NCBI RefSeq assembly: GCF_016801985.1
Contig: NZ_JAEVLS010000006.1
Location: forward strand, 310,001-374,000
Source of the DNA: Steroidobacter gossypii
GTDB lineage: Bacteria > Pseudomonadota > Gammaproteobacteria > Steroidobacterales > Steroidobacteraceae
Direction: 5' to 3'
Length of the DNA: 64,000 bases
The notes beneath the pieces were generated by a model, which did no database searches, was not told where the DNA came from, and worked only from the letters and a program-made list of their open reading frames with translations. The translations under genes and the position numbers were made by a program. Shown here in pieces: positions 1 to 64,000 of the stretch (position 1 is its first letter; each line of letters starts with the position of its first letter).

Positions 1-302
1 ACGAGCGGGCAGGCGTGGTCGAGCAGTTGCGCGGCACGGGTCGTGCGATCCTGGAGCTGTCGCTGGATCAGATGAATGCGTTTGCCGGCAACATGCTGGA
101 GCTGGCGTCGCCGCTCACTGGCAGCGTCGTGGCCCTGTCGCAGCGGGCGCGCGACGCATTGACCGCCGAACAACTGGCGACGCTGGAGTCGAGCGCCGGT
201 CCAATCGTCACGGCCGCCATTCCCACCATCGAACGACTCGGGGGCGGCAGCGTCCGGTGCATGCTCGCCGAACTGCATCTACCTAAAAAGAAACCCCTAT
301 AA
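1..302 (+). CDS. C-terminal end of a CtlX/arginine-deiminase-like protein (partial)
   Basis: The reading frame is already open at the left edge and closes at 300-302, so only about the last 99 residues are seen. The tail has the pattern of the amidinotransferase/arginine deiminase superfamily of the CtlX (citrulline hydrolase-like) type. Visible marks are a GNMLEL segment, an SQRARDAL helix, and a closing GGGSVRCMLAE in which the Cys is where the catalytic nucleophile of this superfamily lies. The likely reaction is hydrolysis of a guanidino or ureido compound in the cytosol. The N-terminal half, with the Asp/His residues needed for catalysis, lies outside the window, so substrate cannot be judged. 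The stop codon ends 9 bases before plsY. Confidence 0.7.
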   Translation, partial: ERAGVVEQLRGTGRAILELSLDQMNAFAGNMLELASPLTGSVVALSQRARDALTAEQLATLESSAGPIVTAAIPTIERLGGGSVRCMLAELHLPKKKPL

Positions 303-311
303 TCCCGCGAT

Positions 312-956
312 ATGCTGGAACTCGGCGTCAAATCTCTGCTGGCCTATTTGCTGGGTGCGTTGATCGGCAGCCTGCTGGTCGGCCAGCTGCGCGGCGGCGT
401 CGACATTCGCAAGCTCGGCAGTGGCAATGCCGGCGGCACCAATGCGCTGCGCACGCAAGGCTGGTCGTTCGCCGCCTGGGTGATGCTCATCGATATCGGC
501 AAAGGGTGGCTCGCGGCCGGCGTGTTGCCAGCGATGAACTTGCCCGGAATCGGCATCGATCCACAGGTAGAGCGCGACTGGCTGGCAGTGGCGTGCGCCA
601 CGGCTGCGGTGCTCGGTCACGTTTATCCCGTCTGGTATGGATTCCGCGGTGGCAAGGGCGCCGCGACTTTGATCGGCGTGCTGCTCGGCTTGACGCCAAT
701 CGCCATCCTGGCGGTGTTCGCGGTATGGCTGGTGGTCGTGATGCTCACTGGCTTCGTCGGCCTGGGCACCATGCTCGCGGTCGCTTCTTTCCCGATGTAT
801 CTGGCCCTGACGGAACCGAAGCCCTCGGCGGCGATGCTGTTTTTCGGCTGCGTCATGACGCTGTTCGTTTGTTACACCCACCGCGCCAACATCGAGCGCA
901 TGCGGGCGGGCACCGAGAGCCGCGCCCGGCGGCTGTGGCTGCTGCGACCTCGCTGA
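312..956 (+). CDS. plsY: Glycerol-3-phosphate acyltransferase PlsY
   Basis: This inner-membrane enzyme transfers an acyl group from acyl phosphate to glycerol-3-phosphate, the first acylation in phospholipid synthesis. The 214-residue length fits the family. All three conserved loops are visible: SGNAGGTNALR near residues 37-47, GHVYPVWYGFRGGKGAAT near 103-120, and the Gly-rich TGFVGLGTM near 145. Several hydrophobic helices separate them. No clear Shine-Dalgarno sequence precedes the ATG. A perfect TATAAT (298-303) lies 8 bases upstream without a good -35 box. birA follows after 15 bases, so co-transcription with birA and coaX is likely. Confidence 0.95.
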   Translation: MLELGVKSLLAYLLGALIGSLLVGQLRGGVDIRKLGSGNAGGTNALRTQGWSFAAWVMLIDIGKGWLAAGVLPAMNLPGIGIDPQVERDWLAVACATAAVLGHVYPVWYGFRGGKGAATLIGVLLGLTPIAILAVFAVWLVVVMLTGFVGLGTMLAVASFPMYLALTEPKPSAAMLFFGCVMTLFVCYTHRANIERMRAGTESRARRLWLLRPR

Positions 957-971
957 AGATCCAGATTCCTG

Positions 972-2009
972 ATGGCGACCAGCAGCAAGGCTCACACTCC
1001 CAAGACTCAAGCTCATGCGCGTCGGCAGCGCCTGCTCGCCATGCTTGCGGAGGGCGCCTTCTATTCGGGCGAGCAACTGGCCAGGAAGCTGAAGATTTCG
1101 CGTGGCGGGGTCTGGAAGCTGATGAACTCGCTCAAAGCGCTCGGCGTCGACATCGAATCGGTGCCGCGTCAGGGTTATCGCTTGCCGCGCGCGGTCGATC
1201 TGCTCGCCAAGGAAGACATCACTGCTTCGTGGCCGGCCGCGACGCGCGCGCTCATGGAGCGCACGGATGTATTGCTGACGGTCGATTCGACCAATCGGTT
1301 CCTTTTCGATCTACCGCCGCCGCAGCCCGGACGGTTTCAGCTATGCACGGCCGAAGTGCAGAACGCCGGTCGAGGGCGTCGCGGGCGCAGCTGGATCGCG
1401 CCGTTCGGCAGCGGGGTTTGCATGTCGCTGTCCTGGCAATTCGCGGAGGCGCCGCCGACCTTTTCGGCGCTCAGCCTGGCGGTTGGCGTCGCGGTGGTGA
1501 AGGCGTTCCAGCGCCTGGGCATCGAAGGGGTCGGTTTGAAGTGGCCCAACGATCTGCAATGGCAGGCTCGCAAACTCGGCGGCATTCTCATCGAGATGCG
1601 CGGTGAATCGGCTGGGCCGGCGCAGGTGGTCATCGGCATCGGGATCAACATGCACATGCCCGCGGCGACTCGCATGCAACTCGCAGAGCGCGAGGCTGCG
1701 TTGATCGCGGACGTGCACGAAATCATGAAGGAGCGGACGCCGACTCGAAATGCGCTGATCGCGACGGTGGTGGAGCAGCTGCTGGAGATGCTGCAGACAT
1801 TCACCGTGCATGGATTCGCGCCGTTCAAAGAAGAGTGGCTGGCGCTGGATACCCTGTCGAATGCAGCGGTGAAAGTCATCGCCGGTTCGCAAACGACTCA
1901 CGGTACCGCACGCGGCGCCGATGACGATGGCACGCTGCTGGTGGAAGTGGATGGCGAGCTGCGCAAATTCGTTTCCGGTGAGGTCAGTCTGCGCGCGGCG
2001 AAGAGTTGA
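972..2009 (+). CDS. birA: Biotin--[acetyl-CoA-carboxylase] ligase / biotin operon repressor BirA
   Basis: BirA activates biotin with ATP to biotinyl-AMP and attaches it to the biotin carboxyl carrier protein; in its long form it also represses biotin genes. The 345-residue protein has the extra N-terminal winged helix (LARKLKISRGGVWK near residues 37-50) that marks the bifunctional form. The catalytic domain shows the biotin loop GRGRRGRSW (near 134-142), KWPNDL (near 193) and GGILIEMR. A small C-terminal SH3-like domain follows. The gene lies between plsY and coaX with short gaps, a common gammaproteobacterial order for the birA-coaX pair. Confidence 0.95.
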   Translation: MATSSKAHTPKTQAHARRQRLLAMLAEGAFYSGEQLARKLKISRGGVWKLMNSLKALGVDIESVPRQGYRLPRAVDLLAKEDITASWPAATRALMERTDVLLTVDSTNRFLFDLPPPQPGRFQLCTAEVQNAGRGRRGRSWIAPFGSGVCMSLSWQFAEAPPTFSALSLAVGVAVVKAFQRLGIEGVGLKWPNDLQWQARKLGGILIEMRGESAGPAQVVIGIGINMHMPAATRMQLAEREAALIADVHEIMKERTPTRNALIATVVEQLLEMLQTFTVHGFAPFKEEWLALDTLSNAAVKVIAGSQTTHGTARGADDDGTLLVEVDGELRKFVSGEVSLRAAKS

Positions 2010-2015
2010 TCTGCG

Positions 2016-2777
2016 ATGCTGCTGCTCATCGATATCGGCAATACACGTATCAAGTGGGCGCGCTGCGTCGATGGCGTCATGGGTGCGCAGGCCGCGGCGG
2101 TGCATGTCGACTGGACTCGCGAAGATTTCGTTCAGCAGATCTTGAACAGCGGCCCGCGCGCCGAACGCGTGTTCATCGGCAATGTGAGCGGCAAACGGAT
2201 GGGTGACCTGGCGCAGGCCGCCATTGCCGGCGCCTGGCAACTCGAACCCCGATTCCTGCATTCGCCGGCCGCGCAGGCCGGCCTTCGCAATGCCTATCCC
2301 GAACCCGGCAAGCTCGGCGTCGATCGCTGGCTGGCCATGTTGGGCGCACGGGCGCTCGAGCCGCGCCCGTTGTGCGTGGTCAGTGTTGGAACGGCCATGA
2401 CCATCGACGGCCTGGATGCGCACGGTCAGCATCTCGGCGGGGTGATCGTGCCGGGTCCGGATCTGATGGTGTCCAGCCTGCTCAAGAACACCAGCGACAT
2501 TGCCCAGCGCGCGGCCGGCGGTCAGGCTCGCGATCAACTATTTGCCGACAATACGCTGGGTGCGATCCAGCAGGGCGCTGTCCAGGCGCTCGCGGCCCTC
2601 GTCGATCGCGCTCACGAAACACTGCGCCAACAGCTCGGCGAAGCGCCGGCGCTGTTGCTCACCGGTGGCGCCTGTCATCGGATCCAGCCAGCGATTCATG
2701 TGCCGGGCAAAGAGATTCCCGACCTGGTGCTGCGAGGCCTGGCGGTGGTGGCGGCCGAAACTGAATCGTCCCCCTGA
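2016..2777 (+). CDS. coaX: Type III pantothenate kinase CoaX
   Basis: CoaX phosphorylates pantothenate, the first step of coenzyme A synthesis, in the cytosol. The 253-residue ASKHA-fold protein opens with the phosphate loop LLIDIGNTRIKWA. It carries the substrate motif LGVDRWLAMLGA (near residue 102) and a second phosphate loop SVGTAMTID (near 126) followed by GGVIVPGP. In many CoaX proteins that loop reads DAGTA; here Asp-Ala is replaced by Ser-Val, which is a mild oddity. The start lies 6 bases after the birA stop, so the two genes are almost certainly in one operon. Confidence 0.93.
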   Translation: MLLLIDIGNTRIKWARCVDGVMGAQAAAVHVDWTREDFVQQILNSGPRAERVFIGNVSGKRMGDLAQAAIAGAWQLEPRFLHSPAAQAGLRNAYPEPGKLGVDRWLAMLGARALEPRPLCVVSVGTAMTIDGLDAHGQHLGGVIVPGPDLMVSSLLKNTSDIAQRAAGGQARDQLFADNTLGAIQQGAVQALAALVDRAHETLRQQLGEAPALLLTGGACHRIQPAIHVPGKEIPDLVLRGLAVVAAETESSP

Positions 2778-2908
2778 GACAATTCGCCGATTCATCCGAG
2801 GTCTGATCCGCAAGGCCTGTCCCGTCTCAACGCCGTGATCGCGGGGCCTTCGTGTATCATTTGCCCCGTTCCATGCGCGCGGCGTCGCCGCGAATCGAGG
2901 ATGCTTGG

Positions 2909-3223
2909 ATGGCCATTTCTGGATCCCGACAACTGTATGCAGGCGCGGCGCTGACAGCGCTCGCTCTAGCGTCGCTGTCGGCGCCGGCCGCCCAGGCCGC
3001 CGACGTGCAGGCGGGCAAGGCCGCCTCGCAGGCCAAATGCAGCGCCTGTCATGAGCCCGACGACTGGGAAGGCGAGAGCGCCGCGTCGCTGGAAAGCCTG
3101 ATCCGCGACATCGTCGCCGGCAAGGTCAAACACAAACAGCCGTTGCAATTGACGCCCGCCGAGGTGGCGGACATCGCCGCCTGGTGGGGCCAGAGCAGCC
3201 AGAAGGGTCAGAAGCGACGTTGA
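2909..3223 (+). CDS. Small periplasmic c-type cytochrome
   Basis: A 104-residue secreted mono-heme cytochrome. I chose the ATG at 2909 because a GAGG ribosome site precedes it and it gives a clean signal peptide (hydrophobic core ALTALALASL, AxA cleavage near AAQAA-DV). Upstream in-frame ATGs at 2852 and 2873 lack these. The heme site is CSACH, about 20 residues after cleavage, and the short C-terminal helix contains LTPAEVADIAAWW. No clear distal Met is seen, although family members often use one. It lies 20 bases before the SPOR gene, but its electron partner cannot be told from context. Confidence 0.75.
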   Translation: MAISGSRQLYAGAALTALALASLSAPAAQAADVQAGKAASQAKCSACHEPDDWEGESAASLESLIRDIVAGKVKHKQPLQLTPAEVADIAAWWGQSSQKGQKRR

Positions 3224-3244
3224 TCGCTCGAGCATAACCATTCC

Positions 3245-4012
3245 ATGCGCGCGTTCTGTTTGCTGTTGGTGCTGATCAACGCCCTGTACTTCATCTGGTC
3301 CCAGGTGATCGACGTGCAGGTGAGCAGCCTCGATCGCGTGCCGATCCGCATGGCCGCGCCTCCGCCCCGCATCGTGCTGGCCAAGGAAGCTCAGAGTGGC
3401 GTGACTGCGGAGCCGGAGCCCGAAGAAGAGGATGAGGTCGTTGCTGACGTTCGCGAAGTAGTCCCGCCTCAGGTCGCGCCGTTGGAGTCGCCCGGCGCCG
3501 CTCAACCGGCCGCGCCGTCGACGGCGGCTCGTCAGGATGCTCTCACCTGCACCAGCGTCGGACCGTTCGCCGATCTCGGCCAGGCATCGCAGGCCCAGGC
3601 CACTCTGCGCACCCTGGGCTTCCAGCCACGGCAGCGGGTGGAGCAGGGCGAGTTGTGGACCGGTTATTGGGTCAGCGTTCGCGACTTCCCCACCCGCGAG
3701 GCGGCCGAAGCGGCGCTGGTGAAGCTCAACAACAATGGCATCACGGATGTTTATCTGATGCCGGGCACCGATCCGCCCAACGTTTTGTCCCTCGGCGTGT
3801 TCTCCGATTACCAGCGCGCGCAACGTCGCGCCGAAGAAGTTCGCTCCATCGGCCTGTCTCCGCAGATCAGCGATCGCAAGCGCGCCGGGTCGGTGTTCTG
3901 GCTCGACGTCGACTTGAAGGAACCTGGCGAAACCATCGACACCAGCTTGTTTCAAGTGGGGCAGAGTCGGATTCTGCGCCTGGAATTGCGCGGCTGCCCG
4001 CAAACCGGCTAA
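3245..4012 (+). CDS. SPOR domain-containing inner-membrane protein
   Basis: The 255-residue protein has one N-terminal membrane helix (LLLVLINALYFIWSQV). A proline- and glutamate-rich linker follows (about residues 40-95), then a C-terminal SPOR-like alpha/beta domain (about 100-235) with the pattern VGPFADLGQA ... GVFSDYQRA. SPOR domains bind denuded septal peptidoglycan, so a role at the division site or cell wall is likely. Similar membrane-anchored SPOR proteins often follow birA-coaX in gammaproteobacteria, which supports the call. The next gene converges on it with a 12-base gap. Confidence 0.8.
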   Translation: MRAFCLLLVLINALYFIWSQVIDVQVSSLDRVPIRMAAPPPRIVLAKEAQSGVTAEPEPEEEDEVVADVREVVPPQVAPLESPGAAQPAAPSTAARQDALTCTSVGPFADLGQASQAQATLRTLGFQPRQRVEQGELWTGYWVSVRDFPTREAAEAALVKLNNNGITDVYLMPGTDPPNVLSLGVFSDYQRAQRRAEEVRSIGLSPQISDRKRAGSVFWLDVDLKEPGETIDTSLFQVGQSRILRLELRGCPQTG

Positions 4013-4024
4013 CGCCGCCGCCCT

Positions 4025-4420
4025 TCAGTAGCCGCGCTCCGAGCAGCACTGAGCTAACGCTTCATCATCACCCGCGCGCCTTGCGCAACCGATGCCTGCC
4101 CGGTCCGCGCGCCAGTCCTCCCAGTTAGCATCCCCGGCGCCGAACAGATCGCGCAGTTCCTTGCCAAGACCGGCCATATACGCCTCGCTACCGCTGCAGT
4201 ATCTCGCGATCAGTCCAGCAGCAAGGCAGTGCGCCCGCGCGTCCGGCAAGCCGGCCGGCAGCTTTTCCTGCACCACCGACTGCATGCATTCATAAGAAGA
4301 CCTGGCCGGTCTCGCCGGCCGATTCGGCGCCGTAACGCAGCCAGCAAGGACAGCCGACGCCAGCACGCCGATCAGTGCGCGCGAAATGAAAGAAATGTTT
4401 CCGCGTACGTCAACGTTCAT
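4025..4420 (-). CDS. Cys-rich putative lipoprotein
   Basis: I do not recognise a family. The ATG at 4420 is preferred to an upstream in-frame ATG at 4504 because it yields a typical lipoprotein signal: a hydrophobic stretch ALIGVLASA followed by the lipobox LAGC near residue 27. The mature part (about 105 residues) has six further cysteines, including a CC pair near the C-terminus, consistent with disulfides in the periplasm. It sits alone between the SPOR gene and the hybrid kinase. Function unknown. Confidence 0.6.
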   Translation of the reverse strand: MNVDVRGNISFISRALIGVLASAVLAGCVTAPNRPARPARSSYECMQSVVQEKLPAGLPDARAHCLAAGLIARYCSGSEAYMAGLGKELRDLFGAGDANWEDWRADRAGIGCARRAGDDEALAQCCSERGY

Positions 4421-4546
4421 ACTACGAGTATCCCAGGCCAGCGCGACCTGGGCGAGCACCGATGAAGCCTGCCAGGTTCGGCGCGGCGGCGCCGGTTCAG
4501 ACATGCTCGATCATGAACAAGGCGAGAAGTCGCCCAGGTTGGATGG

Positions 4547-6918
<2,372 letters not shown>

Positions 6919-6922
<4 letters not shown>

Positions 6923-7449
6923 CGCGGTTTCCGTCGTACGCCAGCGGCGAGTTTCAGCAGATCGGAGCTGATTCGCAGCCCGACCCGTTCCGCGCTCTCG
7001 ACATTGATCAAAAAGCGCAGGCGATGGTTCTCGGTGAACAGTTCGATCATGCCGCCGTTCGCTGCGAAATCCGCGGCATTGCTGACCGTCAGCACCGGTC
7101 TACCGGCAAAGCTATTGATCGATGCCGGCAGCGGCGCCTCCACGTACACAGCATTGCAAGCGTCGGCCGCCTGCGAATCCGTAAGCTGAAGCGCCACCAG
7201 ACGGCGTGAGCCGACTCGCTTGTTCTCGATGCCGGACGCCAATTCCTGGTAGACGCCAGCGCCGCCGATGAAGCAGATCGTGACAGTGTCGGTGGCTACG
7301 CCTGCCGGCCATTCCACGAACTTGGCGAAGTTGAACAGGTACGCGGCCTTGAACTGAGTTTCCCGCTGCAACACTGCATCGGCGCGAGCGCTCATGGCGG
7401 TTGCCATGAGCGCCGCGAGCGCCGACAGGATGTGCAGATGGAAACTCAT
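6919..7449 (-). CDS. YfiR family periplasmic protein
   Basis: A 176-residue secreted protein of the YfiR/HmsC-like (DUF4154) family. The ATG at 7449 was chosen because it starts a normal signal peptide ([18 protein letters not shown]). Family marks are the opening [17 protein letters not shown] and the closing [21 protein letters not shown]. In Pseudomonas, YfiR represses the membrane cyclase YfiN from the periplasm. Here the output is instead the kinase encoded next, with which it shares a 4-base ATGA overlap. The divergent TonB receptor begins about 215 bases away, an arrangement seen often for YfiR-kinase-receptor sets. Confidence 0.88.
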
Positions 7450-7664
7450 GTGAATCGTGAACTGTAGCAATGCGTTCCGGTTGCATCGGCAACGAGCTTC
7501 ACAGCTGAAGTCGCTGACCGTCGATCGAGCGTGCATTCTGCTCGAGTTATCGCCATCAGGCTCGCGCAGGAGTGCTATGCCTCTCTCACTTTGCTGCATT
7601 TGCGAGGACCCTGCTGGCTACTTAAGGAGATGTCTTATGAACAGTGCGACCGCGCGCGTCGAAG

Positions 7665-9704
7665 ATGTCCAGTGTGAGGACGAAATCAACATGCTTGGTG
7701 CGAGCGTGTGTGCTGGCTGCGCTGGCGCACGGCACGCTGGCGTCCGCTGCAGATCGCGGCGATTTGACTGCGCTGAGCCTCGAGCAGCTGATGGAGATGA
7801 ACGTGCACTCCGTCTCCGGCGCCTCGAAGTACGAGCAGCGCGTGACTCAGGCGCCGTCCTCCATCAGCATCGTGACCGCCGAAGATATTCGCCGCTCGGG
7901 TCACAACAACCTCGCCGATGTGCTAAGGGGCGTTCGGGGTTTGTACGTGACCGACGACCGCAACTACACCTATCTGGGCGTGCGCGGCTTCCTACGTCCC
8001 GGCGATTACAGCACGCGTGTACTGGTGCTGATCGACGGGCATCGGCTCAACGACAACGTTTATGACTTCGGCTCGGTGGGCCGCGAGTCCATGATCGACG
8101 TCGAGCTGATCGATCGTGTCGAAATCATCCGCGGCCCGAGCTCCTCGATCTACGGCAGCAGTGCATTTCTCGGCGTGGTCAACGTGATCACCAAACGTGG
8201 CCGCGGCATCGACGGCGGCGAGGCCGCCGTCGAAATGGCGAGCTACGACACTCAGAAGGTGCGCGCCACGTATGGCAAGACGTTCAACAGCGGCCTGGAC
8301 TGGCTGGTGTCGGCGACGCATTATTCCAGCGCCGGCATGGATTTCTATTACCCGGAGTTCGACCAGCGCATCAGCGACAATCCTCGCGCGGCCAACAACG
8401 GCTTCGCAACCGGCCTGGACGACGAAGAGGCCGCGAAGTTCTTCACCAGCGTGCGCTACGGAGATTTCTCCGCCTCGCTGTTTCTGAGCGATCGTCACAA
8501 GCAGGTGCCGACGGCGTCGTTCGAGACGGTGTTCGCCGACCCCAGGGCCAGGACCGACGACGCGCGCGGTTATCTCGAGCTGAGTTACGAGCGAGCGCTC
8601 AACGAACGCGCCGGCCTGCGTGTGCGCGCCTCGTACGATTCATATGAATATGAAGGCGAGTTTCCTTACGACTACGCTTTGCTGGGTGATGCCGACTATC
8701 AGGCGCTGTTCATCGATGAGATGGCCGGTGAGTGGCTGAGCAGCGAAGTGTTGCTCACGTCGCGCCCATCAGATCGCTACACACTGGTGATCGGCGGCGA
8801 GTATCGCCACCATCTGCGCGAGTTCCAGGCTTCGTACGACGACGTCGATCCGCGCGTCTGGTACTTGTACCAGGATGAGACGAGCGGAGTAGGTGGAGCC
8901 TTCGCTCAGGCGGAGGCGCGCCTGCGCGACGATTTCAGCCTCACCGCGGGCCTTCGTTATGACCACTATGGCGAGACCTTCGGCGGTACGACCAATCCGC
9001 GCTTCGCGGCGATCTATAATCCTTCGCGGAATTCCGCCATCAAGGCGCTGTACGGCGAAGCGTTCCGTGCGCCCAATCCATACGAACGCTATTACTATCC
9101 CCACCAGGCCGAGCGACCGCCGCTGCGCCCCGAGACCATCGAGACGTACGAGCTCGCCTACGAGCATTATTTCAACTCGACGTATCGCTTGAGCTTGTCG
9201 GCCTACTCGTATCACATCGACGGCCTGATCACTCAGGCGGCGACCGAGGATGCTGACCCTTACTACGACAACATCGACCACGCGCGTGCCCGTGGAGTCG
9301 AGATCGAAATGGAAGCCTCCTACCGCAATGGAACGGTATTGCAAGGCAGCTGGGCGGTTCAGCGCGCCACCGACGTGGCCACCGATCTGGAGCTGAGCAA
9401 CTCACCCCGCCACCTGGGCAAGTTCAGCGCTTCCGCGCCGATTCTCGGCAGCAACGTCTTTGCAAAGCTGGATCTGCAGTATCACAGCGACAGCCTTACG
9501 CTTTCGCGCAGCCGCAGCCCCGCGTTCTGGCTCGCCAACTTCAGCTTGAGCACGCACGACCTCTGGTCGAAGGTCGAGTTGACCGCCGGCGTCTACAATC
9601 TGCTGGACGAGCAGCGTTGGTTCCCCAGCGCCGAAGAACACGTGCAGCCGCGCCTGCAGCAGGAAGGGCGAACCTACGGCGGCAAAATCGTAGTGAGGTT
9701 CTGA
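7665..9704 (+). CDS. TonB-dependent outer-membrane receptor
   Basis: About 679 residues: signal peptide (CLVRACVLAALAHGTLASA), plug domain at about 35-160 (SISIVTAEDIRRSG, GVRGF, VLIDGHRLND, VEIIRGPSSSIYGSSAFLGVVNVIT) and a 22-strand type barrel ending in KIVVRF. It imports a large ligand across the outer membrane with TonB energy. The ATG at 7665 gives the best signal peptide, but its ribosome site is weak. A strong AAGGAG precedes an ATG at 7637 in a different frame, and an in-frame GTG lies at 7644. The 3' end overlaps the convergent bluB gene by 31 bases. The ligand is unknown. The YfiR-like protein and kinase upstream suggest a signalling link. Confidence 0.9.
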   Translation: MSSVRTKSTCLVRACVLAALAHGTLASAADRGDLTALSLEQLMEMNVHSVSGASKYEQRVTQAPSSISIVTAEDIRRSGHNNLADVLRGVRGLYVTDDRNYTYLGVRGFLRPGDYSTRVLVLIDGHRLNDNVYDFGSVGRESMIDVELIDRVEIIRGPSSSIYGSSAFLGVVNVITKRGRGIDGGEAAVEMASYDTQKVRATYGKTFNSGLDWLVSATHYSSAGMDFYYPEFDQRISDNPRAANNGFATGLDDEEAAKFFTSVRYGDFSASLFLSDRHKQVPTASFETVFADPRARTDDARGYLELSYERALNERAGLRVRASYDSYEYEGEFPYDYALLGDADYQALFIDEMAGEWLSSEVLLTSRPSDRYTLVIGGEYRHHLREFQASYDDVDPRVWYLYQDETSGVGGAFAQAEARLRDDFSLTAGLRYDHYGETFGGTTNPRFAAIYNPSRNSAIKALYGEAFRAPNPYERYYYPHQAERPPLRPETIETYELAYEHYFNSTYRLSLSAYSYHIDGLITQAATEDADPYYDNIDHARARGVEIEMEASYRNGTVLQGSWAVQRATDVATDLELSNSPRHLGKFSASAPILGSNVFAKLDLQYHSDSLTLSRSRSPAFWLANFSLSTHDLWSKVELTAGVYNLLDEQRWFPSAEEHVQPRLQQEGRTYGGKIVVRF

Positions 9705-10363
9705 GTCGCGCTCGAACTGTTCCACCGGTCGGTGAACATGAGCTCGTGCAATGGCCGAGCTTTGGTCCAGCCGGTGAGTTCCAGCATCGGCGCTGGGTAG
9801 AACGCCTCCACCTGTCCGAGACAAAGAATGGCGATGGGCTCGCTACCCTCGGGCATGCCGAGCAACTGCGCCAGCGCGACCGGTTCGAACAGCGACACCC
9901 AGCCCATGCCGATGCCCTCGGCGCGCGCCGCCAGCCATAAGTTCTGAATGGCACACGCCGCCGACGCGAGGTCCATTTGCGGCAACGTGCGGCGGCCGAA
10001 AACATGTTGCTCGCGTCCTTCGCACAGGGCCACGACCAACAGCTCGCCACATTCGAGCACTCCTTGCACCTTCAAGCTCAGGAACTCGTCCTGACGCGAA
10101 CCGAGCGCGGCGGCGGTCCTATGACGCTCCTCTTCCACGAGCGCATGGATCTGCTGCCGCAACTCGCGATCGGTGACGCGGATGAATCGCCAGGGCTGCA
10201 TCAGTCCGACGCTGGGCGCGCAATGAGCCGCATTCAGCAAACGCTCCAGGGTCGCGTGATCGATGGGGTCGGATCTGAAGTGGCGCATGTCGCGTCGTTC
10301 GGCGATAGCGCGATACACGGCGGCGCGTTCAGCATCGCTGAACCGGAAAGGCGAATCAGTCAC
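9674..10363 (-). CDS. bluB: 5,6-dimethylbenzimidazole synthase BluB
   Basis: BluB is a flavin-destroying nitroreductase-fold enzyme that turns reduced FMN into 5,6-dimethylbenzimidazole, the lower ligand of vitamin B12. The 229-residue length fits. Typical features are ERRDMRHF near residue 22, the AHCAPSVGLMQPWRFI segment, a DLASAACAIQNLWLAARAEGIGMGWVS helix and a closing region with LTGWTKARPL. Its start overlaps the alkB stop by ATGA, so both are on one transcript. No other cobalamin genes lie nearby. Whether the overlapping TonB receptor is a corrinoid importer is only a suggestion from position. Confidence 0.9.
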   Translation of the reverse strand: MTDSPFRFSDAERAAVYRAIAERRDMRHFRSDPIDHATLERLLNAAHCAPSVGLMQPWRFIRVTDRELRQQIHALVEEERHRTAAALGSRQDEFLSLKVQGVLECGELLVVALCEGREQHVFGRRTLPQMDLASAACAIQNLWLAARAEGIGMGWVSLFEPVALAQLLGMPEGSEPIAILCLGQVEAFYPAPMLELTGWTKARPLHELMFTDRWNSSSATQNLTTILPP

Positions 10364-10968
10364 GAGGAAGGCGATCTCCTGGCTCGGGAGCGGCCGATTC
10401 TATCGCTTGCCGTTCGAAAGGTGATCGAATACCGCAGCACCTTGGTCGGCGGCACGTGGTGCTGCCACTTCCAGCGCGCTTCGTCTCGCAAGATGTATGC
10501 GGAGCGCGGCGCCAGTTCGAGCGAGAACGCCTCCGCCTTCTTCTCCGGCTCCCATGGATAGGGGCGAAAGCGCAAGCGCGCCGCGCCCGCCAGCGAGATG
10601 CCCACCACCAGCTCGAAATCCGGCACGTCGCGATGCCAGCCCAGCGGTGTGCCGGGCTGGTATTCGGCGACCAGCCCTTGCACGAATTGTTCGGGGCGGA
10701 CGCCGGCCCAGGCCGCTGCCCGAACGCGCAGCGGCGTCAAGAATTCGGGAATGGGCGGCGCCGGTTTGGATTGCTGGTGAGTGAAGTCATACGAAGAGCC
10801 GAAGTTCACCGTGCGCCGTCGCGCGGTGTATTGCCGGTACTGCGATTCTTTCAGCGGCAGCAGTCGAATCTCCGACAGCAACTGTTGCTCTTCCTCGGGC
10901 GCGATGAAGTCCTCGCGGTAGATCAACCCCGTCGGGAGCGCCGGCGGGAAAAACTCGGCTTGCTTCAT
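10360..10968 (-). CDS. alkB: Alpha-ketoglutarate-dependent dioxygenase AlkB-like
   Basis: A 202-residue Fe(II)/2-oxoglutarate oxygenase that would remove methyl or alkyl groups from damaged bases in the cytosol. The iron site GWHRDVPDF (His-x-Asp) is visible near residue 117, the distal His is in WQHHVP, and the 2-oxoglutarate motif RYSITFR follows, matching the family pattern R-x5-R. It resembles the compact AlkB/ALKBH-type proteins of gammaproteobacteria rather than the ada-linked E. coli enzyme. It is the first gene of a two-gene unit with bluB. There is no obvious functional link between the two. Confidence 0.88.
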   Translation of the reverse strand: MKQAEFFPPALPTGLIYREDFIAPEEEQQLLSEIRLLPLKESQYRQYTARRRTVNFGSSYDFTHQQSKPAPPIPEFLTPLRVRAAAWAGVRPEQFVQGLVAEYQPGTPLGWHRDVPDFELVVGISLAGAARLRFRPYPWEPEKKAEAFSLELAPRSAYILRDEARWKWQHHVPPTKVLRYSITFRTASDRIGRSRARRSPSS

Positions 10969-11075
10969 GAGCTCATGGTAGGTCCACGCTCGCGAAACTC
11001 ACAACTGGGGACATGCGAGGAACCCGCGGAGGGCGGCGGCGTTGCCTTTAGTGATTTGCAACAACTGGAGCCATC

Positions 11076-11261
11076 ATGTGTCCATCCCGTAGCACCACCC
11101 CGGGTGGCAATCCCGGAAAGGCCGGTCCCAAAGGCGCGTTGGGGTTGCCCGCCGCGCGCAACAAGAAGCGCGGTCGGAACGAAGACAGGAACGAGCAGCG
11201 CAACTTCGTGCAGCTGAGCGACAAGGAGCGAAAGAAAAGCCGCCGCGACGGCGAAAACTAG
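11076..11261 (+). CDS. Small basic hypothetical protein (61 aa)
   Basis: A GGAG ribosome site 6 bases before the ATG supports this as a real gene. The product is hydrophilic and very basic, with a Gly/Pro-rich start (GGNPGKAGPKGALGLP) and a charged tail rich in Arg, Lys, Asn and Asp. It has no signal or membrane segment. Such a composition suggests nucleic-acid binding or an intrinsically disordered protein. It sits alone between divergent alkB and the convergent ferritin-like operon. Function unknown. Confidence 0.5.
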   Translation: MCPSRSTTPGGNPGKAGPKGALGLPAARNKKRGRNEDRNEQRNFVQLSDKERKKSRRDGEN

Positions 11262-11292
11262 TCGTCGTCAGCGGCGGCGTCATCGAAGTCCG

Positions 11293-12051
11293 TTACATCA
11301 GCTCGCTGGTCTCCATCGTCAGCAGCGTGTACCAGTTACGGACTTTGGTGAGATGCACGGCCTCTTCATCGAGCGCCTGCTTGAAGCGGTTCGCCATGTC
11401 GTCGTGACCCATCTCGCGAGCCATGGTCATGAGGTCTTCCCAACCTTCATTGTCGATCAGCTCGGCGGCCAGCGCGGCATGCAATGTCTGAGCGAGCGTG
11501 GTGCGGGGATCGCTCACTGCTTGCAACAGCCCCGCGCTTTCCACGCCGACCAGATCCGCGCAAGGCGTCTGTGCAGTCGGGTCGGCGCCCAATGTTTCCA
11601 TGCATTCCTTGATCAGCAATGCATGGCGCGCCTCGGAATTGCGGATCTCCAGCAACTCTTCGGCGGGGACCTTGCTGATATCGCCCTTGCTCGCCAGGGC
11701 CTTCGCGTAGACGGCATCATACAGCCGCGTGCCGCCGCGTTCGAAAGCGAGGCGCTCCGACAGCTTGTCGATGAAGACCTGCGGGCGTCGACCGGTCAGC
11801 ATTTTGGCGCCGCTCTTGGCCGCTCCCTTGAGGGTGGCCGGAGCAGGCACGGAGCCGAGCGGGTCGGCCATAGCAATGTATTCCTGGCGCATCGCAGATA
11901 GCGCCTGCCCGTCGGCTTCATCGCTTGTACCCGCAGGCATATCCATTTCGAGCAGCTGCGTGCCCTCCAACATTTCCTGAGCGTGCTCGGGCGACATCTG
12001 CAGGCCGGTGCGATTGATCCCCAAGCGGGTCGCGTCGGTGGAATTGCGCAT
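11293..12051 (-). CDS. Ferritin-like four-helix protein, second gene of a pair
   Basis: About 252 residues, no signal peptide. The start at 12051 has a GGAG site 8 bases before it. The C-terminal 150 residues are helical with E/H pairs typical of ferritin-like di-iron bundles: LAFERGGTRLYDAV, RNSEARHALLIKECMETLG, AALAAELIDNEGWEDL and QALDEEAVHLTKVRNW. The E..H..E pattern repeats as expected for two metal ligand sets. The first 90 residues are a more polar leader. It lies 44 bases after a larger ferritin-like gene. Oxidase, peroxide or storage roles are possible; the exact function is unknown. Confidence 0.65.
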   Translation of the reverse strand: MRNSTDATRLGINRTGLQMSPEHAQEMLEGTQLLEMDMPAGTSDEADGQALSAMRQEYIAMADPLGSVPAPATLKGAAKSGAKMLTGRRPQVFIDKLSERLAFERGGTRLYDAVYAKALASKGDISKVPAEELLEIRNSEARHALLIKECMETLGADPTAQTPCADLVGVESAGLLQAVSDPRTTLAQTLHAALAAELIDNEGWEDLMTMAREMGHDDMANRFKQALDEEAVHLTKVRNWYTLLTMETSELM

Positions 12052-12095
12052 GAGATTTCTCCAGTCGTATTCGTTGATAAGGTTCGAGCGCGACG

Positions 12096-13271
12096 TTACG
12101 CCGCCCGCACTTGCGCGCGGGTCAGCACCTCGGTCCCGGGCCGCCACGTGTATCCGGCGGCAACGGTCTCCGAGGGCGAACCCTCCGAATTCATGTGGTT
12201 GCGATATTCGATCGAGCGCTGCGGCTCCTGCTCCAGTCCGACGAAGTCGTGACCGCTGGGTCGCAGATCCACTTCCTGCGCCAGCGTGGCGCGCACGAAC
12301 TCGCGCTGGCTCTCGAACTTGACGGGTTCGGGCAGCCGTTCGCCGACGATCTCCTGCGGATCCTGACGCTCGTGCTTTTTGAACAGCTCGGCGACCATGT
12401 GGAAGTGGCCGAGCTCGTAACTGAGCATGCGCTCCCACATCGCCTTGATGCGCGGGTTCGGCTCCTGTTGCACACAGCTGTAATAAAGGTAAGCCTCCAT
12501 CGCTTCGTGCAACAGCCAGTTCTCCAGCAGCGATTGCGACGGATCGAGCAGCGATTCGTACTGCGTGACGTGCTGTTCCTCGATCGACGCGATCTCTGCA
12601 TACAACTGGCGGGCCACCGGGTCGGCGAACAGCGGACCGATATTCATATAGTAGTCGTGCGTCTGATGCTCGGAGGCGGTCAGGGTCAGCGCATTGAGCT
12701 TGGTCAACGGCGCCGCGGTCTTGCGATCGAACGGCCGCCGCAGGTCGTTCTCGGGTGCGCGATGTTCCACCACGGTCGGTCGGCCAGGGAGCACATCCGT
12801 GTAGCTTTGCAGGATGTTGTTCGAGTCCTTGCCTTCGAGCCGATCGAGCAGCGCCGAGTAGCGATACATGTGATCGAAGTCTTCCAGCAGACCGAAGCGA
12901 TACACCTGCGCGAGATAAGGATCGGGCTCCTGCTGGGCCAGGGCCGCGGTGATTTCGATCGCCACCTGTTCGTAGCCGATCGTTGTTTCCAAAGGAGAAT
13001 GATCGGCGCCGAGCAGCCAGTTCACCATGGTGGCCTGGTGCTGCTCGACGCGCCGGATCTCGGCCAGCGGCCGGCGGAATTCGAGGTTGAAGCGCGCGGC
13101 GGCATGAGAGAATCGCAGCGCCTCGGTTTCGATGCCGTTCATCAAAATGACACGCACGCGCGTGAAGGCGTCGTCATCGAGCTTGCTGATCGGTTTTCCG
13201 GCCAGTTCGCGCCAGGTGAAGCGTTGTTGATTGAGCGGAGTGCCGCGATCTTCGAACAGTGCCAGGGTCAT
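12096..13271 (-). CDS. Large ferritin-like protein, first gene of a pair
   Basis: A 391-residue cytosolic protein with several long helices carrying metal-ligand-like Glu/His pairs: NGIETEALRFSHAAARF (about 45-61), EIRRVEQHQATMVNW, LLEDFDHMYRY, EIASIEEQHVTQYESLL (about 235) and LSYELGHFHMVAELFKKHE (about 295). This suggests two ferritin-like domains in tandem. An AAGGA ribosome site precedes the ATG. A GC-rich hairpin (about 13297-13311) lies just upstream. The product shares an operon with the smaller ferritin-like protein. I do not recognise a characterised homologue. Confidence 0.65.
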   Translation of the reverse strand: MTLALFEDRGTPLNQQRFTWRELAGKPISKLDDDAFTRVRVILMNGIETEALRFSHAAARFNLEFRRPLAEIRRVEQHQATMVNWLLGADHSPLETTIGYEQVAIEITAALAQQEPDPYLAQVYRFGLLEDFDHMYRYSALLDRLEGKDSNNILQSYTDVLPGRPTVVEHRAPENDLRRPFDRKTAAPLTKLNALTLTASEHQTHDYYMNIGPLFADPVARQLYAEIASIEEQHVTQYESLLDPSQSLLENWLLHEAMEAYLYYSCVQQEPNPRIKAMWERMLSYELGHFHMVAELFKKHERQDPQEIVGERLPEPVKFESQREFVRATLAQEVDLRPSGHDFVGLEQEPQRSIEYRNHMNSEGSPSETVAAGYTWRPGTEVLTRAQVRAA

Positions 13272-13396
13272 GATGTAATCCTTCCATTAGAGGAGGGGGC
13301 CGAAGGCCCGCCCGAGTGAATCGAGTAGAGGAGATTGAACTGCTGGTGGTTGGATCTGTTCCAACCCAATCATTACAAATGGTCGGGCCACGCGGC

Positions 13397-14263
13397 TCAT
13401 GCCCGCACCGGCCCGCCCGGCAGCGCCGTGATGACACGGTGAGCTGCGCTTTCGAACTCGTTGACATCGTGCGAGCTCATTATGCGAACGGCTTTGCCAT
13501 GGTTCCGCTTGAGATCGCGCAGCCGCTGTTGGTTCGCCAACCGCGAACGCCGGTCTTGTTCCATCATCCATTGATAAAAACGCAGGCCGGGCGTGCAGCG
13601 GGGATGCGCCAGATCCATCTCGGCGTGATAGAAGTAAGCGTCGCCGGCTTGTAGGATCCAGCTACCGCCGGTTCTTTCGACGGCCACACCGGCGTGTCCC
13701 AGCGTGTGACCGAGCAGCGGCACCAGGAGAATCTCCGGCGGCACGCCCTGCAGCTGGCGCACGCATTCGAAGTCGTACCATTTTTCTCCACTCATCGCGG
13801 GATACACCGTCCAGTTGTGGCGGGTCGACCACTGCTGAGGACGGTATCGCATGCGATCTAACAAGCTGCGCTGCGCTTCGGCCACCTCGCGTTCCTTGCT
13901 CAGCATGTGCACGCGGGCATGCGGAAAATCGTCGAGACCGCCGGCGTGATCAAAATCCAGGTGTGTAAGTACGATGTGACGCACGTCGCGCGGGTCGAAG
14001 CCGAGTGCAGCGATCTGCCGGACGGCGGTGAACTCTTCGCGAAACTCCGGCGCCAGCAGCGTCAGGAAAAATCGGCTGAGTCGCGAGTGCGGATCGGCCG
14101 CGTCGCGCAAACCGAAGCCGGTGTCGATGAGCACGAGGCAATCGTTTGTTTCCACCAGCATGCAGTGACACGTGAGTCGACCTCGCAAACTCGTGGAATG
14201 ACCGTCCATGAGCGCGCCGCCGAGGGGGCAGCTGGAAATGCAATTCAAATGATGGATGCGCAT
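13397..14263 (-). CDS. MBL-fold metallo-hydrolase (lactonase-like)
   Basis: A 288-residue metallo-beta-lactamase-fold enzyme without a signal peptide. ATG 14263 is used; an upstream in-frame TTG (14302) adds only 13 residues. The layout resembles N-acyl-homoserine lactone lactonases: LIDTGFGLRD, then the metal motif THLDFDHAGG, then HTLGHAGVAV and ILQAGDAYF. The usual HxHxDH is here H-L-D-F-D-H, so the second His is Asp. This variant occurs in a subset of MBL proteins, and the metal content may differ. The substrate is not known; ester or lactone hydrolysis is the most likely chemistry. Confidence 0.75.
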   Translation of the reverse strand: MRIHHLNCISSCPLGGALMDGHSTSLRGRLTCHCMLVETNDCLVLIDTGFGLRDAADPHSRLSRFFLTLLAPEFREEFTAVRQIAALGFDPRDVRHIVLTHLDFDHAGGLDDFPHARVHMLSKEREVAEAQRSLLDRMRYRPQQWSTRHNWTVYPAMSGEKWYDFECVRQLQGVPPEILLVPLLGHTLGHAGVAVERTGGSWILQAGDAYFYHAEMDLAHPRCTPGLRFYQWMMEQDRRSRLANQQRLRDLKRNHGKAVRIMSSHDVNEFESAAHRVITALPGGPVRA

Positions 14264-14503
14264 TGCGGTCGCTGCCCCGATTGCGAGCGTGTTCCTCGCC
14301 AATGCCGCGCCCGAGCGAAGCGTTCCATGTTCGTGCGCATCCTCGCGCGGCTGTGATACGTTTGCTGAAGGATCGTCAGTGGGAAACAGTTGCGCATCCT
14401 ATGTAAATGCGAGGGTGGAAAATACCGGATAGTTTGTTTATGCAATCGCGACCTGAACGTCGCGGCACGCGTTCGCCGACGTCGAGCAACCGAGGAGCCG
14501 GTC

Positions 14504-15541
14504 GTGAGTATGAATCCCGCTGCTATAGATTCCTGGACCGACGCTCGAGCGCCGCGCCCCGCCAATGCAACACTCATGGAACAGGCGTCGCCCTTCGGGC
14601 TCGGTCGTCTGCTCGGCGAGTGCGCGCCGATGCGAGAGCTGTTTCAACGTTTGAAACGAGTGGCGCCGACGGGTGTGAGCGTCCTGTTGACGGGTGAAAG
14701 CGGCACGGGAAAGGAATTGGTGGCGGAGACCATTCATTCCTTGAGCACGGGACGGGATCAGCCGTTCGTCGCGGTGAACTGCGGCGCCATTCCGGCCACG
14801 CTGGTCGAAGCGGAGCTGTTCGGTTACGAGCGGGGCAGTTTCACCGGAGCGATGCGTTCACAGGCGGGATACTTCGAGCGCGCTGGCCGCGGCACCTTGT
14901 TCCTGGACGAAGCGGGCGAGATGCCACTCGACATGCAGGTGAAGCTGCTGCGTGCGTTGGAGTCGAGACGTTTCTATCGGGTCGGGGGCGATCGAGACAT
15001 TCCGTTGCAGGCAAGGGTGATCGCTGCGACCAATCGTCCGCTTGCGGACGCGCTTGCGGAGAATAAGTTCCGCGCCGATCTGCTGTATCGACTTGCGGTG
15101 TTTCATTTGCACATCCCGCCGTTGCGCCGGAGGGGAGACGACGTATATCTGCTCGCACGAACTTTCCTGGATCGGTTGAATGAAGCCGAAGGCGCAAACA
15201 AGGAGTTTTCGGCTGATTCGCTGCGCTATCTGCAAGAGCACAGCTGGCCCGGAAATGTGCGAGAGCTCTACAACACCGTGCAGCGCGCCTTTATCCTGGC
15301 GGACGATGAGATCGATCTGCGAGGCGCATCCGAGTACGGCACCGACATTGCCGAGCCGAGCCTGACGGTCGATGCCGATGTGACATTCCGTCAAGGCATG
15401 TCGCTGTCGGACATCGAGCGGGCCGTGATAAAGGAAACGTTGCGACGCTGTGCTGGAAACAAGACCCGGACCGCGGCAGTGCTGGGCATCAGCGTCAAGA
15501 CGCTGTACAACCGATTGAACGAGTATCGCGCGCTGGACTGA
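14504..15541 (+). CDS. Sigma-54-dependent transcriptional activator without sensor domain
   Basis: About 345 residues. The GTG at 14504 is preferred because AGGAG ends 6 bases before it; an ATG follows at 14510. After a short leader of about 40 residues comes the AAA+ domain: Walker A GESGTGKE, the sigma-54 contact loop GSFTGA (GAFTGA with Ser for Ala), Walker B GTLFLDEAGEM and the arginine-finger region FRADLLYRL. The C-terminus is a Fis-type helix-turn-helix (KTRTAAVLGISVKTLYNRL). No receiver or GAF domain is present, so control may come from an anti-activator or expression level. No convincing -24/-12 target was found nearby. Confidence 0.88.
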   Translation: MSMNPAAIDSWTDARAPRPANATLMEQASPFGLGRLLGECAPMRELFQRLKRVAPTGVSVLLTGESGTGKELVAETIHSLSTGRDQPFVAVNCGAIPATLVEAELFGYERGSFTGAMRSQAGYFERAGRGTLFLDEAGEMPLDMQVKLLRALESRRFYRVGGDRDIPLQARVIAATNRPLADALAENKFRADLLYRLAVFHLHIPPLRRRGDDVYLLARTFLDRLNEAEGANKEFSADSLRYLQEHSWPGNVRELYNTVQRAFILADDEIDLRGASEYGTDIAEPSLTVDADVTFRQGMSLSDIERAVIKETLRRCAGNKTRTAAVLGISVKTLYNRLNEYRALD

Positions 15542-15556
15542 ACACGCTCGATTGAG

Positions 15557-16441
15557 TCAATGCACCTGGTGCGCGAGCTCGCTGCGTACCCGCTCGATGA
15601 CGGTGCTCCAGTCTGCCTCCCGAGGCTGACGGAACAGTCGCATCGTCGGATACCATGGCGAATCTTCTCGCCCCAGCATCCAACGCCAGTCGGCATGGTA
15701 GGGCAGCAGCAGCCACACCGGCAGTCCGAGCGCGCCTGCCAGGTGCGCCGTCATTGTGTCCACGGTGATGATCAGATCGAGCAGTTGCATGCGCGCAGCC
15801 ATCTCTGCGATGTCTCGCGATGCAATCGGCGCTGCGGGCAGCGCGCAGGTCGCTGGCGGATACTGCAAACTGAACCAGCGAACGTGAGTCAACGAAACCC
15901 ATGGCTGCAAGGCCGTGCCGGGCAGAGATCGTTTCGGATCCCATTCGCCGGCTGACCAGCACACTCCGATGCGCCGCCGGCGTCCCGTCGGCATGGCCCG
16001 GGTCGGTACATATATATAGGGCATCGGGCCAGGCAGCTCGTTGACATCCAGTCGCAGGGCGTGCGGCAGCTCCATGATTTCGATGTCGACGTCATAATCC
16101 AGATCCGGGTTGCCATCATGCAAAGGCAGCAGCCGGTCGATGCCGCGCACCGTTTGTAACAGCTTGAGCAGCGGTGGTTGTGCCCACAGGGTAGTTTCGG
16201 ATGCGCGCAAGCGCGGGTGAGCGAGCAATCTCACGAACTGCAGAGTGTCGCCGAGGCCGTGATAACAGCGCACGAATACGCGTCGACCTTCCAGCGGCGT
16301 GCCATCCCATACGAACTGTTCGTGACGCGGCCGATGAGTGCACACTTCGCCGGACTGCGTGCGCTCAGCCAGAATGCGGTCACAGATTGCCCATGCGGAC
16401 GCGAAGTCGCCCCGGAGCATGGCGTCGATCCACGCATCCAT
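15557..16441 (-). CDS. GT9-like glycosyltransferase fragment-type protein, last gene of the left cluster arm
   Basis: A 294-residue soluble protein resembling the catalytic part of TPR-linked GT9/GT41-like transferases. Signs are VFVRCYHGLGDTLQFVRLL near residue 55, GIDRLLPL, and the nucleotide-sugar side DTMTAHLAGALGLPVWLLLP near 228 with WRWML and SPWYPTMRLFRQ after it. The usual TPR repeats are missing; only one helix pair precedes the domain. It starts 6 bases after the deoB stop, which makes it the seventh and last gene of the leftward arm. A sugar transferase role is inferred; donor and acceptor are unknown. Confidence 0.7.
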   Translation of the reverse strand: MDAWIDAMLRGDFASAWAICDRILAERTQSGEVCTHRPRHEQFVWDGTPLEGRRVFVRCYHGLGDTLQFVRLLAHPRLRASETTLWAQPPLLKLLQTVRGIDRLLPLHDGNPDLDYDVDIEIMELPHALRLDVNELPGPMPYIYVPTRAMPTGRRRRIGVCWSAGEWDPKRSLPGTALQPWVSLTHVRWFSLQYPPATCALPAAPIASRDIAEMAARMQLLDLIITVDTMTAHLAGALGLPVWLLLPYHADWRWMLGREDSPWYPTMRLFRQPREADWSTVIERVRSELAHQVH

Positions 16442-16447
16442 GGCGGG

Positions 16448-17674
16448 TCACCATAGAAATGAATGACCATGGCCGCCGGACGGCAGCCCCAGATGTTGGG
16501 CCAGGGTCGCGCCCATATCCGCGAAGCTGTCCCGCCGGCCCAAGGAGCGCCGGCTTCGTTGCCCAGACGGCCCGAACGCGAGCACGGGCACGCACTCTCG
16601 CGTGTGGTCCGAACCGCTCCAGGTCGGATCGCAACCATGGTCGCCCGTGATGATGGCAAGGTCGCCCTCGTCCAGCTGCTGCAGAAATTCCGGCAGACGT
16701 GCGTCGAAGGCTTCCAAAGCGGCGGCGTAGCCCGGCACATCGCGACGGTGGCCGTACAGCGTGTCGAAGTCGACCAGGTTGACGAGCATCAAGCCGCCGT
16801 TGCCAAGGCGGCTCACGGCGTCGACCGCTTGGTCGAACACGGCGTCGTTATCTTCGCCCTTGAGCTCGCGGCCGGTGGCGGAGTGACAGAACAGATCGCC
16901 AATCTTGCCCACCGAGATCACGTCGCGACCTTGGTCCTGGGCGCGACTGAGCAACGTCGGGAACGGCGGGGGCACACCATAGTCGCGACGATTCGAAGTC
17001 CGTTGATAACCGCGCTCGGTAGTGATGAACGGGCGGGCGATGACTCTGCCGACCCGCATTTCGTCGAGCAGCTCACGCGCAATCTCGCAGGTTCGATACA
17101 GACGCTGCAGTCCAAAGGCCTGCTCGTGGGCCGCAATTTGAAACACGCTGTCCGCCGAGGTGTAGCAGATCGGCCAGCCGGTGCGCAGATGTTCATCGCC
17201 AAGCTCGGCGATGATTTGCGTTCCGGACGCATGTTTGTTGCCGAGCACGCCATCGAAGTCGGCGCGCTCGCACAGCTCGTCGATCAGCGCTCGCGGGAAG
17301 CATGGCTCGGTGCGTGGGAAGTAGGCCCATTCGAACTCCACCGGACTGCCGGCGATTTCCCAATGGCCCGATTGCGAATCCTTGCCCGTGGAAACCTCCG
17401 CCGCCGCGCCCGCATGGCCATGAAGCCAGGCCGACACGTCGAGGCCCGGCGCTGTCGAGCCCGTGGCAGCACGACAGCATTCTCCCAAGCCCAACGAGCT
17501 GAGATTTGGCAGCTTCAATGCGCCGTGACGCACGCCACTGCGATCTGCATCTCCGTGGGCGCAACGCTGCGCGATGTGACCTAACGTATCAGCGCCGCTG
17601 TCGCCGAAGGTGTCGGCGTCGGGCGCACCGCCCACTCCCAGAGAGTCGAGCACGATAATGAAAGCGCGGCTCAT
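16448..17674 (-). CDS. deoB: Phosphopentomutase DeoB
   Basis: DeoB interconverts ribose- or deoxyribose-1-phosphate and the 5-phosphate. This 408-residue alkaline-phosphatase-fold enzyme opens with the metal motif [15 protein letters not shown], in which Asp is a metal ligand, and has GADTLGHIA. The nucleophile region is [15 protein letters not shown] (Thr), and metal ligands are in [25 protein letters not shown] and SGSDHTRE. All expected motifs are intact. The ATG overlaps the stop of the preceding glycoside-hydrolase-like gene (ATGA). No nucleoside phosphorylase is adjacent. Its place inside a sugar cluster, next to a nucleotidyltransferase, suggests it supplies a pentose-1-phosphate there. 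Confidence 0.93.
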
Positions 17675-18600
17675 GCGACTGCCACTCGATTGGTTGATGG
17701 CTTGCTGCTCGTGGCCGGTGCGTACCGCTCCACCATGGTGGCGCAGAACTCGGCGAATCGTTGCGGCTCGCGCGGCGCACTGGTGTGGTGAGGCATGATG
17801 CCCAGATGTTCGGGCGTGAAGCAGAAGGTGACGGTCACGTCGAAGTCCTGCAGCGCCTCCATCTGGCGATCGAACCATGCGAGCGCGTTGGGCCGGAAAC
17901 TGTCGGCCCACGACAGGCCGGTGCGTAAGTGCCGCACACCCAGTCGCTTCAACCAGGTCACCGCCGGCTCGAGCCGGTGATCTTCGAAGTGAAACCACTG
18001 GCAGATGCCCATGGCCGGCGTGTACCGTGCGAAACGCTCCAGCGCCTGCTTCGGAGTGCCGTCCTCCTTCAGCAGGCCCATATAAAAGTGTCGGTAGTAC
18101 GAGGAGCCTTCGGCCTCGCGATGGCGCGTAGTGGCTGGCCAGGCGCGCGGCAGATCGTACAGGCTGTACCAATGGATGCGCGGCGCGTTGCCGATCAACA
18201 GCGCTGCGGTTCGATCCACTCCCCAGGCCTGCACTTCTTCGGCGCCGAAGCTGGAGACACCGACTTCGCTGACCCACACCGGCAGATGTGTCGCGGCCTG
18301 GATTTCCGCGATCTTTTGCGGCCATTCATCGATGCACCACAAATTCCAGTCGAGCGGAAAGCCGTGCACCGCCACGATATCGAGATGATCGAGCACGCCT
18401 CGCCTCGCCAGATTGTGCAGAAACGAGGCGTCTATGGGCGACATTCCGCCCAGCACGCGCGGCAGGTTTGGATTCGCGGCGCCGATCGCTCGCCCAGCGA
18501 GCGCCGCCATTTCGGCGAAGCGCGACCAATCGGGATCGACCTCCGGATCCCAGTGCGACTTGTTGTTCGGCTCGTTCCAGATCATCGCGGCTTCGATCAT
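17671..18600 (-). CDS. Clan GH-A glycoside-hydrolase-like protein with circularly permuted barrel order
   Basis: A 309-residue cytosolic protein resembling beta-xylosidases/GH39-type TIM barrels. The acid/base motif WNEPN (Glu10) appears at the very N-terminus and the nucleophile motif WVSEVG (Glu112) after it, then IHWYSLYDL for the last strand. The segment from about 196 to 295 ([41 protein letters not shown]) has the look of strands 1-3, which normally precede the WNEPN strand. The barrel order is therefore 4-8 then 1-3. No signal peptide is present, so it acts inside the cell, perhaps as a transglycosidase or editing enzyme. Both neighbours overlap it by ATGA. Confidence 0.75.
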
Positions 18601-19394
18601 GTGCGTACCTCGACTCTCGCCGACTCGCGGCTCGGGGCTTTGGATGCGTCGGACTCCACGGCGTCGCTCTCGCTGAGCATGAGCATGGCGGCGCGATAGC
18701 CTTGCAAGGTGCCGACATCGACGTAGGCTTCGCCCGCTTTGATGCCGAGGGCGCGGCCGCCGCCCGCGAGATACGCGTTGATCAAGGTGCCAAAATATTC
18801 GTCGCGCTGGTTACGTTGCTGCCAGAGGTTATGCAGTTCGTGCAGCACCGCGCCAGGCATTTTGAAAGCGCCCCAGATCCAGTGTGTGCCGGGGTCGTGT
18901 TGTTTCACCTTGATTTCGGTCACGTGCAACTCATCGTCCGCCAGCATCACGGCGTCGAACTGCTCCGGGCGCTCGACCGGGAACAATAGAAAAGACAAGG
19001 CGTCGTCCGGCAGTGCCGCCAGTCCATGGTCGGGGAACCAGATCGTGTCCGGCAACCCAATGGCGACGGTATCGTTGCGGGCCACTAGTGCGCGGGCTCG
19101 AAACACCGCGTCACACAATCCAGCGGGCTGGGGTTGCACGACATAGGCGAGATCGGCGCTGCCGAACTGACCGCCGAAGTACTCCAGAATGTCGGACTTG
19201 CCGGCGCCAATGACGAAACAGATCTTGTCGGCGCCGCCCCGGATCATGCGCTCCAGCAGGTATTCGCTGACGGCGCAAGGCCGCTGCGTGTCATGCAGGG
19301 TGCGCGAGCCCACCGGCAGCAGCTCTTTCGAGAAAGCCAATGGCTGAATGCGGCTGCCACGACCCGCCGCTGGAACGATGCCCCACATGCTCAT
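18597..19394 (-). CDS. Sugar-1-phosphate nucleotidyltransferase
   Basis: A 265-residue RmlA/GalU-type NTP transferase that would activate a sugar-1-phosphate to an NDP-sugar in the cytosol. The signature VPAAGRGSRIQPLAFSKELL with KELLPVG opens the protein. QPAGLCDAVFRAR and the metal site LPDTIWFPD follow, then a short C-terminal part ending in YVDVGTLQGYRAAM. Two start codons (19394 and 19388) are possible; the first overlaps the preceding stop (ATGA). The neighbouring deoB could supply ribose-1-phosphate and the adjacent epimerases could use the product, but sugar and nucleotide specificity cannot be read from sequence. Confidence 0.85.
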   Translation of the reverse strand: MSMWGIVPAAGRGSRIQPLAFSKELLPVGSRTLHDTQRPCAVSEYLLERMIRGGADKICFVIGAGKSDILEYFGGQFGSADLAYVVQPQPAGLCDAVFRARALVARNDTVAIGLPDTIWFPDHGLAALPDDALSFLLFPVERPEQFDAVMLADDELHVTEIKVKQHDPGTHWIWGAFKMPGAVLHELHNLWQQRNQRDEYFGTLINAYLAGGGRALGIKAGEAYVDVGTLQGYRAAMLMLSESDAVESDASKAPSRESARVEVRT

Positions 19395-20527
19395 GGTCTC
19401 GCTGCACCGAACGGTTGAACGGGTGGATGCATCGTCAGCGGGCGCGAGGGCGAGCGAAGCTCTTCCAGGTAGTGGATGAGCTGCTTGGCCCGGTGCAGGC
19501 TGGTGTGCTCGTCCAGAGTGCGTTCGCGCGCGGCGCGCCCGATGGCGCGCAATTCGGCATCGCTTCTATCCAGGGCAGCCAACGCGTCGGCGGTGTAGCG
19601 CGCCACCAGGATCTGCTCGCCGGGCGTGTAGAAATCGTCCAGGCCGCACCATTCGTCGGAGAGCACGGCGGCTCCGCAAGCCGCGGCCTCGAACAGCCGG
19701 CCGGACGGACACCAGCCCATGCGGGCCATGGGCTCGCGAGTGACATTCAGTGTGAGCCGCGACGACGAGAAGAACGCGGCGTGTTCCTGCGGCGGCAGGT
19801 GATGTACGAAATAAACGTTGTTGCTCCAGGGAAAGTGCTCCGGATATTGCGCGCCGCCGATCAGGAATTTCTGATCGGGACGCAGGCGGGCCGGCGCCAC
19901 GAACAGCTCTTCGAGCATCGCTTGCCGGTCGGCGGAGTACGTGCCCAGCCACGACAGCACGGCTTCGTAGCGCGAGGTTGGGGCGACCGGTTGATGAACG
20001 TCGGGATCGGCGTGGCCGTAGAGCGCGCGCACTCGATGAGCGCACAGATCGCTTCGCAGAGCTTCGAGCGCCGCGCCGCCCGTGTAACTCAGCACCAGGT
20101 CGAAGTCACCGAGTCCGCGCCAGGGAATGTAGGGAACCTGCTTGCCCGCGCGCAATGCATCCAGCGTGACCGGCGTATCCAGGTCATAGAACACGGCGAG
20201 CGGATGTTGCGCGTCCAGGATGGCGTCGGTTGCGGCCTGGGCATCGAAGCAATACGAGGACACGATGGCCGTATCGCAGCTGGCCAGCTCGCGTCGCACG
20301 CGTCCCTCGATGGTGGACCAGTCCGGATACAGCACCAGCTTGCTGTCGCCGAGCGAGTCTGGCAGCGCTGGCCAGTCGCGGCTGCTGGCGTAGTAGGAAA
20401 CATCGCGTTCGAAAAAGATGAACTCGTGGCCGAGTTGCGCCAATGCCTTACACAGGCCTCGCCACAGCGTCGCGTGGCCGTTGCCCCACGAAGAGCTGAT
20501 GGTCAGACCGAAGATCGCGATTCTCAT
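19391..20527 (-). CDS. CgeB-type glycosyltransferase (left-arm copy)
   Basis: A 378-residue soluble GT-B protein of the CgeB-like group. The N-terminal Rossmann half has FGLTISSSWGNGHATLW and GHEFIFFERD. The C-terminal half has WLGTYSADRQ, FLIGGAQYP, LTLNVTREPMARMGW and the donor-side SGRLFEAAACGAAVLSDEW with a TPGEQI loop. It is clearly paralogous to the protein at 30165-31298 and more loosely to that at 29042-30178. The ATG overlaps the histidine-phosphatase stop by ATGA. No membrane helix is seen, so it works on a soluble or peripheral acceptor. Sugar specificity is unknown. Confidence 0.8.
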   Translation of the reverse strand: MRIAIFGLTISSSWGNGHATLWRGLCKALAQLGHEFIFFERDVSYYASSRDWPALPDSLGDSKLVLYPDWSTIEGRVRRELASCDTAIVSSYCFDAQAATDAILDAQHPLAVFYDLDTPVTLDALRAGKQVPYIPWRGLGDFDLVLSYTGGAALEALRSDLCAHRVRALYGHADPDVHQPVAPTSRYEAVLSWLGTYSADRQAMLEELFVAPARLRPDQKFLIGGAQYPEHFPWSNNVYFVHHLPPQEHAAFFSSSRLTLNVTREPMARMGWCPSGRLFEAAACGAAVLSDEWCGLDDFYTPGEQILVARYTADALAALDRSDAELRAIGRAARERTLDEHTSLHRAKQLIHYLEELRSPSRPLTMHPPVQPFGAARP

Positions 20528-21123
20528 AAAGGTGCCCGCAGGTTGATGCCATCGATGCGTGGGCCCCAGTCGCTCAGGCTCACGCGACTCATGGACGCAG
20601 GGCTGATCGCCAGTCGCGCATAGGCCTCGATCGGCGCTTGCAGCCAGTGTAGCAGCGTGGCGCGAATCACTTCGGCGTGACTGACCATGACCATCGGACG
20701 ACCTGGAAATTTCTGCCGCAGCCGATGCAGTAAGTCCAGCACGCGCGCCTGCACGTCGCTGATCCGCTCGCCCGCCGGCGTTGCAGCTGCCTCGCGCTGC
20801 TCGTTCCATCGCCGCCAGTCTGGATCCCGGGCGAGCTCGCCGAATGTTTGACCCGACCAGTGGCCAAAGTCCAGTTCGTCGATCGCACCCGAGGTGACCA
20901 GCTCGCCCTGACAGCGGGCGGCGATCGCGCCGGCGGTCTGCTGCGCACGGCGACGCGGGCTGACCACGATCAATGTTTCCTGTTGGGGCTGGAGCACGCG
21001 CGCCATGGCTTCGGCTTCCCGTAGTCCGATCTCGGCAAGCGGTGCATCGACGGTGCGTCCGAAGAGCATCTCATCCATGCGCTCGCACGTGGCGTGGCGT
21101 ACGAGCACGAGCTCGTTGATCAT
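20524..21123 (-). CDS. Histidine phosphatase superfamily protein
   Basis: A 199-residue cytosolic enzyme with the catalytic LVRHA motif (His10, usual RHG changed to RHA) and the second His in [29 protein letters not shown] supplies the expected acid region. Members include phosphoglycerate mutase-like phosphatases and CobC-type enzymes. In this operon, directly after inositol-3-phosphate synthase, a plausible job is dephosphorylation of an inositol- or sugar-phosphate. This is inferred from position only. Its first 53 bases overlap the end of the synthase gene and its stop overlaps the next start. Confidence 0.82.
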
Positions 21124-22210
21124 GACTCTGTTCCTGAGGCGGTTGGCCGGCGATGAAGTCCAGGGTCAGCTGGCGGGCGACGTGATCGGTGAACTGTTGC
21201 GGCGGCGACTTCATGAAATAACTCGACGGTCCTGTCAGTGCGCCACCTACGCCGCGGTCCAGCGCCAGCTGCGCGCAGCGCACGGCGTCGATCACCACGC
21301 CGGCCGAGTTCGGAGAGTCCCACACCTCCAGCTTGAGCTCCACGTTCAGCGGCGAGCCGCCGAACGCCGTGCCCTCCATACGAATGTAGGCCCACTTGCG
21401 GTCGCTCAACCATTCCACGTGATCGCTGGGGCCGACGTGAATGGCGCCGGGCGGCACGTCGATCTGGCTGGTGACCGAGCGCGTCTTGGAGAGTTTTTTG
21501 GACACCAGGCGCTCGCGCTCCAGCATGTTCTTGAAATCGGCGTTGCCGCCGAAGTTGAGCTGATAGGTGTGGTCCAGACTCACGCCACGCTCGCGAAACA
21601 GATTGGCGAGCACCCGATGCACGATGGTGGCGCCCACCTGGCTCTTGATGTCGTCGCCCACCAGGGGCAGGCGCGCCACCTCGAAGCGCCGCCGCCAGTC
21701 CGCATCGGAAGCGATGAACACTGGAATGCAGTTGACGAAAGCACAGCCTGCCTCGAGCGCGCGCAAGGCATACCACTCGGTGGCACGTTGCGATCCCACC
21801 GGCAGGTAGGACACGAGGACTTGCGTGCCACTGTCTCGTAACACCTTCACGACGTCGCACTCGGCTGCGTCCGATTCGATCAGCTCGTCTTCCAGATACA
21901 TGCCGATGCCATCGAGCGTGCGGCCACGCGCGACTTTGACGCCGAGCGGAGGCAACGACGCGAACACCCTCGTGTTGTTGGGAGGGGCGAGCAGCGCTTC
22001 CGACAGATCTTTGCCGACCTTCTGAGCGGTGATGTCGAACGCCGAAGTGATTCGCACGTCACGCACGTGATAAGGACCGACGCGCGGATGCATCAGTCCT
22101 GGGATCACGGCGTCGTCGGCGGCGTCGCGGTAATAATGCAGGCCCTGCACGAAAGAGGAGGCGCAGTTGCCGGCGCCGACGATGCCCACGTTCACTGTTG
22201 TTGCGTTCAA
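21071..22210 (-). CDS. Inositol-3-phosphate synthase
   Basis: Converts glucose-6-phosphate to L-myo-inositol-1(3)-phosphate with bound NAD. The 379-residue form resembles the short actinobacterial-type enzymes. Motifs: [17 protein letters not shown] for [49 protein letters not shown] and [14 protein letters not shown], all intact. I chose the TTG at 22210 because a GGAG lies 6 bases upstream and homologues begin just before the NAD motif; an in-frame ATG at 22258 is the alternative. This is the first gene of the leftward arm. Inositol synthesis is uncommon in gammaproteobacteria, so it points to a specialised product. Confidence 0.9.
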
Positions 22211-22339
22211 TGCCGTCTCCGGTGCGATGGATCGCGAACAGGCTGATGCACGAAGCATGCAAACGAACAAAGAAGCGCGCGCGCTGGTAGCAAGTGCCAC
22301 TTCGCGTCGGTATATCGCCTGCCAATCGGGGCGCATACA

Positions 22340-22366
22340 TCGGTAACGTCTGCCCACCTCGGTAAC
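22340..22366. promoter_or_regulatory. Direct repeats in the divergent promoter of the glycoside cluster
   Basis: TCGGTAAC occurs twice, at 22340-22347 and 22359-22366, with starts 19 bases apart (nearly two helical turns), in the only intergenic space between the two arms of the cluster (22211-22508). Two identical 8-mers at that spacing could be a regulator site serving both directions. No regulator gene is inside the cluster, so the factor is unknown. Confidence 0.35.
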
Positions 22367-22508
22367 TTTTATTCCCGATGGATGCGAGCTTCTGCTGATT
22401 TTCCCCTGCTGCCGCGTTCACGAAGTGGCGGCACGCTTGTTGCTACTTACCTTGCATCTGGCTCAGCACAGTCGTGAGCCCTTACTGACAGCTGGCGAGG
22501 AGTACGTG

Positions 22509-23663
22509 GTGGCAAAGCTTTGGACATCGAACAATTCGATCGCCGGCAAAACGGTACTGGTGACGGGCGGGGCGGGCTTCATCGGTTCGCATGTGGCGAA
22601 CCTGCTGGCGGAAAACGGCGCGCGTGTGCGCGTGGTGGATGCGCTCGACGCGCAGGTGCACGGCGAGGAGCCGGGCTTTCCTTCACATCTGCACGCCGAT
22701 GTGGAGCGCATCGAAGGCGATATTCGCAATCGTGACACCTTGCGCTCGGCGCTCGCGGGCGTGTCGCATGTATGTCATCTGGCGGCCGCGGTGGGCGTCG
22801 GTCAAAGCATGTACGAGATCGAGCGTTACGTCGATGTGAACAATCGCGGTACAGCGCTGCTGCTCGAGGCATTGATCGATCATCCGTTGGAGCGGCTGGT
22901 GGTGGCCTCGAGCATGAGCGTTTATGGCGAAGGCCTGTATAGAGCGCGCAACCCCGGAGGCGGCGCGGATTATTGCGAGCCGTCACTGCGATCGCGTGAA
23001 CAGCTGGGCCGCGGCGAGTGGGAGATTCAATCGGAACACGGCACGCTGGTGCCGGTCGCGACGCCGGAAACCAAACATGTCGCACCGGCATCGGTGTATG
23101 CGCTGTCCAAGTACGATCAGGAGCAAATGTGCCTGATGTGCGGGGCTGCCTACGGCGTGCCGACGGTAGCGCTGCGTTTCTTCAATGCCTACGGCCCGTA
23201 TCAGGCCTTGTCGAATCCATATACCGGCGTGCTGGCGATCTTTGCGTCCCGTTGTCTCAATGGCAATCCGCCGCTGATCTTTGAAGACGGCTTGCAACGA
23301 CGCGACTTCGTCAGCGTGCGCGATGTCGCGCAAGCTTGTCAGCTGGCGCTGACCACCTCCGCGGTGGGCGAAATCTTCAACGTAGGCTCCGGCGAACCGC
23401 GCACCGTGCTGGACGTCGCCACCAGCGTGATCGACGCGGTGAATGCTCGCGTCGAGCCGAAAGTCACTGGCAAGTACCGCTGCGGCGACATCCGCCACTG
23501 CTTCGCCGATATCTCCAAGGCCGAACGGATGCTGGGCTATCAGCCGAAGGTAAAATTCGAGGAGGGCCTGCTGGAGCTGTCCGAGTGGCTGGCCGGCACA
23601 TCGGCGAACGACAATTTCATGCGGGCCAGCGCCGAGCTGGATCGCCGAGGGCTGACGCTGTGA
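22509..23663 (+). CDS. NAD-dependent sugar epimerase/dehydratase (first gene of right arm)
   Basis: An extended SDR of about 384 residues. GTG 22509 is chosen because GAGGAG ends 7 bases before it; GTG 22506 is an alternative. Features: VTGGAGFIGSH for NAD, HLAAAVGVGQS, SSMSVYGEG, catalytic YALSK (Tyr-x3-Lys), RFFNAYGPYQ and RRDFVSVRDVA. It resembles UDP-glucose/GDP-mannose-type 4-epimerases and nucleotide-sugar dehydratases, with an insertion of about 40 residues (GGGADYCEP to ATPETKH) before the catalytic Tyr. Probable role: remodelling an NDP-sugar for the cluster glycosyltransferases. It overlaps the next gene by GTGA. Confidence 0.87.
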   Translation: MAKLWTSNNSIAGKTVLVTGGAGFIGSHVANLLAENGARVRVVDALDAQVHGEEPGFPSHLHADVERIEGDIRNRDTLRSALAGVSHVCHLAAAVGVGQSMYEIERYVDVNNRGTALLLEALIDHPLERLVVASSMSVYGEGLYRARNPGGGADYCEPSLRSREQLGRGEWEIQSEHGTLVPVATPETKHVAPASVYALSKYDQEQMCLMCGAAYGVPTVALRFFNAYGPYQALSNPYTGVLAIFASRCLNGNPPLIFEDGLQRRDFVSVRDVAQACQLALTTSAVGEIFNVGSGEPRTVLDVATSVIDAVNARVEPKVTGKYRCGDIRHCFADISKAERMLGYQPKVKFEEGLLELSEWLAGTSANDNFMRASAELDRRGLTL

Positions 23664-24772
23664 GTACCGGCGCAAACGGTCGAACCTGCAGCGTCCTGAT
23701 CACCGGCGGCGCCGGCTTTGTAGGCGTCAACCTGGCGGCTCACTGGCTGGAGGCCGGCGAGCGGGTGCGCATTCTGGATTCTTTGATCCGTCCGGGCAGT
23801 GAACGCAACCTCGAATGGTTGCAGCAACATTATGGGGACCACATCGACTTCGTGCAGGCCGATGTGAGAAGTGCGCAGGCCGTGGCCGCAGCCATGCAAG
23901 GGGTCGAGCACGTAGTCCATCTCGCCGCGCAGGTCGCCGTCACCAGCAGCCTGACCAATCCGATCTTCGATTTCGATGTCAACGCGCTGGGCACATTGAA
24001 TGTGCTGGAGGCGGCTCGGCGCAGCGCGCGCGCGCCGTCATTGATTTTTACCTCCACGAATAAGGTGTATGGCGGACTCGAGGATCTGCGCCTGCGCGCC
24101 GAAGGTCAGCGCTACATGCCGCTCACCGAGCGGGTCCGGACGCGTGGTATCGATGAATCGCGCGGCCTGGACTTTCACAGTCCCTACGGCTGCTCGAAGG
24201 GCGCCGCCGAGCAGTACGTGCTCGACTACTCGCGCAGCTTCGGCCTGAGAACAACTGTGTTTCGTATGAGTTGTATCTATGGCCCGCACCAGAACGGCAA
24301 CGAGGATCAGGGCTGGGTGGCTCACATGATCCGCAAGGCGCTGGCGCGGGAGCCGATTACGATTTATGGCGACGGCAAACAGGTGCGCGACGTGCTGTTC
24401 GTCGACGACCTGGTCGATGCGTTCGCCAAAGCGCGGCACGACATCGACAAGCTGTCGGGGCGGGCGTTCAACATCGGCGGAGGCGCGGGCAACACCGTCA
24501 GCCTGCTGGAGCTGATCCGTCAGCTGGAGCAGCTGCTCGACCGGCGGGTCGCGCTCTCCTTCGACGCCTGGCGCCTGGGTGATCAACGTTATTACGTATC
24601 GGACACCAGCCGATACCAGGCAGCGACCGGATGGCGGCCGCGCATGGCGGTGGCCCGAGGCATACAAGCGCTCTGCGACTGGCTGGTGACGGCCGAGCCG
24701 CAGCTTTCCTACAGGCACATCGCTGCGTCCGCCGTGGCCCGGGACGACCGGCGGCTGGGAGTGTCTGGATGA
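23660..24772 (+). CDS. NAD-dependent sugar epimerase, CDP-paratose/tyvelose epimerase-like
   Basis: An extended SDR of 370 residues starting at a GTG that overlaps the previous stop. It has ITGGAGFVGVNLA, DFVQADVRS, VVHLAAQVAVTSSL, FTSTNKVYGGL, the catalytic YGCSK, RMSCIYGPHQNGNEDQGWVAHM and GDGKQVRDVLFVDD. The NKVYG and GNEDQGWVAHM segments are typical of the CDP-paratose 2-epimerase group. With the preceding epimerase it could set two stereocentres of one NDP-sugar. Located in the second place of the right arm. Confidence 0.87.
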   Translation: MSTGANGRTCSVLITGGAGFVGVNLAAHWLEAGERVRILDSLIRPGSERNLEWLQQHYGDHIDFVQADVRSAQAVAAAMQGVEHVVHLAAQVAVTSSLTNPIFDFDVNALGTLNVLEAARRSARAPSLIFTSTNKVYGGLEDLRLRAEGQRYMPLTERVRTRGIDESRGLDFHSPYGCSKGAAEQYVLDYSRSFGLRTTVFRMSCIYGPHQNGNEDQGWVAHMIRKALAREPITIYGDGKQVRDVLFVDDLVDAFAKARHDIDKLSGRAFNIGGGAGNTVSLLELIRQLEQLLDRRVALSFDAWRLGDQRYYVSDTSRYQAATGWRPRMAVARGIQALCDWLVTAEPQLSYRHIAASAVARDDRRLGVSG

Positions 24773-24782
24773 GAGAGCGATC

Positions 24783-25760
24783 ATGAGCGCCATACAACAT
24801 GCCGCCACCTTGGTGCGGCCGATGACCACGCGAGTGCGTGAGATCGAAATCCCAGAGCCTGCCGCCAACGAAGTGCGCGTGCGCTTACAAGGCTGCGGAA
24901 TCTGCGCCTCGGGCTTGCCGGTGTGGGAGGGACGTGACTGGTTCAAATATCCGCTCGAGGCTGGCTCGCCCGGGCATGAAGGCTGGGGGCTGGTGGATGC
25001 GGTCGGCCCGGGGATCGACGACATCGAGGTAGGCCAGCGTGTTGCGATGATGTCGGGTCACGCGTACGCCGAATATGACATTGCTTCGCGCGACTGCGTG
25101 GTGCCGCTACCGGAAGAGCTGGACGATGAGCCGTTTCCGGGCGAGCCGTTCGGCTGCGCCATGAATATCTTCGATCGCAGCGACATTCACAGCGGCCACA
25201 ACGTGGCGGTGGTCGGCGGTGGTTTCCTCGGCTTGTTGTTGACGCAGCTCGCCGCCGACGCCGGAGCGCACGTGGTGGTGCTGTCGCATCGCGAGTTCGC
25301 ATTGCAGTTGGCGCTCACCATGGATGCAGAAGATACGATTGCAACTCAGGACGACGGCCACGACGCCGAGCGCGCGCTGCAGCTCACCGGCGGGCGAGGA
25401 TTCGATCGCGTCATCGAAGTGGCCGGACTGCAGTCGGCCCTGGATCTTGCGAGTGAGATCACCGCCGAGCACGCGCGACTCATCATCGCCGGATATCACC
25501 AGGACGGCCCGCGCCAGGTGAACATGCAGCAGTGGAACTGGCGCGGTCTCGACGTGATCAATGCGCACGAGCGCACCATGGACCGCTACGTCAGCGGAGT
25601 GCAGAAGGCCATTCAGGCGGCGCTCGAGGGCCGACTCGATCCGTTCCCGTTGCTGACGCATACAGTGTCCCTCGGCGCCATGGATCAAGGTTTCAGACTG
25701 ATGCGCGAGCGGCCGGAAGGTTTCGTCAAGGCGTTGATGTTGAACGAGAGGCCGTTGTGA
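24783..25760 (+). CDS. Zinc-type alcohol dehydrogenase (MDR superfamily)
   Basis: A 325-residue medium-chain dehydrogenase: GroES-like half with GCGICASGLPVWEG (catalytic Cys) and SPGHEGWG (His-Glu), then a Rossmann half with VVGGGFLGLLLTQLAADAG. The four-Cys structural zinc lobe is missing and the protein is short, as in sorbitol- or inosose-type sugar dehydrogenases of small size. Oxidation of a cyclitol or NDP-sugar alcohol is plausible in this cluster next to the Gfo/Idh enzyme. The GTGA overlap with the next gene ties both to one transcript. Confidence 0.85.
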   Translation: MSAIQHAATLVRPMTTRVREIEIPEPAANEVRVRLQGCGICASGLPVWEGRDWFKYPLEAGSPGHEGWGLVDAVGPGIDDIEVGQRVAMMSGHAYAEYDIASRDCVVPLPEELDDEPFPGEPFGCAMNIFDRSDIHSGHNVAVVGGGFLGLLLTQLAADAGAHVVVLSHREFALQLALTMDAEDTIATQDDGHDAERALQLTGGRGFDRVIEVAGLQSALDLASEITAEHARLIIAGYHQDGPRQVNMQQWNWRGLDVINAHERTMDRYVSGVQKAIQAALEGRLDPFPLLTHTVSLGAMDQGFRLMRERPEGFVKALMLNERPL

Positions 25761-26803
25761 GCGCGCGCTTGGAAACGCCGGCCAGCGCCCTGCGCCAGGT
25801 CGCGCCATTGATCGCTTCACCGCCACGCGTTGCATTCGTGGGGCTGGGCTGGATCGGTCGTAAGCGGCTCGATGCCGCGGCGGCCGAGAGCGATCTGATC
25901 GAGGTTGCTGCGCTGGTGGACAGCGATGTTGGGCGCTTGCAGGCCGCGGCGAGGGAGTATCCGGAAGCGGCACCGTGCTCGACCATCGAGGACGTACTGG
26001 ACGAGGGCGTCGACGCAGTCGTGATTGCAACTCCCAATGGCTTGCACGCGAGGCAGGCGATTGCCTGCCTGGAGCGCGGGCTGCCGGTGTTCTGCCAGAA
26101 ACCTCTCGCTACCACGCTCGCCGATGTGCAACGGGTGATCGCGGCGGCACGGGCTGCGGATCGTTTGCTCGGCATCGATTTTTGTTATCGGCACATCAGC
26201 GGCATGTCCGAGCTGCGCCGGCGAGTTCTGTCCGGCGCCATCGGCGACATCGTCGCCGTCGACCTGTGTTTCCACAACGCCTACGGGCCCGATAAATCCT
26301 GGTGCCAGGATCGCTTGCTGGCGGGCGGCGGATGCCTCCTCGATCTGGGGGTGCACCTGCTGGATCTGTCTTTGTGGGTGCAAGGCATGCCGCCCACCGA
26401 GCGGGTTCGAAGCCGTTTGTTTGCGCAGGGGGAGCCCGTGCAGGGAGCCAGCGGGCCGCTGGAAGATCTGGCGTATGCCGAGTTCATCCAGGCGAACGGG
26501 GCCATCGTTCGCCTGGCGTGCTCATGGCATGCACAGATCGGCCAGCCCGCGCAGATATGCATGTCGTTGTCTGGTACGCGCGGCGGGGCCTCGTGGACCA
26601 ATGTCGACGGCTCGTTCTATGACTTCGATACCCAAATGTTTGTTGGCACGAATCGCGAGCTGCTCGGCGCCTCGCGAGATGACTGGGGGTCGCGTGCGTT
26701 ATGCGTCTGGCTGGCGCAACTGCGAGAAAGCAATCGATTCGATGCCGAGGCGGAGCACATCGTGCGCAGCGCTGCCCTCATCGACGAGGTGTACGCCGCA
26801 TGA
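25757..26803 (+). CDS. Gfo/Idh/MocA family oxidoreductase
   Basis: A 348-residue NAD(P)-dependent sugar or inositol oxidoreductase. The N-terminal Rossmann motif is FVGLGWIGRKRL, then VIATPNGLHA and the catalytic-lysine motif FCQKPLATT (usual EKP changed to QKP). The C-terminal domain has GGGCLLDLGVHLLDL, a family hallmark. Family members include inositol 2-dehydrogenase. Because the cluster also makes inositol phosphate, an inositol-derived substrate is an attractive inference. It starts with GTG on the previous stop and ends with an ATGA overlap into the GT4 gene. Confidence 0.87.
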   Translation: MSARLETPASALRQVAPLIASPPRVAFVGLGWIGRKRLDAAAAESDLIEVAALVDSDVGRLQAAAREYPEAAPCSTIEDVLDEGVDAVVIATPNGLHARQAIACLERGLPVFCQKPLATTLADVQRVIAAARAADRLLGIDFCYRHISGMSELRRRVLSGAIGDIVAVDLCFHNAYGPDKSWCQDRLLAGGGCLLDLGVHLLDLSLWVQGMPPTERVRSRLFAQGEPVQGASGPLEDLAYAEFIQANGAIVRLACSWHAQIGQPAQICMSLSGTRGGASWTNVDGSFYDFDTQMFVGTNRELLGASRDDWGSRALCVWLAQLRESNRFDAEAEHIVRSAALIDEVYAA

Positions 26804-27924
26804 AGGTGCTGATGACAGCCGATTCGGTCGGCGGCGTGTGGACCTATGCGCTGGATCTGTGCGCGGCGTTGCATGAATTCCATGTTTGTTTTGTCTTGGT
26901 CACCATGGGGCCGCGCCCCTCCAACGAGCAGCGCGCAGCGGCTCGGACTCTGCCCAACGTAGAGCTGGTGGAGTCGGACTTCCGCTTGGAATGGATGGAG
27001 GACCCCTGGTCCGATGTGACTGCCGCGGGCGACTTTTTGCTGGAACTGGCGAGCGCCAAGGCTGTCGATCTCGTTCACTTGAATGGCTACACCCATGCAG
27101 CGCTGGCTTGGCGGCACCCAGTGGTCTGCGTGGCGCACTCGTGCGTGGCCACCTGGTGGCAGGCTGCGCACGGTGTACCGGCGCCAGCGCAGTGGGATGT
27201 GTACCGGAGTCATGTCGCTCGCGGTTTGAACTCCGCTGACGCCGTTGTCGCGCCGACATTTGCGTTCGTGAAGCAGTTGCGCGAGTGCTACGAGTTCGAT
27301 CGACCCGTTCGGGTCATTCACAACGCCCGGGTGCAAGCCGCTGAAAGTTCGGCTGCGATGAAAAAGATTCAGGGCGATGCCATCGTGCTCGCTTGCGGTC
27401 GCCCGTGGGACGCTTCCAAGAACATGCGCGTGCTCGACGATGCGTCGGCTGGAGCGTCCTGGCCGGCGTATGTCGTGGGCGCAGTCGTTGGGCCCGACGG
27501 GCAATCGTTTGCTCCTACGTCGCTCGTATGTCTTGGCGCCCTATCGTCCAAAGAAGTGGAATCGTGGCTGCGTAAAGCGGCGATTTTCGTTCACCCTGCG
27601 CTTTACGAACCCTTCGGCTTGGCCGTGCTCGAAGCTGCGTTGGCCGGCTGCGCTCTGGTGCTGGCGGATATCCCCACGCTTCGAGAGCTCTGGAATGGCG
27701 CTGCCGAGTTCTTCGATCCGCATGACAGTCGACAGCTGCGCGCCGTGATCGATGAGCTCATCGCACAGCCGACGCGATGCGCATCTCTCGGCGCGGCTGC
27801 TCGCGAGCGCGCCACTCGGTATCGCATCGAAGCGACCGGGGCGGCGTACATGGACTTGTACGGAGCGTTGCTTCGTTCCAATGCAAGTGCGCCAGCCTCG
27901 GACGACAAGCGAGCCGTGGCATGA
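26800..27924 (+). CDS. GT4-type glycosyltransferase
   Basis: A 374-residue GT-B enzyme with retaining GT4 marks: opening MTADSVGGVWTYALDL (glycogen-synthase-like GGVWTY), ACGRPWDASKN, and the donor motif HPALYEPFGLAVLEAALAGC containing the E-x7-E pair. No membrane helix. It is the only canonical GT4 in the cluster; the other four transferases are of CgeB type. Overlaps on both sides are ATGA. Donor and acceptor are unknown. Confidence 0.85.
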   Translation: MKVLMTADSVGGVWTYALDLCAALHEFHVCFVLVTMGPRPSNEQRAAARTLPNVELVESDFRLEWMEDPWSDVTAAGDFLLELASAKAVDLVHLNGYTHAALAWRHPVVCVAHSCVATWWQAAHGVPAPAQWDVYRSHVARGLNSADAVVAPTFAFVKQLRECYEFDRPVRVIHNARVQAAESSAAMKKIQGDAIVLACGRPWDASKNMRVLDDASAGASWPAYVVGAVVGPDGQSFAPTSLVCLGALSSKEVESWLRKAAIFVHPALYEPFGLAVLEAALAGCALVLADIPTLRELWNGAAEFFDPHDSRQLRAVIDELIAQPTRCASLGAAARERATRYRIEATGAAYMDLYGALLRSNASAPASDDKRAVA

Positions 27925-29045
27925 AGCTGGTCCTGTTCTATCACTCGTTGATTTCCGACTGGAATCACGGCAATGCTCATTTTCTGCGAGGTGTGGTCAG
28001 CGAGTTGCTCGATCGCGGACATCAGGTGGATGTTTACGAGCCCGAGTCCGGCTGGAGTCTGAGCAACTTGCTGGCCGAACGAGGTGAGGCCGCCATCGAC
28101 GATTTTCACCTCGCGTTTCCCGAGCTGCGCAGCGTCCGATACGACGCAGCGACGCTCGATCTCGACCAGGCGTTGGAAAATGCCGACGCCGTCATTGTTC
28201 ACGAATGGAACCCGCCGGAGTGGATCTCGTCCATTGGCGAGTGCGCCGGGCGCCTTGGCTGCACAGCGTTGTTCCATGACACGCATCACCGCAGTGTCAC
28301 TGACGCGGCTACGATGGCATCTATCGACCTGAGCCATTACGACGGCGTGCTGGCGTTCGGCCAGGCCGTCGCGGACCAATATGTCAGGCACGGGTGGGCA
28401 GCGCATGCCTGGGTGTGGCACGAAGCCGCGGATTTGAGGCGTTTCAAGCCGATGCCTGCCGCCGAACAGCAGAAGGATCTGGTGTGGATCGGCAACTGGG
28501 GCGACGACGAGCGCAGCGCCGAACTGGCGGAATTCTTGATCGAGCCCGTCGGGCAGCTGGCACTGAGTGCGACAGTGCACGGCGTGCGCTATCCCCAACA
28601 GGCCTTGACCCTGTTGCAACAGGCAGGCATCGAGTATCGAGGCTGGCTGCCGAACCATCGCGTTCCGGAAACATTTGCGAAGCATCGCTGCACTGTGCAC
28701 GTCCCTAGGCAGACATATGCCAGGCAACTGCACGGCATTCCCACGATCCGCATGTTCGAAGCGCTGGCATGCGGCATTCCATTGATCAGCGCACCGTGGC
28801 AAGACGCCGAGCTGCTGTTCCGTCCGGGCACCGATTATCTCGTCGCCGCGGATGGCAATGAGATGCAACGACATCTCCGCGCCGTGCTGAACGACAGCGA
28901 GCTGGCGCAGAGCCTGGTCCGGAACGGCTTGGAAACGATTCGAGCTCGTCACTCCTGCGCGCATCGCGTCGACGAGTTGTTGCACATTCTTACGACGTTG
29001 CGGGCGCAGCCGTTGCGCCGTTCCGTTGGCGGAGGGCTGGTATGA
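27921..29045 (+). CDS. CgeB-type glycosyltransferase (divergent member)
   Basis: A 374-residue soluble GT-B protein. The N-terminal part begins VLFYHSLISDWNHGNAHFLRG, with a WNHGN segment like the WGNGH of its neighbours. The C-terminal half has IGNWGDDERSAEL, GVRYPQQAL, HVPRQTYARQLHGIPTIR and the donor-side MFEALACGIPLISAPW. It is the most divergent of the four CgeB-like proteins here. ATGA overlaps link it to genes on both sides. It probably adds a sugar to a soluble intermediate. Confidence 0.8.
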   Translation: MKLVLFYHSLISDWNHGNAHFLRGVVSELLDRGHQVDVYEPESGWSLSNLLAERGEAAIDDFHLAFPELRSVRYDAATLDLDQALENADAVIVHEWNPPEWISSIGECAGRLGCTALFHDTHHRSVTDAATMASIDLSHYDGVLAFGQAVADQYVRHGWAAHAWVWHEAADLRRFKPMPAAEQQKDLVWIGNWGDDERSAELAEFLIEPVGQLALSATVHGVRYPQQALTLLQQAGIEYRGWLPNHRVPETFAKHRCTVHVPRQTYARQLHGIPTIRMFEALACGIPLISAPWQDAELLFRPGTDYLVAADGNEMQRHLRAVLNDSELAQSLVRNGLETIRARHSCAHRVDELLHILTTLRAQPLRRSVGGGLV

Positions 29046-30178
29046 CTGCAAAAGTGACCATGGCAATGTTTGGCTCCAGCCTGGTGTCGGCGTACTGGAA
29101 CGGGGCGGCGACCTACTATCGCGGCATGATCCGCGCCCTGAACGAGTGCGGCTTCGACGTTACTTTCTACGAGCCCGACGCATTCGAGCGCCAGCAGCAT
29201 CGCGACATGGCCGATCCGCCCTGGGCCAAAGTGGTGGTTTATCCAGCCACCCAGCAGGGCCTGCATGCCGCACTCGAACAGGCGCGCGAGGCGGACATCA
29301 TTGTCAAAGCGAGTGGCGTCGGAGTGTTCGATGAGGAACTGGAGGCGGAAGTGCCGCGACTGCGCCGGGCCTCCAATCTGACCGTGTTCTGGGATGTGGA
29401 CGCTCCGGCGACGCTGCAGCGCATGCGAGCCGATTCAGCCGATCCGTTTCATTCCCAGGTGCGCAACTACGACCTGGTGCTCACCTACGGCGGCGGCCCG
29501 CCAGTCGTGCAGGCTTATGTGAACTTTGGGGCGCGCCGGTGCGTTCCTATCTACAACGCTCTCGACCCAACGACGCATCACCCCGTACCGGCGGAGTCAC
29601 GTTTCAGTGGCGCGTTGGGTTTTCTAGGCAACCGGTTGCCCGATCGTGAGGCCCGTGTGCACGAATTTTTTCTCAAGCCGGCGTCGCTGCTGCCCCAGCA
29701 GACTTTTCTGATGGGCGGATCGGGCTGGGAGAGCAATGTCGCGCTCACCCCGAACATCAATTATGTCGGCCACGTGTACACGCGCGATCACAATGCGTTC
29801 AACTGCTCGACCTTGGCGGTGCTGAACATCAATCGCGACAGCATGGCGCAGGTGGGTTATTCGCCGCCCACCCGGGTCTTCGAAGCAGCGGGCGCTGGCG
29901 CCTGTTTGGTCTGCGATGCGTGGGAAGGATTGGAGCAGTTTCTGGAGCCCGGCAAGGAAGTGCTGCGTGTGGCGAATGGCGAGGAGGTGGCTGCGGTGTT
30001 GCCGCAGCTAACCGAGCAACAGGCGCGCCGCATCGGCGAACGCGCGCGTCGGCGGTTGTTGAACGAGCACACTTACCAGCACCGTGCCCAGCAAGTGTCG
30101 GCATTGCTGGTGGAGCAATTGGCCAGCCGCGCCCGGCCGGCCAGATATCACGAGGAGAGGCATCGTGCGGCGCTCTGA
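29042..30178 (+). CDS. CgeB-type glycosyltransferase (second right-arm copy)
   Basis: A 378-residue GT-B protein with SSLVSAYWNGAATYYRG at the start, LTYGGGPPVV, GFLGNRLPDREARV, FLMGGSGWE, LAVLNINRDSMAQVGYSPPT and the donor-side RVFEAAGAGACLVCDAW. It shares block order with the proteins at 19391-20527 and 30165-31298, so these three probably arose by duplication. The start overlaps the upstream stop (ATGA). Its last 14 bases overlap the next gene, whose ribosome site lies inside this coding end. Confidence 0.8.
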   Translation: MTAKVTMAMFGSSLVSAYWNGAATYYRGMIRALNECGFDVTFYEPDAFERQQHRDMADPPWAKVVVYPATQQGLHAALEQAREADIIVKASGVGVFDEELEAEVPRLRRASNLTVFWDVDAPATLQRMRADSADPFHSQVRNYDLVLTYGGGPPVVQAYVNFGARRCVPIYNALDPTTHHPVPAESRFSGALGFLGNRLPDREARVHEFFLKPASLLPQQTFLMGGSGWESNVALTPNINYVGHVYTRDHNAFNCSTLAVLNINRDSMAQVGYSPPTRVFEAAGAGACLVCDAWEGLEQFLEPGKEVLRVANGEEVAAVLPQLTEQQARRIGERARRRLLNEHTYQHRAQQVSALLVEQLASRARPARYHEERHRAAL

Positions 30179-31298
30179 CGAGATTATTTTCATCGGCCTG
30201 TCGATCACTTCGTCCTGGGGCAACGGCCACGCCTCGACCTATCGGTCGCTGCTCCGCGGATTGCATCGGCGCGGCCACAAAGTGCTGTTTCTGGAGCGGG
30301 ATCAACCCTGGTACGCCAGCAATCGAGACGCGCCGATCCTGCCGTTCTGCCAGTCGCGTTTGTATGCGGACGTGGACGAGCTGCGCAGCCGTTTCACCCC
30401 TCGCATTCGCGCAGCTGCGGCGGTGATCGTGGGCTCCTACGTGGACGACGGCAGAAATGTATGCGATTGGGTGCTCGAGCACGCCACCGGCGTTAAGGCG
30501 TTCTACGATATCGATACGCCCGTGACCCTGGCCAGGCTTCGCGACGACAGTTGCGAATATCTGGCGGCATCGCAGGTCCCCGACTTCGATCTCATGTTGA
30601 GCTTCACGGGCGGGCCGACGTTGCAACGCTTGGAGCGCGATTTCGGAGCGAAATGCGCGCGGCCTTTGTATTGCAGCGTGGATGTCGATCAGCATCAGCC
30701 CAAGGACGTGCGGCGGGATATCGAACTGGGCTATCTCGGCACGTACAGCGACGATCGTCAGCCGGCGCTGGAAGAATTGTTGAACGAGCCCGCACGGCGC
30801 ATGCCCAAGCGCCGCTTCGCTGTGGTCGGCGCGCAGTATCCGCCGCACATTGCCTGGCCGAAGAACGTCCAGCGCATCGATCATATGGCGCCGGGCTCAC
30901 ATGCTCAGTTCTACGGTCGTCAGCGCTTCACGTTGAATCTGACACGCGCCGACATGCGGAAGGCCGGTCACTCGCCGAGCGTGCGGCTTTTCGAAGCAGC
31001 GGCCTGCGGTACACCCATCATCTCGGACGAGTGGGTCGGCATCGACGAGGTGCTGGAGCCGGGCAAGGAGATTCTGCTGGCCAGCTCGACCGAGGACGTA
31101 ACGAGATATCTGGATGAGGTGAGTGACGAACAGGCTCGGCAGATCGCCGTTGCGGCGCGCGAGCGTGTCTGCGCCGAACACAGCAGCGTGCATCGGGCCG
31201 AGGAGCTGGAACGTTATCTGAATGCAGCGCGCGGCGGACCGGAGCGTAGGAAGGTCATCGGTCTCGGCGATGCCGAGCGCGCCGTTGCGGCACCCTGA
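30165..31298 (+). CDS. CgeB-type glycosyltransferase (right-arm paralogue of the left-arm copy)
   Basis: A 377-residue protein. The GTG at 30165 follows a strong GAGGAGAGG within the end of the previous gene. Shared blocks with the left-arm protein at 19391-20527 are FIGLSITSSWGNGHAST, FLERDQPWYAS, YLGTYSDDRQ, VVGAQYPPHI, FTLNLTRADMRKAGHSPS and RLFEAAACGTPIISDEW. The two copies therefore sit at opposite ends of the divergent cluster. Probably adds a sugar residue similar to that added by its paralogue. Confidence 0.82.
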   Translation: MRRSDEIIFIGLSITSSWGNGHASTYRSLLRGLHRRGHKVLFLERDQPWYASNRDAPILPFCQSRLYADVDELRSRFTPRIRAAAAVIVGSYVDDGRNVCDWVLEHATGVKAFYDIDTPVTLARLRDDSCEYLAASQVPDFDLMLSFTGGPTLQRLERDFGAKCARPLYCSVDVDQHQPKDVRRDIELGYLGTYSDDRQPALEELLNEPARRMPKRRFAVVGAQYPPHIAWPKNVQRIDHMAPGSHAQFYGRQRFTLNLTRADMRKAGHSPSVRLFEAAACGTPIISDEWVGIDEVLEPGKEILLASSTEDVTRYLDEVSDEQARQIAVAARERVCAEHSSVHRAEELERYLNAARGGPERRKVIGLGDAERAVAAP

Positions 31299-31308
31299 GG
31301 GATCCACC

Positions 31309-32094
31309 ATGCCAGTGCAGGCGAGGATTCGACAGCAGATCGCGGAGCTCGGCCCGTGGTTTCATAATCTGCATCTACCGGACGGGACCGAGACGTCGCC
31401 CGATCATCCCTTCGGCGATTTTCCCAGCTTCAAGTGGCAGCATGTCGCAGCCGCCGTGCCCGAGGATCTATCCGGCTGGACGGTGCTCGACATTGGTTGC
31501 AACGCCGGGTTTTACAGCTTCGAGCTGGCCCGGCGCGGTGCTCAGGTCTTGGGCGTCGATGTGGAACCGATGTATGTGCGCCAGGCGCGCTGGGCGGCTC
31601 GCGAGCTAGGCCTCCACGATCGCGTCGATTTCGTCGAAGGAGATGTCTACAGTCTGCTCACGGCGCGACAGCACTACGACCTGGTGTGGTTCACGGGCGT
31701 GTTCTATCACCTGCGCTATCCGACGCTGGCGCTCGATCTGGTGCGCCGGGTGACCGATCGACTCATGGCGTTTCAAAGCATGACCATGCCAGGCGAGGCG
31801 CGCGATATCGCGCCGCCCGACGTGCAGTTGAATCGTCGCGAGCTGCTGCTCCAGGAAGCCTGGCCGAAGATGGCGTTCGTCGAGCATCGCGTCGCCGACG
31901 ACCAAAGCAACTGGTGGGTGCCGAATGCGAGCTGCGTGGAAGCATTGTTGCGCTCGGCCGGTTTCGAAGTGGTGTCGCGACCCGAGCACGAGTTCTACAT
32001 CTGCAAGCCGGTGGCCGTGCCCAAAGAATCCGGTCACGATCTGATGCGAGTGCGAGCGGTGATCGACAGCGCCGGCGTGCACGGCGCTTCGTGA
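31309..32094 (+). CDS. SAM-dependent methyltransferase, last gene of the right arm
   Basis: A 261-residue class I methyltransferase with motif I VLDIGCNAGFYSFELA, acidic LGVDVEP, and VWFTGVFYHLRYP as motif IV. The start at 31309 has GAGG 8 bases upstream. The N-terminal IRQQIAELGPWFHNLHLPDG and the tail WWVPN..C resemble tRNA-CmoB-like and TIGR04290-type methyltransferases. From memory, the latter are known mainly from uncharacterised glycosyltransferase clusters; this should be checked. Likely function: O-methylation of the finished glycoside. It lies 10 bases after the previous stop and ends 3 bases from the convergent Crp/Fnr gene. Confidence 0.83.
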   Translation: MPVQARIRQQIAELGPWFHNLHLPDGTETSPDHPFGDFPSFKWQHVAAAVPEDLSGWTVLDIGCNAGFYSFELARRGAQVLGVDVEPMYVRQARWAARELGLHDRVDFVEGDVYSLLTARQHYDLVWFTGVFYHLRYPTLALDLVRRVTDRLMAFQSMTMPGEARDIAPPDVQLNRRELLLQEAWPKMAFVEHRVADDQSNWWVPNASCVEALLRSAGFEVVSRPEHEFYICKPVAVPKESGHDLMRVRAVIDSAGVHGAS

Positions 32095-32097
32095 GCG

Positions 32098-32871
32098 TTA
32101 CGAGGTCCGCAACATCGTGTGGGCGTAGCGGTCCTTGATCAGACCTTCGCCTTCCAGATGCAGGTAACCCGGATCGAACATGGCCAGGGCTCGCAGTCCG
32201 GCGAAGTCATGGATCGCCAACGATTTGCTGCTCATGGACACCAACCCCACGCGCCGCAGTTCCTTGAGCGTGCGATTCACGTGCACGGTGGACAGCGCGA
32301 CGGTGTCGGCCAGCTCCGACTGCGTGACCGGCAGCTCGCAACCTTCCGGCGTCGCCAGGCCCACCGACTGCAGGCGAACGTAGATCTCGCAAAACAAATG
32401 GGCCACGCGCTCCAGCGCGGTCCGCTGCCCGATACTCACCAGCCACTGACGGCCGATCGCCTCTTCGACCAGCGTGTTCCACCAGAACGCGCGCGTCAGC
32501 CGCGGATATCTGGACGTGATATCGAGCACAGCTTCGCGAGACAACGTCGTCACCGACGAGGGCGCCAGAGTGCTGATGGTGTGATCCATTTTTTTCAGAA
32601 TGAACACACGGGCATCGCACATGTCACCGGGCAGGAAGTAGCCGATGATCTGGCGTCGGCCGTCCGGCAGCATCTTGTGCCGGCACGCAAACCCGGAAAG
32701 CACCACGGCCACGCCGCTGGCCTGCTCGCCTTCGCGGATCAGATCTTCGTGCGAGCCATAGGACCGCACCGGCCCGGCAGCGTCGTGCAGGGCGCGTTTC
32801 TCTTCCTCTGTCAGCTCCGCGAAGTTTTCCAGCTTGCGGATCAACAGGTGAATGAGACTGGTGTCGGGCAT
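32098..32871 (-). CDS. Crp/Fnr family transcriptional regulator
   Basis: A 257-residue regulator: cyclic-nucleotide-type beta roll (LIREGEQASGVAVVLSGFA, GRRQIIGYFLPGDMCD), a dimer helix and a winged helix-turn-helix (SELADTVALSTVHVNRTLKELR). There is no Cys cluster for an Fe-S centre, so FNR-like oxygen sensing is unlikely; the ligand is unknown. ATG 32871 is chosen over an in-frame TTG at 32889. It is the third gene of the leftward kinase-receiver-regulator unit. An FNR/CRP-type palindrome lies upstream of that unit at 34544-34559. Confidence 0.87.
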   Translation of the reverse strand: MPDTSLIHLLIRKLENFAELTEEEKRALHDAAGPVRSYGSHEDLIREGEQASGVAVVLSGFACRHKMLPDGRRQIIGYFLPGDMCDARVFILKKMDHTISTLAPSSVTTLSREAVLDITSRYPRLTRAFWWNTLVEEAIGRQWLVSIGQRTALERVAHLFCEIYVRLQSVGLATPEGCELPVTQSELADTVALSTVHVNRTLKELRRVGLVSMSSKSLAIHDFAGLRALAMFDPGYLHLEGEGLIKDRYAHTMLRTS

Positions 32872-32919
32872 GCAGGCGAGTGCTCTCAATTCTTCTACCC
32901 GTTTGCTGTCGTTGTCGGT

Positions 32920-33327
32920 CTAGGTGTTGGAAGTCGTTTCCGAGCGAACGCAGCTGTGCACGGCCTGCAGCAACGCCCGCAGGTTGACCGGCTTTTCGAG
33001 CCGGACCACGCCGGTGAATTCTTCCGGCAACACCGAGTCGTCGTAGCCGGTGGCGAAAATCGCCGGCGTGTCGCGTTCGCGCAGTTCGTTCGCCAGGCCG
33101 AACGCCAGATCGCCCTGCAGGTTGATATCCAGCACGGCGCAATCGATGGGCTGGGTCCTGGCCAGGCGTCGACCCTGTTCGACATCCGGTGAGGGGCCGA
33201 TCACCTCGGCGCCGTGTGCACGCAACGTGTTGCAGATTTCATCGGCGATGAAGTAGTCGTCCTCGACCACCAACACGCGCACGCCGTCGAGGGTCACTTG
33301 GTCTTGTATGTTTCGCGGAGTTGTCAC
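32920..33327 (-). CDS. Stand-alone receiver (CheY-like) response regulator
   Basis: About 135 residues with one receiver domain: acidic pair VEDD near 22-24, phospho-Asp67 (VLDINLQGD), the switch Thr in FATGYDD and Lys in RLEKPV. GTG 33327 is preferred because GAGGAG ends 6 bases before it. No output domain is present. It follows the HWE kinase by 14 bases and precedes the Crp/Fnr gene, so it probably takes phosphate from that kinase and acts by protein contact or as a phosphate sink. Confidence 0.85.
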   Translation of the reverse strand: MTTPRNIQDQVTLDGVRVLVVEDDYFIADEICNTLRAHGAEVIGPSPDVEQGRRLARTQPIDCAVLDINLQGDLAFGLANELRERDTPAIFATGYDDSVLPEEFTGVVRLEKPVNLRALLQAVHSCVRSETTSNT

Positions 33328-33341
33328 GGTGGTCTCCTCGG

Positions 33342-34499
33342 TCAAGCGCGCTGCATGCGCGCAGTGGTGCGTTCATTGATCGGCAGTTCGATCTCACATC
33401 GCGCCCCATCCGAGGTGATGGTGAAGCTGGTGACCGCGCCAAGCTCATAAGGCAATACGCGCTCGATCAGCTCTCTGCCGAAGCCGCGTCGCTCCGGCGA
33501 TGTTTGCGCGACCTGGACGTTGGATTCGATCCAGCGCCAGCGCATCGTCGGTGCAGCGATCGACTCGATGCTCCAGCTCACAGTGAGCCGGCCTTCGGGT
33601 GTCATCAGTGCGCCAAACTTCAGCGCATTGGTGGTGAGCTCGTGCAGCGTCAACGCCATCGCCTCGGCGGCGCGCGGCGCCAAGCGCAGCGACGGACCGG
33701 CGATGACGACTTGATCTTCGCGGACCGCGTTGGCGGCCAGCTCGGCGCGCACCAGATCTTCGAGCTCCGGGCCCTCTTGTTCATGGAACGTGAGCGCGCC
33801 TTGAGTGCGTGCCAGAGCGCTGATGCGCGCTTCCAGGTGAGATGCGAAATCTTCCTGCGACTCGGCGGTGTTGCCCGAGCGGCGAATGATGGAGCGAACC
33901 ACCGCGAGGACGTTACGAGCCCGGTGTTGCAGCTCCGAGATGTGCGCACGATGCTCGGCGCGACATTCCCGCAGTTCGCCTGCATGCTGCTGGGTTCGCA
34001 AGGCGAGGCAACTGGTCCAGGCAAGCGCCGGTAACGAGGCCAACTGTTCGGTGCTCGGGTTCGCGCCGTCACGCCAGAAAAACGCCAGTCCCACGAAGCC
34101 CGACTCCTCGCCGATGGGCACTGTCAGCAGCGTCTCGGCCAACAGGCGGCGCCGGGAGGGCAGCTCCACTTCCAGATGCGGCCGGTGCTGCACGATGGCT
34201 TCACCGCCGTCGGCGGCCGATGCGATCAGGCGTTGCAGGGCTGTGTTGCCGCTAAGCGTGGCGACCCCGTCGGCGGTCGCAATCAGGCAATGAGTCTGAT
34301 CGTTGGGTACGGCGCACAGTCCAGTTGCGTTGGCGAGTTCCTGCGCGGCCTCGGTGGTCGCGCGCAGAATCGCATCGATGCCGCTGGCAGACGCGATGCG
34401 TCGGAGGCCACGATTGAGTCGGCCGGAGGATTCGAGGTCGGGGGGCTCGACTGAGGTCATTAGAAAGAACTCGACCCATGCGCCTGACGTATTCGCCAT
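33342..34499 (-). CDS. HWE/HisKA_2-type sensor histidine kinase with GAF-like sensor
   Basis: A 385-residue soluble kinase. Residues about 40-165 resemble a GAF domain. The phospho-acceptor His192 is in SELQHRARNVLAVV. The ATPase part has Asn291 (LHELTTNALKFGAL) and the HWE-defining W-x-E at Trp323/Glu325. Such kinases often take part in light or general-stress signalling. ATG 34499 is the first start; ATG 34460 would shorten it by 13 residues, and neither has a good ribosome site. It is divergent from the sugar dehydrogenase gene and precedes its probable receiver partner. Confidence 0.87.
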   Translation of the reverse strand: MANTSGAWVEFFLMTSVEPPDLESSGRLNRGLRRIASASGIDAILRATTEAAQELANATGLCAVPNDQTHCLIATADGVATLSGNTALQRLIASAADGGEAIVQHRPHLEVELPSRRRLLAETLLTVPIGEESGFVGLAFFWRDGANPSTEQLASLPALAWTSCLALRTQQHAGELRECRAEHRAHISELQHRARNVLAVVRSIIRRSGNTAESQEDFASHLEARISALARTQGALTFHEQEGPELEDLVRAELAANAVREDQVVIAGPSLRLAPRAAEAMALTLHELTTNALKFGALMTPEGRLTVSWSIESIAAPTMRWRWIESNVQVAQTSPERRGFGRELIERVLPYELGAVTSFTITSDGARCEIELPINERTTARMQRA

Positions 34500-34543
34500 A
34501 CGATAGGCGCAGCGCGCGCGTTCCGCCAGTCAATGGCTGAAGT

Positions 34544-34559
34544 ATTAACCCATGTTAAT
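34544..34559. promoter_or_regulatory. Crp/Fnr-type palindrome between kinase and sugar dehydrogenase genes
   Basis: The perfect palindrome ATTAAC-CCAT-GTTAAT has 6-base arms and a 4-base spacer, the geometry of FNR/CRP-class operators (FNR consensus TTGAT-N4-ATCAA). It lies in the divergent region between genes starting at 34499 and 34661, and a Crp/Fnr-family gene ends this same leftward unit. Control of one or both directions is an inference. Confidence 0.45.
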
Positions 34560-34660
34560 CACCCGGTTCATCGGTGAGCCGGGCGTCCCAGCGCGGCTGA
34601 GGAACTTTGTCGCGCTGATTTCACTTGCGTTGTCGCAACCGCAGAAGGATGAGGCGCGTC

Positions 34661-36427
34661 ATGAAGAACACGGCTGGCATCGGTGTTTTGTTAGGAATAT
34701 TTGCCAGCTCGCTGTCCCCGACCCTCTCGGCGCAACAGGGACAGCCCACCGACGTAGCGATTCAAGGCTTCATCTACGAGCCGCAACGTTTATCGCCCAC
34801 CGAAGAGAGAATTCAGTCGCTCACCGTGCCGCAGGGATTTCGCGTACAGCGGTTCGCCGAAGGACTCGACAACCCCCGCATGCTGGCCGTCGCCGAGGAC
34901 GGCACCGTGTACGTTACACAACGTACGCCCGGCAATCTGGTGATGTTACGAGACACGGACGGCGACGGCATTGCAGATATACAAAAGGTCGTGGTCCGCC
35001 AGCGGCAACTGCATGGCATCGCCATTCGCGGCCGTGAAATATTTCTAGCGGATATCAAAGCGATCTACGCCGGCGACATCCTTGCCGATGGCCGCATCGG
35101 CCCGCGGCGCATCGTGACCGCCGGTCTGCCGGACGGCGGCCAGCATCCGAATCGCACGCTGGCATTCAGTCCCGAGGGCGAGTTGTTCGTAAGTGTCGGC
35201 TCGACTTGTAACGAATGCCGGGAGCCGAATCCGCAGCATGCCACCTTGCAGCGAGTGTCGAGCGACGCCATGCGCCTGGCAGGAGCCGACCAAAGATTGC
35301 CGCGTGAAATCTTTGCCAGCGGACTGCGCAATGCGCTCGGGTTCGGCTGGCACCCCGAGTCGGGGCGCCTGTACGCCTTCGACAACGGCATCGACTGGCT
35401 CGGCAACGACGAGCAGAGCGAGGAGCTGAACGAAGTCCAAAAGGCCGGCCAGCGCTTCGGCTGGCCGTATGTCTATGACGACGACCAGATCAATCCGCAT
35501 ACCGAACCCGTCGAAACCTCTTCGGAGCAATGGGCGGAGATGAGTGAAGAACCCGTGGGCATGTACACCGCGCACGCGGCGCCGATGCAGATGATTTTTT
35601 ACACGGGCGCGCAATTCCCGACCGAGTATCGCAACGACGCCTTCGTGCCCATGCGGGGCTCGTGGAATCGCAAGCCGCCGAGCGGCTATGAGGTTCTGCG
35701 CGTTCGGTTCGACGGCAGCGGCAATTTCACCGCGTTCGAGCCGTTCGTCAGCGGCTTCATCCGGCCGCTGCAGCAGGACCCGGACAACTTCGGATTCTTC
35801 GGTCGCCCGGTGGGAGCCAGCGTTGCAAAGGATGGCGCGCTGCTGTTCACCGACGACACCAACAACATGATCTATCGAGTGGCCGCCGGCGGCCCGACGC
35901 CGGCCGCCGATCCTCAGGTCCTGGCCAAAGAAATCTTCGACGCGCCCTCGACCATCGCCGTGTCCTCGCCGGCGATCCAGGCGGGCGGCGCGATCGATAC
36001 CAGGTACAGCGACTACGGCAAGGGAATCTCGCCGCCGCTGCGCTGGTCGGGCCTGCCGGCCGGCACCAAGTCGGTGGTGCTGATGATGGAAGATCCCGAT
36101 GCCGTATCTCCACTGCCGTTCGTGCACTGGACCATGATCAACCTGCCGCCCAGCTTGCGCGGTCTGCCTGAGAACATTCGCAAGGCGTTCGCTCCGCTAC
36201 GTGGACAGCCGGCGCGACAGGGAAGCAACTCCAAGAGCGAACGCGGTTATTTCGGACCGCGTCCACCCGTCGGCGATCCGCCCCATCCCTATCACTTCCA
36301 GATCTTCGCGCTGGATACCCAGCTCGACCTGCCGGATGGCTTCAACCGCCACGCGCTGTTGCAAGCCATGCGTGGCCACGTGCTCGCCCAGGGCGAGCTC
36401 GTCGGAATGTTCCAAGCCCCTCAATAG
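34661..36427 (+). CDS. PQQ-type sugar dehydrogenase fused to a PEBP (YbhB/YbcL) domain
   Basis: A 588-residue secreted protein with a signal peptide (IGVLLGIFASSLSPTLSA). Residues about 40-420 form a soluble glucose/sorbosone-dehydrogenase-type beta propeller: GLDNPRMLAVAEDG, LHGIAIRG, GLRNALGFGWHPESGRLYAFDNG and PMRGSWNRKPPSGYEV. Residues about 425-585 are a complete PEBP/YbhB domain (SPPLRWSGLPAGTKSVVL, MEDPDA, FVHWTMINLPP, GYFGPRPPVGDPPHPY). An AGAAGGATGAGG site precedes the ATG. The propeller would oxidise a sugar or alcohol in the periplasm; the PEBP domain may bind a ligand. The di-heme cytochrome gene follows 18 bases later as a possible electron acceptor. Confidence 0.85.
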   Translation: MKNTAGIGVLLGIFASSLSPTLSAQQGQPTDVAIQGFIYEPQRLSPTEERIQSLTVPQGFRVQRFAEGLDNPRMLAVAEDGTVYVTQRTPGNLVMLRDTDGDGIADIQKVVVRQRQLHGIAIRGREIFLADIKAIYAGDILADGRIGPRRIVTAGLPDGGQHPNRTLAFSPEGELFVSVGSTCNECREPNPQHATLQRVSSDAMRLAGADQRLPREIFASGLRNALGFGWHPESGRLYAFDNGIDWLGNDEQSEELNEVQKAGQRFGWPYVYDDDQINPHTEPVETSSEQWAEMSEEPVGMYTAHAAPMQMIFYTGAQFPTEYRNDAFVPMRGSWNRKPPSGYEVLRVRFDGSGNFTAFEPFVSGFIRPLQQDPDNFGFFGRPVGASVAKDGALLFTDDTNNMIYRVAAGGPTPAADPQVLAKEIFDAPSTIAVSSPAIQAGGAIDTRYSDYGKGISPPLRWSGLPAGTKSVVLMMEDPDAVSPLPFVHWTMINLPPSLRGLPENIRKAFAPLRGQPARQGSNSKSERGYFGPRPPVGDPPHPYHFQIFALDTQLDLPDGFNRHALLQAMRGHVLAQGELVGMFQAPQ

Positions 36428-36445
36428 ATAAAAGGAAAACAGCCT

Positions 36446-37885
36446 ATGAACTCGACTCTTGCAGGGAGCCAATGCTTGCATCAGCGAACTGGTCTCAATC
36501 GAAAGCTGCTGCTCGGCGTCGCCTTGATGGGATTCACCGCCGGCGGCGGGATCAGCGCCGATCCATTGCCGCCCGACGCCACTTATCGTCCGCTGCCGAC
36601 GTTGCCGCTCGATGTGGTGCGGCGGAACGATGAGGGCGCCAAGCCCGCGGTCCAGCGCCGTCAACAGAATCTGCTGAACGAGCGTTACGATCTGGCCGAT
36701 CGTCCCATGCAAGGGGTGAAGATGTCCGGCGGTCGCAAAGGCGTGCAGGAAGGCGTTCGCGTCAAGCTGCGGCCCGGCAGCAGTTGGGAATCGCTGGCCA
36801 ACATGACGCCAGAGGAGATCAAGGAGCAGGGTTTGTTTCCGGCGGGGTTCATGCCTCTGCCGCATGTCAAGCAGCTGACCGGCGGCCAGGTGTTTCCGCA
36901 AAACCAGATCGATGCCATCGGCGACGCCGAGGATCGCAATCTGAAGCGCTTCGACGTGGACTTCGATCTGCCCGATCACCTGACGCCGGAATTTCCCGCA
37001 CCGATCTTTCTGAGCAATCGTCCGGACCTTGGCGACATCTCGGGCGGCAAGCTGCTGACCATTCGCAACTACTATGCGATGACCGTCGGCATTCTGACCC
37101 CGGTGCAGATCGAAGGCTTGCGGCTGCTGCTCACGCCGTTTCCACAGGAAGAGTTCAATCAGACCGAAGATCGCAAGGTGGCCGAGCAAAGCCTGGGGGT
37201 TGCGTGCCTGGACTGCCATGCCAACTTCCACACCAATGCGGCGTTTCACCTGACGCCCGACGTGCGCCCGCAAGCGGCGCGCTTCCGTCTCGACACCACC
37301 AGCTTGCGCGGCATGTTCAATCAGCAGATCCATGGCTCGAAGCGCTCGTTGCGCTCGGTCGAGGACTTCACTGAATTCGAACAGCGCACCGCGTATTTCA
37401 ACGGCGACCATGTCAGCGCCACACGCAAGGGCGTGCATCTGCCCGATCGGCCCAATCAAGTGGCGATGATGGCGCAGATGCAGAACATGATCGACTTCCC
37501 GCCGGCGCCCAAACTGCTGCCGACCGGCAAGCTCGATCCCACCAAGGCCAGCGCCAGGGAGCTCGCGGGCGAGCAAGTGTTCATGGGAAAGGGGCAGTGC
37601 GCCGGATGTCACATCCCGCAGACGTTCTTCCTCGATCACATGATGCACGACCTGAAGACCGAGCGGTTCTACAAGATGGGCCAGGTGTTCAACGATCAGG
37701 TGGCGCTGCCGGATGGCCCGATCAAGACGTTCACTCTGCGCGGCATCAAGGATTCGCCGCCGTACCTGCACGACGGCCGACTCATGACGCTGGCCGACAC
37801 CGTCGAGTTCTTCAACCTGGTGCTGGGCCTGAAGCTCACCGCCGAGGAGAAGGATTCGCTGGTCGCTTACATGCTGACGCTCTGA
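36446..37885 (+). CDS. Periplasmic di-heme cytochrome c (peroxidase/MauG-like)
   Basis: A 479-residue exported protein with an N-terminal hydrophobic segment (LLLGVALMGFTAGG). It has two heme sites, C254LDCH and C385AGCH, and the tail KDSPPYLHDGRLMTLADTVEFF typical of the di-heme cytochrome c peroxidase/MauG superfamily. The N-terminal 240 residues are longer than in classical peroxidases. It lies between the sugar dehydrogenase fusion and a DUF4142 gene with short gaps, so electron transfer from the dehydrogenase is plausible. Peroxidase activity is not proven by sequence. Confidence 0.8.
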   Translation: MNSTLAGSQCLHQRTGLNRKLLLGVALMGFTAGGGISADPLPPDATYRPLPTLPLDVVRRNDEGAKPAVQRRQQNLLNERYDLADRPMQGVKMSGGRKGVQEGVRVKLRPGSSWESLANMTPEEIKEQGLFPAGFMPLPHVKQLTGGQVFPQNQIDAIGDAEDRNLKRFDVDFDLPDHLTPEFPAPIFLSNRPDLGDISGGKLLTIRNYYAMTVGILTPVQIEGLRLLLTPFPQEEFNQTEDRKVAEQSLGVACLDCHANFHTNAAFHLTPDVRPQAARFRLDTTSLRGMFNQQIHGSKRSLRSVEDFTEFEQRTAYFNGDHVSATRKGVHLPDRPNQVAMMAQMQNMIDFPPAPKLLPTGKLDPTKASARELAGEQVFMGKGQCAGCHIPQTFFLDHMMHDLKTERFYKMGQVFNDQVALPDGPIKTFTLRGIKDSPPYLHDGRLMTLADTVEFFNLVLGLKLTAEEKDSLVAYMLTL

Positions 37886-37899
37886 GCGAGGAGGCATTC

Positions 37900-38499
37900 A
37901 TGTCACGCTTCGTATCGACATTCATTCTGGCCGGCAGCTGCGCGCTGCTGGCGTCCACCGGCTTCGCGCAGGAAGGCGCCAATCCCGCGGGCATGTCGCC
38001 CGATACACCAGGCAAGGAAGCGGCGATGCCAGCGCCCGAAGGCTCGAACAATCAGGACAAGCTGTTCGTGCGTCAGGCGGCGCTGGGCGGTCGGGCGGAA
38101 GTGGAGCTGAGCAAGATCGCGCAGAAAAAGGCGAGCAATGCATCGGTGCGCGAGTTTGCCGACCGCATGGTCGAGGTGCATTCCAAATCCAATCAACAGT
38201 TGCTGCGCGCGGGCAAGGGCTTGAATCCGGATCTGCCCAGGGATCTGGATCCCGAGCATCAAAGAGTGCGCGACGAATTGCAGAAGGCCTCGGGTCAAAG
38301 CTTCGACATCGCGTATATCTCGGCGCAGATCCAGGATCATCAACGCACCGCCAACCTGCTGCAGTGGCATATCAGCATGGGGCAGAACGAGGCGTTGAGG
38401 AAATATTCCATGCAGACGCTGCCCGAGGTGATGGCTCACCTCGAGCACGCCAAACAAAACTACGCGATGCTGACTCAGGGCGCCGGTTCCGCTCGGTGA
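37900..38499 (+). CDS. DUF4142 periplasmic four-helix protein
   Basis: A 199-residue secreted protein with a signal peptide ending near TGFAQ and a GAGGAGG site before the ATG. The helical domain (about 50-190) has DUF4142 marks: KLFVRQAALGGRAEVELSKIA, VREFADRMVEVHSKSNQQL and AYISAQIQDHQRTANLL. The family is predicted to be ferritin-like in fold. A second member lies at 47393-47908. Function unknown; it ends the sugar dehydrogenase unit. Confidence 0.8.
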   Translation: MSRFVSTFILAGSCALLASTGFAQEGANPAGMSPDTPGKEAAMPAPEGSNNQDKLFVRQAALGGRAEVELSKIAQKKASNASVREFADRMVEVHSKSNQQLLRAGKGLNPDLPRDLDPEHQRVRDELQKASGQSFDIAYISAQIQDHQRTANLLQWHISMGQNEALRKYSMQTLPEVMAHLEHAKQNYAMLTQGAGSAR

Positions 38500-38518
38500 C
38501 CCTGTCGACGGGGCAGCC

Positions 38519-38544
38519 AGGCTCTCTCGCTCGCGAGAGAGCCT
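38519..38544. terminator. Bidirectional hairpin between convergent genes
   Basis: Two perfect 12-base arms (AGGCTCTCTCGC and its complement) separated by 2 bases lie between the DUF4142 stop and the DUF2934 stop, whose codon it touches. There is no long T tract, but position and strength suit a shared terminator. Confidence 0.6.
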
Positions 38545-38854
38545 AACCCGTGATCTGGTTCTCCGGCGCGCTCTGGCGTTGCTGCTCGGCCTGGTCGATC
38601 TCTTTCTCTGCCTGCAGCCAGTCGCTCAGCTCCGCGCCGGGAGCGAAGCCACGTTGCTGCGCCAATTCATACGCGCGGCGCGAGATGCGAGTCCAGCGAT
38701 TTTGCGGAGCTTCCGGTTCTGTGGGTCGCACGTCCGTGCGGACGACATCCGGTACTAAAGCCTCCGGCACGCTCTCGTCCGCGTTGTCGGGCCGGTTCAG
38801 GACCGGATCGATTTTGACGATGTGTTCCGAAGATGATTGTCTTGCCGCGCGCAT
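38543..38854 (-). CDS. DUF2934 domain protein
   Basis: A small, charged cytosolic protein of 103 residues. The C-terminal segment ISRRAYELAQQRGFAPG followed by ELSDWLQAEKEID is the DUF2934 signature. The N-terminal half is acidic and probably disordered. The ATG at 38854 is chosen as the first in-frame ATG after the end of the domain-free upstream frame. Its 5' part overlaps the 3' end of the CtaG gene by 58 bases in another frame. Function unknown. Confidence 0.65.
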   Translation of the reverse strand: MRAARQSSSEHIVKIDPVLNRPDNADESVPEALVPDVVRTDVRPTEPEAPQNRWTRISRRAYELAQQRGFAPGAELSDWLQAEKEIDQAEQQRQSAPENQITG

Positions 38855-39822
38855 GGCGTTGCCCCCGAGAAGCGCTGTAGGACTGTCGTATCGAAACGCA
38901 GCAGAGCCGCGTCGGGTCCCTCCGATTGTAATGTTTCCGGTGCGCGATCGGCCGAGTCTCGCAACAGCGCACCCAGCAGTATCAGCGCGGCGACTGCGTG
39001 CACCAGGCCGCCTGGAATCCACATCAACAACCCAGCCAATTGCTGATCTTCAACGGGCGTCAAGCCAAACGGCGCGAGCCCCATCTGAGCGTAGCGCGGA
39101 TACCAGGGACTTTGCGATAGCGCCATGAGGGCGCCGAGCGCACCGCTCACCACCGAAGTCGCGAACAGACAAAGCACCGCCAGCGCGCGGCCGCCGTGCG
39201 CCTGCTTGTTGTGGAACATCGCCGACCAGAACAGCAAAGCTGAGATCAGGAACGACAGGTGCTGTGTGATGTGCCAGCCATCGGTGGCCAACGCCAGTTC
39301 GAACAACGTCGGTGCGTGCCACAACCACAGCACAGCCGCCTGAAGCACCGTGGCGGTGATCCCGCCGCTTAGAAACTTCCATGTACCTCGCATGGGCGCG
39401 CTTTGCACCCAGCGCCCGATGATCTTCCGAGCCGGAGCGGGCCACGCCCACAGCATCGTTTCCAGCGGACGCGACAGCACCAGCAGCGGCGCGGCCAACA
39501 GCATCAGGAGCTCGTGTTCGACCATGTGCAGCGTGAAAGAGCTTTCGCCCGCTTCATGCAAGGGCGAAACAGCCGCAGCGGCCAGCGTGAACCAACCGAC
39601 CGCGAACAGAATGCCACGACGGCGCACAGTCGACCGTCCCGAGTTTGAACGCCGAAACAGGCGCTGACCGCCGTACGCGTATAGAAACAACGACAGCGCG
39701 AGCGGAACGAGGATCTCGGCCGTAAGCGTCCAGCCCGGTTCCTCGTGCGGCACGGCGCTAGGGTGCGACCAGCACAGCGCCGGCGCGGCCAGGCATATCG
39801 CGAGGACGATCAGCCGAAACAC
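38797..39822 (-). CDS. ctaG: CtaG-type cytochrome c oxidase assembly factor
   Basis: An integral membrane protein of about 341 residues from the GTG at 39822, which overlaps the previous gene by 13 bases. It has a signal-like first helix and about seven further helices. The family pattern is visible in SPLHEAGESSFTLHMVEHELLMLLAAPLLVL (cited only in part for length: FTLHMVEHELLML), WHAPTLFELAL and WHITQHLSFLISALLFW. The conserved His residues fit the caa3_CtaG family, which supports assembly of caa3 oxidases, probably at copper sites. Its place directly downstream of coxB-coxA-coxC agrees. Confidence 0.85.
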   Translation of the reverse strand: MFRLIVLAICLAAPALCWSHPSAVPHEEPGWTLTAEILVPLALSLFLYAYGGQRLFRRSNSGRSTVRRRGILFAVGWFTLAAAAVSPLHEAGESSFTLHMVEHELLMLLAAPLLVLSRPLETMLWAWPAPARKIIGRWVQSAPMRGTWKFLSGGITATVLQAAVLWLWHAPTLFELALATDGWHITQHLSFLISALLFWSAMFHNKQAHGGRALAVLCLFATSVVSGALGALMALSQSPWYPRYAQMGLAPFGLTPVEDQQLAGLLMWIPGGLVHAVAALILLGALLRDSADRAPETLQSEGPDAALLRFDTTVLQRFSGATPCARQDNHLRNTSSKSIRS

Positions 39823-40181
39823 GACGGTAGAATGATGTCGGCCAGCATTTGAACCAACACCGTCAATCCGAACAGTGTGGCGGACATTACGCTGAGCAGC
39901 GGAATGAAAACCTCCAGCGCATCGGCTTCCTCCGCAGCGAAGCCGCCCGCGCTCCGCCACGAGCGCCACCCGAGCCAGCCGGTGGCCACGATGACCGCCA
40001 GCGCGATTGCACCGGCAATCAGCGACACGGCGTTTGGCCCTCGATCGCAGGCGGCAAAACTGTAGTTGGAGCCGAACTGATGATGGAAGCCCCACGCCAT
40101 GGGCGCGAGCACCAGTCCGGTCCAGGCGCGCCAGCCGGGCAGCCGCAGCCCGAAGCTCATGCGTTCTTTGAAACTGGTCAT
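39810..40181 (-). CDS. Small membrane protein of the oxidase operon
   Basis: A 123-residue protein with three predicted membrane helices (WTGLVLAPMAWGF, VSLIAGAIALAVIVATGWLGW and LLSVMSATLFGLTVLVQMLA). No family recognised. ATGA overlap with the subunit III gene and a 13-base overlap with the CtaG gene show it belongs to the oxidase operon. It may be an accessory or assembly subunit. Confidence 0.65.
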   Translation of the reverse strand: MTSFKERMSFGLRLPGWRAWTGLVLAPMAWGFHHQFGSNYSFAACDRGPNAVSLIAGAIALAVIVATGWLGWRSWRSAGGFAAEEADALEVFIPLLSVMSATLFGLTVLVQMLADIILPSCFG

Positions 40182-40783
40182 TTCATCATCCTCGGCACCC
40201 AGTACAGCAGCGCGTAGATCGGCAGCCACGCGATGGCGACGAAATGCCAGTACAGACAGTTGTCGGCCACATCGGAAAAGTGGGTGCGCTCCAGGTCGTG
40301 CATGTGCGCGAACACGGTGAGCACCAGGGTGTCGACCCAGTCGGTGACCAGGTGCACGGTATGCAGGAACAGCAACGCCCAGACGATGGAGCCGTAGGCA
40401 TTGTCGTCCCAGCTCACGTTGAGGGTCTGAAACTCGAAGTAGCGGATCACCATCAACGCCAATCCGATGAGCGTCATCAAAGCCAGACCGATTCGAGTCT
40501 GCCGCAGGTGCTCGCCGTGCGCCGCCCGGTCGGCCCAGACGTTCGGAATCTCACTCAGCATCATCAGCACCGTGAAACAGGTACCCAGCAACAGCTCGGG
40601 AGGCACGCGGTGCGGCGGCCACGGCGTGCTGTGATTCATCAAAAAGAAATAGGCGCCGCCGGCCAGCACGAACACCGTGCCTTCGATCAGGATGAAGCCC
40701 AGCACGCCCCACCAGATCAGCGAGCGATGGCTGAACGCGGCGTCCGGCAGGGAAGAAACGTCGCCGACGATTCGAGGTTTCAT
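40178..40783 (-). CDS. coxC: Cytochrome c oxidase subunit III
   Basis: A 201-residue membrane protein with five helices. It matches the heme-copper oxidase subunit III family through WWGVLGFILIEGTVFVLAG near the start, the His-rich FLHTVHLVTDWVDTLVL, and the C-terminal DNCLYWHFVAIAWLPIYALLYW. It is the short form common in bacterial caa3 and related oxidases. Overlaps of ATGA on both sides place it in one transcript with subunit I and the small membrane protein. Confidence 0.88.
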   Translation of the reverse strand: MKPRIVGDVSSLPDAAFSHRSLIWWGVLGFILIEGTVFVLAGGAYFFLMNHSTPWPPHRVPPELLLGTCFTVLMMLSEIPNVWADRAAHGEHLRQTRIGLALMTLIGLALMVIRYFEFQTLNVSWDDNAYGSIVWALLFLHTVHLVTDWVDTLVLTVFAHMHDLERTHFSDVADNCLYWHFVAIAWLPIYALLYWVPRMMK

Positions 40784-42693
40784 GGCGCCGTCCTCTGCTG
40801 CAGCACACGAGGCGGCGTCGGCCACATCCAGGCGATTAGACACACCGCCACCGGCAGCGAGCCCCAGAGCACCGCGCGGGCATCGAAGATGGAGGCGATG
40901 AACCAGATCGCGGTTGCGATCGCTGTCCAGAAGGGCCAGATGGACGGTTCCGCCGAGTGCTGTCGTATGTCGGGCACGGCGGCAAGCGCCGAGGTGCAGA
41001 GCACTTCTCGATGGGCGGGCGACAAGCCTTCCAGCACTTGTCTCGGCTCGGGCTGCCACAGCGCCTCGCGCCCGGTGACCACCGGGATGTGCATGAAGTT
41101 ATAAGGCGGTGGCGGCGAGCTCGTCGCCCATTCCAGAGTCGACGCGCCCCAAGGATTGTCGCCGGCGGGCTCGCCCTGTTTGAGCGAGCGTGCCGCATTC
41201 ACAATGAACAGCAATACGCTCGCACCGATCATCAGCGCGCCGAGCGTGGACAGCAGATTCAACGATTCCCATCCCAGGCCGTCCGCATAGGTGTAAACGC
41301 GGCGGGGCATGCCGGCCAACCCCAGGATGTGCATGGGGAAGAAAGTGACATTGAAACCGATGAAGAACAGCCAGAAGTTCCAACGCCCGAGCCGCTCGCT
41401 GAGCTTGCGGCCGGTGAACTTGGGAAACCAGTAATAGAAGGCGGCGAACAGCGGAAACACCGCGCCGCCGATCAGAACGTAATGGAAGTGCGCCACCACG
41501 AAATAGGTGTCGTGCAGCTGCAGATCCAACGGCACCGACGCAAGCATGACGCCGGTCAGGCCGCCGAGCACGAAGATCACGATGAAGCCGATGACGAACA
41601 GCAGCGGCGTCATGAAGCGCGGCTTGCCGTCCCAGAGCGTGGCGATCCACGCGAAGATCTGCATGCCCGAAGGAATCGCGATCATCATGCTGGCCGCGGT
41701 GTAGAAACTGCTGCCGAGGTGGGGCAGGCCGGTGGCGAACATGTGATGCACCCACAGGCCGAAGGCCAGCAAGCCGGTGGTCACCAGCGCCAGCACCATG
41801 AGCGTATAAGCGAAGATGGTCCGGCGCGCGAAGGTGATCACGATGGACGACACCATGCCGAGCGCGGGCAGAAAGATGATGTACACCTCGGGATGACCGA
41901 AGAACCAGAACAGGTGCTGCCACAGCAGCGCGTCGCCACCTTCCACGGGATTGAAAAAGTGCGTGCCGATCAACCGGTCGGCGATCAGGAAGCTGGAGGC
42001 CAGCATGACTGCCGGCATGGCGATGATGACCATGAAAGACGTGACCAGCATGGCCCACAGGAACAGCGGCATGCGCGCCAGGGTCATGCCCGGCGCGCGT
42101 TGCTTGAGGATGGTGGCGATCAGCTCCACCGCCACGGCGAGCGCCGCCACTTCCGTGAAAGTGACCATCTGGGCCCAGAAATCGGTGCGCTTGCCCGGAG
42201 AATATTCCGGGCCCGCGAGCGGCACATACGAAAACCAGCCAGTCTCCGGGCCTGCGTTCATCAGGAAGGCGATCCAGATCATGACGCCGCCGAACAGAAA
42301 CACCCAGTAGCTGAAGGCGTTGAGCCGTGGAAAAGAAATATTCCGAGTGCCGCACATCAGCGGCACCAGATACACGGCTATGGCCTCCATGATGGGCACG
42401 GCGAACAGAAACATCATGGTCGTGCCGTGCATGGTGAACAGCTGGTTGTAGCGATCCGGATCGATCAAGTGGCTGTCCGGCTGCGCCAGCTGGATGCGCA
42501 TCAGCAGGGCCAGCACGCCGGCGAGCACGAAGAACACGAACGCCGTGATCACGTAGCGCCTGGCGACGATTTTGTGATCGACCGTCGCCAGGCGCTCGAA
42601 CAGGCTCTGTCCCGTGCCCCAGGTGCGCGTCAGCTGCGCATGCTGTGCGGTGATCTCGGCGGGATCGGCTTCGCGTGGCAGCGCTGTGGTCAT
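40780..42693 (-). CDS. coxA: Cytochrome c oxidase subunit I (caa3 type)
   Basis: A 637-residue subunit with the heme a and heme a3-CuB centre that reduces oxygen to water and pumps protons. Signature residues: HGTTMMFLFAVP (heme a His), FWFFGHPEVYI (CuB His, Tyr and Glu of an A1-type D channel), WVHHMF (two CuB His) and HDTYFVVAHFHYVL (a3 and a ligands). The last 115 residues beyond the 12-helix core carry two more helices (IWPFWTAIATAIWFIASI and a following one), as in caa3 enzymes. ATGA overlaps join it to subunits II and III. Confidence 0.95.
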   Translation of the reverse strand: MTTALPREADPAEITAQHAQLTRTWGTGQSLFERLATVDHKIVARRYVITAFVFFVLAGVLALLMRIQLAQPDSHLIDPDRYNQLFTMHGTTMMFLFAVPIMEAIAVYLVPLMCGTRNISFPRLNAFSYWVFLFGGVMIWIAFLMNAGPETGWFSYVPLAGPEYSPGKRTDFWAQMVTFTEVAALAVAVELIATILKQRAPGMTLARMPLFLWAMLVTSFMVIIAMPAVMLASSFLIADRLIGTHFFNPVEGGDALLWQHLFWFFGHPEVYIIFLPALGMVSSIVITFARRTIFAYTLMVLALVTTGLLAFGLWVHHMFATGLPHLGSSFYTAASMMIAIPSGMQIFAWIATLWDGKPRFMTPLLFVIGFIVIFVLGGLTGVMLASVPLDLQLHDTYFVVAHFHYVLIGGAVFPLFAAFYYWFPKFTGRKLSERLGRWNFWLFFIGFNVTFFPMHILGLAGMPRRVYTYADGLGWESLNLLSTLGALMIGASVLLFIVNAARSLKQGEPAGDNPWGASTLEWATSSPPPPYNFMHIPVVTGREALWQPEPRQVLEGLSPAHREVLCTSALAAVPDIRQHSAEPSIWPFWTAIATAIWFIASIFDARAVLWGSLPVAVCLIAWMWPTPPRVLQQRTAP

Positions 42694-43706
42694 TTCAAGC
42701 TGTCCAGATAAGCCGTCAAAGCGTTCAGATCGCTGTCTGAAAGTTGCACCACCGGCATGTGATTGCCGGGCTTCACGGACTGCGGATCACGCAGCCAGTC
42801 GCGCAGATCCTCGAACGAATAGGGCCGGGCACCGGCGGCGATGGTGCGGCGACTCGCCAGATGCGTCAGGTTCGGACCGGTTTGGCCGGAGGCGGGTGTG
42901 CCTGCGATCTGGTGACATGCCGCGCATGGGCCGCTCATGAAGATTTCGTGACCTCGGATTTGCTCGGGAGTGCTCGGCGCCGGTGCTGGCGTCAACTGTT
43001 GCTGGCGCCAGCGGGTGAACGCGTCGGGGTTCATCACCGTCGCATCGAGCGCCATCTTGGCGTGTTGCAAGCCGCAGAACTCGGCGCACTGACCGCGATA
43101 CTCGCCTTCGCGTCGCGGTGTGAGCAGCAGCGAGTTGATGCGCCCTGGGATCAGGTCTTCCTTGCCGCCGAGGTTGGGAATCCACAGGCTGTGAATCACA
43201 TCTTCGGCATGCAGTTCGAGCAGCGCCGGCTGGCCGACTGGCAGGCGCAGTTCGTTTGCTGTCACGACGCGCTGATCGGGTGCCATGCCCTCGTATTCGA
43301 CCTTCCACCACCACTGCGCGGCCGTGACCTTGATCTTCAGCGCGTCGTCCGTTCGCGCCTGCGCCAGGCTGCGATCGATGAAAAAGGTGGCCAGGCTGAG
43401 CACGAACAGACCGACGACGATCAGGCCGACCCAGCCACCCAGCGCCATGCGCAGCGGGTGTTCGGCGCGACTGCCACTGCCATGAGTCAGTGGCTCCGCA
43501 TCGAGCGCATGGCGAGCACGCCAGATTGCGTGGGCCAGAAAGATCAGCACCAGCAGATACATGAATCCACAGACCCAGAGCATCAACGTCCATAGGTCGC
43601 CGATGGTCGCTGCTTGATCGCCGGCGGCGTCGAGTGCTGCCTGCTGGCCCGAGCAGCCTGCCAGCAACACGACCAGGGCCGCGCAGATGTGCTTACGGCC
43701 GCTCAT
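42690..43706 (-). CDS. coxB: Cytochrome c oxidase subunit II with fused cytochrome c domain
   Basis: A 338-residue lipoprotein (lipobox LAGC at about residue 18) with two membrane helices, a CuA cupredoxin domain with the QCAEFCGLQHAKM site and WWWKVEY, and a C-terminal cytochrome c with CAACH and a distal Met in GNHMPVV. The fusion defines the caa3 type. It accepts electrons from soluble or lipid-anchored cytochrome c, and the lipoprotein cytochrome encoded immediately upstream is the probable donor. Overlaps of 4 bases occur on both sides. Confidence 0.95.
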   Translation of the reverse strand: MSGRKHICAALVVLLAGCSGQQAALDAAGDQAATIGDLWTLMLWVCGFMYLLVLIFLAHAIWRARHALDAEPLTHGSGSRAEHPLRMALGGWVGLIVVGLFVLSLATFFIDRSLAQARTDDALKIKVTAAQWWWKVEYEGMAPDQRVVTANELRLPVGQPALLELHAEDVIHSLWIPNLGGKEDLIPGRINSLLLTPRREGEYRGQCAEFCGLQHAKMALDATVMNPDAFTRWRQQQLTPAPAPSTPEQIRGHEIFMSGPCAACHQIAGTPASGQTGPNLTHLASRRTIAAGARPYSFEDLRDWLRDPQSVKPGNHMPVVQLSDSDLNALTAYLDSLK

Positions 43707-44248
43707 CGGTTCGATCTCGGCGGCTCGCTGCGCTCCGGTGTCGGCGGAACCTGGGTCAGCGGCTTGGTGGTCTTGATTTCATCGCCACGCGAAGGCACCG
43801 CGTCCTTGGCGGCGTTGCCGCTCATCGAACGGACATAGGCGGCAATCTCCCAAACCTGCTGCTCCGGAATGCGCCCCGCGAACGAGGGCATGCCGTTCGG
43901 CCGACCTTCGACGATGCTGGAGAAGATCTGCTCGATCTCGCCGCCATAACGCCATTCGTCGTCCATCAAGGGCGGGCCGATGTCGCCGCCGCCGGCCGCG
44001 TGGCAGCTATAGCAGTTGTACCACTCGTAATAACGTTTGCCTTCGCTGATGTGAAAGGCGTTGCGCTCGTACTCGGCCGCTTGCGGATTCTTGGCCACCG
44101 GTCGCGGCGTGCCGCCGGCGCGAAAGTCGGTAGGCGAGACGTCGTTGATAGCGGGCGCTTCTTCGTGAAACGCGCGCGTCTCGCGTTCGCACCCCGCAAG
44201 CAGGGTGCAGCCGAGCAGCAGCAAACTAGCGAGGCAGCGCGAATACAT
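43703..44248 (-). CDS. Lipoprotein cytochrome c
   Basis: A 181-residue mono-heme cytochrome with a lipoprotein signal (LLGCTLLAGC), a heme site CYSCH near residue 80, and a C-terminal Met candidate in GMPSFAGRIPEQQVWEIAAYV, which is typical of class I cytochromes beside quinoprotein dehydrogenases. The tail is proline-rich and polar. The gene lies between PQQ alcohol dehydrogenase (22-base overlap) and subunit II (4-base overlap), so it very probably carries electrons between them. Confidence 0.85.
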   Translation of the reverse strand: MYSRCLASLLLLGCTLLAGCERETRAFHEEAPAINDVSPTDFRAGGTPRPVAKNPQAAEYERNAFHISEGKRYYEWYNCYSCHAAGGGDIGPPLMDDEWRYGGEIEQIFSSIVEGRPNGMPSFAGRIPEQQVWEIAAYVRSMSGNAAKDAVPSRGDEIKTTKPLTQVPPTPERSEPPRSNR

Positions 44249-46139
44249 AAAGCATTCCACCGATGCCGCTTTGTTTCTTCAGTTCGCCGACCATGTTGCC
44301 GAAGCCCTTGGCCGCGGTCGGATCGCGCTCATCGAGCTCGCCCGATACCATCGCGCCCGCCCAGCCGCCGATGCCTGAAAGGATCGCGACGTACTGGCGA
44401 CCGTCCGGGCCACGAAACGTGGTCGGCTGACCGATGATTCCGGAGGCGGTCTTGAACTGCCAGAGCACTTCACCGGTTTGCGCGTGCACGGCTTTGAACC
44501 AGCCTTCCAGGTTGCCGTAGAACACCACGTCGCCCGCAGTGACCGCCGTGCCACTCCACACCGGCCAGCGTTCGGGCACACCCCACAACTTGCGCCGCGC
44601 GACCGGATCCCAGGCCATCAGTTCGCCCACGTTGCCGTCGCCGGGCCCAGGATAGAAACGGGCGTTGACGCCGATGTATCCGGTGCCGGCGATGTATGAA
44701 ACCGGCTTGACCTCCCAGTCCATGCACATGTTGTTGTGGGGCATGTAGATGAGGCCGGTGCGTTTGCTGAAGGAAGACGGCGTCCAGTCCTTGGCGCCGG
44801 GCGAGTTGGGGCAGACCTCGCGCACGACTCTGCCCTGCGAGGGCGTCTTGTCCTCGTTGTAGATCAGTCGGCCGGTTTTCAGATCGACGCCCTTGGAGGC
44901 GGTTATGTATGTGTATGCGTCGGCCGCCAGCACCTCGCCGGTGACGCGGTCGATCACATACATGTAGCCATTGCGCTCGGGCCGCACGACGACTTTGCGC
45001 ATTTGGCCTTGCCACTGCATGTCGAGGATGAGGTTCTCGTTCACCGCGGAGTGATCCCACAAGTCGTGCGGGCTGAATTGATAGAACCAGCGCGCTTTGC
45101 CGGTATCTGGATCGCGCGCGAAGATGCCGTTGGTCCAGTGGTTGTCGCCGGGCCGCACCTCGTGATTCCAAGGGCTCGGATTGGACGTGCCGTAATAAAT
45201 GAGATCGAGTTCGGGATCGTAGGAAATCCAGCCCCACACCGTACCGCCGCCGATTTTCCAGTGCTCGGGCGGCCATTGTGAGACGCCCAGATCTTTGCCG
45301 CGGTATTGCGGATAGAAGGGTTTGAACTCGGCGTGATCGATCAGTACGTCACTATCGGGGCCCGTGGTGAACGCGCGCCAGGCGATCGAGCCATCCGAGG
45401 CGTCGAGTGCGGCCAACCAGCCTCGCGCGCCAAATTCCGCGCCCGAGTTGCCCACCAGCACTTTGTTCTTCACCACCAGCGGCGCCATGGTGAAGGTGTC
45501 GCCGTAGTTGAAATCTCCTACGCGCGTTTTCCATAGCAGCTGCCCGGTTTCAGCATCGAGCGCCACCGTGTGAGCGTCTAGAGTGTTATAAAAGATGCGA
45601 CCGTTGTAGTACGTCGGACCTCGGTTGACCGGCTGGCAGCACGCCACGCCCTGCGATGCCGCTGCGGGCTTCGGATCGAATTTCCACTTCAGAGCGCCGC
45701 CGGGCTGCGTCAGATCCACCGCATATAGAATGTTCGGATAGGGTGTCACGAAGTACAACGTATCGCCGATGACGATGGGCGCCGATTCCTGGCCAAGCAG
45801 CGTGCCCGTGGCGAAGGTGAAGGCCACTTGCAGCTTGGCCACATTGTCCGTTGTTATCTCATCGAGCCCGCTGTATCGCGTGTTTGCATAGTCGCGGCTA
45901 GGCATGATCCATTGGCCGTCTTCCGGTGGCGAGGCGGCTGCCGGAGCGGTGACATCTGTTGACTCACCTGCCGCCGGAACTGGGACAGGCGCGGCCGCGC
46001 TGGCGCTGTTCGAAGGCGAATCAACATGCGCCAAGCCATTCTGATCGGGTTGTTGGCACCCCAGCAGGGCGCAACTCGCCAACGTGATCGTCCACCCGAA
46101 AGCACGTGCGAAGCTGGAGCGAGAAAACAACTCTTGCAT
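44226..46139 (-). CDS. PQQ-dependent alcohol dehydrogenase, lipoprotein
   Basis: A 637-residue quinoprotein with a lipobox ending at Cys28, so it is probably anchored in a membrane facing the periplasm. It has an eight-bladed propeller with the vicinal disulfide pair C167-C168 (GVACCQPVNRG), Asn320 (GTSNPSPWNHE), ARDPDTG, and catalytic Asp362 in PHDLWDHS. Residue +2 from that Asp is Ser364; lanthanide-dependent XoxF/ExaF types carry Asp there, so a calcium enzyme is predicted. No C-terminal heme domain is present; the next gene supplies a cytochrome c. ATG 46139 is preferred over further upstream frames because of the signal. Substrate alcohol unknown. Confidence 0.9.
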   Translation of the reverse strand: MQELFSRSSFARAFGWTITLASCALLGCQQPDQNGLAHVDSPSNSASAAAPVPVPAAGESTDVTAPAAASPPEDGQWIMPSRDYANTRYSGLDEITTDNVAKLQVAFTFATGTLLGQESAPIVIGDTLYFVTPYPNILYAVDLTQPGGALKWKFDPKPAAASQGVACCQPVNRGPTYYNGRIFYNTLDAHTVALDAETGQLLWKTRVGDFNYGDTFTMAPLVVKNKVLVGNSGAEFGARGWLAALDASDGSIAWRAFTTGPDSDVLIDHAEFKPFYPQYRGKDLGVSQWPPEHWKIGGGTVWGWISYDPELDLIYYGTSNPSPWNHEVRPGDNHWTNGIFARDPDTGKARWFYQFSPHDLWDHSAVNENLILDMQWQGQMRKVVVRPERNGYMYVIDRVTGEVLAADAYTYITASKGVDLKTGRLIYNEDKTPSQGRVVREVCPNSPGAKDWTPSSFSKRTGLIYMPHNNMCMDWEVKPVSYIAGTGYIGVNARFYPGPGDGNVGELMAWDPVARRKLWGVPERWPVWSGTAVTAGDVVFYGNLEGWFKAVHAQTGEVLWQFKTASGIIGQPTTFRGPDGRQYVAILSGIGGWAGAMVSGELDERDPTAAKGFGNMVGELKKQSGIGGMLYVFALPR

Positions 46140-46166
46140 GCTTCGTACAACAAAGCGGTGCAAGGT

Positions 46167-46201
46167 AAGTTCCGCACTACCTACGTTGCGTAGCGGAACT
46201 T
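46167..46201. promoter_or_regulatory. Nested inverted repeat in the divergent region upstream of the PQQ dehydrogenase
   Basis: Arms AAGTTCCGC (46167-46175) and GCGGAACTT (46193-46201) are perfectly complementary. An inner palindrome CTACG-TTG-CGTAG (46181-46193) lies between them. The element sits between the dehydrogenase start (46139) and the OBAP start (46251). It could be an operator or an RNA hairpin; no matching regulator is adjacent. Confidence 0.45.
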
Positions 46202-46250
46202 TGCTGGGATGTCCGCATTGGACTCGCATCACGGCGGCCGGAGAGTTGAC

Positions 46251-47006
46251 ATGAGCGCGTCTGTGCGAGGACTGCCATTGCTGCTGACCTGCGCCTGTCT
46301 GATCGCCGGCTGCGGTGGAGAAAACACCAGTTCGAACGTCACAGCTCCCGGCGCGGAGCAAGCGCCGAAGACCAAGGTGCTGGAGTCGGGTGCGAATCTG
46401 CTACAGGACAAAGCGCCGTTGGCTCAGTTGAATGCCTATCTCGACGGCTTCCACTTCTACAACGGCAACATGCAAGGGCAAATGGAAGCGCACCACTACT
46501 GCGGGCATGTCAACGAAGACGTGATTCAATGCGTGATCTTCGACGGCAACGACGAGGACGCGAAGATCATGGGCATCGAGTACATCGTGACCGCGAAGCT
46601 GTTCGCCGGCTTGCCCACCGAAGAGAAACACCTATGGCATAGCCACGTGCACGAGGTGCGGTCGGGAACGCTGGTGGCGCCAGGCATTCCCGAAGTCGCC
46701 GAGCGCGAGCTGATGACCAAGATCGCCGGCACCTATGGCAAGACCTGGCACACCTGGCATACGGATCGGGAACATGTGCTGCCGACTGGCTCGCCAATGC
46801 TGATGATGGGCTTCACGGCCGACGGGCAGGCGAATCCGCAGATGATTGCCGATCGCGATGGTCGCATGAATATCTCCAGCGACGAGTTGCGCCGGCGTCG
46901 TGCCGATATTCCTTATCCGAGCATCGATCCGGACGCCGACGCCTGGAGCAAGGGCGTCGTCATGCAGTTGCGCACCGAAAGACTGCAACAGGGAACTCCA
47001 CGCTGA
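46251..47006 (+). CDS. OBAP (DUF1264) family lipoprotein
   Basis: A 251-residue lipoprotein (CACLIAGCGG, lipobox IAGC) of the oil-body-associated-protein-like family. Typical blocks are LDGFHFYNGNMQGQMEAHHYC, the acidic/His-rich VTAKLFAGLPTEEKHLWHSH and TYGKTWHTWHTDR, then PMLMMGFTADGQ. GGAGAG precedes the ATG. The bacterial function is not known. It is divergent from the PQQ dehydrogenase operon and shares its control region. Confidence 0.8.
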   Translation: MSASVRGLPLLLTCACLIAGCGGENTSSNVTAPGAEQAPKTKVLESGANLLQDKAPLAQLNAYLDGFHFYNGNMQGQMEAHHYCGHVNEDVIQCVIFDGNDEDAKIMGIEYIVTAKLFAGLPTEEKHLWHSHVHEVRSGTLVAPGIPEVAERELMTKIAGTYGKTWHTWHTDREHVLPTGSPMLMMGFTADGQANPQMIADRDGRMNISSDELRRRRADIPYPSIDPDADAWSKGVVMQLRTERLQQGTPR

Positions 47007-47058
47007 CCCCGGGGTTGAAGTCTTGTCAGATGACAGGGGACTCACCACAGGAGGCCAG

Positions 47059-47331
47059 ATGGCAACCCGCAAACGAGCCAAGAAAAAACAGTCGAGCAAG
47101 AATAAGACCGCCCGGAGCAAATCCGCTCCGGCCAAATCCACCCGGAAGAAGTCCACCCGCAAGGCAGCCAAGCGCACCTTGATCGCTCCGAAGGGCGACA
47201 AACGTTACGTGCGTCGGACCTCGCGCGGTCGATTCAAAGAGAGCGACGACGTGAGTCGGTCGCTGTCGACCGATCGCCGCAAACGGGCCAAACGCAAGGC
47301 GCCGCGTGGCCAGGGGGATAAAGGCGACTGA
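47059..47331 (+). CDS. Lys/Arg-rich histone-like small protein
   Basis: A 90-residue protein with a strong AGGAGG site before the ATG. The N-terminal half is a Lys/Ser/Thr/Ala-rich repeat-like tract (KSTRKKSTRKAAKR), like eukaryotic H1 tails or the bacterial Hc1/AlgP type. The second half has RYVRRTSRGRFKESDDVSRSLS, a segment also found in small stress-type proteins. It probably binds DNA or RNA. It starts 52 bases after the OBAP gene. Confidence 0.65.
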   Translation: MATRKRAKKKQSSKNKTARSKSAPAKSTRKKSTRKAAKRTLIAPKGDKRYVRRTSRGRFKESDDVSRSLSTDRRKRAKRKAPRGQGDKGD

Positions 47332-47353
47332 AGCCGCATCTCTGGATTGAAAA

Positions 47354-47386
47354 CGTGGAAGCTAACCGGGCCGGTTAGCTTCCACG
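47354..47386. terminator. Perfect 16-base inverted repeat between convergent genes
   Basis: Arms of 16 bases (CGTGGAAGCTAACCGG and its complement) with one central G lie between the histone-like gene and the convergent DUF4142 gene. This is a strong bidirectional hairpin. A short A run precedes it, which acts as a U tract for the leftward transcript. Confidence 0.75.
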
Positions 47387-47392
47387 CACATG

Positions 47393-47908
47393 CTACTTCT
47401 TGGCGAGCTTCGCTTCGAGTTGCTGCGCTTCGGCCAGATGTTGCTGCAGCGTCGGCAGCGTCTTCTTGGCGAGCGCGCGCATCTCGGGATCGAGCGTCGT
47501 GTCGTTGGCCGCGGTCTCGAACAGCTCCACGGTTGCTTTGTGGTCGCGCACCATCTGCTGCATGAAATCGTGGTTGAAGTCCGCGTCCGCGGCTTGCATC
47601 TCGAATTTTTCCTTCATGCCCTTGTGCATCATGTCCGGCTCGGTGGGCACCTCGAGGCCCTTCTTCTTGGCGACAGCCATCAACTCCTTGTTGGCCTTGG
47701 TGTGATCCGCCACCATTTTCTGCGCGTACGCTTTCACCTCGGCATTGGTCGCCTTCTGCGCGCCCAGCTTGCCCATCTCCACTTCAGTGGCGCCCGATGC
47801 GCCGGCCTTCTTGGCGAAATCCGCTGCCGATATCGCATCGTCCGCGCCCAGCGCAGTCGCGCTGGCGGCGCCTAGCGCTGCCATCAGCAGCATGGTCGTG
47901 ATCTTCAT
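47393..47908 (-). CDS. DUF4142 periplasmic protein (second copy)
   Basis: A 171-residue secreted helical protein: signal peptide LLMAALGAASATALGA, then SAADFAKKAGASGATEVEMGKL, VKAYAQKMVADHTKANKEL and NHDFMQQMVRDHKATVELFE, all DUF4142 marks. GAGG lies before the ATG, and an AT-rich stretch (TTATAA, T run) upstream could serve as a promoter. It is related to the protein at 37900-38499. Function unknown. Confidence 0.82.
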   Translation of the reverse strand: MKITTMLLMAALGAASATALGADDAISAADFAKKAGASGATEVEMGKLGAQKATNAEVKAYAQKMVADHTKANKELMAVAKKKGLEVPTEPDMMHKGMKEKFEMQAADADFNHDFMQQMVRDHKATVELFETAANDTTLDPEMRALAKKTLPTLQQHLAEAQQLEAKLAKK

Positions 47909-48048
47909 GGCCTACCTCGCTTATAACTTTTTCCGATCAAAAAAAAATATTCCATCTGTCCGTTCGTCGGTTCGGCATGAAGCGAACGCGCCGAGCACGC
48001 GTCTGTTCCCTTGACGACGTGCCCGGCGCGGGCAGGGCGTAAGCTATT

Positions 48049-48513
48049 TCAAACGGGTCGGCTCTTATCGACTTCACCGCGCCAGGCGCCAGTTTCCTGG
48101 CCGCGCGACTCGATGAACTTCTTGAAGTCCCGCACCGAGTTCTCCACTCGAGCACTGAATAATCCCATCGCATCGCCCACGTTTTCCATGGCGCCCTCCG
48201 GCTCGTAGGCCAGCACCAGACGCACGCGAGTGTGATCGGCGTCGATCGGCTCGAAGCGCACCGTTCCGGCATTCGGGGCGCCGGAAACACTCTTCCAGGA
48301 GATGCGCTTGTCGGGCTCCTGCTCGGTGATCTCCGCATCCCATTCCTTGTCCTTGCCCCAGATGTCGGCGCGCCAATGCACGTGCGTGTCGTCGAGTTGA
48401 CGCACTTCTTTGACGCCGTCCATGAAATGCGGGAAGTCTTCGAACTGGGTCCATTGGTTGTAAACCGTGCGGATCGGGCAATTCACCTCGACCATTTTTT
48501 CCACGTGTTCCAT
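48049..48513 (-). CDS. SRPBCC (polyketide cyclase/coenzyme Q-binding type) protein
   Basis: A 154-residue START-fold protein. ATG 48513 has GGAG 7 bases before it. Marks are VNCPIRTVYNQWTQFEDFPHFM, RADIWGKDKEWDAEI and ISWKSVSGAPNAGTVRF, typical of membrane-stress-linked SRPBCC proteins. A hydrophobic pocket is expected, but the ligand is unknown. It precedes the next leftward gene boundary with no overlap. Confidence 0.82.
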   Translation of the reverse strand: MEHVEKMVEVNCPIRTVYNQWTQFEDFPHFMDGVKEVRQLDDTHVHWRADIWGKDKEWDAEITEQEPDKRISWKSVSGAPNAGTVRFEPIDADHTRVRLVLAYEPEGAMENVGDAMGLFSARVENSVRDFKKFIESRGQETGAWRGEVDKSRPV

Positions 48514-48569
48514 GACGTTCTCCGGTTGCTTTGGGTAACCAGCGAACGCCATGCAGCGACATGGGGTTC

Positions 48570-48992
48570 CTAATTGGTTTCCTGATCGGAGTCATGATCC
48601 GGGCGCTCGCCATCTGGATCGCTTTCCGGTGGGCCGCTGTGGGACTGGCCGTTGCCCCTGTACGAGTCTTTCCATGGGTCCTTCCAGGGGCGCAACAACT
48701 TGCGGTACTTCATTTGCTCTCGGGCGACGTACTCCTCCATGGCGCGGTCGCGTACGTAGCCGGCGGCATCGGGGAGGGAAGGACTGCTCTCGTAGTTGGA
48801 GCGGACGATGCGCAAGCGTGGCAGCAATGCCCGCGCCGCGCGCAGCGCCGCCAGGGATTTGGCGTCGTCCCGGGTCAGCAAGTCGCAATTCAGCGCCACT
48901 GCCACGTCCAGATCTTCCAGCCACAATTCAACGAGGTACATCAAATTGTCGATGGTCTGGTCGATCACGACGACGGGGTTGCGGTAGTCCAT
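48570..48992 (-). CDS. Hypothetical cytosolic protein (140 aa)
   Basis: No family recognised. The ATG at 48992 is the first in-frame ATG; an earlier TTG (49052) lacks support. The N-terminal part is helical with LVELWLEDLDVAVALNCDLL and LAALRAARALLPRLRIV. The C-terminus is polar and rich in Asp, Pro and Ser, probably disordered. It lies 56 bases upstream of the SRPBCC gene on the same strand. Confidence 0.5.
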   Translation of the reverse strand: MDYRNPVVVIDQTIDNLMYLVELWLEDLDVAVALNCDLLTRDDAKSLAALRAARALLPRLRIVRSNYESSPSLPDAAGYVRDRAMEEYVAREQMKYRKLLRPWKDPWKDSYRGNGQSHSGPPESDPDGERPDHDSDQETN

Positions 48993-49143
48993 GGCGGCGC
49001 ACGGGGAAGGCTGGGATACTGTTGTTATATACAGGTGGTCCAGGCACTTCAATAGGATTTCTCAGACGGATCGCGCCGGCCGGCTCCAGTTCGTGAGACA
49101 TAACGAATAGACCGGCGGGAAGACTCGTGTATGGAGATTGCAA

Positions 49144-49533
49144 ATGATCGGAGCTAGCAGACTGGCGCTGCTCATCGCAGCGGCGGGCCTGGCGGCAGGA
49201 GCAGCGCAGGCCGCGGAAATCTTTCGAGCCCATTACGAGATCAGCGTCGCGACCAACGGCACCGACAGTACGGTGCGCTCGACGTTCGAGACTCGACCTG
49301 GCGAGGCGTTCACATTGGACCTGCCGCCGAACCAGGTGGCCATGGAAGTGCGGCGCCTGGCCGGGGAGAACTACGAGCTGCAAGTGACCGTGAAGCCGGC
49401 CAAGCAGCCACAGGCACGACCTTTGTTGAGCCGCACTTATCAAGGCATTCTGGGCCGGCCGCTCGAACTGAGCACCGTGGCCGACGCCGTTCAGGTTGAG
49501 GGTGCGATTTCAGTGGTGGTATTGAACCGCTGA
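49144..49533 (+). CDS. Secreted hypothetical protein (129 aa)
   Basis: A GGAG site 7 bases before ATG 49144 supports the start. The signal peptide LALLIAAAGLAAGAAQA-AE is clear. The mature protein (about 105 residues) is beta-rich with no Cys: FRAHYEISVATNGTDSTVRS, FTLDLPPNQVAMEV and ISVVVLNR. No family recognised. A GC-rich hairpin (49592-49618) follows before the TonB receptor. Confidence 0.6.
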   Translation: MIGASRLALLIAAAGLAAGAAQAAEIFRAHYEISVATNGTDSTVRSTFETRPGEAFTLDLPPNQVAMEVRRLAGENYELQVTVKPAKQPQARPLLSRTYQGILGRPLELSTVADAVQVEGAISVVVLNR

Positions 49534-49737
49534 GCGGGCCACGCGCGGGACTTTGCTTCCCGAATGCGAGCCACTATCATTTCGCCGCCGTGCGCCCCAG
49601 CTCCTCGAATTGGGGCGCCGCGGCCGTTAGCCCGCCGCGGTCGAGTCGCTCGACCTCAAAGCCAGCCAGTTCCATCGAACATTTCTAACAGGCTCGGCTT
49701 GCCATGAGCATCATGGGCGCCGCGCCCAGGAATTCCC

Positions 49738-51984
49738 ATGGCTCTGAAATGCGCTTTGCTGGGCAGCGCCGTCTTTGTCGTCGCCAACGTCGCTATCGCC
49801 GAAACCGCCGCGGATGTTTCCGAACGCAACACCATCGTCGTGACGGGGGTGCGCGATAAAGGCACCGGCTCCGGCACCAAGACCGACACGCCGCTGATGA
49901 AAACGCCGCAGACCATCACGGTCATCGACGCCGACGAGCTGGCACGCCGCAATGCCAGGTCGATCAACCAGGCGCTCACCTATGTGGCGGGCGTTTCGCC
50001 CAATCAGCGCGGCGGCATGGTCACACGCTATGACCAGATGTATCTGCGCGGCTTTGCACCGGGCTTTTATCTGGACGGCATGCGATTGATCGCCGGTCCG
50101 TACTCGACGCCGCAGATCGATTTCAATCGCGTCGATCGTCTCGACGTGGTGAAGGGACCGGCGTCGGTGTTGTACGGCAACTCCACGCCAGGCGGCCTGG
50201 TGAATCTCACCAGCAAAGTGCCCGAGGCGAGCGCGTTTCACCGGGTGGAAGTGTCGGCCGGCAATTTCGATTCGCAGCTGGGCAACATCGACATCAATCG
50301 TCCGCTCGACGACGACGGTCGCTGGCTGTTCCGGCTGGTGAGTGGCGCCCAGCGCAACGAGGGTTTCACCTCCATGACCGAGAACGAGCGCACCCACCTC
50401 AGCCCGATGCTCACGTTTGCGCCTTCGGCGCAGACCATCCTGACGTTGATCGGCGCTTATCAGCACGATCCGAAGGGCGGCGGCTACTCGGGCGTGCCGG
50501 CGTTCGGTTCGGTGCTGCCCAATCCGTTGGGCGAATTGCCTGAAGACATCAACACCGGCGATCCCAACTACGAAATCTTCGATCGCTATCAACGCTCGCT
50601 GGCGGCGCTGTTCCGGCACGACTTCAACGACGCCGTGTCGCTCCGGAGCAATGTGCGCTTTCAGAACACGGACCTGAGCTACCGTCAGATCTATGTTGCG
50701 GGTTTTGCCACCACGGGACCGACTGCCACTCGCAACACCGACTTTTCGACCATCATTCGCGGCGGCGGTGGGGCGGATGAGGATTTCGACACCCTCACTG
50801 CCGACACCAGCGTGACCATCCGCTTCAGCACCGGCGCGCTGTCGCATCATGTGTTGACGGGCTTGGACTATCAGAACATCGACGGCGAGAATTTCCAGCA
50901 CTTCAACACCGGAGTCACTGCCAATCCGTTGACGAGCATTCCGAACCTTAGCTTGTTCGCTCCCAGCTACGGCGGTGTGATGCCGACGTTCGATCTCACG
51001 CAGTTATCCAACGGCTATACCAACAATCGAACCGAGCGCGAGCAGATCGGCGTTTATTTGCAGGATCAGATCGAGATCGATCGGTTGCAGCTCATTGCCA
51101 GCGGCCGCTATGACACGTACGACCAGGACACGCTCAACAAGCGGACTGGCGTCAGCACGCCGCTGTCACAACATGCTTTGACCATGCGGCTCGGGGCGCT
51201 GTATGAGCTGCCTGCCGGGTTCGCGCCGTTCGTGAGCTATTCCGAATCGTTCGAGCCGCAGGCGGGCAGCACCTATCAAGGTGAAGCGTTCGATCCGGTC
51301 ACGGGGCGGCAGTATGAAGTCGGGTTGAAGTATCAGCCCGCCAACCTCAACGCGCTGTTCACGTTCGCGGCCTACGATCTGCGTCGGCAGAAGGTGCCGG
51401 TAGGGCATCCGGAAGCGGGCACCAACGGCATCCCGAACAACGCGCAGATTCAGATCGGCGAGGTCAAAGTGCAAGGCGCGGAGCTCGAGGGTCGAGGTGA
51501 AGTGCTGCCTGGCCTGGAGATCGTGGTCACCGGCAGCTACACCGACGCTGAAATCACTCGGGGCGCGCCGGCGAGCGGTGTGACACCTTCGACGACCGGC
51601 ACGCGGCCGCTCGGTACGCCTGAGTGGATGGGCACGTCGTATGTCACGTATGACTTTGCCGCGAGCCGAGCCGAAGGGCGATTGGGTGGACTGACTGTTG
51701 GCGGAGGCATTCGTTACGTCGGTGGCTCGGACGGCACGACCACCTATTTAGTGGTCAACGGCGTTACCCAGTTCACAGCCTTCACGACCGACAGTTTCAC
51801 ACTGGTGGATGCGATGGCCAGCTACGATCTCGGGCGCTGGTCCCCGGTGCTGGACGGCGCGCAGCTGGCGTTGAATGTCGCCAACGTGTTCGACAAAAAG
51901 CATGTGACCGCCTGCCCGTTCAGCAACAGCTGCTACTTCGGCGCGTCGCGGACCGTGCTTGGGACGCTGCGCTACGAGTGGTGA
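49738..51984 (+). CDS. TonB-dependent siderophore receptor
   Basis: A 748-residue outer-membrane receptor of the FhuA/FpvA type. It has a signal peptide, a TonB box (NTIVVTG near residue 31), a plug with TPQTITVIDADELARRN, YDQMYLRGFAPGFYLDGMRL, VVKGPASVLYGNSTPGGLVNL, and a barrel ending in LRYEW. No STN signalling domain is present. Ferric siderophore uptake is the family role; the ligand is not known and no biosynthesis genes are nearby. An AGGA precedes the ATG. Confidence 0.92.
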   Translation: MALKCALLGSAVFVVANVAIAETAADVSERNTIVVTGVRDKGTGSGTKTDTPLMKTPQTITVIDADELARRNARSINQALTYVAGVSPNQRGGMVTRYDQMYLRGFAPGFYLDGMRLIAGPYSTPQIDFNRVDRLDVVKGPASVLYGNSTPGGLVNLTSKVPEASAFHRVEVSAGNFDSQLGNIDINRPLDDDGRWLFRLVSGAQRNEGFTSMTENERTHLSPMLTFAPSAQTILTLIGAYQHDPKGGGYSGVPAFGSVLPNPLGELPEDINTGDPNYEIFDRYQRSLAALFRHDFNDAVSLRSNVRFQNTDLSYRQIYVAGFATTGPTATRNTDFSTIIRGGGGADEDFDTLTADTSVTIRFSTGALSHHVLTGLDYQNIDGENFQHFNTGVTANPLTSIPNLSLFAPSYGGVMPTFDLTQLSNGYTNNRTEREQIGVYLQDQIEIDRLQLIASGRYDTYDQDTLNKRTGVSTPLSQHALTMRLGALYELPAGFAPFVSYSESFEPQAGSTYQGEAFDPVTGRQYEVGLKYQPANLNALFTFAAYDLRRQKVPVGHPEAGTNGIPNNAQIQIGEVKVQGAELEGRGEVLPGLEIVVTGSYTDAEITRGAPASGVTPSTTGTRPLGTPEWMGTSYVTYDFAASRAEGRLGGLTVGGGIRYVGGSDGTTTYLVVNGVTQFTAFTTDSFTLVDAMASYDLGRWSPVLDGAQLALNVANVFDKKHVTACPFSNSCYFGASRTVLGTLRYEW

Positions 51985-52043
51985 CGCACTTGAATTGATG
52001 TGCTTATGATGCGGGCCATCGCTGTCTCTTTCGCGGAGATGAC

Positions 52044-53111
52044 ATGGCCCGCACGCTCTTGCCGCCAAGTTTGAGTTGGCTGTGGCTGCTGTTGCTGGCA
52101 GACGCGGCCTCGGCAGCGAATGGATTCTCTGTGACGCGGCTGCGCGATAATGTCTTCGCAGTCATGCGCACCGACCCGCCGGGCTTCGCAGTGGAATCGA
52201 ACGCCGGCTTCGTCGAGTGCGCCGATCACGTGGTCGTGATCGATGCGCAATCCAACGATGCCACCACCACCTTGGTGCTGAGTGAAATCCGGCTGCGCAC
52301 CGGCAAGCCGGTGCGTTATCTCGTCAACACGCATTGGCACGACGATCACATCGTCGGCAATCGGATCTATCGCAATGCCTTTCCCTCGATGAAGATCGTC
52401 GGGCACGCGGCGTCGCTCGACTATCTGCCCACCCAGGGCAAGAAAAATCGAGATCAGTTTCATCAAGCGATTCCGGACGTGCTGGCGAGCTTTCGCAAGC
52501 TGCTGGAGACTGGCAAGACCCGCTCCGGCAAGCCGCTCAGCGAGGAGCAGCGGCGCAGCCTGGAAAGTGACATCCGACTGGGCGAGGGGTATGCGACGGT
52601 GCCGAGCGATTTCGTCGCGTTGCTGCCGGACATCGCGGTCAAGGACAAATATTCCATTCGCGACGCGGGCTGCGCCGTCGACGTGCTCGCGTTGGGCAAC
52701 GCGCATACCACCGGCGATCTGGTGGTCCACTTGCCCAGGCATGGCATCGTGTTCGTCGGCGACATGGTGGGTTGGCCCGTGCCGCTGGTCGGTTTGGACC
52801 AGTCGCGCGTTCGAGAATGGGGCGGGACGTTGAGGCGCGTGCGCGATCTCGAAGCATCAGTGGTGATTCCCGGCCACGGACCGGTGATGCGCGACAACTC
52901 TCATATCGACCGCATCATCGATCTCATGACCACTATCACCCGACGTGTCGACGAAGCGAGGGCGACGAGCGACTCGCTGGAGGCAGCGCGCGGCCGCATC
53001 GATCTAACGGATCTGCGACGCCAGTTCGCCGGTGAAAGTGATGTCAACGGCGCGTTGTTCGATGCCTATGTGACTGGCCCGGCGGTGGGCAACGCCTGGA
53101 ATCTTCGTTAG
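52044..53111 (+). CDS. Secreted MBL-fold metallo-hydrolase
   Basis: A 355-residue exported hydrolase (signal LWLLLLADAASA). The metal motif NTHWHDDHIVGN is a complete HxHxDH, with GNAHTTGDLVVHLP and VIPGHGPVM supplying further ligands. It resembles the subclass B3-like or quinoprotein-relay-type MBL proteins of proteobacteria rather than a proven beta-lactamase. It starts 59 bases after the siderophore receptor. Substrate unknown. Confidence 0.85.
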   Translation: MARTLLPPSLSWLWLLLLADAASAANGFSVTRLRDNVFAVMRTDPPGFAVESNAGFVECADHVVVIDAQSNDATTTLVLSEIRLRTGKPVRYLVNTHWHDDHIVGNRIYRNAFPSMKIVGHAASLDYLPTQGKKNRDQFHQAIPDVLASFRKLLETGKTRSGKPLSEEQRRSLESDIRLGEGYATVPSDFVALLPDIAVKDKYSIRDAGCAVDVLALGNAHTTGDLVVHLPRHGIVFVGDMVGWPVPLVGLDQSRVREWGGTLRRVRDLEASVVIPGHGPVMRDNSHIDRIIDLMTTITRRVDEARATSDSLEAARGRIDLTDLRRQFAGESDVNGALFDAYVTGPAVGNAWNLR

Positions 53112-53293
53112 CCGCTTGGCCGGCTCATCTCATTTCACACGGCCCGGTATACAAGTTGACTGCCGCTCGAGGCATGTCCGAAAGACGTCGTATATCGGCA
53201 GCTATGCGGCTTGAATCGCTTCGACCGACGGCGTAGCGTCGGCCACGACAACAAAAGGCGATCGCACCGTCACAAACAACACGGAGTACGTTC

Positions 53294-56077
53294 ATGAAGA
53301 GGCATGAGGGATTGCGTTGGCTGCGATCCGGCGCATCGCGTCTGGCCGCGCCTGGAATTCTCGGCGCTGTCGCGCTGGCATTGTCACCTTTACCCGTTGC
53401 TGCAAAGCCCGGCGCGCCGAACCTGGGCGGCGGTCTTGAACAACTTGCACAGCCGGCCGCAGCGCTGCGCACGACGGCGGTTTCTGAAGTGCAGTTGGCG
53501 CACCCGGTACAGATGGATGCCGACGGGCGCGCACTGGTTCGCATCTCGCTCGACGGCAGAACGCCCGCCGAGGCGGTGTTACAAAGCCTGCGTAGCACGG
53601 CCGGCGTGGAAGTGATGGCTACCGACATGAGCTATCGCGCCGGCGTGATCGAAGCTTACGTTCCCCCCGCTTCGCTATTGAGCATCGCCGGCAAAAAAGG
53701 CGTGCTCGCGGTCGTGCCGTCCAGCCCGATGGTGACCAACGTGGGGCTCACCGACAGCCAGGGTGTCGTGCAACATCGTGTCGACAAGATCCCCGGCATC
53801 GATGGCGCCGGCATCACGGTGGGCGTGATGTCGGATAGTTACGATACCAATGCCGCACCCAACAGCGCAGCCGCGGACGTCGCCAGCGGAGATCTGCCGG
53901 GCGCGGGCAATCCGAGTGGCAATACCGAACCGGTGGTGATTCTGCAGGACTGGCCGAACGCGTCGGATGAAGGGCGCGCGATGTTGCAGATCGTGCATGA
54001 CATGGCGCCCAAGGCCCGACTCGGCTTCGCTACTGCCAACGGTGGCGAGGTGAACTTCGCCAACAACATTCGGGCGCTCGCGGGCTTCCCGGATGCGCCG
54101 AACGCCGTGCCCGGTTTCAAGGCCGACATCATCGTCGATGACATCATCTATCTGGCCGAACCGTTCTTCCAGGACGGCATCGTGGCGCAGGCGGTCGACG
54201 AAGTGGCCGCGGCCGGCGTGTCGTACTTCTCGTCCGCCGGCAATCGTCCTGCCACGCAGTCTTATGACTCCAAGCCACGGCTGGTGCCGGGAACCGCCGC
54301 CTCCTGGTCGGGCACGAACCTGGATTTCACCGGCGTGGATCCAGCGTTGTATGCAGGTGGCTTCCACGATTTCAACGAAGGCAGCGAGGTCGATATCGCG
54401 CAGACCATCGCGTTCAACAGCGGCAGCACCATCGTGTTCCAATGGAACGAACCATACGATCCAGTGCCACCGACGCCGGTGGGGCCGCCGATCGTCTCCG
54501 GCGTGGGCACCGTGCCACCGGGCGCAACTTCGTCTTTCACGTTTGCTGGCGCGGTCGGGCAGCTGGTCGAAATTTTCGTCGACGCGGACGACACCACCAC
54601 GGGCGTGCCCAATCCCGATCTGGTGTTCACGCTGCTCGATCCGAACGGTGCGCAAATCCAGTTCGTGGATACTTCCACCAATCCCGAATCGCTGACCCTG
54701 GAGCTGCCGATCGCCGGTACCTACACGGTGGTGGTGGACAGTTTCGCGGCGTCGCAGTTCGGCGATTATTTGTATCGGGTTCAGGAGGTGGAGGTGGTCG
54801 AGCAGGTGCTGTCCGACTACAACTTGCTGTTCTTCCTCCCGAACGGCACGTTCGTGGGCGCGTTCGCGGAACAGAACCGCTTCAGCAATCGGCCCGTGGA
54901 GATCGGCTCGCTGCCAGGCGCCACGCTGCAGATGGTGATTGCGCGGGCCAACACTCCTGACAACAGGAATCGCAACGTCGCCGATCGCATTCGTTACGTC
55001 GGCTTCAGTGGCGTGAACCCGCAGGAGTATTTCAGCTATCTCAGCCCGGTGACGTTCGGCCACAACTCGGCGCAAGGTGCGATGAGTGTTGCGGCTTATG
55101 CCTTCTACGCGCCGTTCGTGCCGGAGGCGTTCACGTCGCCCGGGCCATCGACCATTTATTTCGACAAGAACAACAAACGCTATCGCACGCCGCAAATCCG
55201 GCAGAAGCCGGACATGGCGGCGATGGATGGCGCCAACACCACGTTCTTCAGCTCGGACTCTAGTGTCGATGACGATACGTTCCCGAACTTCTTCGGCACC
55301 AGCGCGGCAGCGCCTCATGCGGCGGCGATTGCCGCCCTGGTGCTCGATGCGGCCGGCGGGCCCGGCAAGGTGAAGCCGGATCGCATGCGCAAGATCCTGC
55401 AGGAGAGTGCGTTCCGACACGACCTGGATCCATTCTTCTCTTCGGGCTTTGCGCTGTCGGGCGGCAGCCTGGTGGCGATCAACGCGTCGGCGGATCAGAA
55501 CACCATCAGTCAGTTCGATCCCAACGTATTCACCCTCACTCAGATCGGCTTGCGCAGGCTGGCGAGCCTGTCGATCAATGGCAGCCAAGCCAATCAGACA
55601 CAGACTCCTGAGGGCATCGTGTTCGATGAGCGCACTACGCCACTGCCGGCGCCGGGTCAGCCGTTCGTGATCGGTCGCACGGTGGGATTGAGCCCGTCCG
55701 ACATCACCGCCTCGTTCTCGTTGCCGGCCGATCCTCCGGGCCTGCCGGGGCAATGGAAACAACTCGATCTCGCCTTCGCGCCCGGATCGTTCCGCAGCGG
55801 CGATCTGTTGTCCTTCGGCGTCGATCGCGACGAGGCCGATGTCGCCGGCCCGAATGGCGCGGCCGGCGGCAACTCCGCCGACTTGCTGGGTGACGGCGTG
55901 CTCATTCCTTCCGGCGAGGTCGTGCGCGGCGGCGCCAGGTTCTTCGGCACCTACGAAGGCGGCGGCTCGTTCCGCGGCGAGTTCTTCAACCTCATCGGCA
56001 AGGGCTACAGCCGCCTCGACGGCTACGGCTTCGTCAATGCCGAGGCGGCGGTGAAGGCCGTGCAGAAGAAAAGATAG
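53294..56077 (+). CDS. Large S8-like secreted serine protease with atypical active site
   Basis: A 927-residue exported protein (signal to about 38). A pro-region of about 110 residues is followed by a subtilase-like domain: Asp181 in VGVMSDSYD, Asn317 in YFSSAGN and Ser670 in GTSAAAPH. The usual catalytic HGT motif is replaced by DEGRAML (Glu226) in ASDEGRAMLQIVHDMAP. This suggests an Asp/Glu/Ser arrangement, as in sedolisins. Inserted domains (about 380-520) include an immunoglobulin-like or PPC-type stretch (SLTLELPIAGTYTVVVDSF). The C-terminal 200 residues are beta-rich. A strong terminator follows. Confidence 0.8.
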   Translation: MKRHEGLRWLRSGASRLAAPGILGAVALALSPLPVAAKPGAPNLGGGLEQLAQPAAALRTTAVSEVQLAHPVQMDADGRALVRISLDGRTPAEAVLQSLRSTAGVEVMATDMSYRAGVIEAYVPPASLLSIAGKKGVLAVVPSSPMVTNVGLTDSQGVVQHRVDKIPGIDGAGITVGVMSDSYDTNAAPNSAAADVASGDLPGAGNPSGNTEPVVILQDWPNASDEGRAMLQIVHDMAPKARLGFATANGGEVNFANNIRALAGFPDAPNAVPGFKADIIVDDIIYLAEPFFQDGIVAQAVDEVAAAGVSYFSSAGNRPATQSYDSKPRLVPGTAASWSGTNLDFTGVDPALYAGGFHDFNEGSEVDIAQTIAFNSGSTIVFQWNEPYDPVPPTPVGPPIVSGVGTVPPGATSSFTFAGAVGQLVEIFVDADDTTTGVPNPDLVFTLLDPNGAQIQFVDTSTNPESLTLELPIAGTYTVVVDSFAASQFGDYLYRVQEVEVVEQVLSDYNLLFFLPNGTFVGAFAEQNRFSNRPVEIGSLPGATLQMVIARANTPDNRNRNVADRIRYVGFSGVNPQEYFSYLSPVTFGHNSAQGAMSVAAYAFYAPFVPEAFTSPGPSTIYFDKNNKRYRTPQIRQKPDMAAMDGANTTFFSSDSSVDDDTFPNFFGTSAAAPHAAAIAALVLDAAGGPGKVKPDRMRKILQESAFRHDLDPFFSSGFALSGGSLVAINASADQNTISQFDPNVFTLTQIGLRRLASLSINGSQANQTQTPEGIVFDERTTPLPAPGQPFVIGRTVGLSPSDITASFSLPADPPGLPGQWKQLDLAFAPGSFRSGDLLSFGVDRDEADVAGPNGAAGGNSADLLGDGVLIPSGEVVRGGARFFGTYEGGGSFRGEFFNLIGKGYSRLDGYGFVNAEAAVKAVQKKR

Positions 56078-56104
56078 CGCTTCGCTCATTGTTGCTCATC
56101 ACCC

Positions 56105-56142
56105 GGGCCCGCGGCGTTTCTGTCGCGGGCCCTTTGTTTTTT
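56105..56142 (+). terminator. Rho-independent terminator after the S8 protease
   Basis: Arms GGGCCCGCG (56105-56113) and CGCGGGCCC (56124-56132) pair perfectly over a 10-base loop and are followed by TTTGTTTTTT. This is a textbook intrinsic terminator 27 bases after the protease stop. Confidence 0.9.
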
Positions 56143-56205
56143 AGACCGTTGGCGGTGGTGGGTGCGTTTACACTGGATCCTGGCACGCTTTTCAGAGGAC
56201 GCGAC

Positions 56206-56721
56206 ATGCATTCTTGTACTCGCTTTCCCACGCGCCTCCTTCTCGCGTTTTGTCTATTACCTGCGCTCGGCGCACCGCCGAGCTTCGTCGTCGCCGACGA
56301 AGCCTCTGATCGAAAGTCCATCTCGTCCGCGGCCGTCGAGTGGGCTCGTGCATTCAACTCTCACGATGCCGCCGCCTTCGCTGCGCTTGTCACAGAAGAC
56401 GTGCTCGTGTTGACCGGCGAAGCACATCGCATCGACAAACCCTCTCTCGCCGCCCAGTCTTGGCTTCGTGCCGCCTCACTCACTCACGGCGAAATCAAAG
56501 CCAGCGATCGCGAAATCGTCATCACCGGCGACACCGCCTGGCGCGTCGGCGCCATCGCCTATCAACGCTCCAACGGCTCATGGCACAAAGGCCAAACCCT
56601 CGAAATCTGGAAACGCACCCCCGCCGGCTGGAAACTCCACCGCCAAATGTCCTCCCACCTCCTCGAACACACGCTTCGCCCACCACCCTCCGAGCCGGTG
56701 CTGGATAAGCCAACGAACTGA
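56206..56721 (+). CDS. Secreted SnoaL/DUF4440-like protein
   Basis: A 171-residue exported protein (signal LLLAFCLLPALGAPPSF) with an AGAGG site before ATG 56206. The mature domain matches the NTF2-like fold of the SnoaL/DUF4440 group: AVEWARAFNSHDAAAFAALVTEDVLVLTG, DTAWRVGAIAYQR and WKLHRQMSSHLLE. These proteins bind or convert small molecules, but no specific role is visible. The last third uses unusually C/A-rich codons compared with neighbours. Confidence 0.75.
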   Translation: MHSCTRFPTRLLLAFCLLPALGAPPSFVVADEASDRKSISSAAVEWARAFNSHDAAAFAALVTEDVLVLTGEAHRIDKPSLAAQSWLRAASLTHGEIKASDREIVITGDTAWRVGAIAYQRSNGSWHKGQTLEIWKRTPAGWKLHRQMSSHLLEHTLRPPPSEPVLDKPTN

Positions 56722-56932
56722 TTCGCCCTTCTTCTGCCGCCGACCGGAACGCCTGTCGCGCGATAGTTGCTGCGGAAGCCGCCGCGCGAGATTCCGCGGA
56801 AACGATTAGCGGCAGTAGGCCGCAGAAGCCCTCACATACATTCAGCGCGTGGGCAGAGAACGAGCTCCGCGCTGTTCTGCTAGATGTAGTGGAAGTGGTC
56901 CGTGCAAACGACACCACGGCACATGCGCGCAT

Positions 56933-57123
56933 GAGGTGCTGTCTCTGGGTCAGCTCGACGCCGCCGTCGGCCCGGCGATATGGATCGTCCTGGATGGCGC
57001 TTCCATCCATTGAAGGGTGATCTAAAGGGTCACTTCGCCGTGTGGGTCGATGAGAATTGGCGGCTGACCTTCACATTCGCTGGCGAAGACGTCGAGCTCG
57101 TTGATTACCAGGACTATCACTGA
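56933..57123 (+). pseudogene. higB: Frameshifted HigB toxin remnant
   Basis: Two frames together rebuild the C-terminal two thirds of a HigB/RelE toxin. The first frame gives LGQLDAAVGP up to about 56971, then the frame changes (one G appears lost near 56971-56976) to GDMDRPGWRFHPLKGD and the conserved WRLTFTF plus VDYQDYH end at 57121-57123. No full-length start or intact N-terminus is found upstream. The stretch 56722-56932 holds nothing else I can recognise. The antitoxin gene follows directly. Confidence 0.75.
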
Positions 57124-57130
57124 GGCTGCC

Positions 57131-57421
57131 ATGTCGCAGATGCATGATCCTCCGCATCCCGGAGAAATACTCCAAGACACTGTATTGCGAGAGATGACTG
57201 TGACTGAGTTCGCCAAGCGGCTCAGCGTGTCGCGGGTAGCGCTTTCTCGCGTCGTGAACGGTCGAGCAGCTGTAAGCGCGGAACTGGCGATCCGGCTGGC
57301 CGCTGCGCTCGGCGGCTCGGCCGAGACTTGGATGCGCATGCAGGTCGCTTACGATCTGTGGCATGCGCAGAAGAAGCGGCGACCAAAGATACGACCTATT
57401 GAGTTGCGGCAATCTGCGTAA
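57131..57421 (+). CDS. higA: HigA-family antitoxin (orphan)
   Basis: A 96-residue XRE-type antitoxin. HDPPHPGEILQDTVLREM opens it, and the helix-turn-helix TVTEFAKRLSVSRVALSRVVNGRAAVSAELAIRL (quoted in part: SRVALSRVVNGRAAVS) follows with SAETWMRMQVAYDLW. It is complete and in frame, with GAGG before ATG 57131. Its toxin partner is a remnant, so this is likely a leftover antitoxin or autonomous regulator. It lies about 100 bases from tRNA-Thr. Confidence 0.85.
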   Translation: MSQMHDPPHPGEILQDTVLREMTVTEFAKRLSVSRVALSRVVNGRAAVSAELAIRLAAALGGSAETWMRMQVAYDLWHAQKKRRPKIRPIELRQSA

Positions 57422-57523
57422 CAACGACCCGATTACGCATGAGCCAACGTCCCAGGGAGGTCGACGATGTAGCGGACCAACCTGGTCACAGGATTTGCTT
57501 CGGGAGTCCCGCGGAAGGGGAGG

Positions 57524-57599
57524 TGGTGCCGGCTGCAGGAGTCGAACCCGCGACCCACGGTTTACAAAACCGTTGCTCTACCAGCTGAGCTAAGCCGGC
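57524..57599 (-). tRNA. tRNA-Thr (anticodon TGT)
   Basis: The minus strand folds as a 76-base tRNA with CCA encoded. Acceptor strand GCCGGCT pairs with the 3' GCCGGC region; the D arm is AGCTCAGCTGGTAGAGC, and the anticodon stem ACGGT/ACCGT holds the loop TTTGTAA with TGT. The T arm GTTCGACTC follows. The sequence is close to other bacterial tRNA-Thr(TGT) genes. Confidence 0.97.
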
Positions 57600-57615
57600 C
57601 CAGAAGAGGGCGGGC

Positions 57616-57644
57616 ATTGTATGCCAGATCGGGGCTGGCGGGAA
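57616..57644 (-). promoter_or_regulatory. Probable sigma-70 promoter of tRNA-Thr
   Basis: On the minus strand, TTCCCG (57639-57644) and TACAAT (57616-57621) are separated by exactly 17 bases. The mature tRNA starts 17 bases after the -10 box. Confidence 0.55.
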
Positions 57645-57672
57645 CCTCGATTGGGGAGTGTCCGGAGAGGCG

Positions 57673-58596
57673 CTACAGTTTTTGCGAGCGAACCGGCGTG
57701 AGGCGGTACTTGAAGGTGTAGATATCGGTGCTGCCGGCGCGAGCTTCGGGGCGTTGGCTGGAGAGAGTGAGGCGAGAGGGGTCGGACCAATCGAGCATGG
57801 GGCCATAGGTGTTCTGGCCGACGGCGTTGACGCTCGATGGCAGCACGACGCCGGCGTCATAGCCGTCGGAGCGTAGAGATGAGTAGGCGAGGGTGACCCG
57901 ATCGGTCTGGAGATTCGGCGAGCGGGCGAACACCACCGTGACGTTGTCGGCAAGAAACGTTGCGTCGAATTCGTCGGCGGCGGTGTTGATGGCGCCGGGC
58001 AGGGGAACCGCGGTATCGAAGGAATCGTCAGGCCGGCGAGCGGAGACGAACAGGTCGAAGCGTCGAGCGCCGCGGCCGTTGCTGGAGAACAGAAGTTTGT
58101 GGCCGTCCGGGGAGAGCATAGGCGCCCATTCGTCAGCCGCGCTGTTGACGTTTGCGCCGAGGTGCTCGACCGCACCAAAGCCGTCGGCCAGCACAGCAAC
58201 GCGATAAAGATCGTCGCCACCCAATCCACCCGAACGATTGGAGCAGAAATAAATAAAGCGACCATCGGCGGAAAAAGCCGGATCGAAGTCCCGCTGAGGC
58301 GAGTTGAACGGCGCAGGCGAGGCGGCGCCCCAACCACCGGGAGTACGCGACGAGATCCAGATGTCATATTCGCCCGGGCCGCCGGCGCGATTGCGCGTAA
58401 ACCAGGCGGCGGTCCGGCCGTCCGGGCTCAACGTCAATCTCACATCGGACGCTTCGGTGGAAACCACGCCGGGCGCGAACAGCTCGGCAGGGGAAACCAC
58501 TTCCACATTGGCAGGCACAGCATCCGTCGAGCAGATCACCGGCAGCGACAGCAGGCAACGAGTGGCAAGCTCGGTAACAACGGCGCTCACGGTCAC
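57673..58596 (-). CDS. WD40-like (PD40/TolB-type) beta-propeller protein
   Basis: A 307-residue protein with at least four PD40-type blades, seen as LSPDGRTAAWFTRN, FSADGRFIYFCSNRSGGLGGDDLY and LSPDGHKLLFSSNGRG. A possible signal segment is near residues 8-25 (LATRCLLSLPVICS). Such propellers often lie in the periplasm and mediate protein contacts. The GTG start overlaps the stop of the next gene upstream on this strand by GTGA. Function unknown. Confidence 0.75.
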   Translation of the reverse strand: MTVSAVVTELATRCLLSLPVICSTDAVPANVEVVSPAELFAPGVVSTEASDVRLTLSPDGRTAAWFTRNRAGGPGEYDIWISSRTPGGWGAASPAPFNSPQRDFDPAFSADGRFIYFCSNRSGGLGGDDLYRVAVLADGFGAVEHLGANVNSAADEWAPMLSPDGHKLLFSSNGRGARRFDLFVSARRPDDSFDTAVPLPGAINTAADEFDATFLADNVTVVFARSPNLQTDRVTLAYSSLRSDGYDAGVVLPSSVNAVGQNTYGPMLDWSDPSRLTLSSQRPEARAGSTDIYTFKYRLTPVRSQKL

Positions 58597-59678
58597 GAGG
58601 ATTTCCTGGTCAGCTCACTGATCCAGTTGGTCTCCCACGTGCGCCCGCCATCCGCGGACGACGCTTGTTCCCAGTGGGCCGAGCCGGCCGTGATCCTGGA
58701 CCACTGCGAGCGCACCTTGATCGGCTTGCCATTGGAAACATCGTCGCCCACGAACGTTCCAACGCCATCCTTGAAGCTGCCGCGCAACGGCGCTCCGATC
58801 TGCGAAGGATTGCGACCGTCGAGCCACGAGCTGAACCATTCGCGCGTCTCGCTATCGAAGACGCGGAGACTCACGCCGCAGTAAGTGCCACCCGGCGCAT
58901 TGAATACATTGTCGCCGACATTGCCGAATCCACCGAGCACCGGCCAGTTCACCAGGCTGTTGTCGAACTCTTCCCACTGTGTGCTGCCGGCGAGCCTCTG
59001 TTTGAGGCGACGATTGCGCACATGCCAGGAGCCCACCAGAAAATCGAAGTCGCGCGGCGCGCCCTCGATGCGAGGCAAAGGCGAGGGTTTGGCATTGGTG
59101 CGCGTGAAGTAATTGCGCCAATTGACCTCCCAGGTTTTGCCGCCATCGGCGGACATCGATTGCTCCCAGTTCGGTCGCGCGCTGTGAATATCCAACCAAC
59201 GGAAGCGCACGGTCACCGGCCGTCCCTTGAATGTGTCTTCGCCAACGAAAATGCCAGTGTCTCCTTCGAAGCCGCCGAGCACGGGAGGATCGATGCGCGA
59301 AGCATTGCGGCCGTCCACCCACCAGATCGACCACTTGCGGCTGGCCGGATCGAAAGCACGCAGCGTGAGCCCGCGATAGGTGCCGGCAGGCAGGTCGACT
59401 ATGTTGTCGTCGATGGTGCCCAGGCCGTTCAAGCTCAGCCACAACGCGCTCTTGCCAGTGAACTCCTGCCATTCGTTGCTGCCGGCCAGCCGTTCCTTCA
59501 GGCGTCGATGCCAGACATCCCAATTGCCGATCAGCCAATCCCAATCGTGCGCGTGATCCGGTCGCCCGCTCGCGAATGCCGGTCTGCATGCGCTCGCGAC
59601 ACCCGCTATCGCCATCGCAATCATCACGTCACGCCGGGTTTGGATAAGCGCGCCGTTGCTCGCCGAAGGACCTTTCAT
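58593..59678 (-). CDS. Tat-exported protein with two copies of a DUF1579-like domain
   Basis: A 361-residue protein. The N-terminus QTRRDVMIAMAIAGVASAC is a twin-arginine signal. Two homologous halves follow, each starting with a D(W/F)DxL(I/V)G(N/S)W block, then RRLKERLAGSNEWQEF (first) and RRLKQRLAGSTQWEEF (second), later VDGRN/LDGRN and WEQSMSADGGKTW/WEQASSADGGRTW. This is an internal duplication. Function unknown. It is divergent from the LysR gene and precedes the propeller gene on the same transcript. Confidence 0.78.
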   Translation of the reverse strand: MKGPSASNGALIQTRRDVMIAMAIAGVASACRPAFASGRPDHAHDWDWLIGNWDVWHRRLKERLAGSNEWQEFTGKSALWLSLNGLGTIDDNIVDLPAGTYRGLTLRAFDPASRKWSIWWVDGRNASRIDPPVLGGFEGDTGIFVGEDTFKGRPVTVRFRWLDIHSARPNWEQSMSADGGKTWEVNWRNYFTRTNAKPSPLPRIEGAPRDFDFLVGSWHVRNRRLKQRLAGSTQWEEFDNSLVNWPVLGGFGNVGDNVFNAPGGTYCGVSLRVFDSETREWFSSWLDGRNPSQIGAPLRGSFKDGVGTFVGDDVSNGKPIKVRSQWSRITAGSAHWEQASSADGGRTWETNWISELTRKSS

Positions 59679-59733
59679 GTGCCGACATCCTCAATGATGT
59701 GAACCAGCGAATGTTGGCAAGACGCAGCCGTTG

Positions 59734-59775
59734 TTGACCACGCGAAGATCGGGCCTATACCCTAAGTCAAACTTA
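59734..59775 (+). promoter_or_regulatory. Promoter and inverted repeat before the LysR regulator
   Basis: TTGACC (59734-59739) and TATACC (59756-59761) are 16 bases apart and point toward the LysR gene. TAAGT-CAA-ACTTA (59763-59775) forms a small palindrome that touches the start codon. No ribosome site is present, so a very short or leaderless mRNA is likely. The palindrome may be the regulator's own binding site. Confidence 0.5.
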
Positions 59776-60707
59776 TGGTGTGGGATCACCGCTTTCCGTC
59801 GCTCGTGTCGATCCGCGCCTTCGAGGCGGCGGCTCGCCATGGCAGTTTCGCCAAGGCGGCCCACGAGCTCGACACGACCGCGGCATCGGTCAGTTATCAC
59901 GTGCGTCAGCTGGAGAAGCAGGTCGGCGTGACCTTGTTTCACCGCCATCCGCACAAGGTGGAGCTCACCGGGCCGGGCGAGTTGATTGCAAAAGAGGCGA
60001 TGAGCGCATTCGCGGCTCTGCGCGCGAGTTTCATCAACGCGGTCAATCTCGATCAATCGCGCTTGTCGATCACGGCCTTGCCGACCTTCGGCACCAGTTG
60101 GCTCACGCCACGGCTCGGACGCTTTCGCGCCAGGCATCCAGACATTCAGTTCGAGCTGGAGCTATCGGCCGAAGCGCAGGACCTCACCGCCGGCCGCTTC
60201 GACGCTGCAGTTCGCAACGGCCACGGTCGTTGGCCGGGACTGCGCGTCAACAGGCTTTTTCCAAGCATCTTCATGCCACTATGTGCGCCGGGCTTGAAGG
60301 CGGCTGCCGCGAAGCTGGCCGATCCGCGTGGCGCGATGGATGTGCCGCTGCTCGGCCGCACCGACTGGTGGACGTTGTGGTATCGAAGCTTGGGATTCGA
60401 GCAAGTGCCGGCGCTCGACAGCATCAAGACCCATCTGACCGTGGAGTATCTCGACATCACGCAAGCAATGGCGGGCCACGGCGTAGCCATCGGCTCGCCC
60501 ATCCTGTTCAGGAACGAACTGGACGCGGGCAGGCTGGTGCCTGCGCACGATCTCGTCGCCACCGATGGCCGCGCGTTCTGGTTCACCGTGCCGGTCGCGC
60601 GCCAGGACAGTCGCAAGATCGTCCAGTTCCGCGACTGGATCAGCGAAGAGGCGGCCGCGGCCCGCGACGCCGCTGCTGATTACATACGCCGAGCTCGCGC
60701 GGACTGA
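59775..60707 (+). CDS. LysR-family transcriptional regulator (GcvA-like)
   Basis: A 310-residue LTTR: N-terminal winged helix SIRAFEAAARHGSFAKAAHEL with TTAASVSYHVRQLEKQVGVTLF, then a periplasmic-binding-type effector domain. The start is near the usual position for GcvA/DsdC-like proteins. It is divergent from the Tat-exported protein gene, the usual LTTR target arrangement. The effector is unknown. Confidence 0.9.
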   Translation: MVWDHRFPSLVSIRAFEAAARHGSFAKAAHELDTTAASVSYHVRQLEKQVGVTLFHRHPHKVELTGPGELIAKEAMSAFAALRASFINAVNLDQSRLSITALPTFGTSWLTPRLGRFRARHPDIQFELELSAEAQDLTAGRFDAAVRNGHGRWPGLRVNRLFPSIFMPLCAPGLKAAAAKLADPRGAMDVPLLGRTDWWTLWYRSLGFEQVPALDSIKTHLTVEYLDITQAMAGHGVAIGSPILFRNELDAGRLVPAHDLVATDGRAFWFTVPVARQDSRKIVQFRDWISEEAAAARDAAADYIRRARAD

Positions 60708-60739
60708 TCAGCCGGCGGTTGCTGTCGAGCCGCCGACCT

Positions 60740-60763
60740 GGGCTATACTCAGACAATTAGCCC
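60740..60763. promoter_or_regulatory. Inverted repeat over the promoter of the sugar transporter
   Basis: GGGCTA (60740-60745) and TAGCCC (60758-60763) are perfect arms spaced by 12 bases, overlapping a TATACT box at 60744-60749. A weak TTGCTG lies 19 bases upstream of that box. This could be an operator, but no regulator is assigned. Confidence 0.35.
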
Positions 60764-60781
60764 GCCCCCTCGGAGCAGTCG

Positions 60782-62101
60782 ATGGCGTCCCCCGTGTCCT
60801 CTCTTCCGGCCAGCCACGCTGGCGGGATCACCGCTACGCAGAAGTCCGCGCTCACGCTGCTCGCCAGCCTGTTCTTCATGTGGGGATTCATCACCGTCAT
60901 CAACAACACGTTGCTGCCGCATCTGCGCTCCGTGTTCGATCTGACGTACACCCAGACCACCTGGATCGAATCGGTATGGTTCATCGCGTACTTTTTCGCT
61001 TCGATTCCGTCGGCCAAGCTCATCGAGCGCATTGGCTATAAGTATTCGATGGTGGTGGGCCTGCTGATCATGGCGGTCGGCGCGCTGCTGATGATTCCCG
61101 CCGCGCGCATTCCTTCTTATGGCGTGGTCCTGACGGCGCTGTTCATCATCGCGGCTGGCATCACGCTGCTGCAGGTCGCTGCGAATCCGTACGTCGCGGT
61201 CATCGGACCGCCGGAGAGCGCGTCGTCGCGACTGAACCTGGTGCAGGCGTTCAACTCGATGGGTACGACGCTCGCGCCGCTGTTCGGTGGCTATCTCATT
61301 TTGAGCCGCAGCGCGTCGGGCAATGTGGAAGGCGGCGCCGCCGCGTTGACCATGGAGCAGCGCCTGGCCGATGCGCAGTCGGTGCAGCTGCCTTATCTGA
61401 TCGTGGCGATGGTGCTGGTGGTGCTGGCGATCGTGATCGCTCGTTACAAACTGCCGGATCTGGACGCCGCCACCCGGCGCGTCGACGCCGAAGAGCGCAA
61501 GAAACATTCGCTGTGGCAGCATCGCAATCTGCTGCTGGGCATTCCGGCCATTTTCATTTATCTGATCGCCGAGATCGGCGTCAGCAATCTGTTCATCAAC
61601 TTCGTGTCCGCGCCCGAGATCGGCAACATGTCGCACGCGCAGGCGTCGAACTATCTGTTCCTGCTTTGGGGCGGCATGATGGTGGGGCGCTTCGTCGGCA
61701 GTCATCTGATGCGCAGTTTCTCGGCCGAAAACGTGCTGGCCTGGGCCAGTATCGGCGCCTTCGTGGTGATGATGATCACGGTGCTCGCCAGCGGCAAACT
61801 GGCGATGTGGAGCCTGATCTCGGTCGGCCTGTTTCACTCCATCATGTTCCCGACCATCTTCACGCTCGGCATTCGCGGCCTGGGCCCGCTCACCGAAGAA
61901 GGCTCCGGCTTGCTGATCATGGCCATCGCCGGCGGCGCGCTGGTGGTGGTGCAGGGTCGGCTGGCCGACATGTTCGGTCTGCAGGCCTCCTTCCTGCTGA
62001 CCGCGGTGTGCGAGCTCTATGTGCTCTTCTATGCGCTGTGGGGCTGCAAAGTGACCGCAGCGGAGCCCGAGCAACAGCTGACGGCGGCCGCAGAGCGCTG
62101 A
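60782..62101 (+). CDS. FucP-type sugar:H+ symporter (MFS)
   Basis: A 439-residue transporter with 12 predicted helices and a GGAG site 6 bases upstream. FucP-like marks: FFMWGFITVINNTLLPHL in helix 1, VAANPYVAVIGP in helix 4, LNLVQAFNSMGTTLAPLFGG, FLLWGGMMVGRFVGS and GSGLLIMAIAGGALVV. It would take up a hexose or fucose-like sugar with protons across the inner membrane. No catabolic genes are adjacent, so the sugar cannot be named. Confidence 0.88.
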   Translation: MASPVSSLPASHAGGITATQKSALTLLASLFFMWGFITVINNTLLPHLRSVFDLTYTQTTWIESVWFIAYFFASIPSAKLIERIGYKYSMVVGLLIMAVGALLMIPAARIPSYGVVLTALFIIAAGITLLQVAANPYVAVIGPPESASSRLNLVQAFNSMGTTLAPLFGGYLILSRSASGNVEGGAAALTMEQRLADAQSVQLPYLIVAMVLVVLAIVIARYKLPDLDAATRRVDAEERKKHSLWQHRNLLLGIPAIFIYLIAEIGVSNLFINFVSAPEIGNMSHAQASNYLFLLWGGMMVGRFVGSHLMRSFSAENVLAWASIGAFVVMMITVLASGKLAMWSLISVGLFHSIMFPTIFTLGIRGLGPLTEEGSGLLIMAIAGGALVVVQGRLADMFGLQASFLLTAVCELYVLFYALWGCKVTAAEPEQQLTAAAER

Positions 62102-62195
62102 TTCGATTCGAGCCGGCCGCTGGACCCACGTCATGCTTGGCGTTCAGCCCGTGTTTGGCGCATAGTCCCGCGTTCGCTAACGAAGGAGAAAACCA

Positions 62196-63119
62196 ATGAG
62201 GCATTCATTGCTAACGTCCTCGCGTCGCGTGGCGCAGGTGTCCGCCCTGGCGATGCTGACCGCACTGTCGGCTTGCTCCAAGCAGGAGCCCGCCACTCAG
62301 ACGCCGCCCGTGGCCGAGACGCAGCCGGTGGCGGAGGATGCGCTGGTCGCGAGCATCAACGGCGAGTGGCGCAGTGCCGACGACAAGAGCCGCGATGTGT
62401 ACCGCCATCCCAAGGAAGCGCTGGAGTTCTGGGGGCTCGCGCCGGGCATGACGATTCTCGAAGTGCAGCCGGGCGGCGGCTGGTGGAGCGACATTCTGGC
62501 TGCGTATGCCAAGGCGACCGGTGGCCAGTACTACGCCACTGCGGCGGATCTGGACAACCCGGAGCTGTCCGAGGCCGCACGCCAGGGCCGCAAGGATTTC
62601 GAAGCGCGCTTCGCGGCGAAGCCGGACGTCTATGGCACCGTGCAGTTCGTGAACTTCGGACCCAAGTCGGCCCCGCTGCCGGAGAACACGTTCGATTTCG
62701 CGCTGACCGCACGTTCGTTCCATGGCTGGATGGGCAACGGACTCACTGACAAATACCTCAAGGATCTGTACGGCGCGCTCAAGCCCGGTGGCATTCTCGC
62801 GATCGAGCAGCATCGCGCCAATCCGGGCGAGCAGGACCCGAAGGCTCCGAGCGGCTACGTGACCGAAGCCTACGTGATCGAGCAGGCGCAGAAGGCCGGC
62901 TTCGAACTGGTGGAGCGCTCGGAGATCAACGCCAATGCCAAGGACACCAAGGATCATCCGTTCGGCGTCTGGACGCTGCCGCCCACCAAGCGCACGCGGC
63001 CCTACAGTGAAGGCGCGGACGCGCACGATCCCAACTTCGATCGCGCCAAGTACGATGCGATCGGCGAGTCGGATCGCATGACCTTGAAGTTCCGCAAGCC
63101 CCCAACGTCGACGACTTGA
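62196..63119 (+). CDS. Lipoprotein with class I methyltransferase fold
   Basis: A 307-residue protein with a lipobox ending at Cys27 (LTALSAC) but a methyltransferase-like body. A motif I variant ILEVQPGGGWWSDILAAY is followed by TFDFALTARSFHGW, LYGALKPGGILAIEQH and VIEQAQKAGFELVERSE. It is closest in layout to the COG4798-type predicted methyltransferases. SAM is not expected in the periplasm, so the lipoprotein export signal is puzzling. GAAGGAG precedes the ATG. Confidence 0.78.
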   Translation: MRHSLLTSSRRVAQVSALAMLTALSACSKQEPATQTPPVAETQPVAEDALVASINGEWRSADDKSRDVYRHPKEALEFWGLAPGMTILEVQPGGGWWSDILAAYAKATGGQYYATAADLDNPELSEAARQGRKDFEARFAAKPDVYGTVQFVNFGPKSAPLPENTFDFALTARSFHGWMGNGLTDKYLKDLYGALKPGGILAIEQHRANPGEQDPKAPSGYVTEAYVIEQAQKAGFELVERSEINANAKDTKDHPFGVWTLPPTKRTRPYSEGADAHDPNFDRAKYDAIGESDRMTLKFRKPPTSTT

Positions 63120-63131
63120 TGCGACGAGTGT

Positions 63132-63173
63132 CTCGGAGCGGCCGGTGACCGTCAGTCACCGAGCCGCTCCGAG
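63132..63173 (+). terminator. Hairpin after the lipoprotein methyltransferase gene
   Basis: Arms of about 18 bases (left 63132-63149, right 63155-63173) pair with one bulge over a 5-base loop, starting 12 bases after the stop codon. There is no clear T tract, so it is a weak or factor-assisted terminator. Confidence 0.55.
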
Positions 63174-63239
63174 AACGCGCCGGCCCGGATAACCGGGTTG
63201 GATAAGATCGCCCGCGACTACAACAGTGGGGATCATCGA

Positions 63240-64000
63240 TGAGTGGACGTTGCAACGGGCCACCCTCGTCCGCGGTATGCGCGGTGTTGTGCGCCGTCTT
63301 TGCCGCTCAGGGACTCTCGGCCGCGGAGCGGGATCGCGGATATCGAGACATCGCCTTCACCGCGACCGAAGGGACGTGGATGAGCCTGGACGTGAGTCCC
63401 GACGGCAACACCATCGCCTTCGATCTGCTCAACGATATCTATGTGATGCCCGCAGCCGGCGGCCCCGCCACTGCCATCCACTCCGGTCCCGCTGCACAGC
63501 GCAGCCCCCAATTCAGCCCCGACGGCCAATCGCTGGTGTATCTCAGCGACGAAACCGGCGCCGACAACCTCTGGATCTCGGCGCTCGATGGCTCGAACCC
63601 GCGTCAGATCAGCGAAGAAACATTGGCGATGATCACCGGACCGGCGTGGGCGCACGACGGCCGTTCCATCGTGGCGGTGAAGACCACTGCCAGCACGTAC
63701 GAGATGAAAACATCAGAGCTGCGCCGTTTCTTCCTGGACGGCGCGCCCGAGCAGGTCGTGGTGCCCAAGCCTGCCAGCGGCAGAGATGTACAGGAGCCGC
63801 GCCTGTCCCCCGATGGCCGCCATGTTTATTACACCGAACGCAAGGGCGGCGATCATTACGTGTATCTCAACACGGGCCTGAGCAACTTCGTGATTCGTCG
63901 TCACGATCTGCAGACTGGCGCAAGCATCGATCTCATCGGCGGATTTGGCAGCGCCACCACGCCCGAAGTCTCGCCCGATGGCAACAGCGTCGCATTCATT
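63240..64000 (+). CDS. Start of a TolB/PD40 propeller protein, probably an amidohydrolase (partial)
   Basis: The frame is open from ATG 63240 to the right edge (253 codons). A signal peptide (VCAVLCAVFAAQGLSA) precedes SPDG-type blades: LDVSPDGNTIAFDLLNDIYV, FSPDGQSLVYLSDETGADNLW, AHDGRSIVAVKTT, LSPDGRHVYYTERKGG and VSPDGNSVAFI. Long proteins with this start usually end in an amidohydrolase domain, which would lie beyond the window; that part is an inference. GGGG lies 8 bases before the ATG. Confidence 0.8.

Follow-up and report, generated by a model that had tools for sequence, protein, structure and literature searches.

A widespread and modular gene cluster with a circularly permuted glycoside hydrolase, predicted to make a methylated hetero-oligoglycoside, in Steroidobacter gossypii and other bacteria

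Gene content and organization of the locus

The DNA analysed here (hereafter the window) is a stretch of 64,000 nucleotides from Steroidobacter gossypii (contig NZ_JAEVLS010000006.1, positions 310,001 to 374,000). Between positions 15557 and 32094 it carries 16 genes in two divergent arms (Table 1), whose number, order and orientation are all as an earlier note on this DNA had read them. That nearly every gene pair overlaps by ATGA or GTGA, as the note also held, was an overstatement: a 4-nt overlap is found in nine of the 14 neighbouring pairs, and the other five comprise two longer overlaps (53 nt between INO1 and the histidine phosphatase, HP; 14 nt between CgeB-c and CgeB-d) and three gaps of 6-10 nt. 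The divergent space is present, but its claimed length of 298 bases becomes about 250-298 bases because the start of INO1, at TTG 22210 or ATG 22258, is not fixed. The enzymes proposed for the cluster are DeoB, inositol-3-phosphate synthase (INO1), a histidine phosphatase, a nucleotidyltransferase (NTP), two SDR proteins, an MDR dehydrogenase, a Gfo/Idh oxidoreductase, a GT4 enzyme, four CgeB-type (PF13524) glycosyltransferases and a methyltransferase; all of these stand, and only the GT9-like call is weak.

Table 1. Features of the cluster and its immediate surroundings in the window
Feature	Position	Strand	Evidence and remarks
Sigma-54 activator, AAA+ domain and Fis-type HTH, adjoining the cluster	14390..15541	+	PF00158 217 bits
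GT9-like protein (weak)	15557..16441	-	PF01075 19.5 bits, cut-off 22
DeoB phosphopentomutase	16448..17674	-	TIGR01696 448 bits, above cut-off 341
Circularly permuted clan-A-type glycoside hydrolase (GHp)	17671..18600	-	E10 in NEP, E112 in SEVG
Sugar-1-phosphate nucleotidyltransferase (NTP)	18597..19394	-	PF00483 33.6 bits, cut-off 21.2
CgeB-a, CgeB-type glycosyltransferase	19391..20527	-	PF13524 133.5 bits
Histidine phosphatase, CobC / MSMEG_4193 / GpgP-like	20524..21123	-	PF00300 151 bits; all NCBIfam models below cut-off
Inositol-3-phosphate synthase INO1, actinobacterial (mycothiol) type, start uncertain	21071..22210	-	TIGR03450 509 bits, cut-off 638; PF01658 above cut-off
Divergent promoter space	22211..22508
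Sigma-54-like -24/-12 site CGGCACGCTTGTTGC, 1 mismatch	22429..22443	+	Identical in G001 and G011
SDR1, NDP-sugar epimerase/dehydratase	22509..23663	+	PF01370 173 bits
SDR2, closest to CDP-tyvelose 2-epimerase	23660..24772	+	9rl0 300 bits, 1orr 272 bits
MDR dehydrogenase	24783..25760	+	PF00107 63 bits; IolM model 83 bits, cut-off 450
Gfo/Idh/MocA oxidoreductase	25757..26803	+	PF01408 90 bits; IolG model 90 bits, cut-off 355
GT4 glycosyltransferase	26800..27924	+	PF13439, PF00534; weak MshA/PimA similarity
CgeB-b glycosyltransferase	27921..29045	+	PF13524 122.6 bits
CgeB-c glycosyltransferase	29042..30178	+	PF13524 131.6 bits
CgeB-d glycosyltransferase	30165..31298	+	PF13524 130.9 bits
SAM methyltransferase TIGR04290	31309..32094	+	328.1 bits, above curated cut-off 300

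In agreement with the claim that Wzx, Wzy and an ABC exporter are absent from the cluster, its 16 proteins include no flippase, polymerase, ABC exporter or polyprenyl-phosphate transferase; a crude hydropathy scan recovered no signal peptide or multi-pass protein among them, and no exporter family was detected at E 1e-5 among nine ORFs of the right flank. The proposed cytosolic location of the product is thus favoured in a negative way, by the lack of a signal peptide, multi-pass protein or transporter among the 16 genes.

Conservation across genomes

We compared the locus with two sets: 25 longer, tabulated loci (window included), picked by TIGR04290, and 80 named loci, picked by the glycoside hydrolase (GH). 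The latter are the best 80 of at least 506 matching stretches, recovered with two patterns by which one gene may count twice, and are therefore biased to close relatives; as they extend at most about 10 kb either side of the GH, gene absences among them may reflect flank ends. Since TIGR04290 and the GH served for selection, their presence in all loci of the respective sets is by construction, and it is the remaining genes that show linkage. The gene set is linked in all 25 tabulated loci, which answers the synteny check suggested in the earlier note, and recurs in part in all 80 GH-centred loci (best 80 of at least 506). SDR1, GT4 and CgeB-b, -c and -d are found in 25 of the 25 tabulated loci, SDR2 in 24, and relatives of the GT9-like protein in 8 of the 24 other than the window. 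GHp and INO1 lie beside the other gene group in 21 of the 25, in several different gene orders. The placement of the GH of G110 (by L149) and of the INO1 of G016 (by a separate INO1 genome search) had to be made individually because the tabulation skipped pieces under 8 kb, and G016 was left out of the histidine phosphatase look-up. Two further TIGR04290 matches stand outside the 25, namely G005 (an 8.8-kb contig with eight cluster genes) and G234 (below the cut-off, with no cluster around it), and L087, L088, L103 and L149 of the 80 repeat G011, G001, G013 and G110 of the 25. The search for additional genes shared by the loci was confounded by antisense ORFs and is not exhaustive; the lack of a transporter noted above accordingly applies to the window cluster. 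Overall, the cluster occurs widely, is built of modules and in some cases lies on a plasmid, and its conserved linkage strongly supports one coherent pathway.

INO1 is found near GHp in 79 of the 80 named loci (best 80 of at least 506), the exception being L133, where the contig ends just before the GH. In contrast, four of the 25 tabulated loci have a cluster without INO1 or the histidine phosphatase and also without GHp; in these sister clusters an unpermuted GH domain is instead fused to SDR2. Genome-wide searches found no INO1 in the two genomes searched from these four, nor in any of five genomes without TIGR04290 above cut-off. The suggestion that the product contains a cyclitol is plausible where INO1 accompanies the permuted GH, but given the four loci without INO1 it should not be extended to all versions of the cluster.

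A circularly permuted glycoside hydrolase

The GH-like protein forms a full TIM barrel that is related to PslG and circularly permuted, and this proves an earlier remark that it is permuted. In place of the usual order beta-1 to beta-8, its strands run from beta-4 to beta-8 and then from beta-1 to beta-3, and all eight are present in the predicted structure model. PslG, which we take to be a GH39-type glycosidase, matches GHp with an E-value of 4.3e-7 with the WNEPN and SEVG motifs aligned, and the reordered GHp sequence with an E-value of 5.2e-8 in one continuous stretch. No Pfam GH family scores above its cut-off for either the native or the reordered sequence (best PF11790, 17.1 bits, cut-off 21). 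Foldseek and VIA-align searches with the model, using the permuted chain as query, gave numerous TIM barrels of unrelated proteins with comparable Z, and the matches listed included neither PslG nor any GH39 chain; such generic barrels are as expected given that the chain is permuted, and the relation to GH39 enzymes is drawn here from the sequence alignments. The GH alignments (A3 and A4) comprise 41 and 36 hand-picked proteins. We rejected a pseudogene or chance ORF in view of an identity of 69-87% across classes, and likewise a missed upstream start, since no start codon lies between the preceding in-frame stop and the one at position 18600.

Interchangeable and co-occurring modules

Each of the 25 tabulated loci has exactly one of two alternatives: the pair of MDR and Gfo/Idh (14 loci, including the window, where no ORF matches the TIGR04295 protein of L044) or the radical-SAM protein TIGR04295 (11 loci). 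Among the 80 named loci (best 80 of at least 506), with MDR in 29, Gfo/Idh in 31, TIGR04295 in 18 and neither alternative within the stretch in 31, TIGR04295 never occurs together with MDR or Gfo/Idh. On a tree of SDR1, built with a quick method, there are six changes between the alternatives, at least four of which are forced by well-supported (starred) branches. Given that one replaces the other, that both are never found together and that six changes are seen on the SDR1 tree, MDR with Gfo/Idh and TIGR04295 probably carry out the same step, which would most simply be an epimerisation at one carbon of a sugar or cyclitol.

A second module combines CgeB-a and the nucleotidyltransferase: both are present in 59 of the 80 named loci and neither in 21, with never one alone (best 80 of at least 506). 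A single DeoB is encoded by 42 of 43 genomes with the nucleotidyltransferase, in the cluster or elsewhere, vs 7 of 24 without it, and two copies were never seen in the 67 genomes searched (49 of them from named loci, out of 50 hand-picked from the best 80 of at least 506). The sole genome with the nucleotidyltransferase and without DeoB keeps a 31-residue DeoB remnant between the GH and SDR1, and the DeoB of the window is the only one found in its own genome (G000, one match). Of 6 tree-independent pairs, 3.8 show the association in this direction and none in the opposite one, with a median p of 0.125, so that phylogeny could account for it. These patterns of co-occurrence suggest that pentose-1-phosphate made by DeoB probably feeds CgeB-a and the nucleotidyltransferase, with DeoB and the nucleotidyltransferase making an NDP-pentose that CgeB-a would then add.

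Promoters and regulators

Alphaproteobacterial copies carry promoter motifs of the EcfG type (general stress response): of 175 promoter-facing gaps, 53 contain such a motif where single-base shuffles predict 1.2, and 52 of the 53 lie before INO1 or SDR1. Among the loci counted, related Microvirga are numerous and a few loci are repeats; the gammaproteobacterial loci were left out, and so were L051, L059 and L060, which are not gammaproteobacterial. In the window and its relatives, sigma-54-like sites are present and a sigma-54 activator adjoins the cluster. About 0.02 such sites are expected per shuffle of the divergent space, and three occur in the whole window; an activator of this kind is likewise the cluster's neighbour in X. 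sacchari and, as identified by BLAST, in G001, G011 and G013. In this group the activator would probably drive the SDR1 arm.

Predicted pathway and product

Taken together, we propose with moderate confidence that this is a widespread, modular and horizontally moving cluster whose predicted product is an intracellular methylated hetero-oligoglycoside made in response to stress, with inositol as the most likely acceptor. INO1 would make inositol-3-phosphate, and the histidine phosphatase may take off its phosphate either ahead of the first glycosylation or following it, in analogy to early mycothiol or glucosylglycerate synthesis. SDR1 and SDR2, the latter of the C2-epimerase type, would shape the NDP-sugar donors, and GT4 and CgeB-b, -c and -d are predicted to build the conserved core; TIGR04290 would act as the methyltransferase, and the retaining-type GHp might trim or transglycosylate the product in the cytosol. 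More tentatively, the products might be cytosolic, stress-induced oligoglycosides of inositol that form a new class, common in rhizobia, Microvirga, relatives of Roseomonas and some gammaproteobacteria. In their pathway a radical-SAM enzyme and a pair of dehydrogenases would stand in for each other at one epimerisation step, the housekeeping enzyme DeoB would be enlisted for NDP-pentose supply, and a naturally permuted glycosidase of clan A would edit the product or transglycosylate it.

The main alternative, which we regard as rather unlikely, is a surface glycan, glycolipid or protein glycan exported by general machinery coded elsewhere. It fits the position of the X. sacchari copy close to LPS genes and the pyruvyl transferases found with 3 of the 25 tabulated loci and L158, which are joined by an FrhB-like protein in the Paracoccus and Sinorhizobium copies, G441 and L158; further, PslG, the nearest solved relative of GHp, reportedly serves exopolysaccharide synthesis. 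Against it stands the lack of flippase, polymerase, ABC exporter, polyprenyl-phosphate transferase and signal peptide noted above for the 16 genes, and of exporter families in the nine right-flank ORFs, the scan for export genes having covered the cluster and this flank. Improbable, in our view, is a mycothiol-like small molecule, for which a glycosyl-inositol would lose its phosphate, undergo deacetylation and acylation in some of the genomes, and then receive further sugars. INO1 is closest to the mycothiol INO1 model, the phosphatase is near MSMEG_4193 and GpgP, the GT4 is weakly like MshA, and 30 of the 80 named loci (best 80 of at least 506) have one or more genes of a further module, mostly directly after GHp (GT4 in 28, PIG-L deacetylase in 17, also GNAT and MT). 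However, this module is absent beside the window cluster, the best match to its glycosyltransferase in the window genome is a distant one (29%), and the 16 genes include no MshC-type ligase. A mycothiol locus proper is ruled out by the cut-offs, INO1 falling short of the TIGR03450 threshold and the GT4 reaching 31 bits where the MshA cut-off is 462.5. Finally, two unrelated operons sharing promoter space by chance might be suspected from the four tabulated loci that lack the INO1/histidine phosphatase/GHp group, but this is very improbable with GHp and INO1 beside the other group in the remaining 21.

The cluster occurs in many soil and plant-associated and some skin bacteria. For the open-licence literature, the statement that no characterised pathway has this gene set is borne out: we found no paper describing the cluster or a characterised product, and none for the names TIGR04290 or TIGR04295. 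The accessible parts of the Ramlibacter genome paper (PMC3164672) and of the Ensifer aridi paper (PMC8877191) do not describe it. The modular swaps make steps of the pathway testable, namely the reaction common to two unrelated enzyme systems, DeoB as sugar-nucleotide supply and the reason for the barrel permutation; should the product protect against drying or salt, it would be of relevance to rhizobial inoculants.

Comparison with known systems

Mycothiol biosynthesis employs INO1, MshA, a phosphatase, MshB and MshD. The window cluster resembles it in having INO1, a phosphatase and a GT4 together, and differs in lacking MshC and MshB and in its many more glycosyltransferases and NDP-sugar enzymes. 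The NCBIfam families TIGR04290 and TIGR04295 (B12_rSAM_oligo) are hypothetical equivalogs; the methyltransferase of the window belongs to the former and clusters with the latter share the core genes, whereas the window has MDR and Gfo/Idh in its place. With respect to PslG, reordering the GHp barrel gives an alignment that spans residues 26-320 and pairs both catalytic-type glutamates, but the two halves of GHp are in reversed order and it reaches no Pfam GH family cut-off. The GH70 enzymes belong to another clan than that of GHp. According to the accessible part of one paper (PMC11046441), GH70 glucansucrases have a permuted GH13 barrel; GH70 begins at alpha-3, whereas GHp begins at beta-4 and is without extra domains, and both are natural circular permutations of a glycoside hydrolase TIM barrel cut near beta-3/beta-4.

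Distribution and composition of the cluster

Domain searches confirmed the earlier list of sixteen genes in two divergent arms for the cluster in the window, which occupies positions 310001-374000 of a contig in a 7.1-Mb genome. Its methyltransferase belongs to TIGR04290 (profile search, 328 bits against a cut-off of 300). Among 60 genomes searched as relatives, 6 carry this marker above cut-off, as do 14 in a 398-genome sample of the phylum; both counts include the window's own genome. The window methyltransferase further matched 133 plasmid records at E 1e-20 (Sinorhizobium 66, Rhizobium 35, Roseomonas 10, Azospirillum 5, Paracoccus 5, plus others), and a two-pattern scan of genome contigs for relatives of the glycoside hydrolase (GHp) recovered at least 506 coding stretches, one gene possibly counting twice. 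Besides examining seven annotated copies, we assigned genes by BLASTP of open reading frames against the window and sister genes in two sets: 25 tabulated loci (17 genomes with TIGR04290 above cut-off, seven plasmid copies and the window), and 80 named loci, the best 80 of the at least 506 stretches. Among the latter, the named relatives closest in GHp are Peristeroidobacter agariperforans, at 87% identity, and Steroidobacter agaridevorans, at 86%.

Gene linkage is conserved across these loci: the nucleotide-sugar short-chain enzyme SDR1 and the glycosyltransferases GT4, CgeB-b, -c and -d are linked in all 25 tabulated loci. SDR2 occurs in 24, the Azospirillum copy having none assigned, and a UDP-glucuronate-decarboxylase-like SDR, absent from the window, in 21. 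SDR2 best resembles CDP-tyvelose 2-epimerase (300 and 272 bits), which points to a likely nucleotide-sugar C2-epimerase. For the dehydrogenase pair, the top NCBIfam model of Gfo/Idh was inositol 2-dehydrogenase and the third-best of MDR was scyllo-inosose dehydrogenase IolM, both far under cut-off. By a crude hydropathy scan, none of the 16 proteins has an N-terminal segment above 1.6 or is multi-pass; GT4 (1.98) and MDR (1.63) each have a single internal window above 1.6. The result favours a cytosolic pathway without proving it.

A predicted permuted glycosidase

The earlier remark that the hydrolase is permuted was borne out by two comparisons, each with the halves reversed. Residues 7-184 of GHp align to 124-299 of the hydrolase domain of an R. 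etli GH-SDR2 fusion (E 1e-24), and 192-293 to 12-115 (E 8e-11). Likewise, a 36-protein GHp profile retrieved PslG (E 4.3e-7), with profile positions 3-191 on 132-329 (independent E 0.00025) and 200-296 on 25-131, the latter weak by itself (independent E 14). Reordering the window protein gave a single-stretch alignment to PslG (10-286 on 26-320, E 5.2e-8); no Pfam GH family scored above cut-off with the native or reordered form. Its AlphaFold model has eight strands (mean pLDDT 81.5, pTM 0.84), which by the alignments run beta-4 to beta-8 and then beta-1 to beta-3, and both catalytic-type glutamates are invariant in all 41 proteins aligned. Judged from sequence and model, GHp is a natural permuted glycosidase.

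The unpermuted domain is fused to SDR2 in four of the 25 tabulated loci (X. sacchari, R. etli and the genomes G324 and G374), whose clusters lack GHp, the histidine phosphatase and inositol-3-phosphate synthase (INO1). Genome-wide searches found no INO1 in G324 or G374; each of the other 16 searched genomes with a cluster has it, and none of five genomes lacking the cluster marker does. Thus, the permuted form pairs with INO1 and the unpermuted form with its absence, and the tree requires three changes between these states.

Exchangeable modules

MDR and Gfo/Idh are present in 14 of the tabulated loci and the radical-SAM protein TIGR04295 in the remaining 11. Among the named loci (the best 80 of at least 506 stretches), MDR was found in 29, Gfo/Idh in 31 and TIGR04295 in 18; none has both systems, and 31 have neither within the stretch examined (up to about 10 kb each side of the hydrolase). 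On an SDR1 tree built by a quick method (77 rows, 69 labelled, 12 long branches flagged) this state changes six times, of which the starred branches force at least four. Such repeated exchange at one place is best explained if the two unrelated systems carry out a common step, for which the simplest match would be a radical-SAM epimerase versus an oxidation-reduction pair. The Azospirillum TIGR04295 protein passes the Pfam cut-off for the radical-SAM domain and misses it for the B12-binding domain; of four such proteins inspected, all keep CxxxCxxC and two lack DxHxxG.

In a putative pentose module, CgeB-a accompanies the nucleotidyltransferase in 59 of the named loci (the best 80 of at least 506 stretches), neither being present without the other, and the cluster phosphopentomutase DeoB is restricted to loci with this pair (19/59). 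This predicts that a pair without a cluster DeoB implies one elsewhere in the genome. Exactly one DeoB was found in all 11 pair-bearing genomes among the first 18 (six in the cluster, five elsewhere) versus 3/7 without the pair, and, in 49 further genomes from those behind the named loci, in 31/32 (nine in the locus, 22 not) versus 4/17. The sole exception, Bradyrhizobium cenepequi, has the pair and no DeoB match in its genome; a deoB remnant lies in its locus (Table). Pooled, DeoB is present in 42/43 genomes with the pair versus 7/24 without (Fisher p 1.6e-9, ignoring kinship of genomes); tree-independent pairs (51 tree rows, six pairs) gave 3.8 in the same and 0 in the opposite direction (median p 0.125).

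Regulation

Of 175 promoter-facing gaps in loci treated as alphaproteobacterial, 53 hold an EcfG-type motif (GGAAC N15-18 YGTT), versus 1.2 expected from single-base shuffles; it lies ahead of INO1 (30/68), SDR1 (22/59) and other genes (1/48). Microvirga predominates among the matches, which also come from Bradyrhizobium, Sinorhizobium, Mesorhizobium and others; a few matches, nearly 400 bases off the gene, may be chance. Sigma-54-like sites were found elsewhere: one with a single mismatch, identical across the divergent spaces of the window and genomes G001 and G011; a perfect one upstream of the first cluster gene in X. sacchari; three with two mismatches each in a longer stretch of G013 (0.6 expected); and one, also with two mismatches, in locus L095 (0.24 expected). 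A sigma-54 activator adjoins the cluster in the window, G001, G011, G013 and X. sacchari.

Neighbouring genes

Features in and beside cluster copies
Locus	Coordinates	Feature
Window	11293-12438	Weakly ferritin-like protein, upstream; DUF892/Ferritin under cut-off
Window	32098-34499	Crp-type regulator (91% conserved in G001 and G011), response regulator and HWE histidine kinase, after the cluster
Window	38797-43706	Cytochrome oxidase genes; proximity possibly chance
L045 (R. etli)	19702-24942	Cytochrome oxidase genes; proximity possibly chance
L155 (B. cenepequi)	10948-11117	deoB remnant between these positions, 31 residues, E 0.003, flanked by GHp and SDR1
L130	10869-14886	Second module
L044	19763-21517	~583-residue protein
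L046	6028-7776	~583-residue protein
L048	6438-8198	~583-residue protein
L047	23402-25839	Polysaccharide pyruvyl transferase and FrhB-like protein
L046	775-3265	Polysaccharide pyruvyl transferase and FrhB-like protein

The ~583-residue protein adjoins the cluster in 9 of the 25 tabulated loci; it matches no Pfam family above cut-off and has a DEGPGLSGSS stretch, phosphoribosyltransferase-like by eye. The pyruvyl transferase and FrhB-like protein are joined to the cluster in copies from Paracoccus and Sinorhizobium, and also in G441 and L158. The second module follows GHp, often directly, in many alphaproteobacterial copies (L130 and 29 more named loci). Among the named loci (the best 80 of at least 506 stretches) it comprises a GT4 enzyme (28/80), a PIG-L deacetylase (17/80), a GNAT protein and a SAM methyltransferase; no protein of the window genome is closely related to its glycosyltransferase.

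Comparison with known systems

The locus appears to encode a widespread modular pathway with a natural permuted glycosidase, and is more interesting than first described; three internal tests bear on its logic, and the chemistry proposed for it is putative. The second module resembles mycothiol synthesis in its logic but lacks a ligase. A search of open-licence papers found no report of circular permutation in clan GH-A; GH70 enzymes have a barrel cut similar to that of GHp (PMC11046441).
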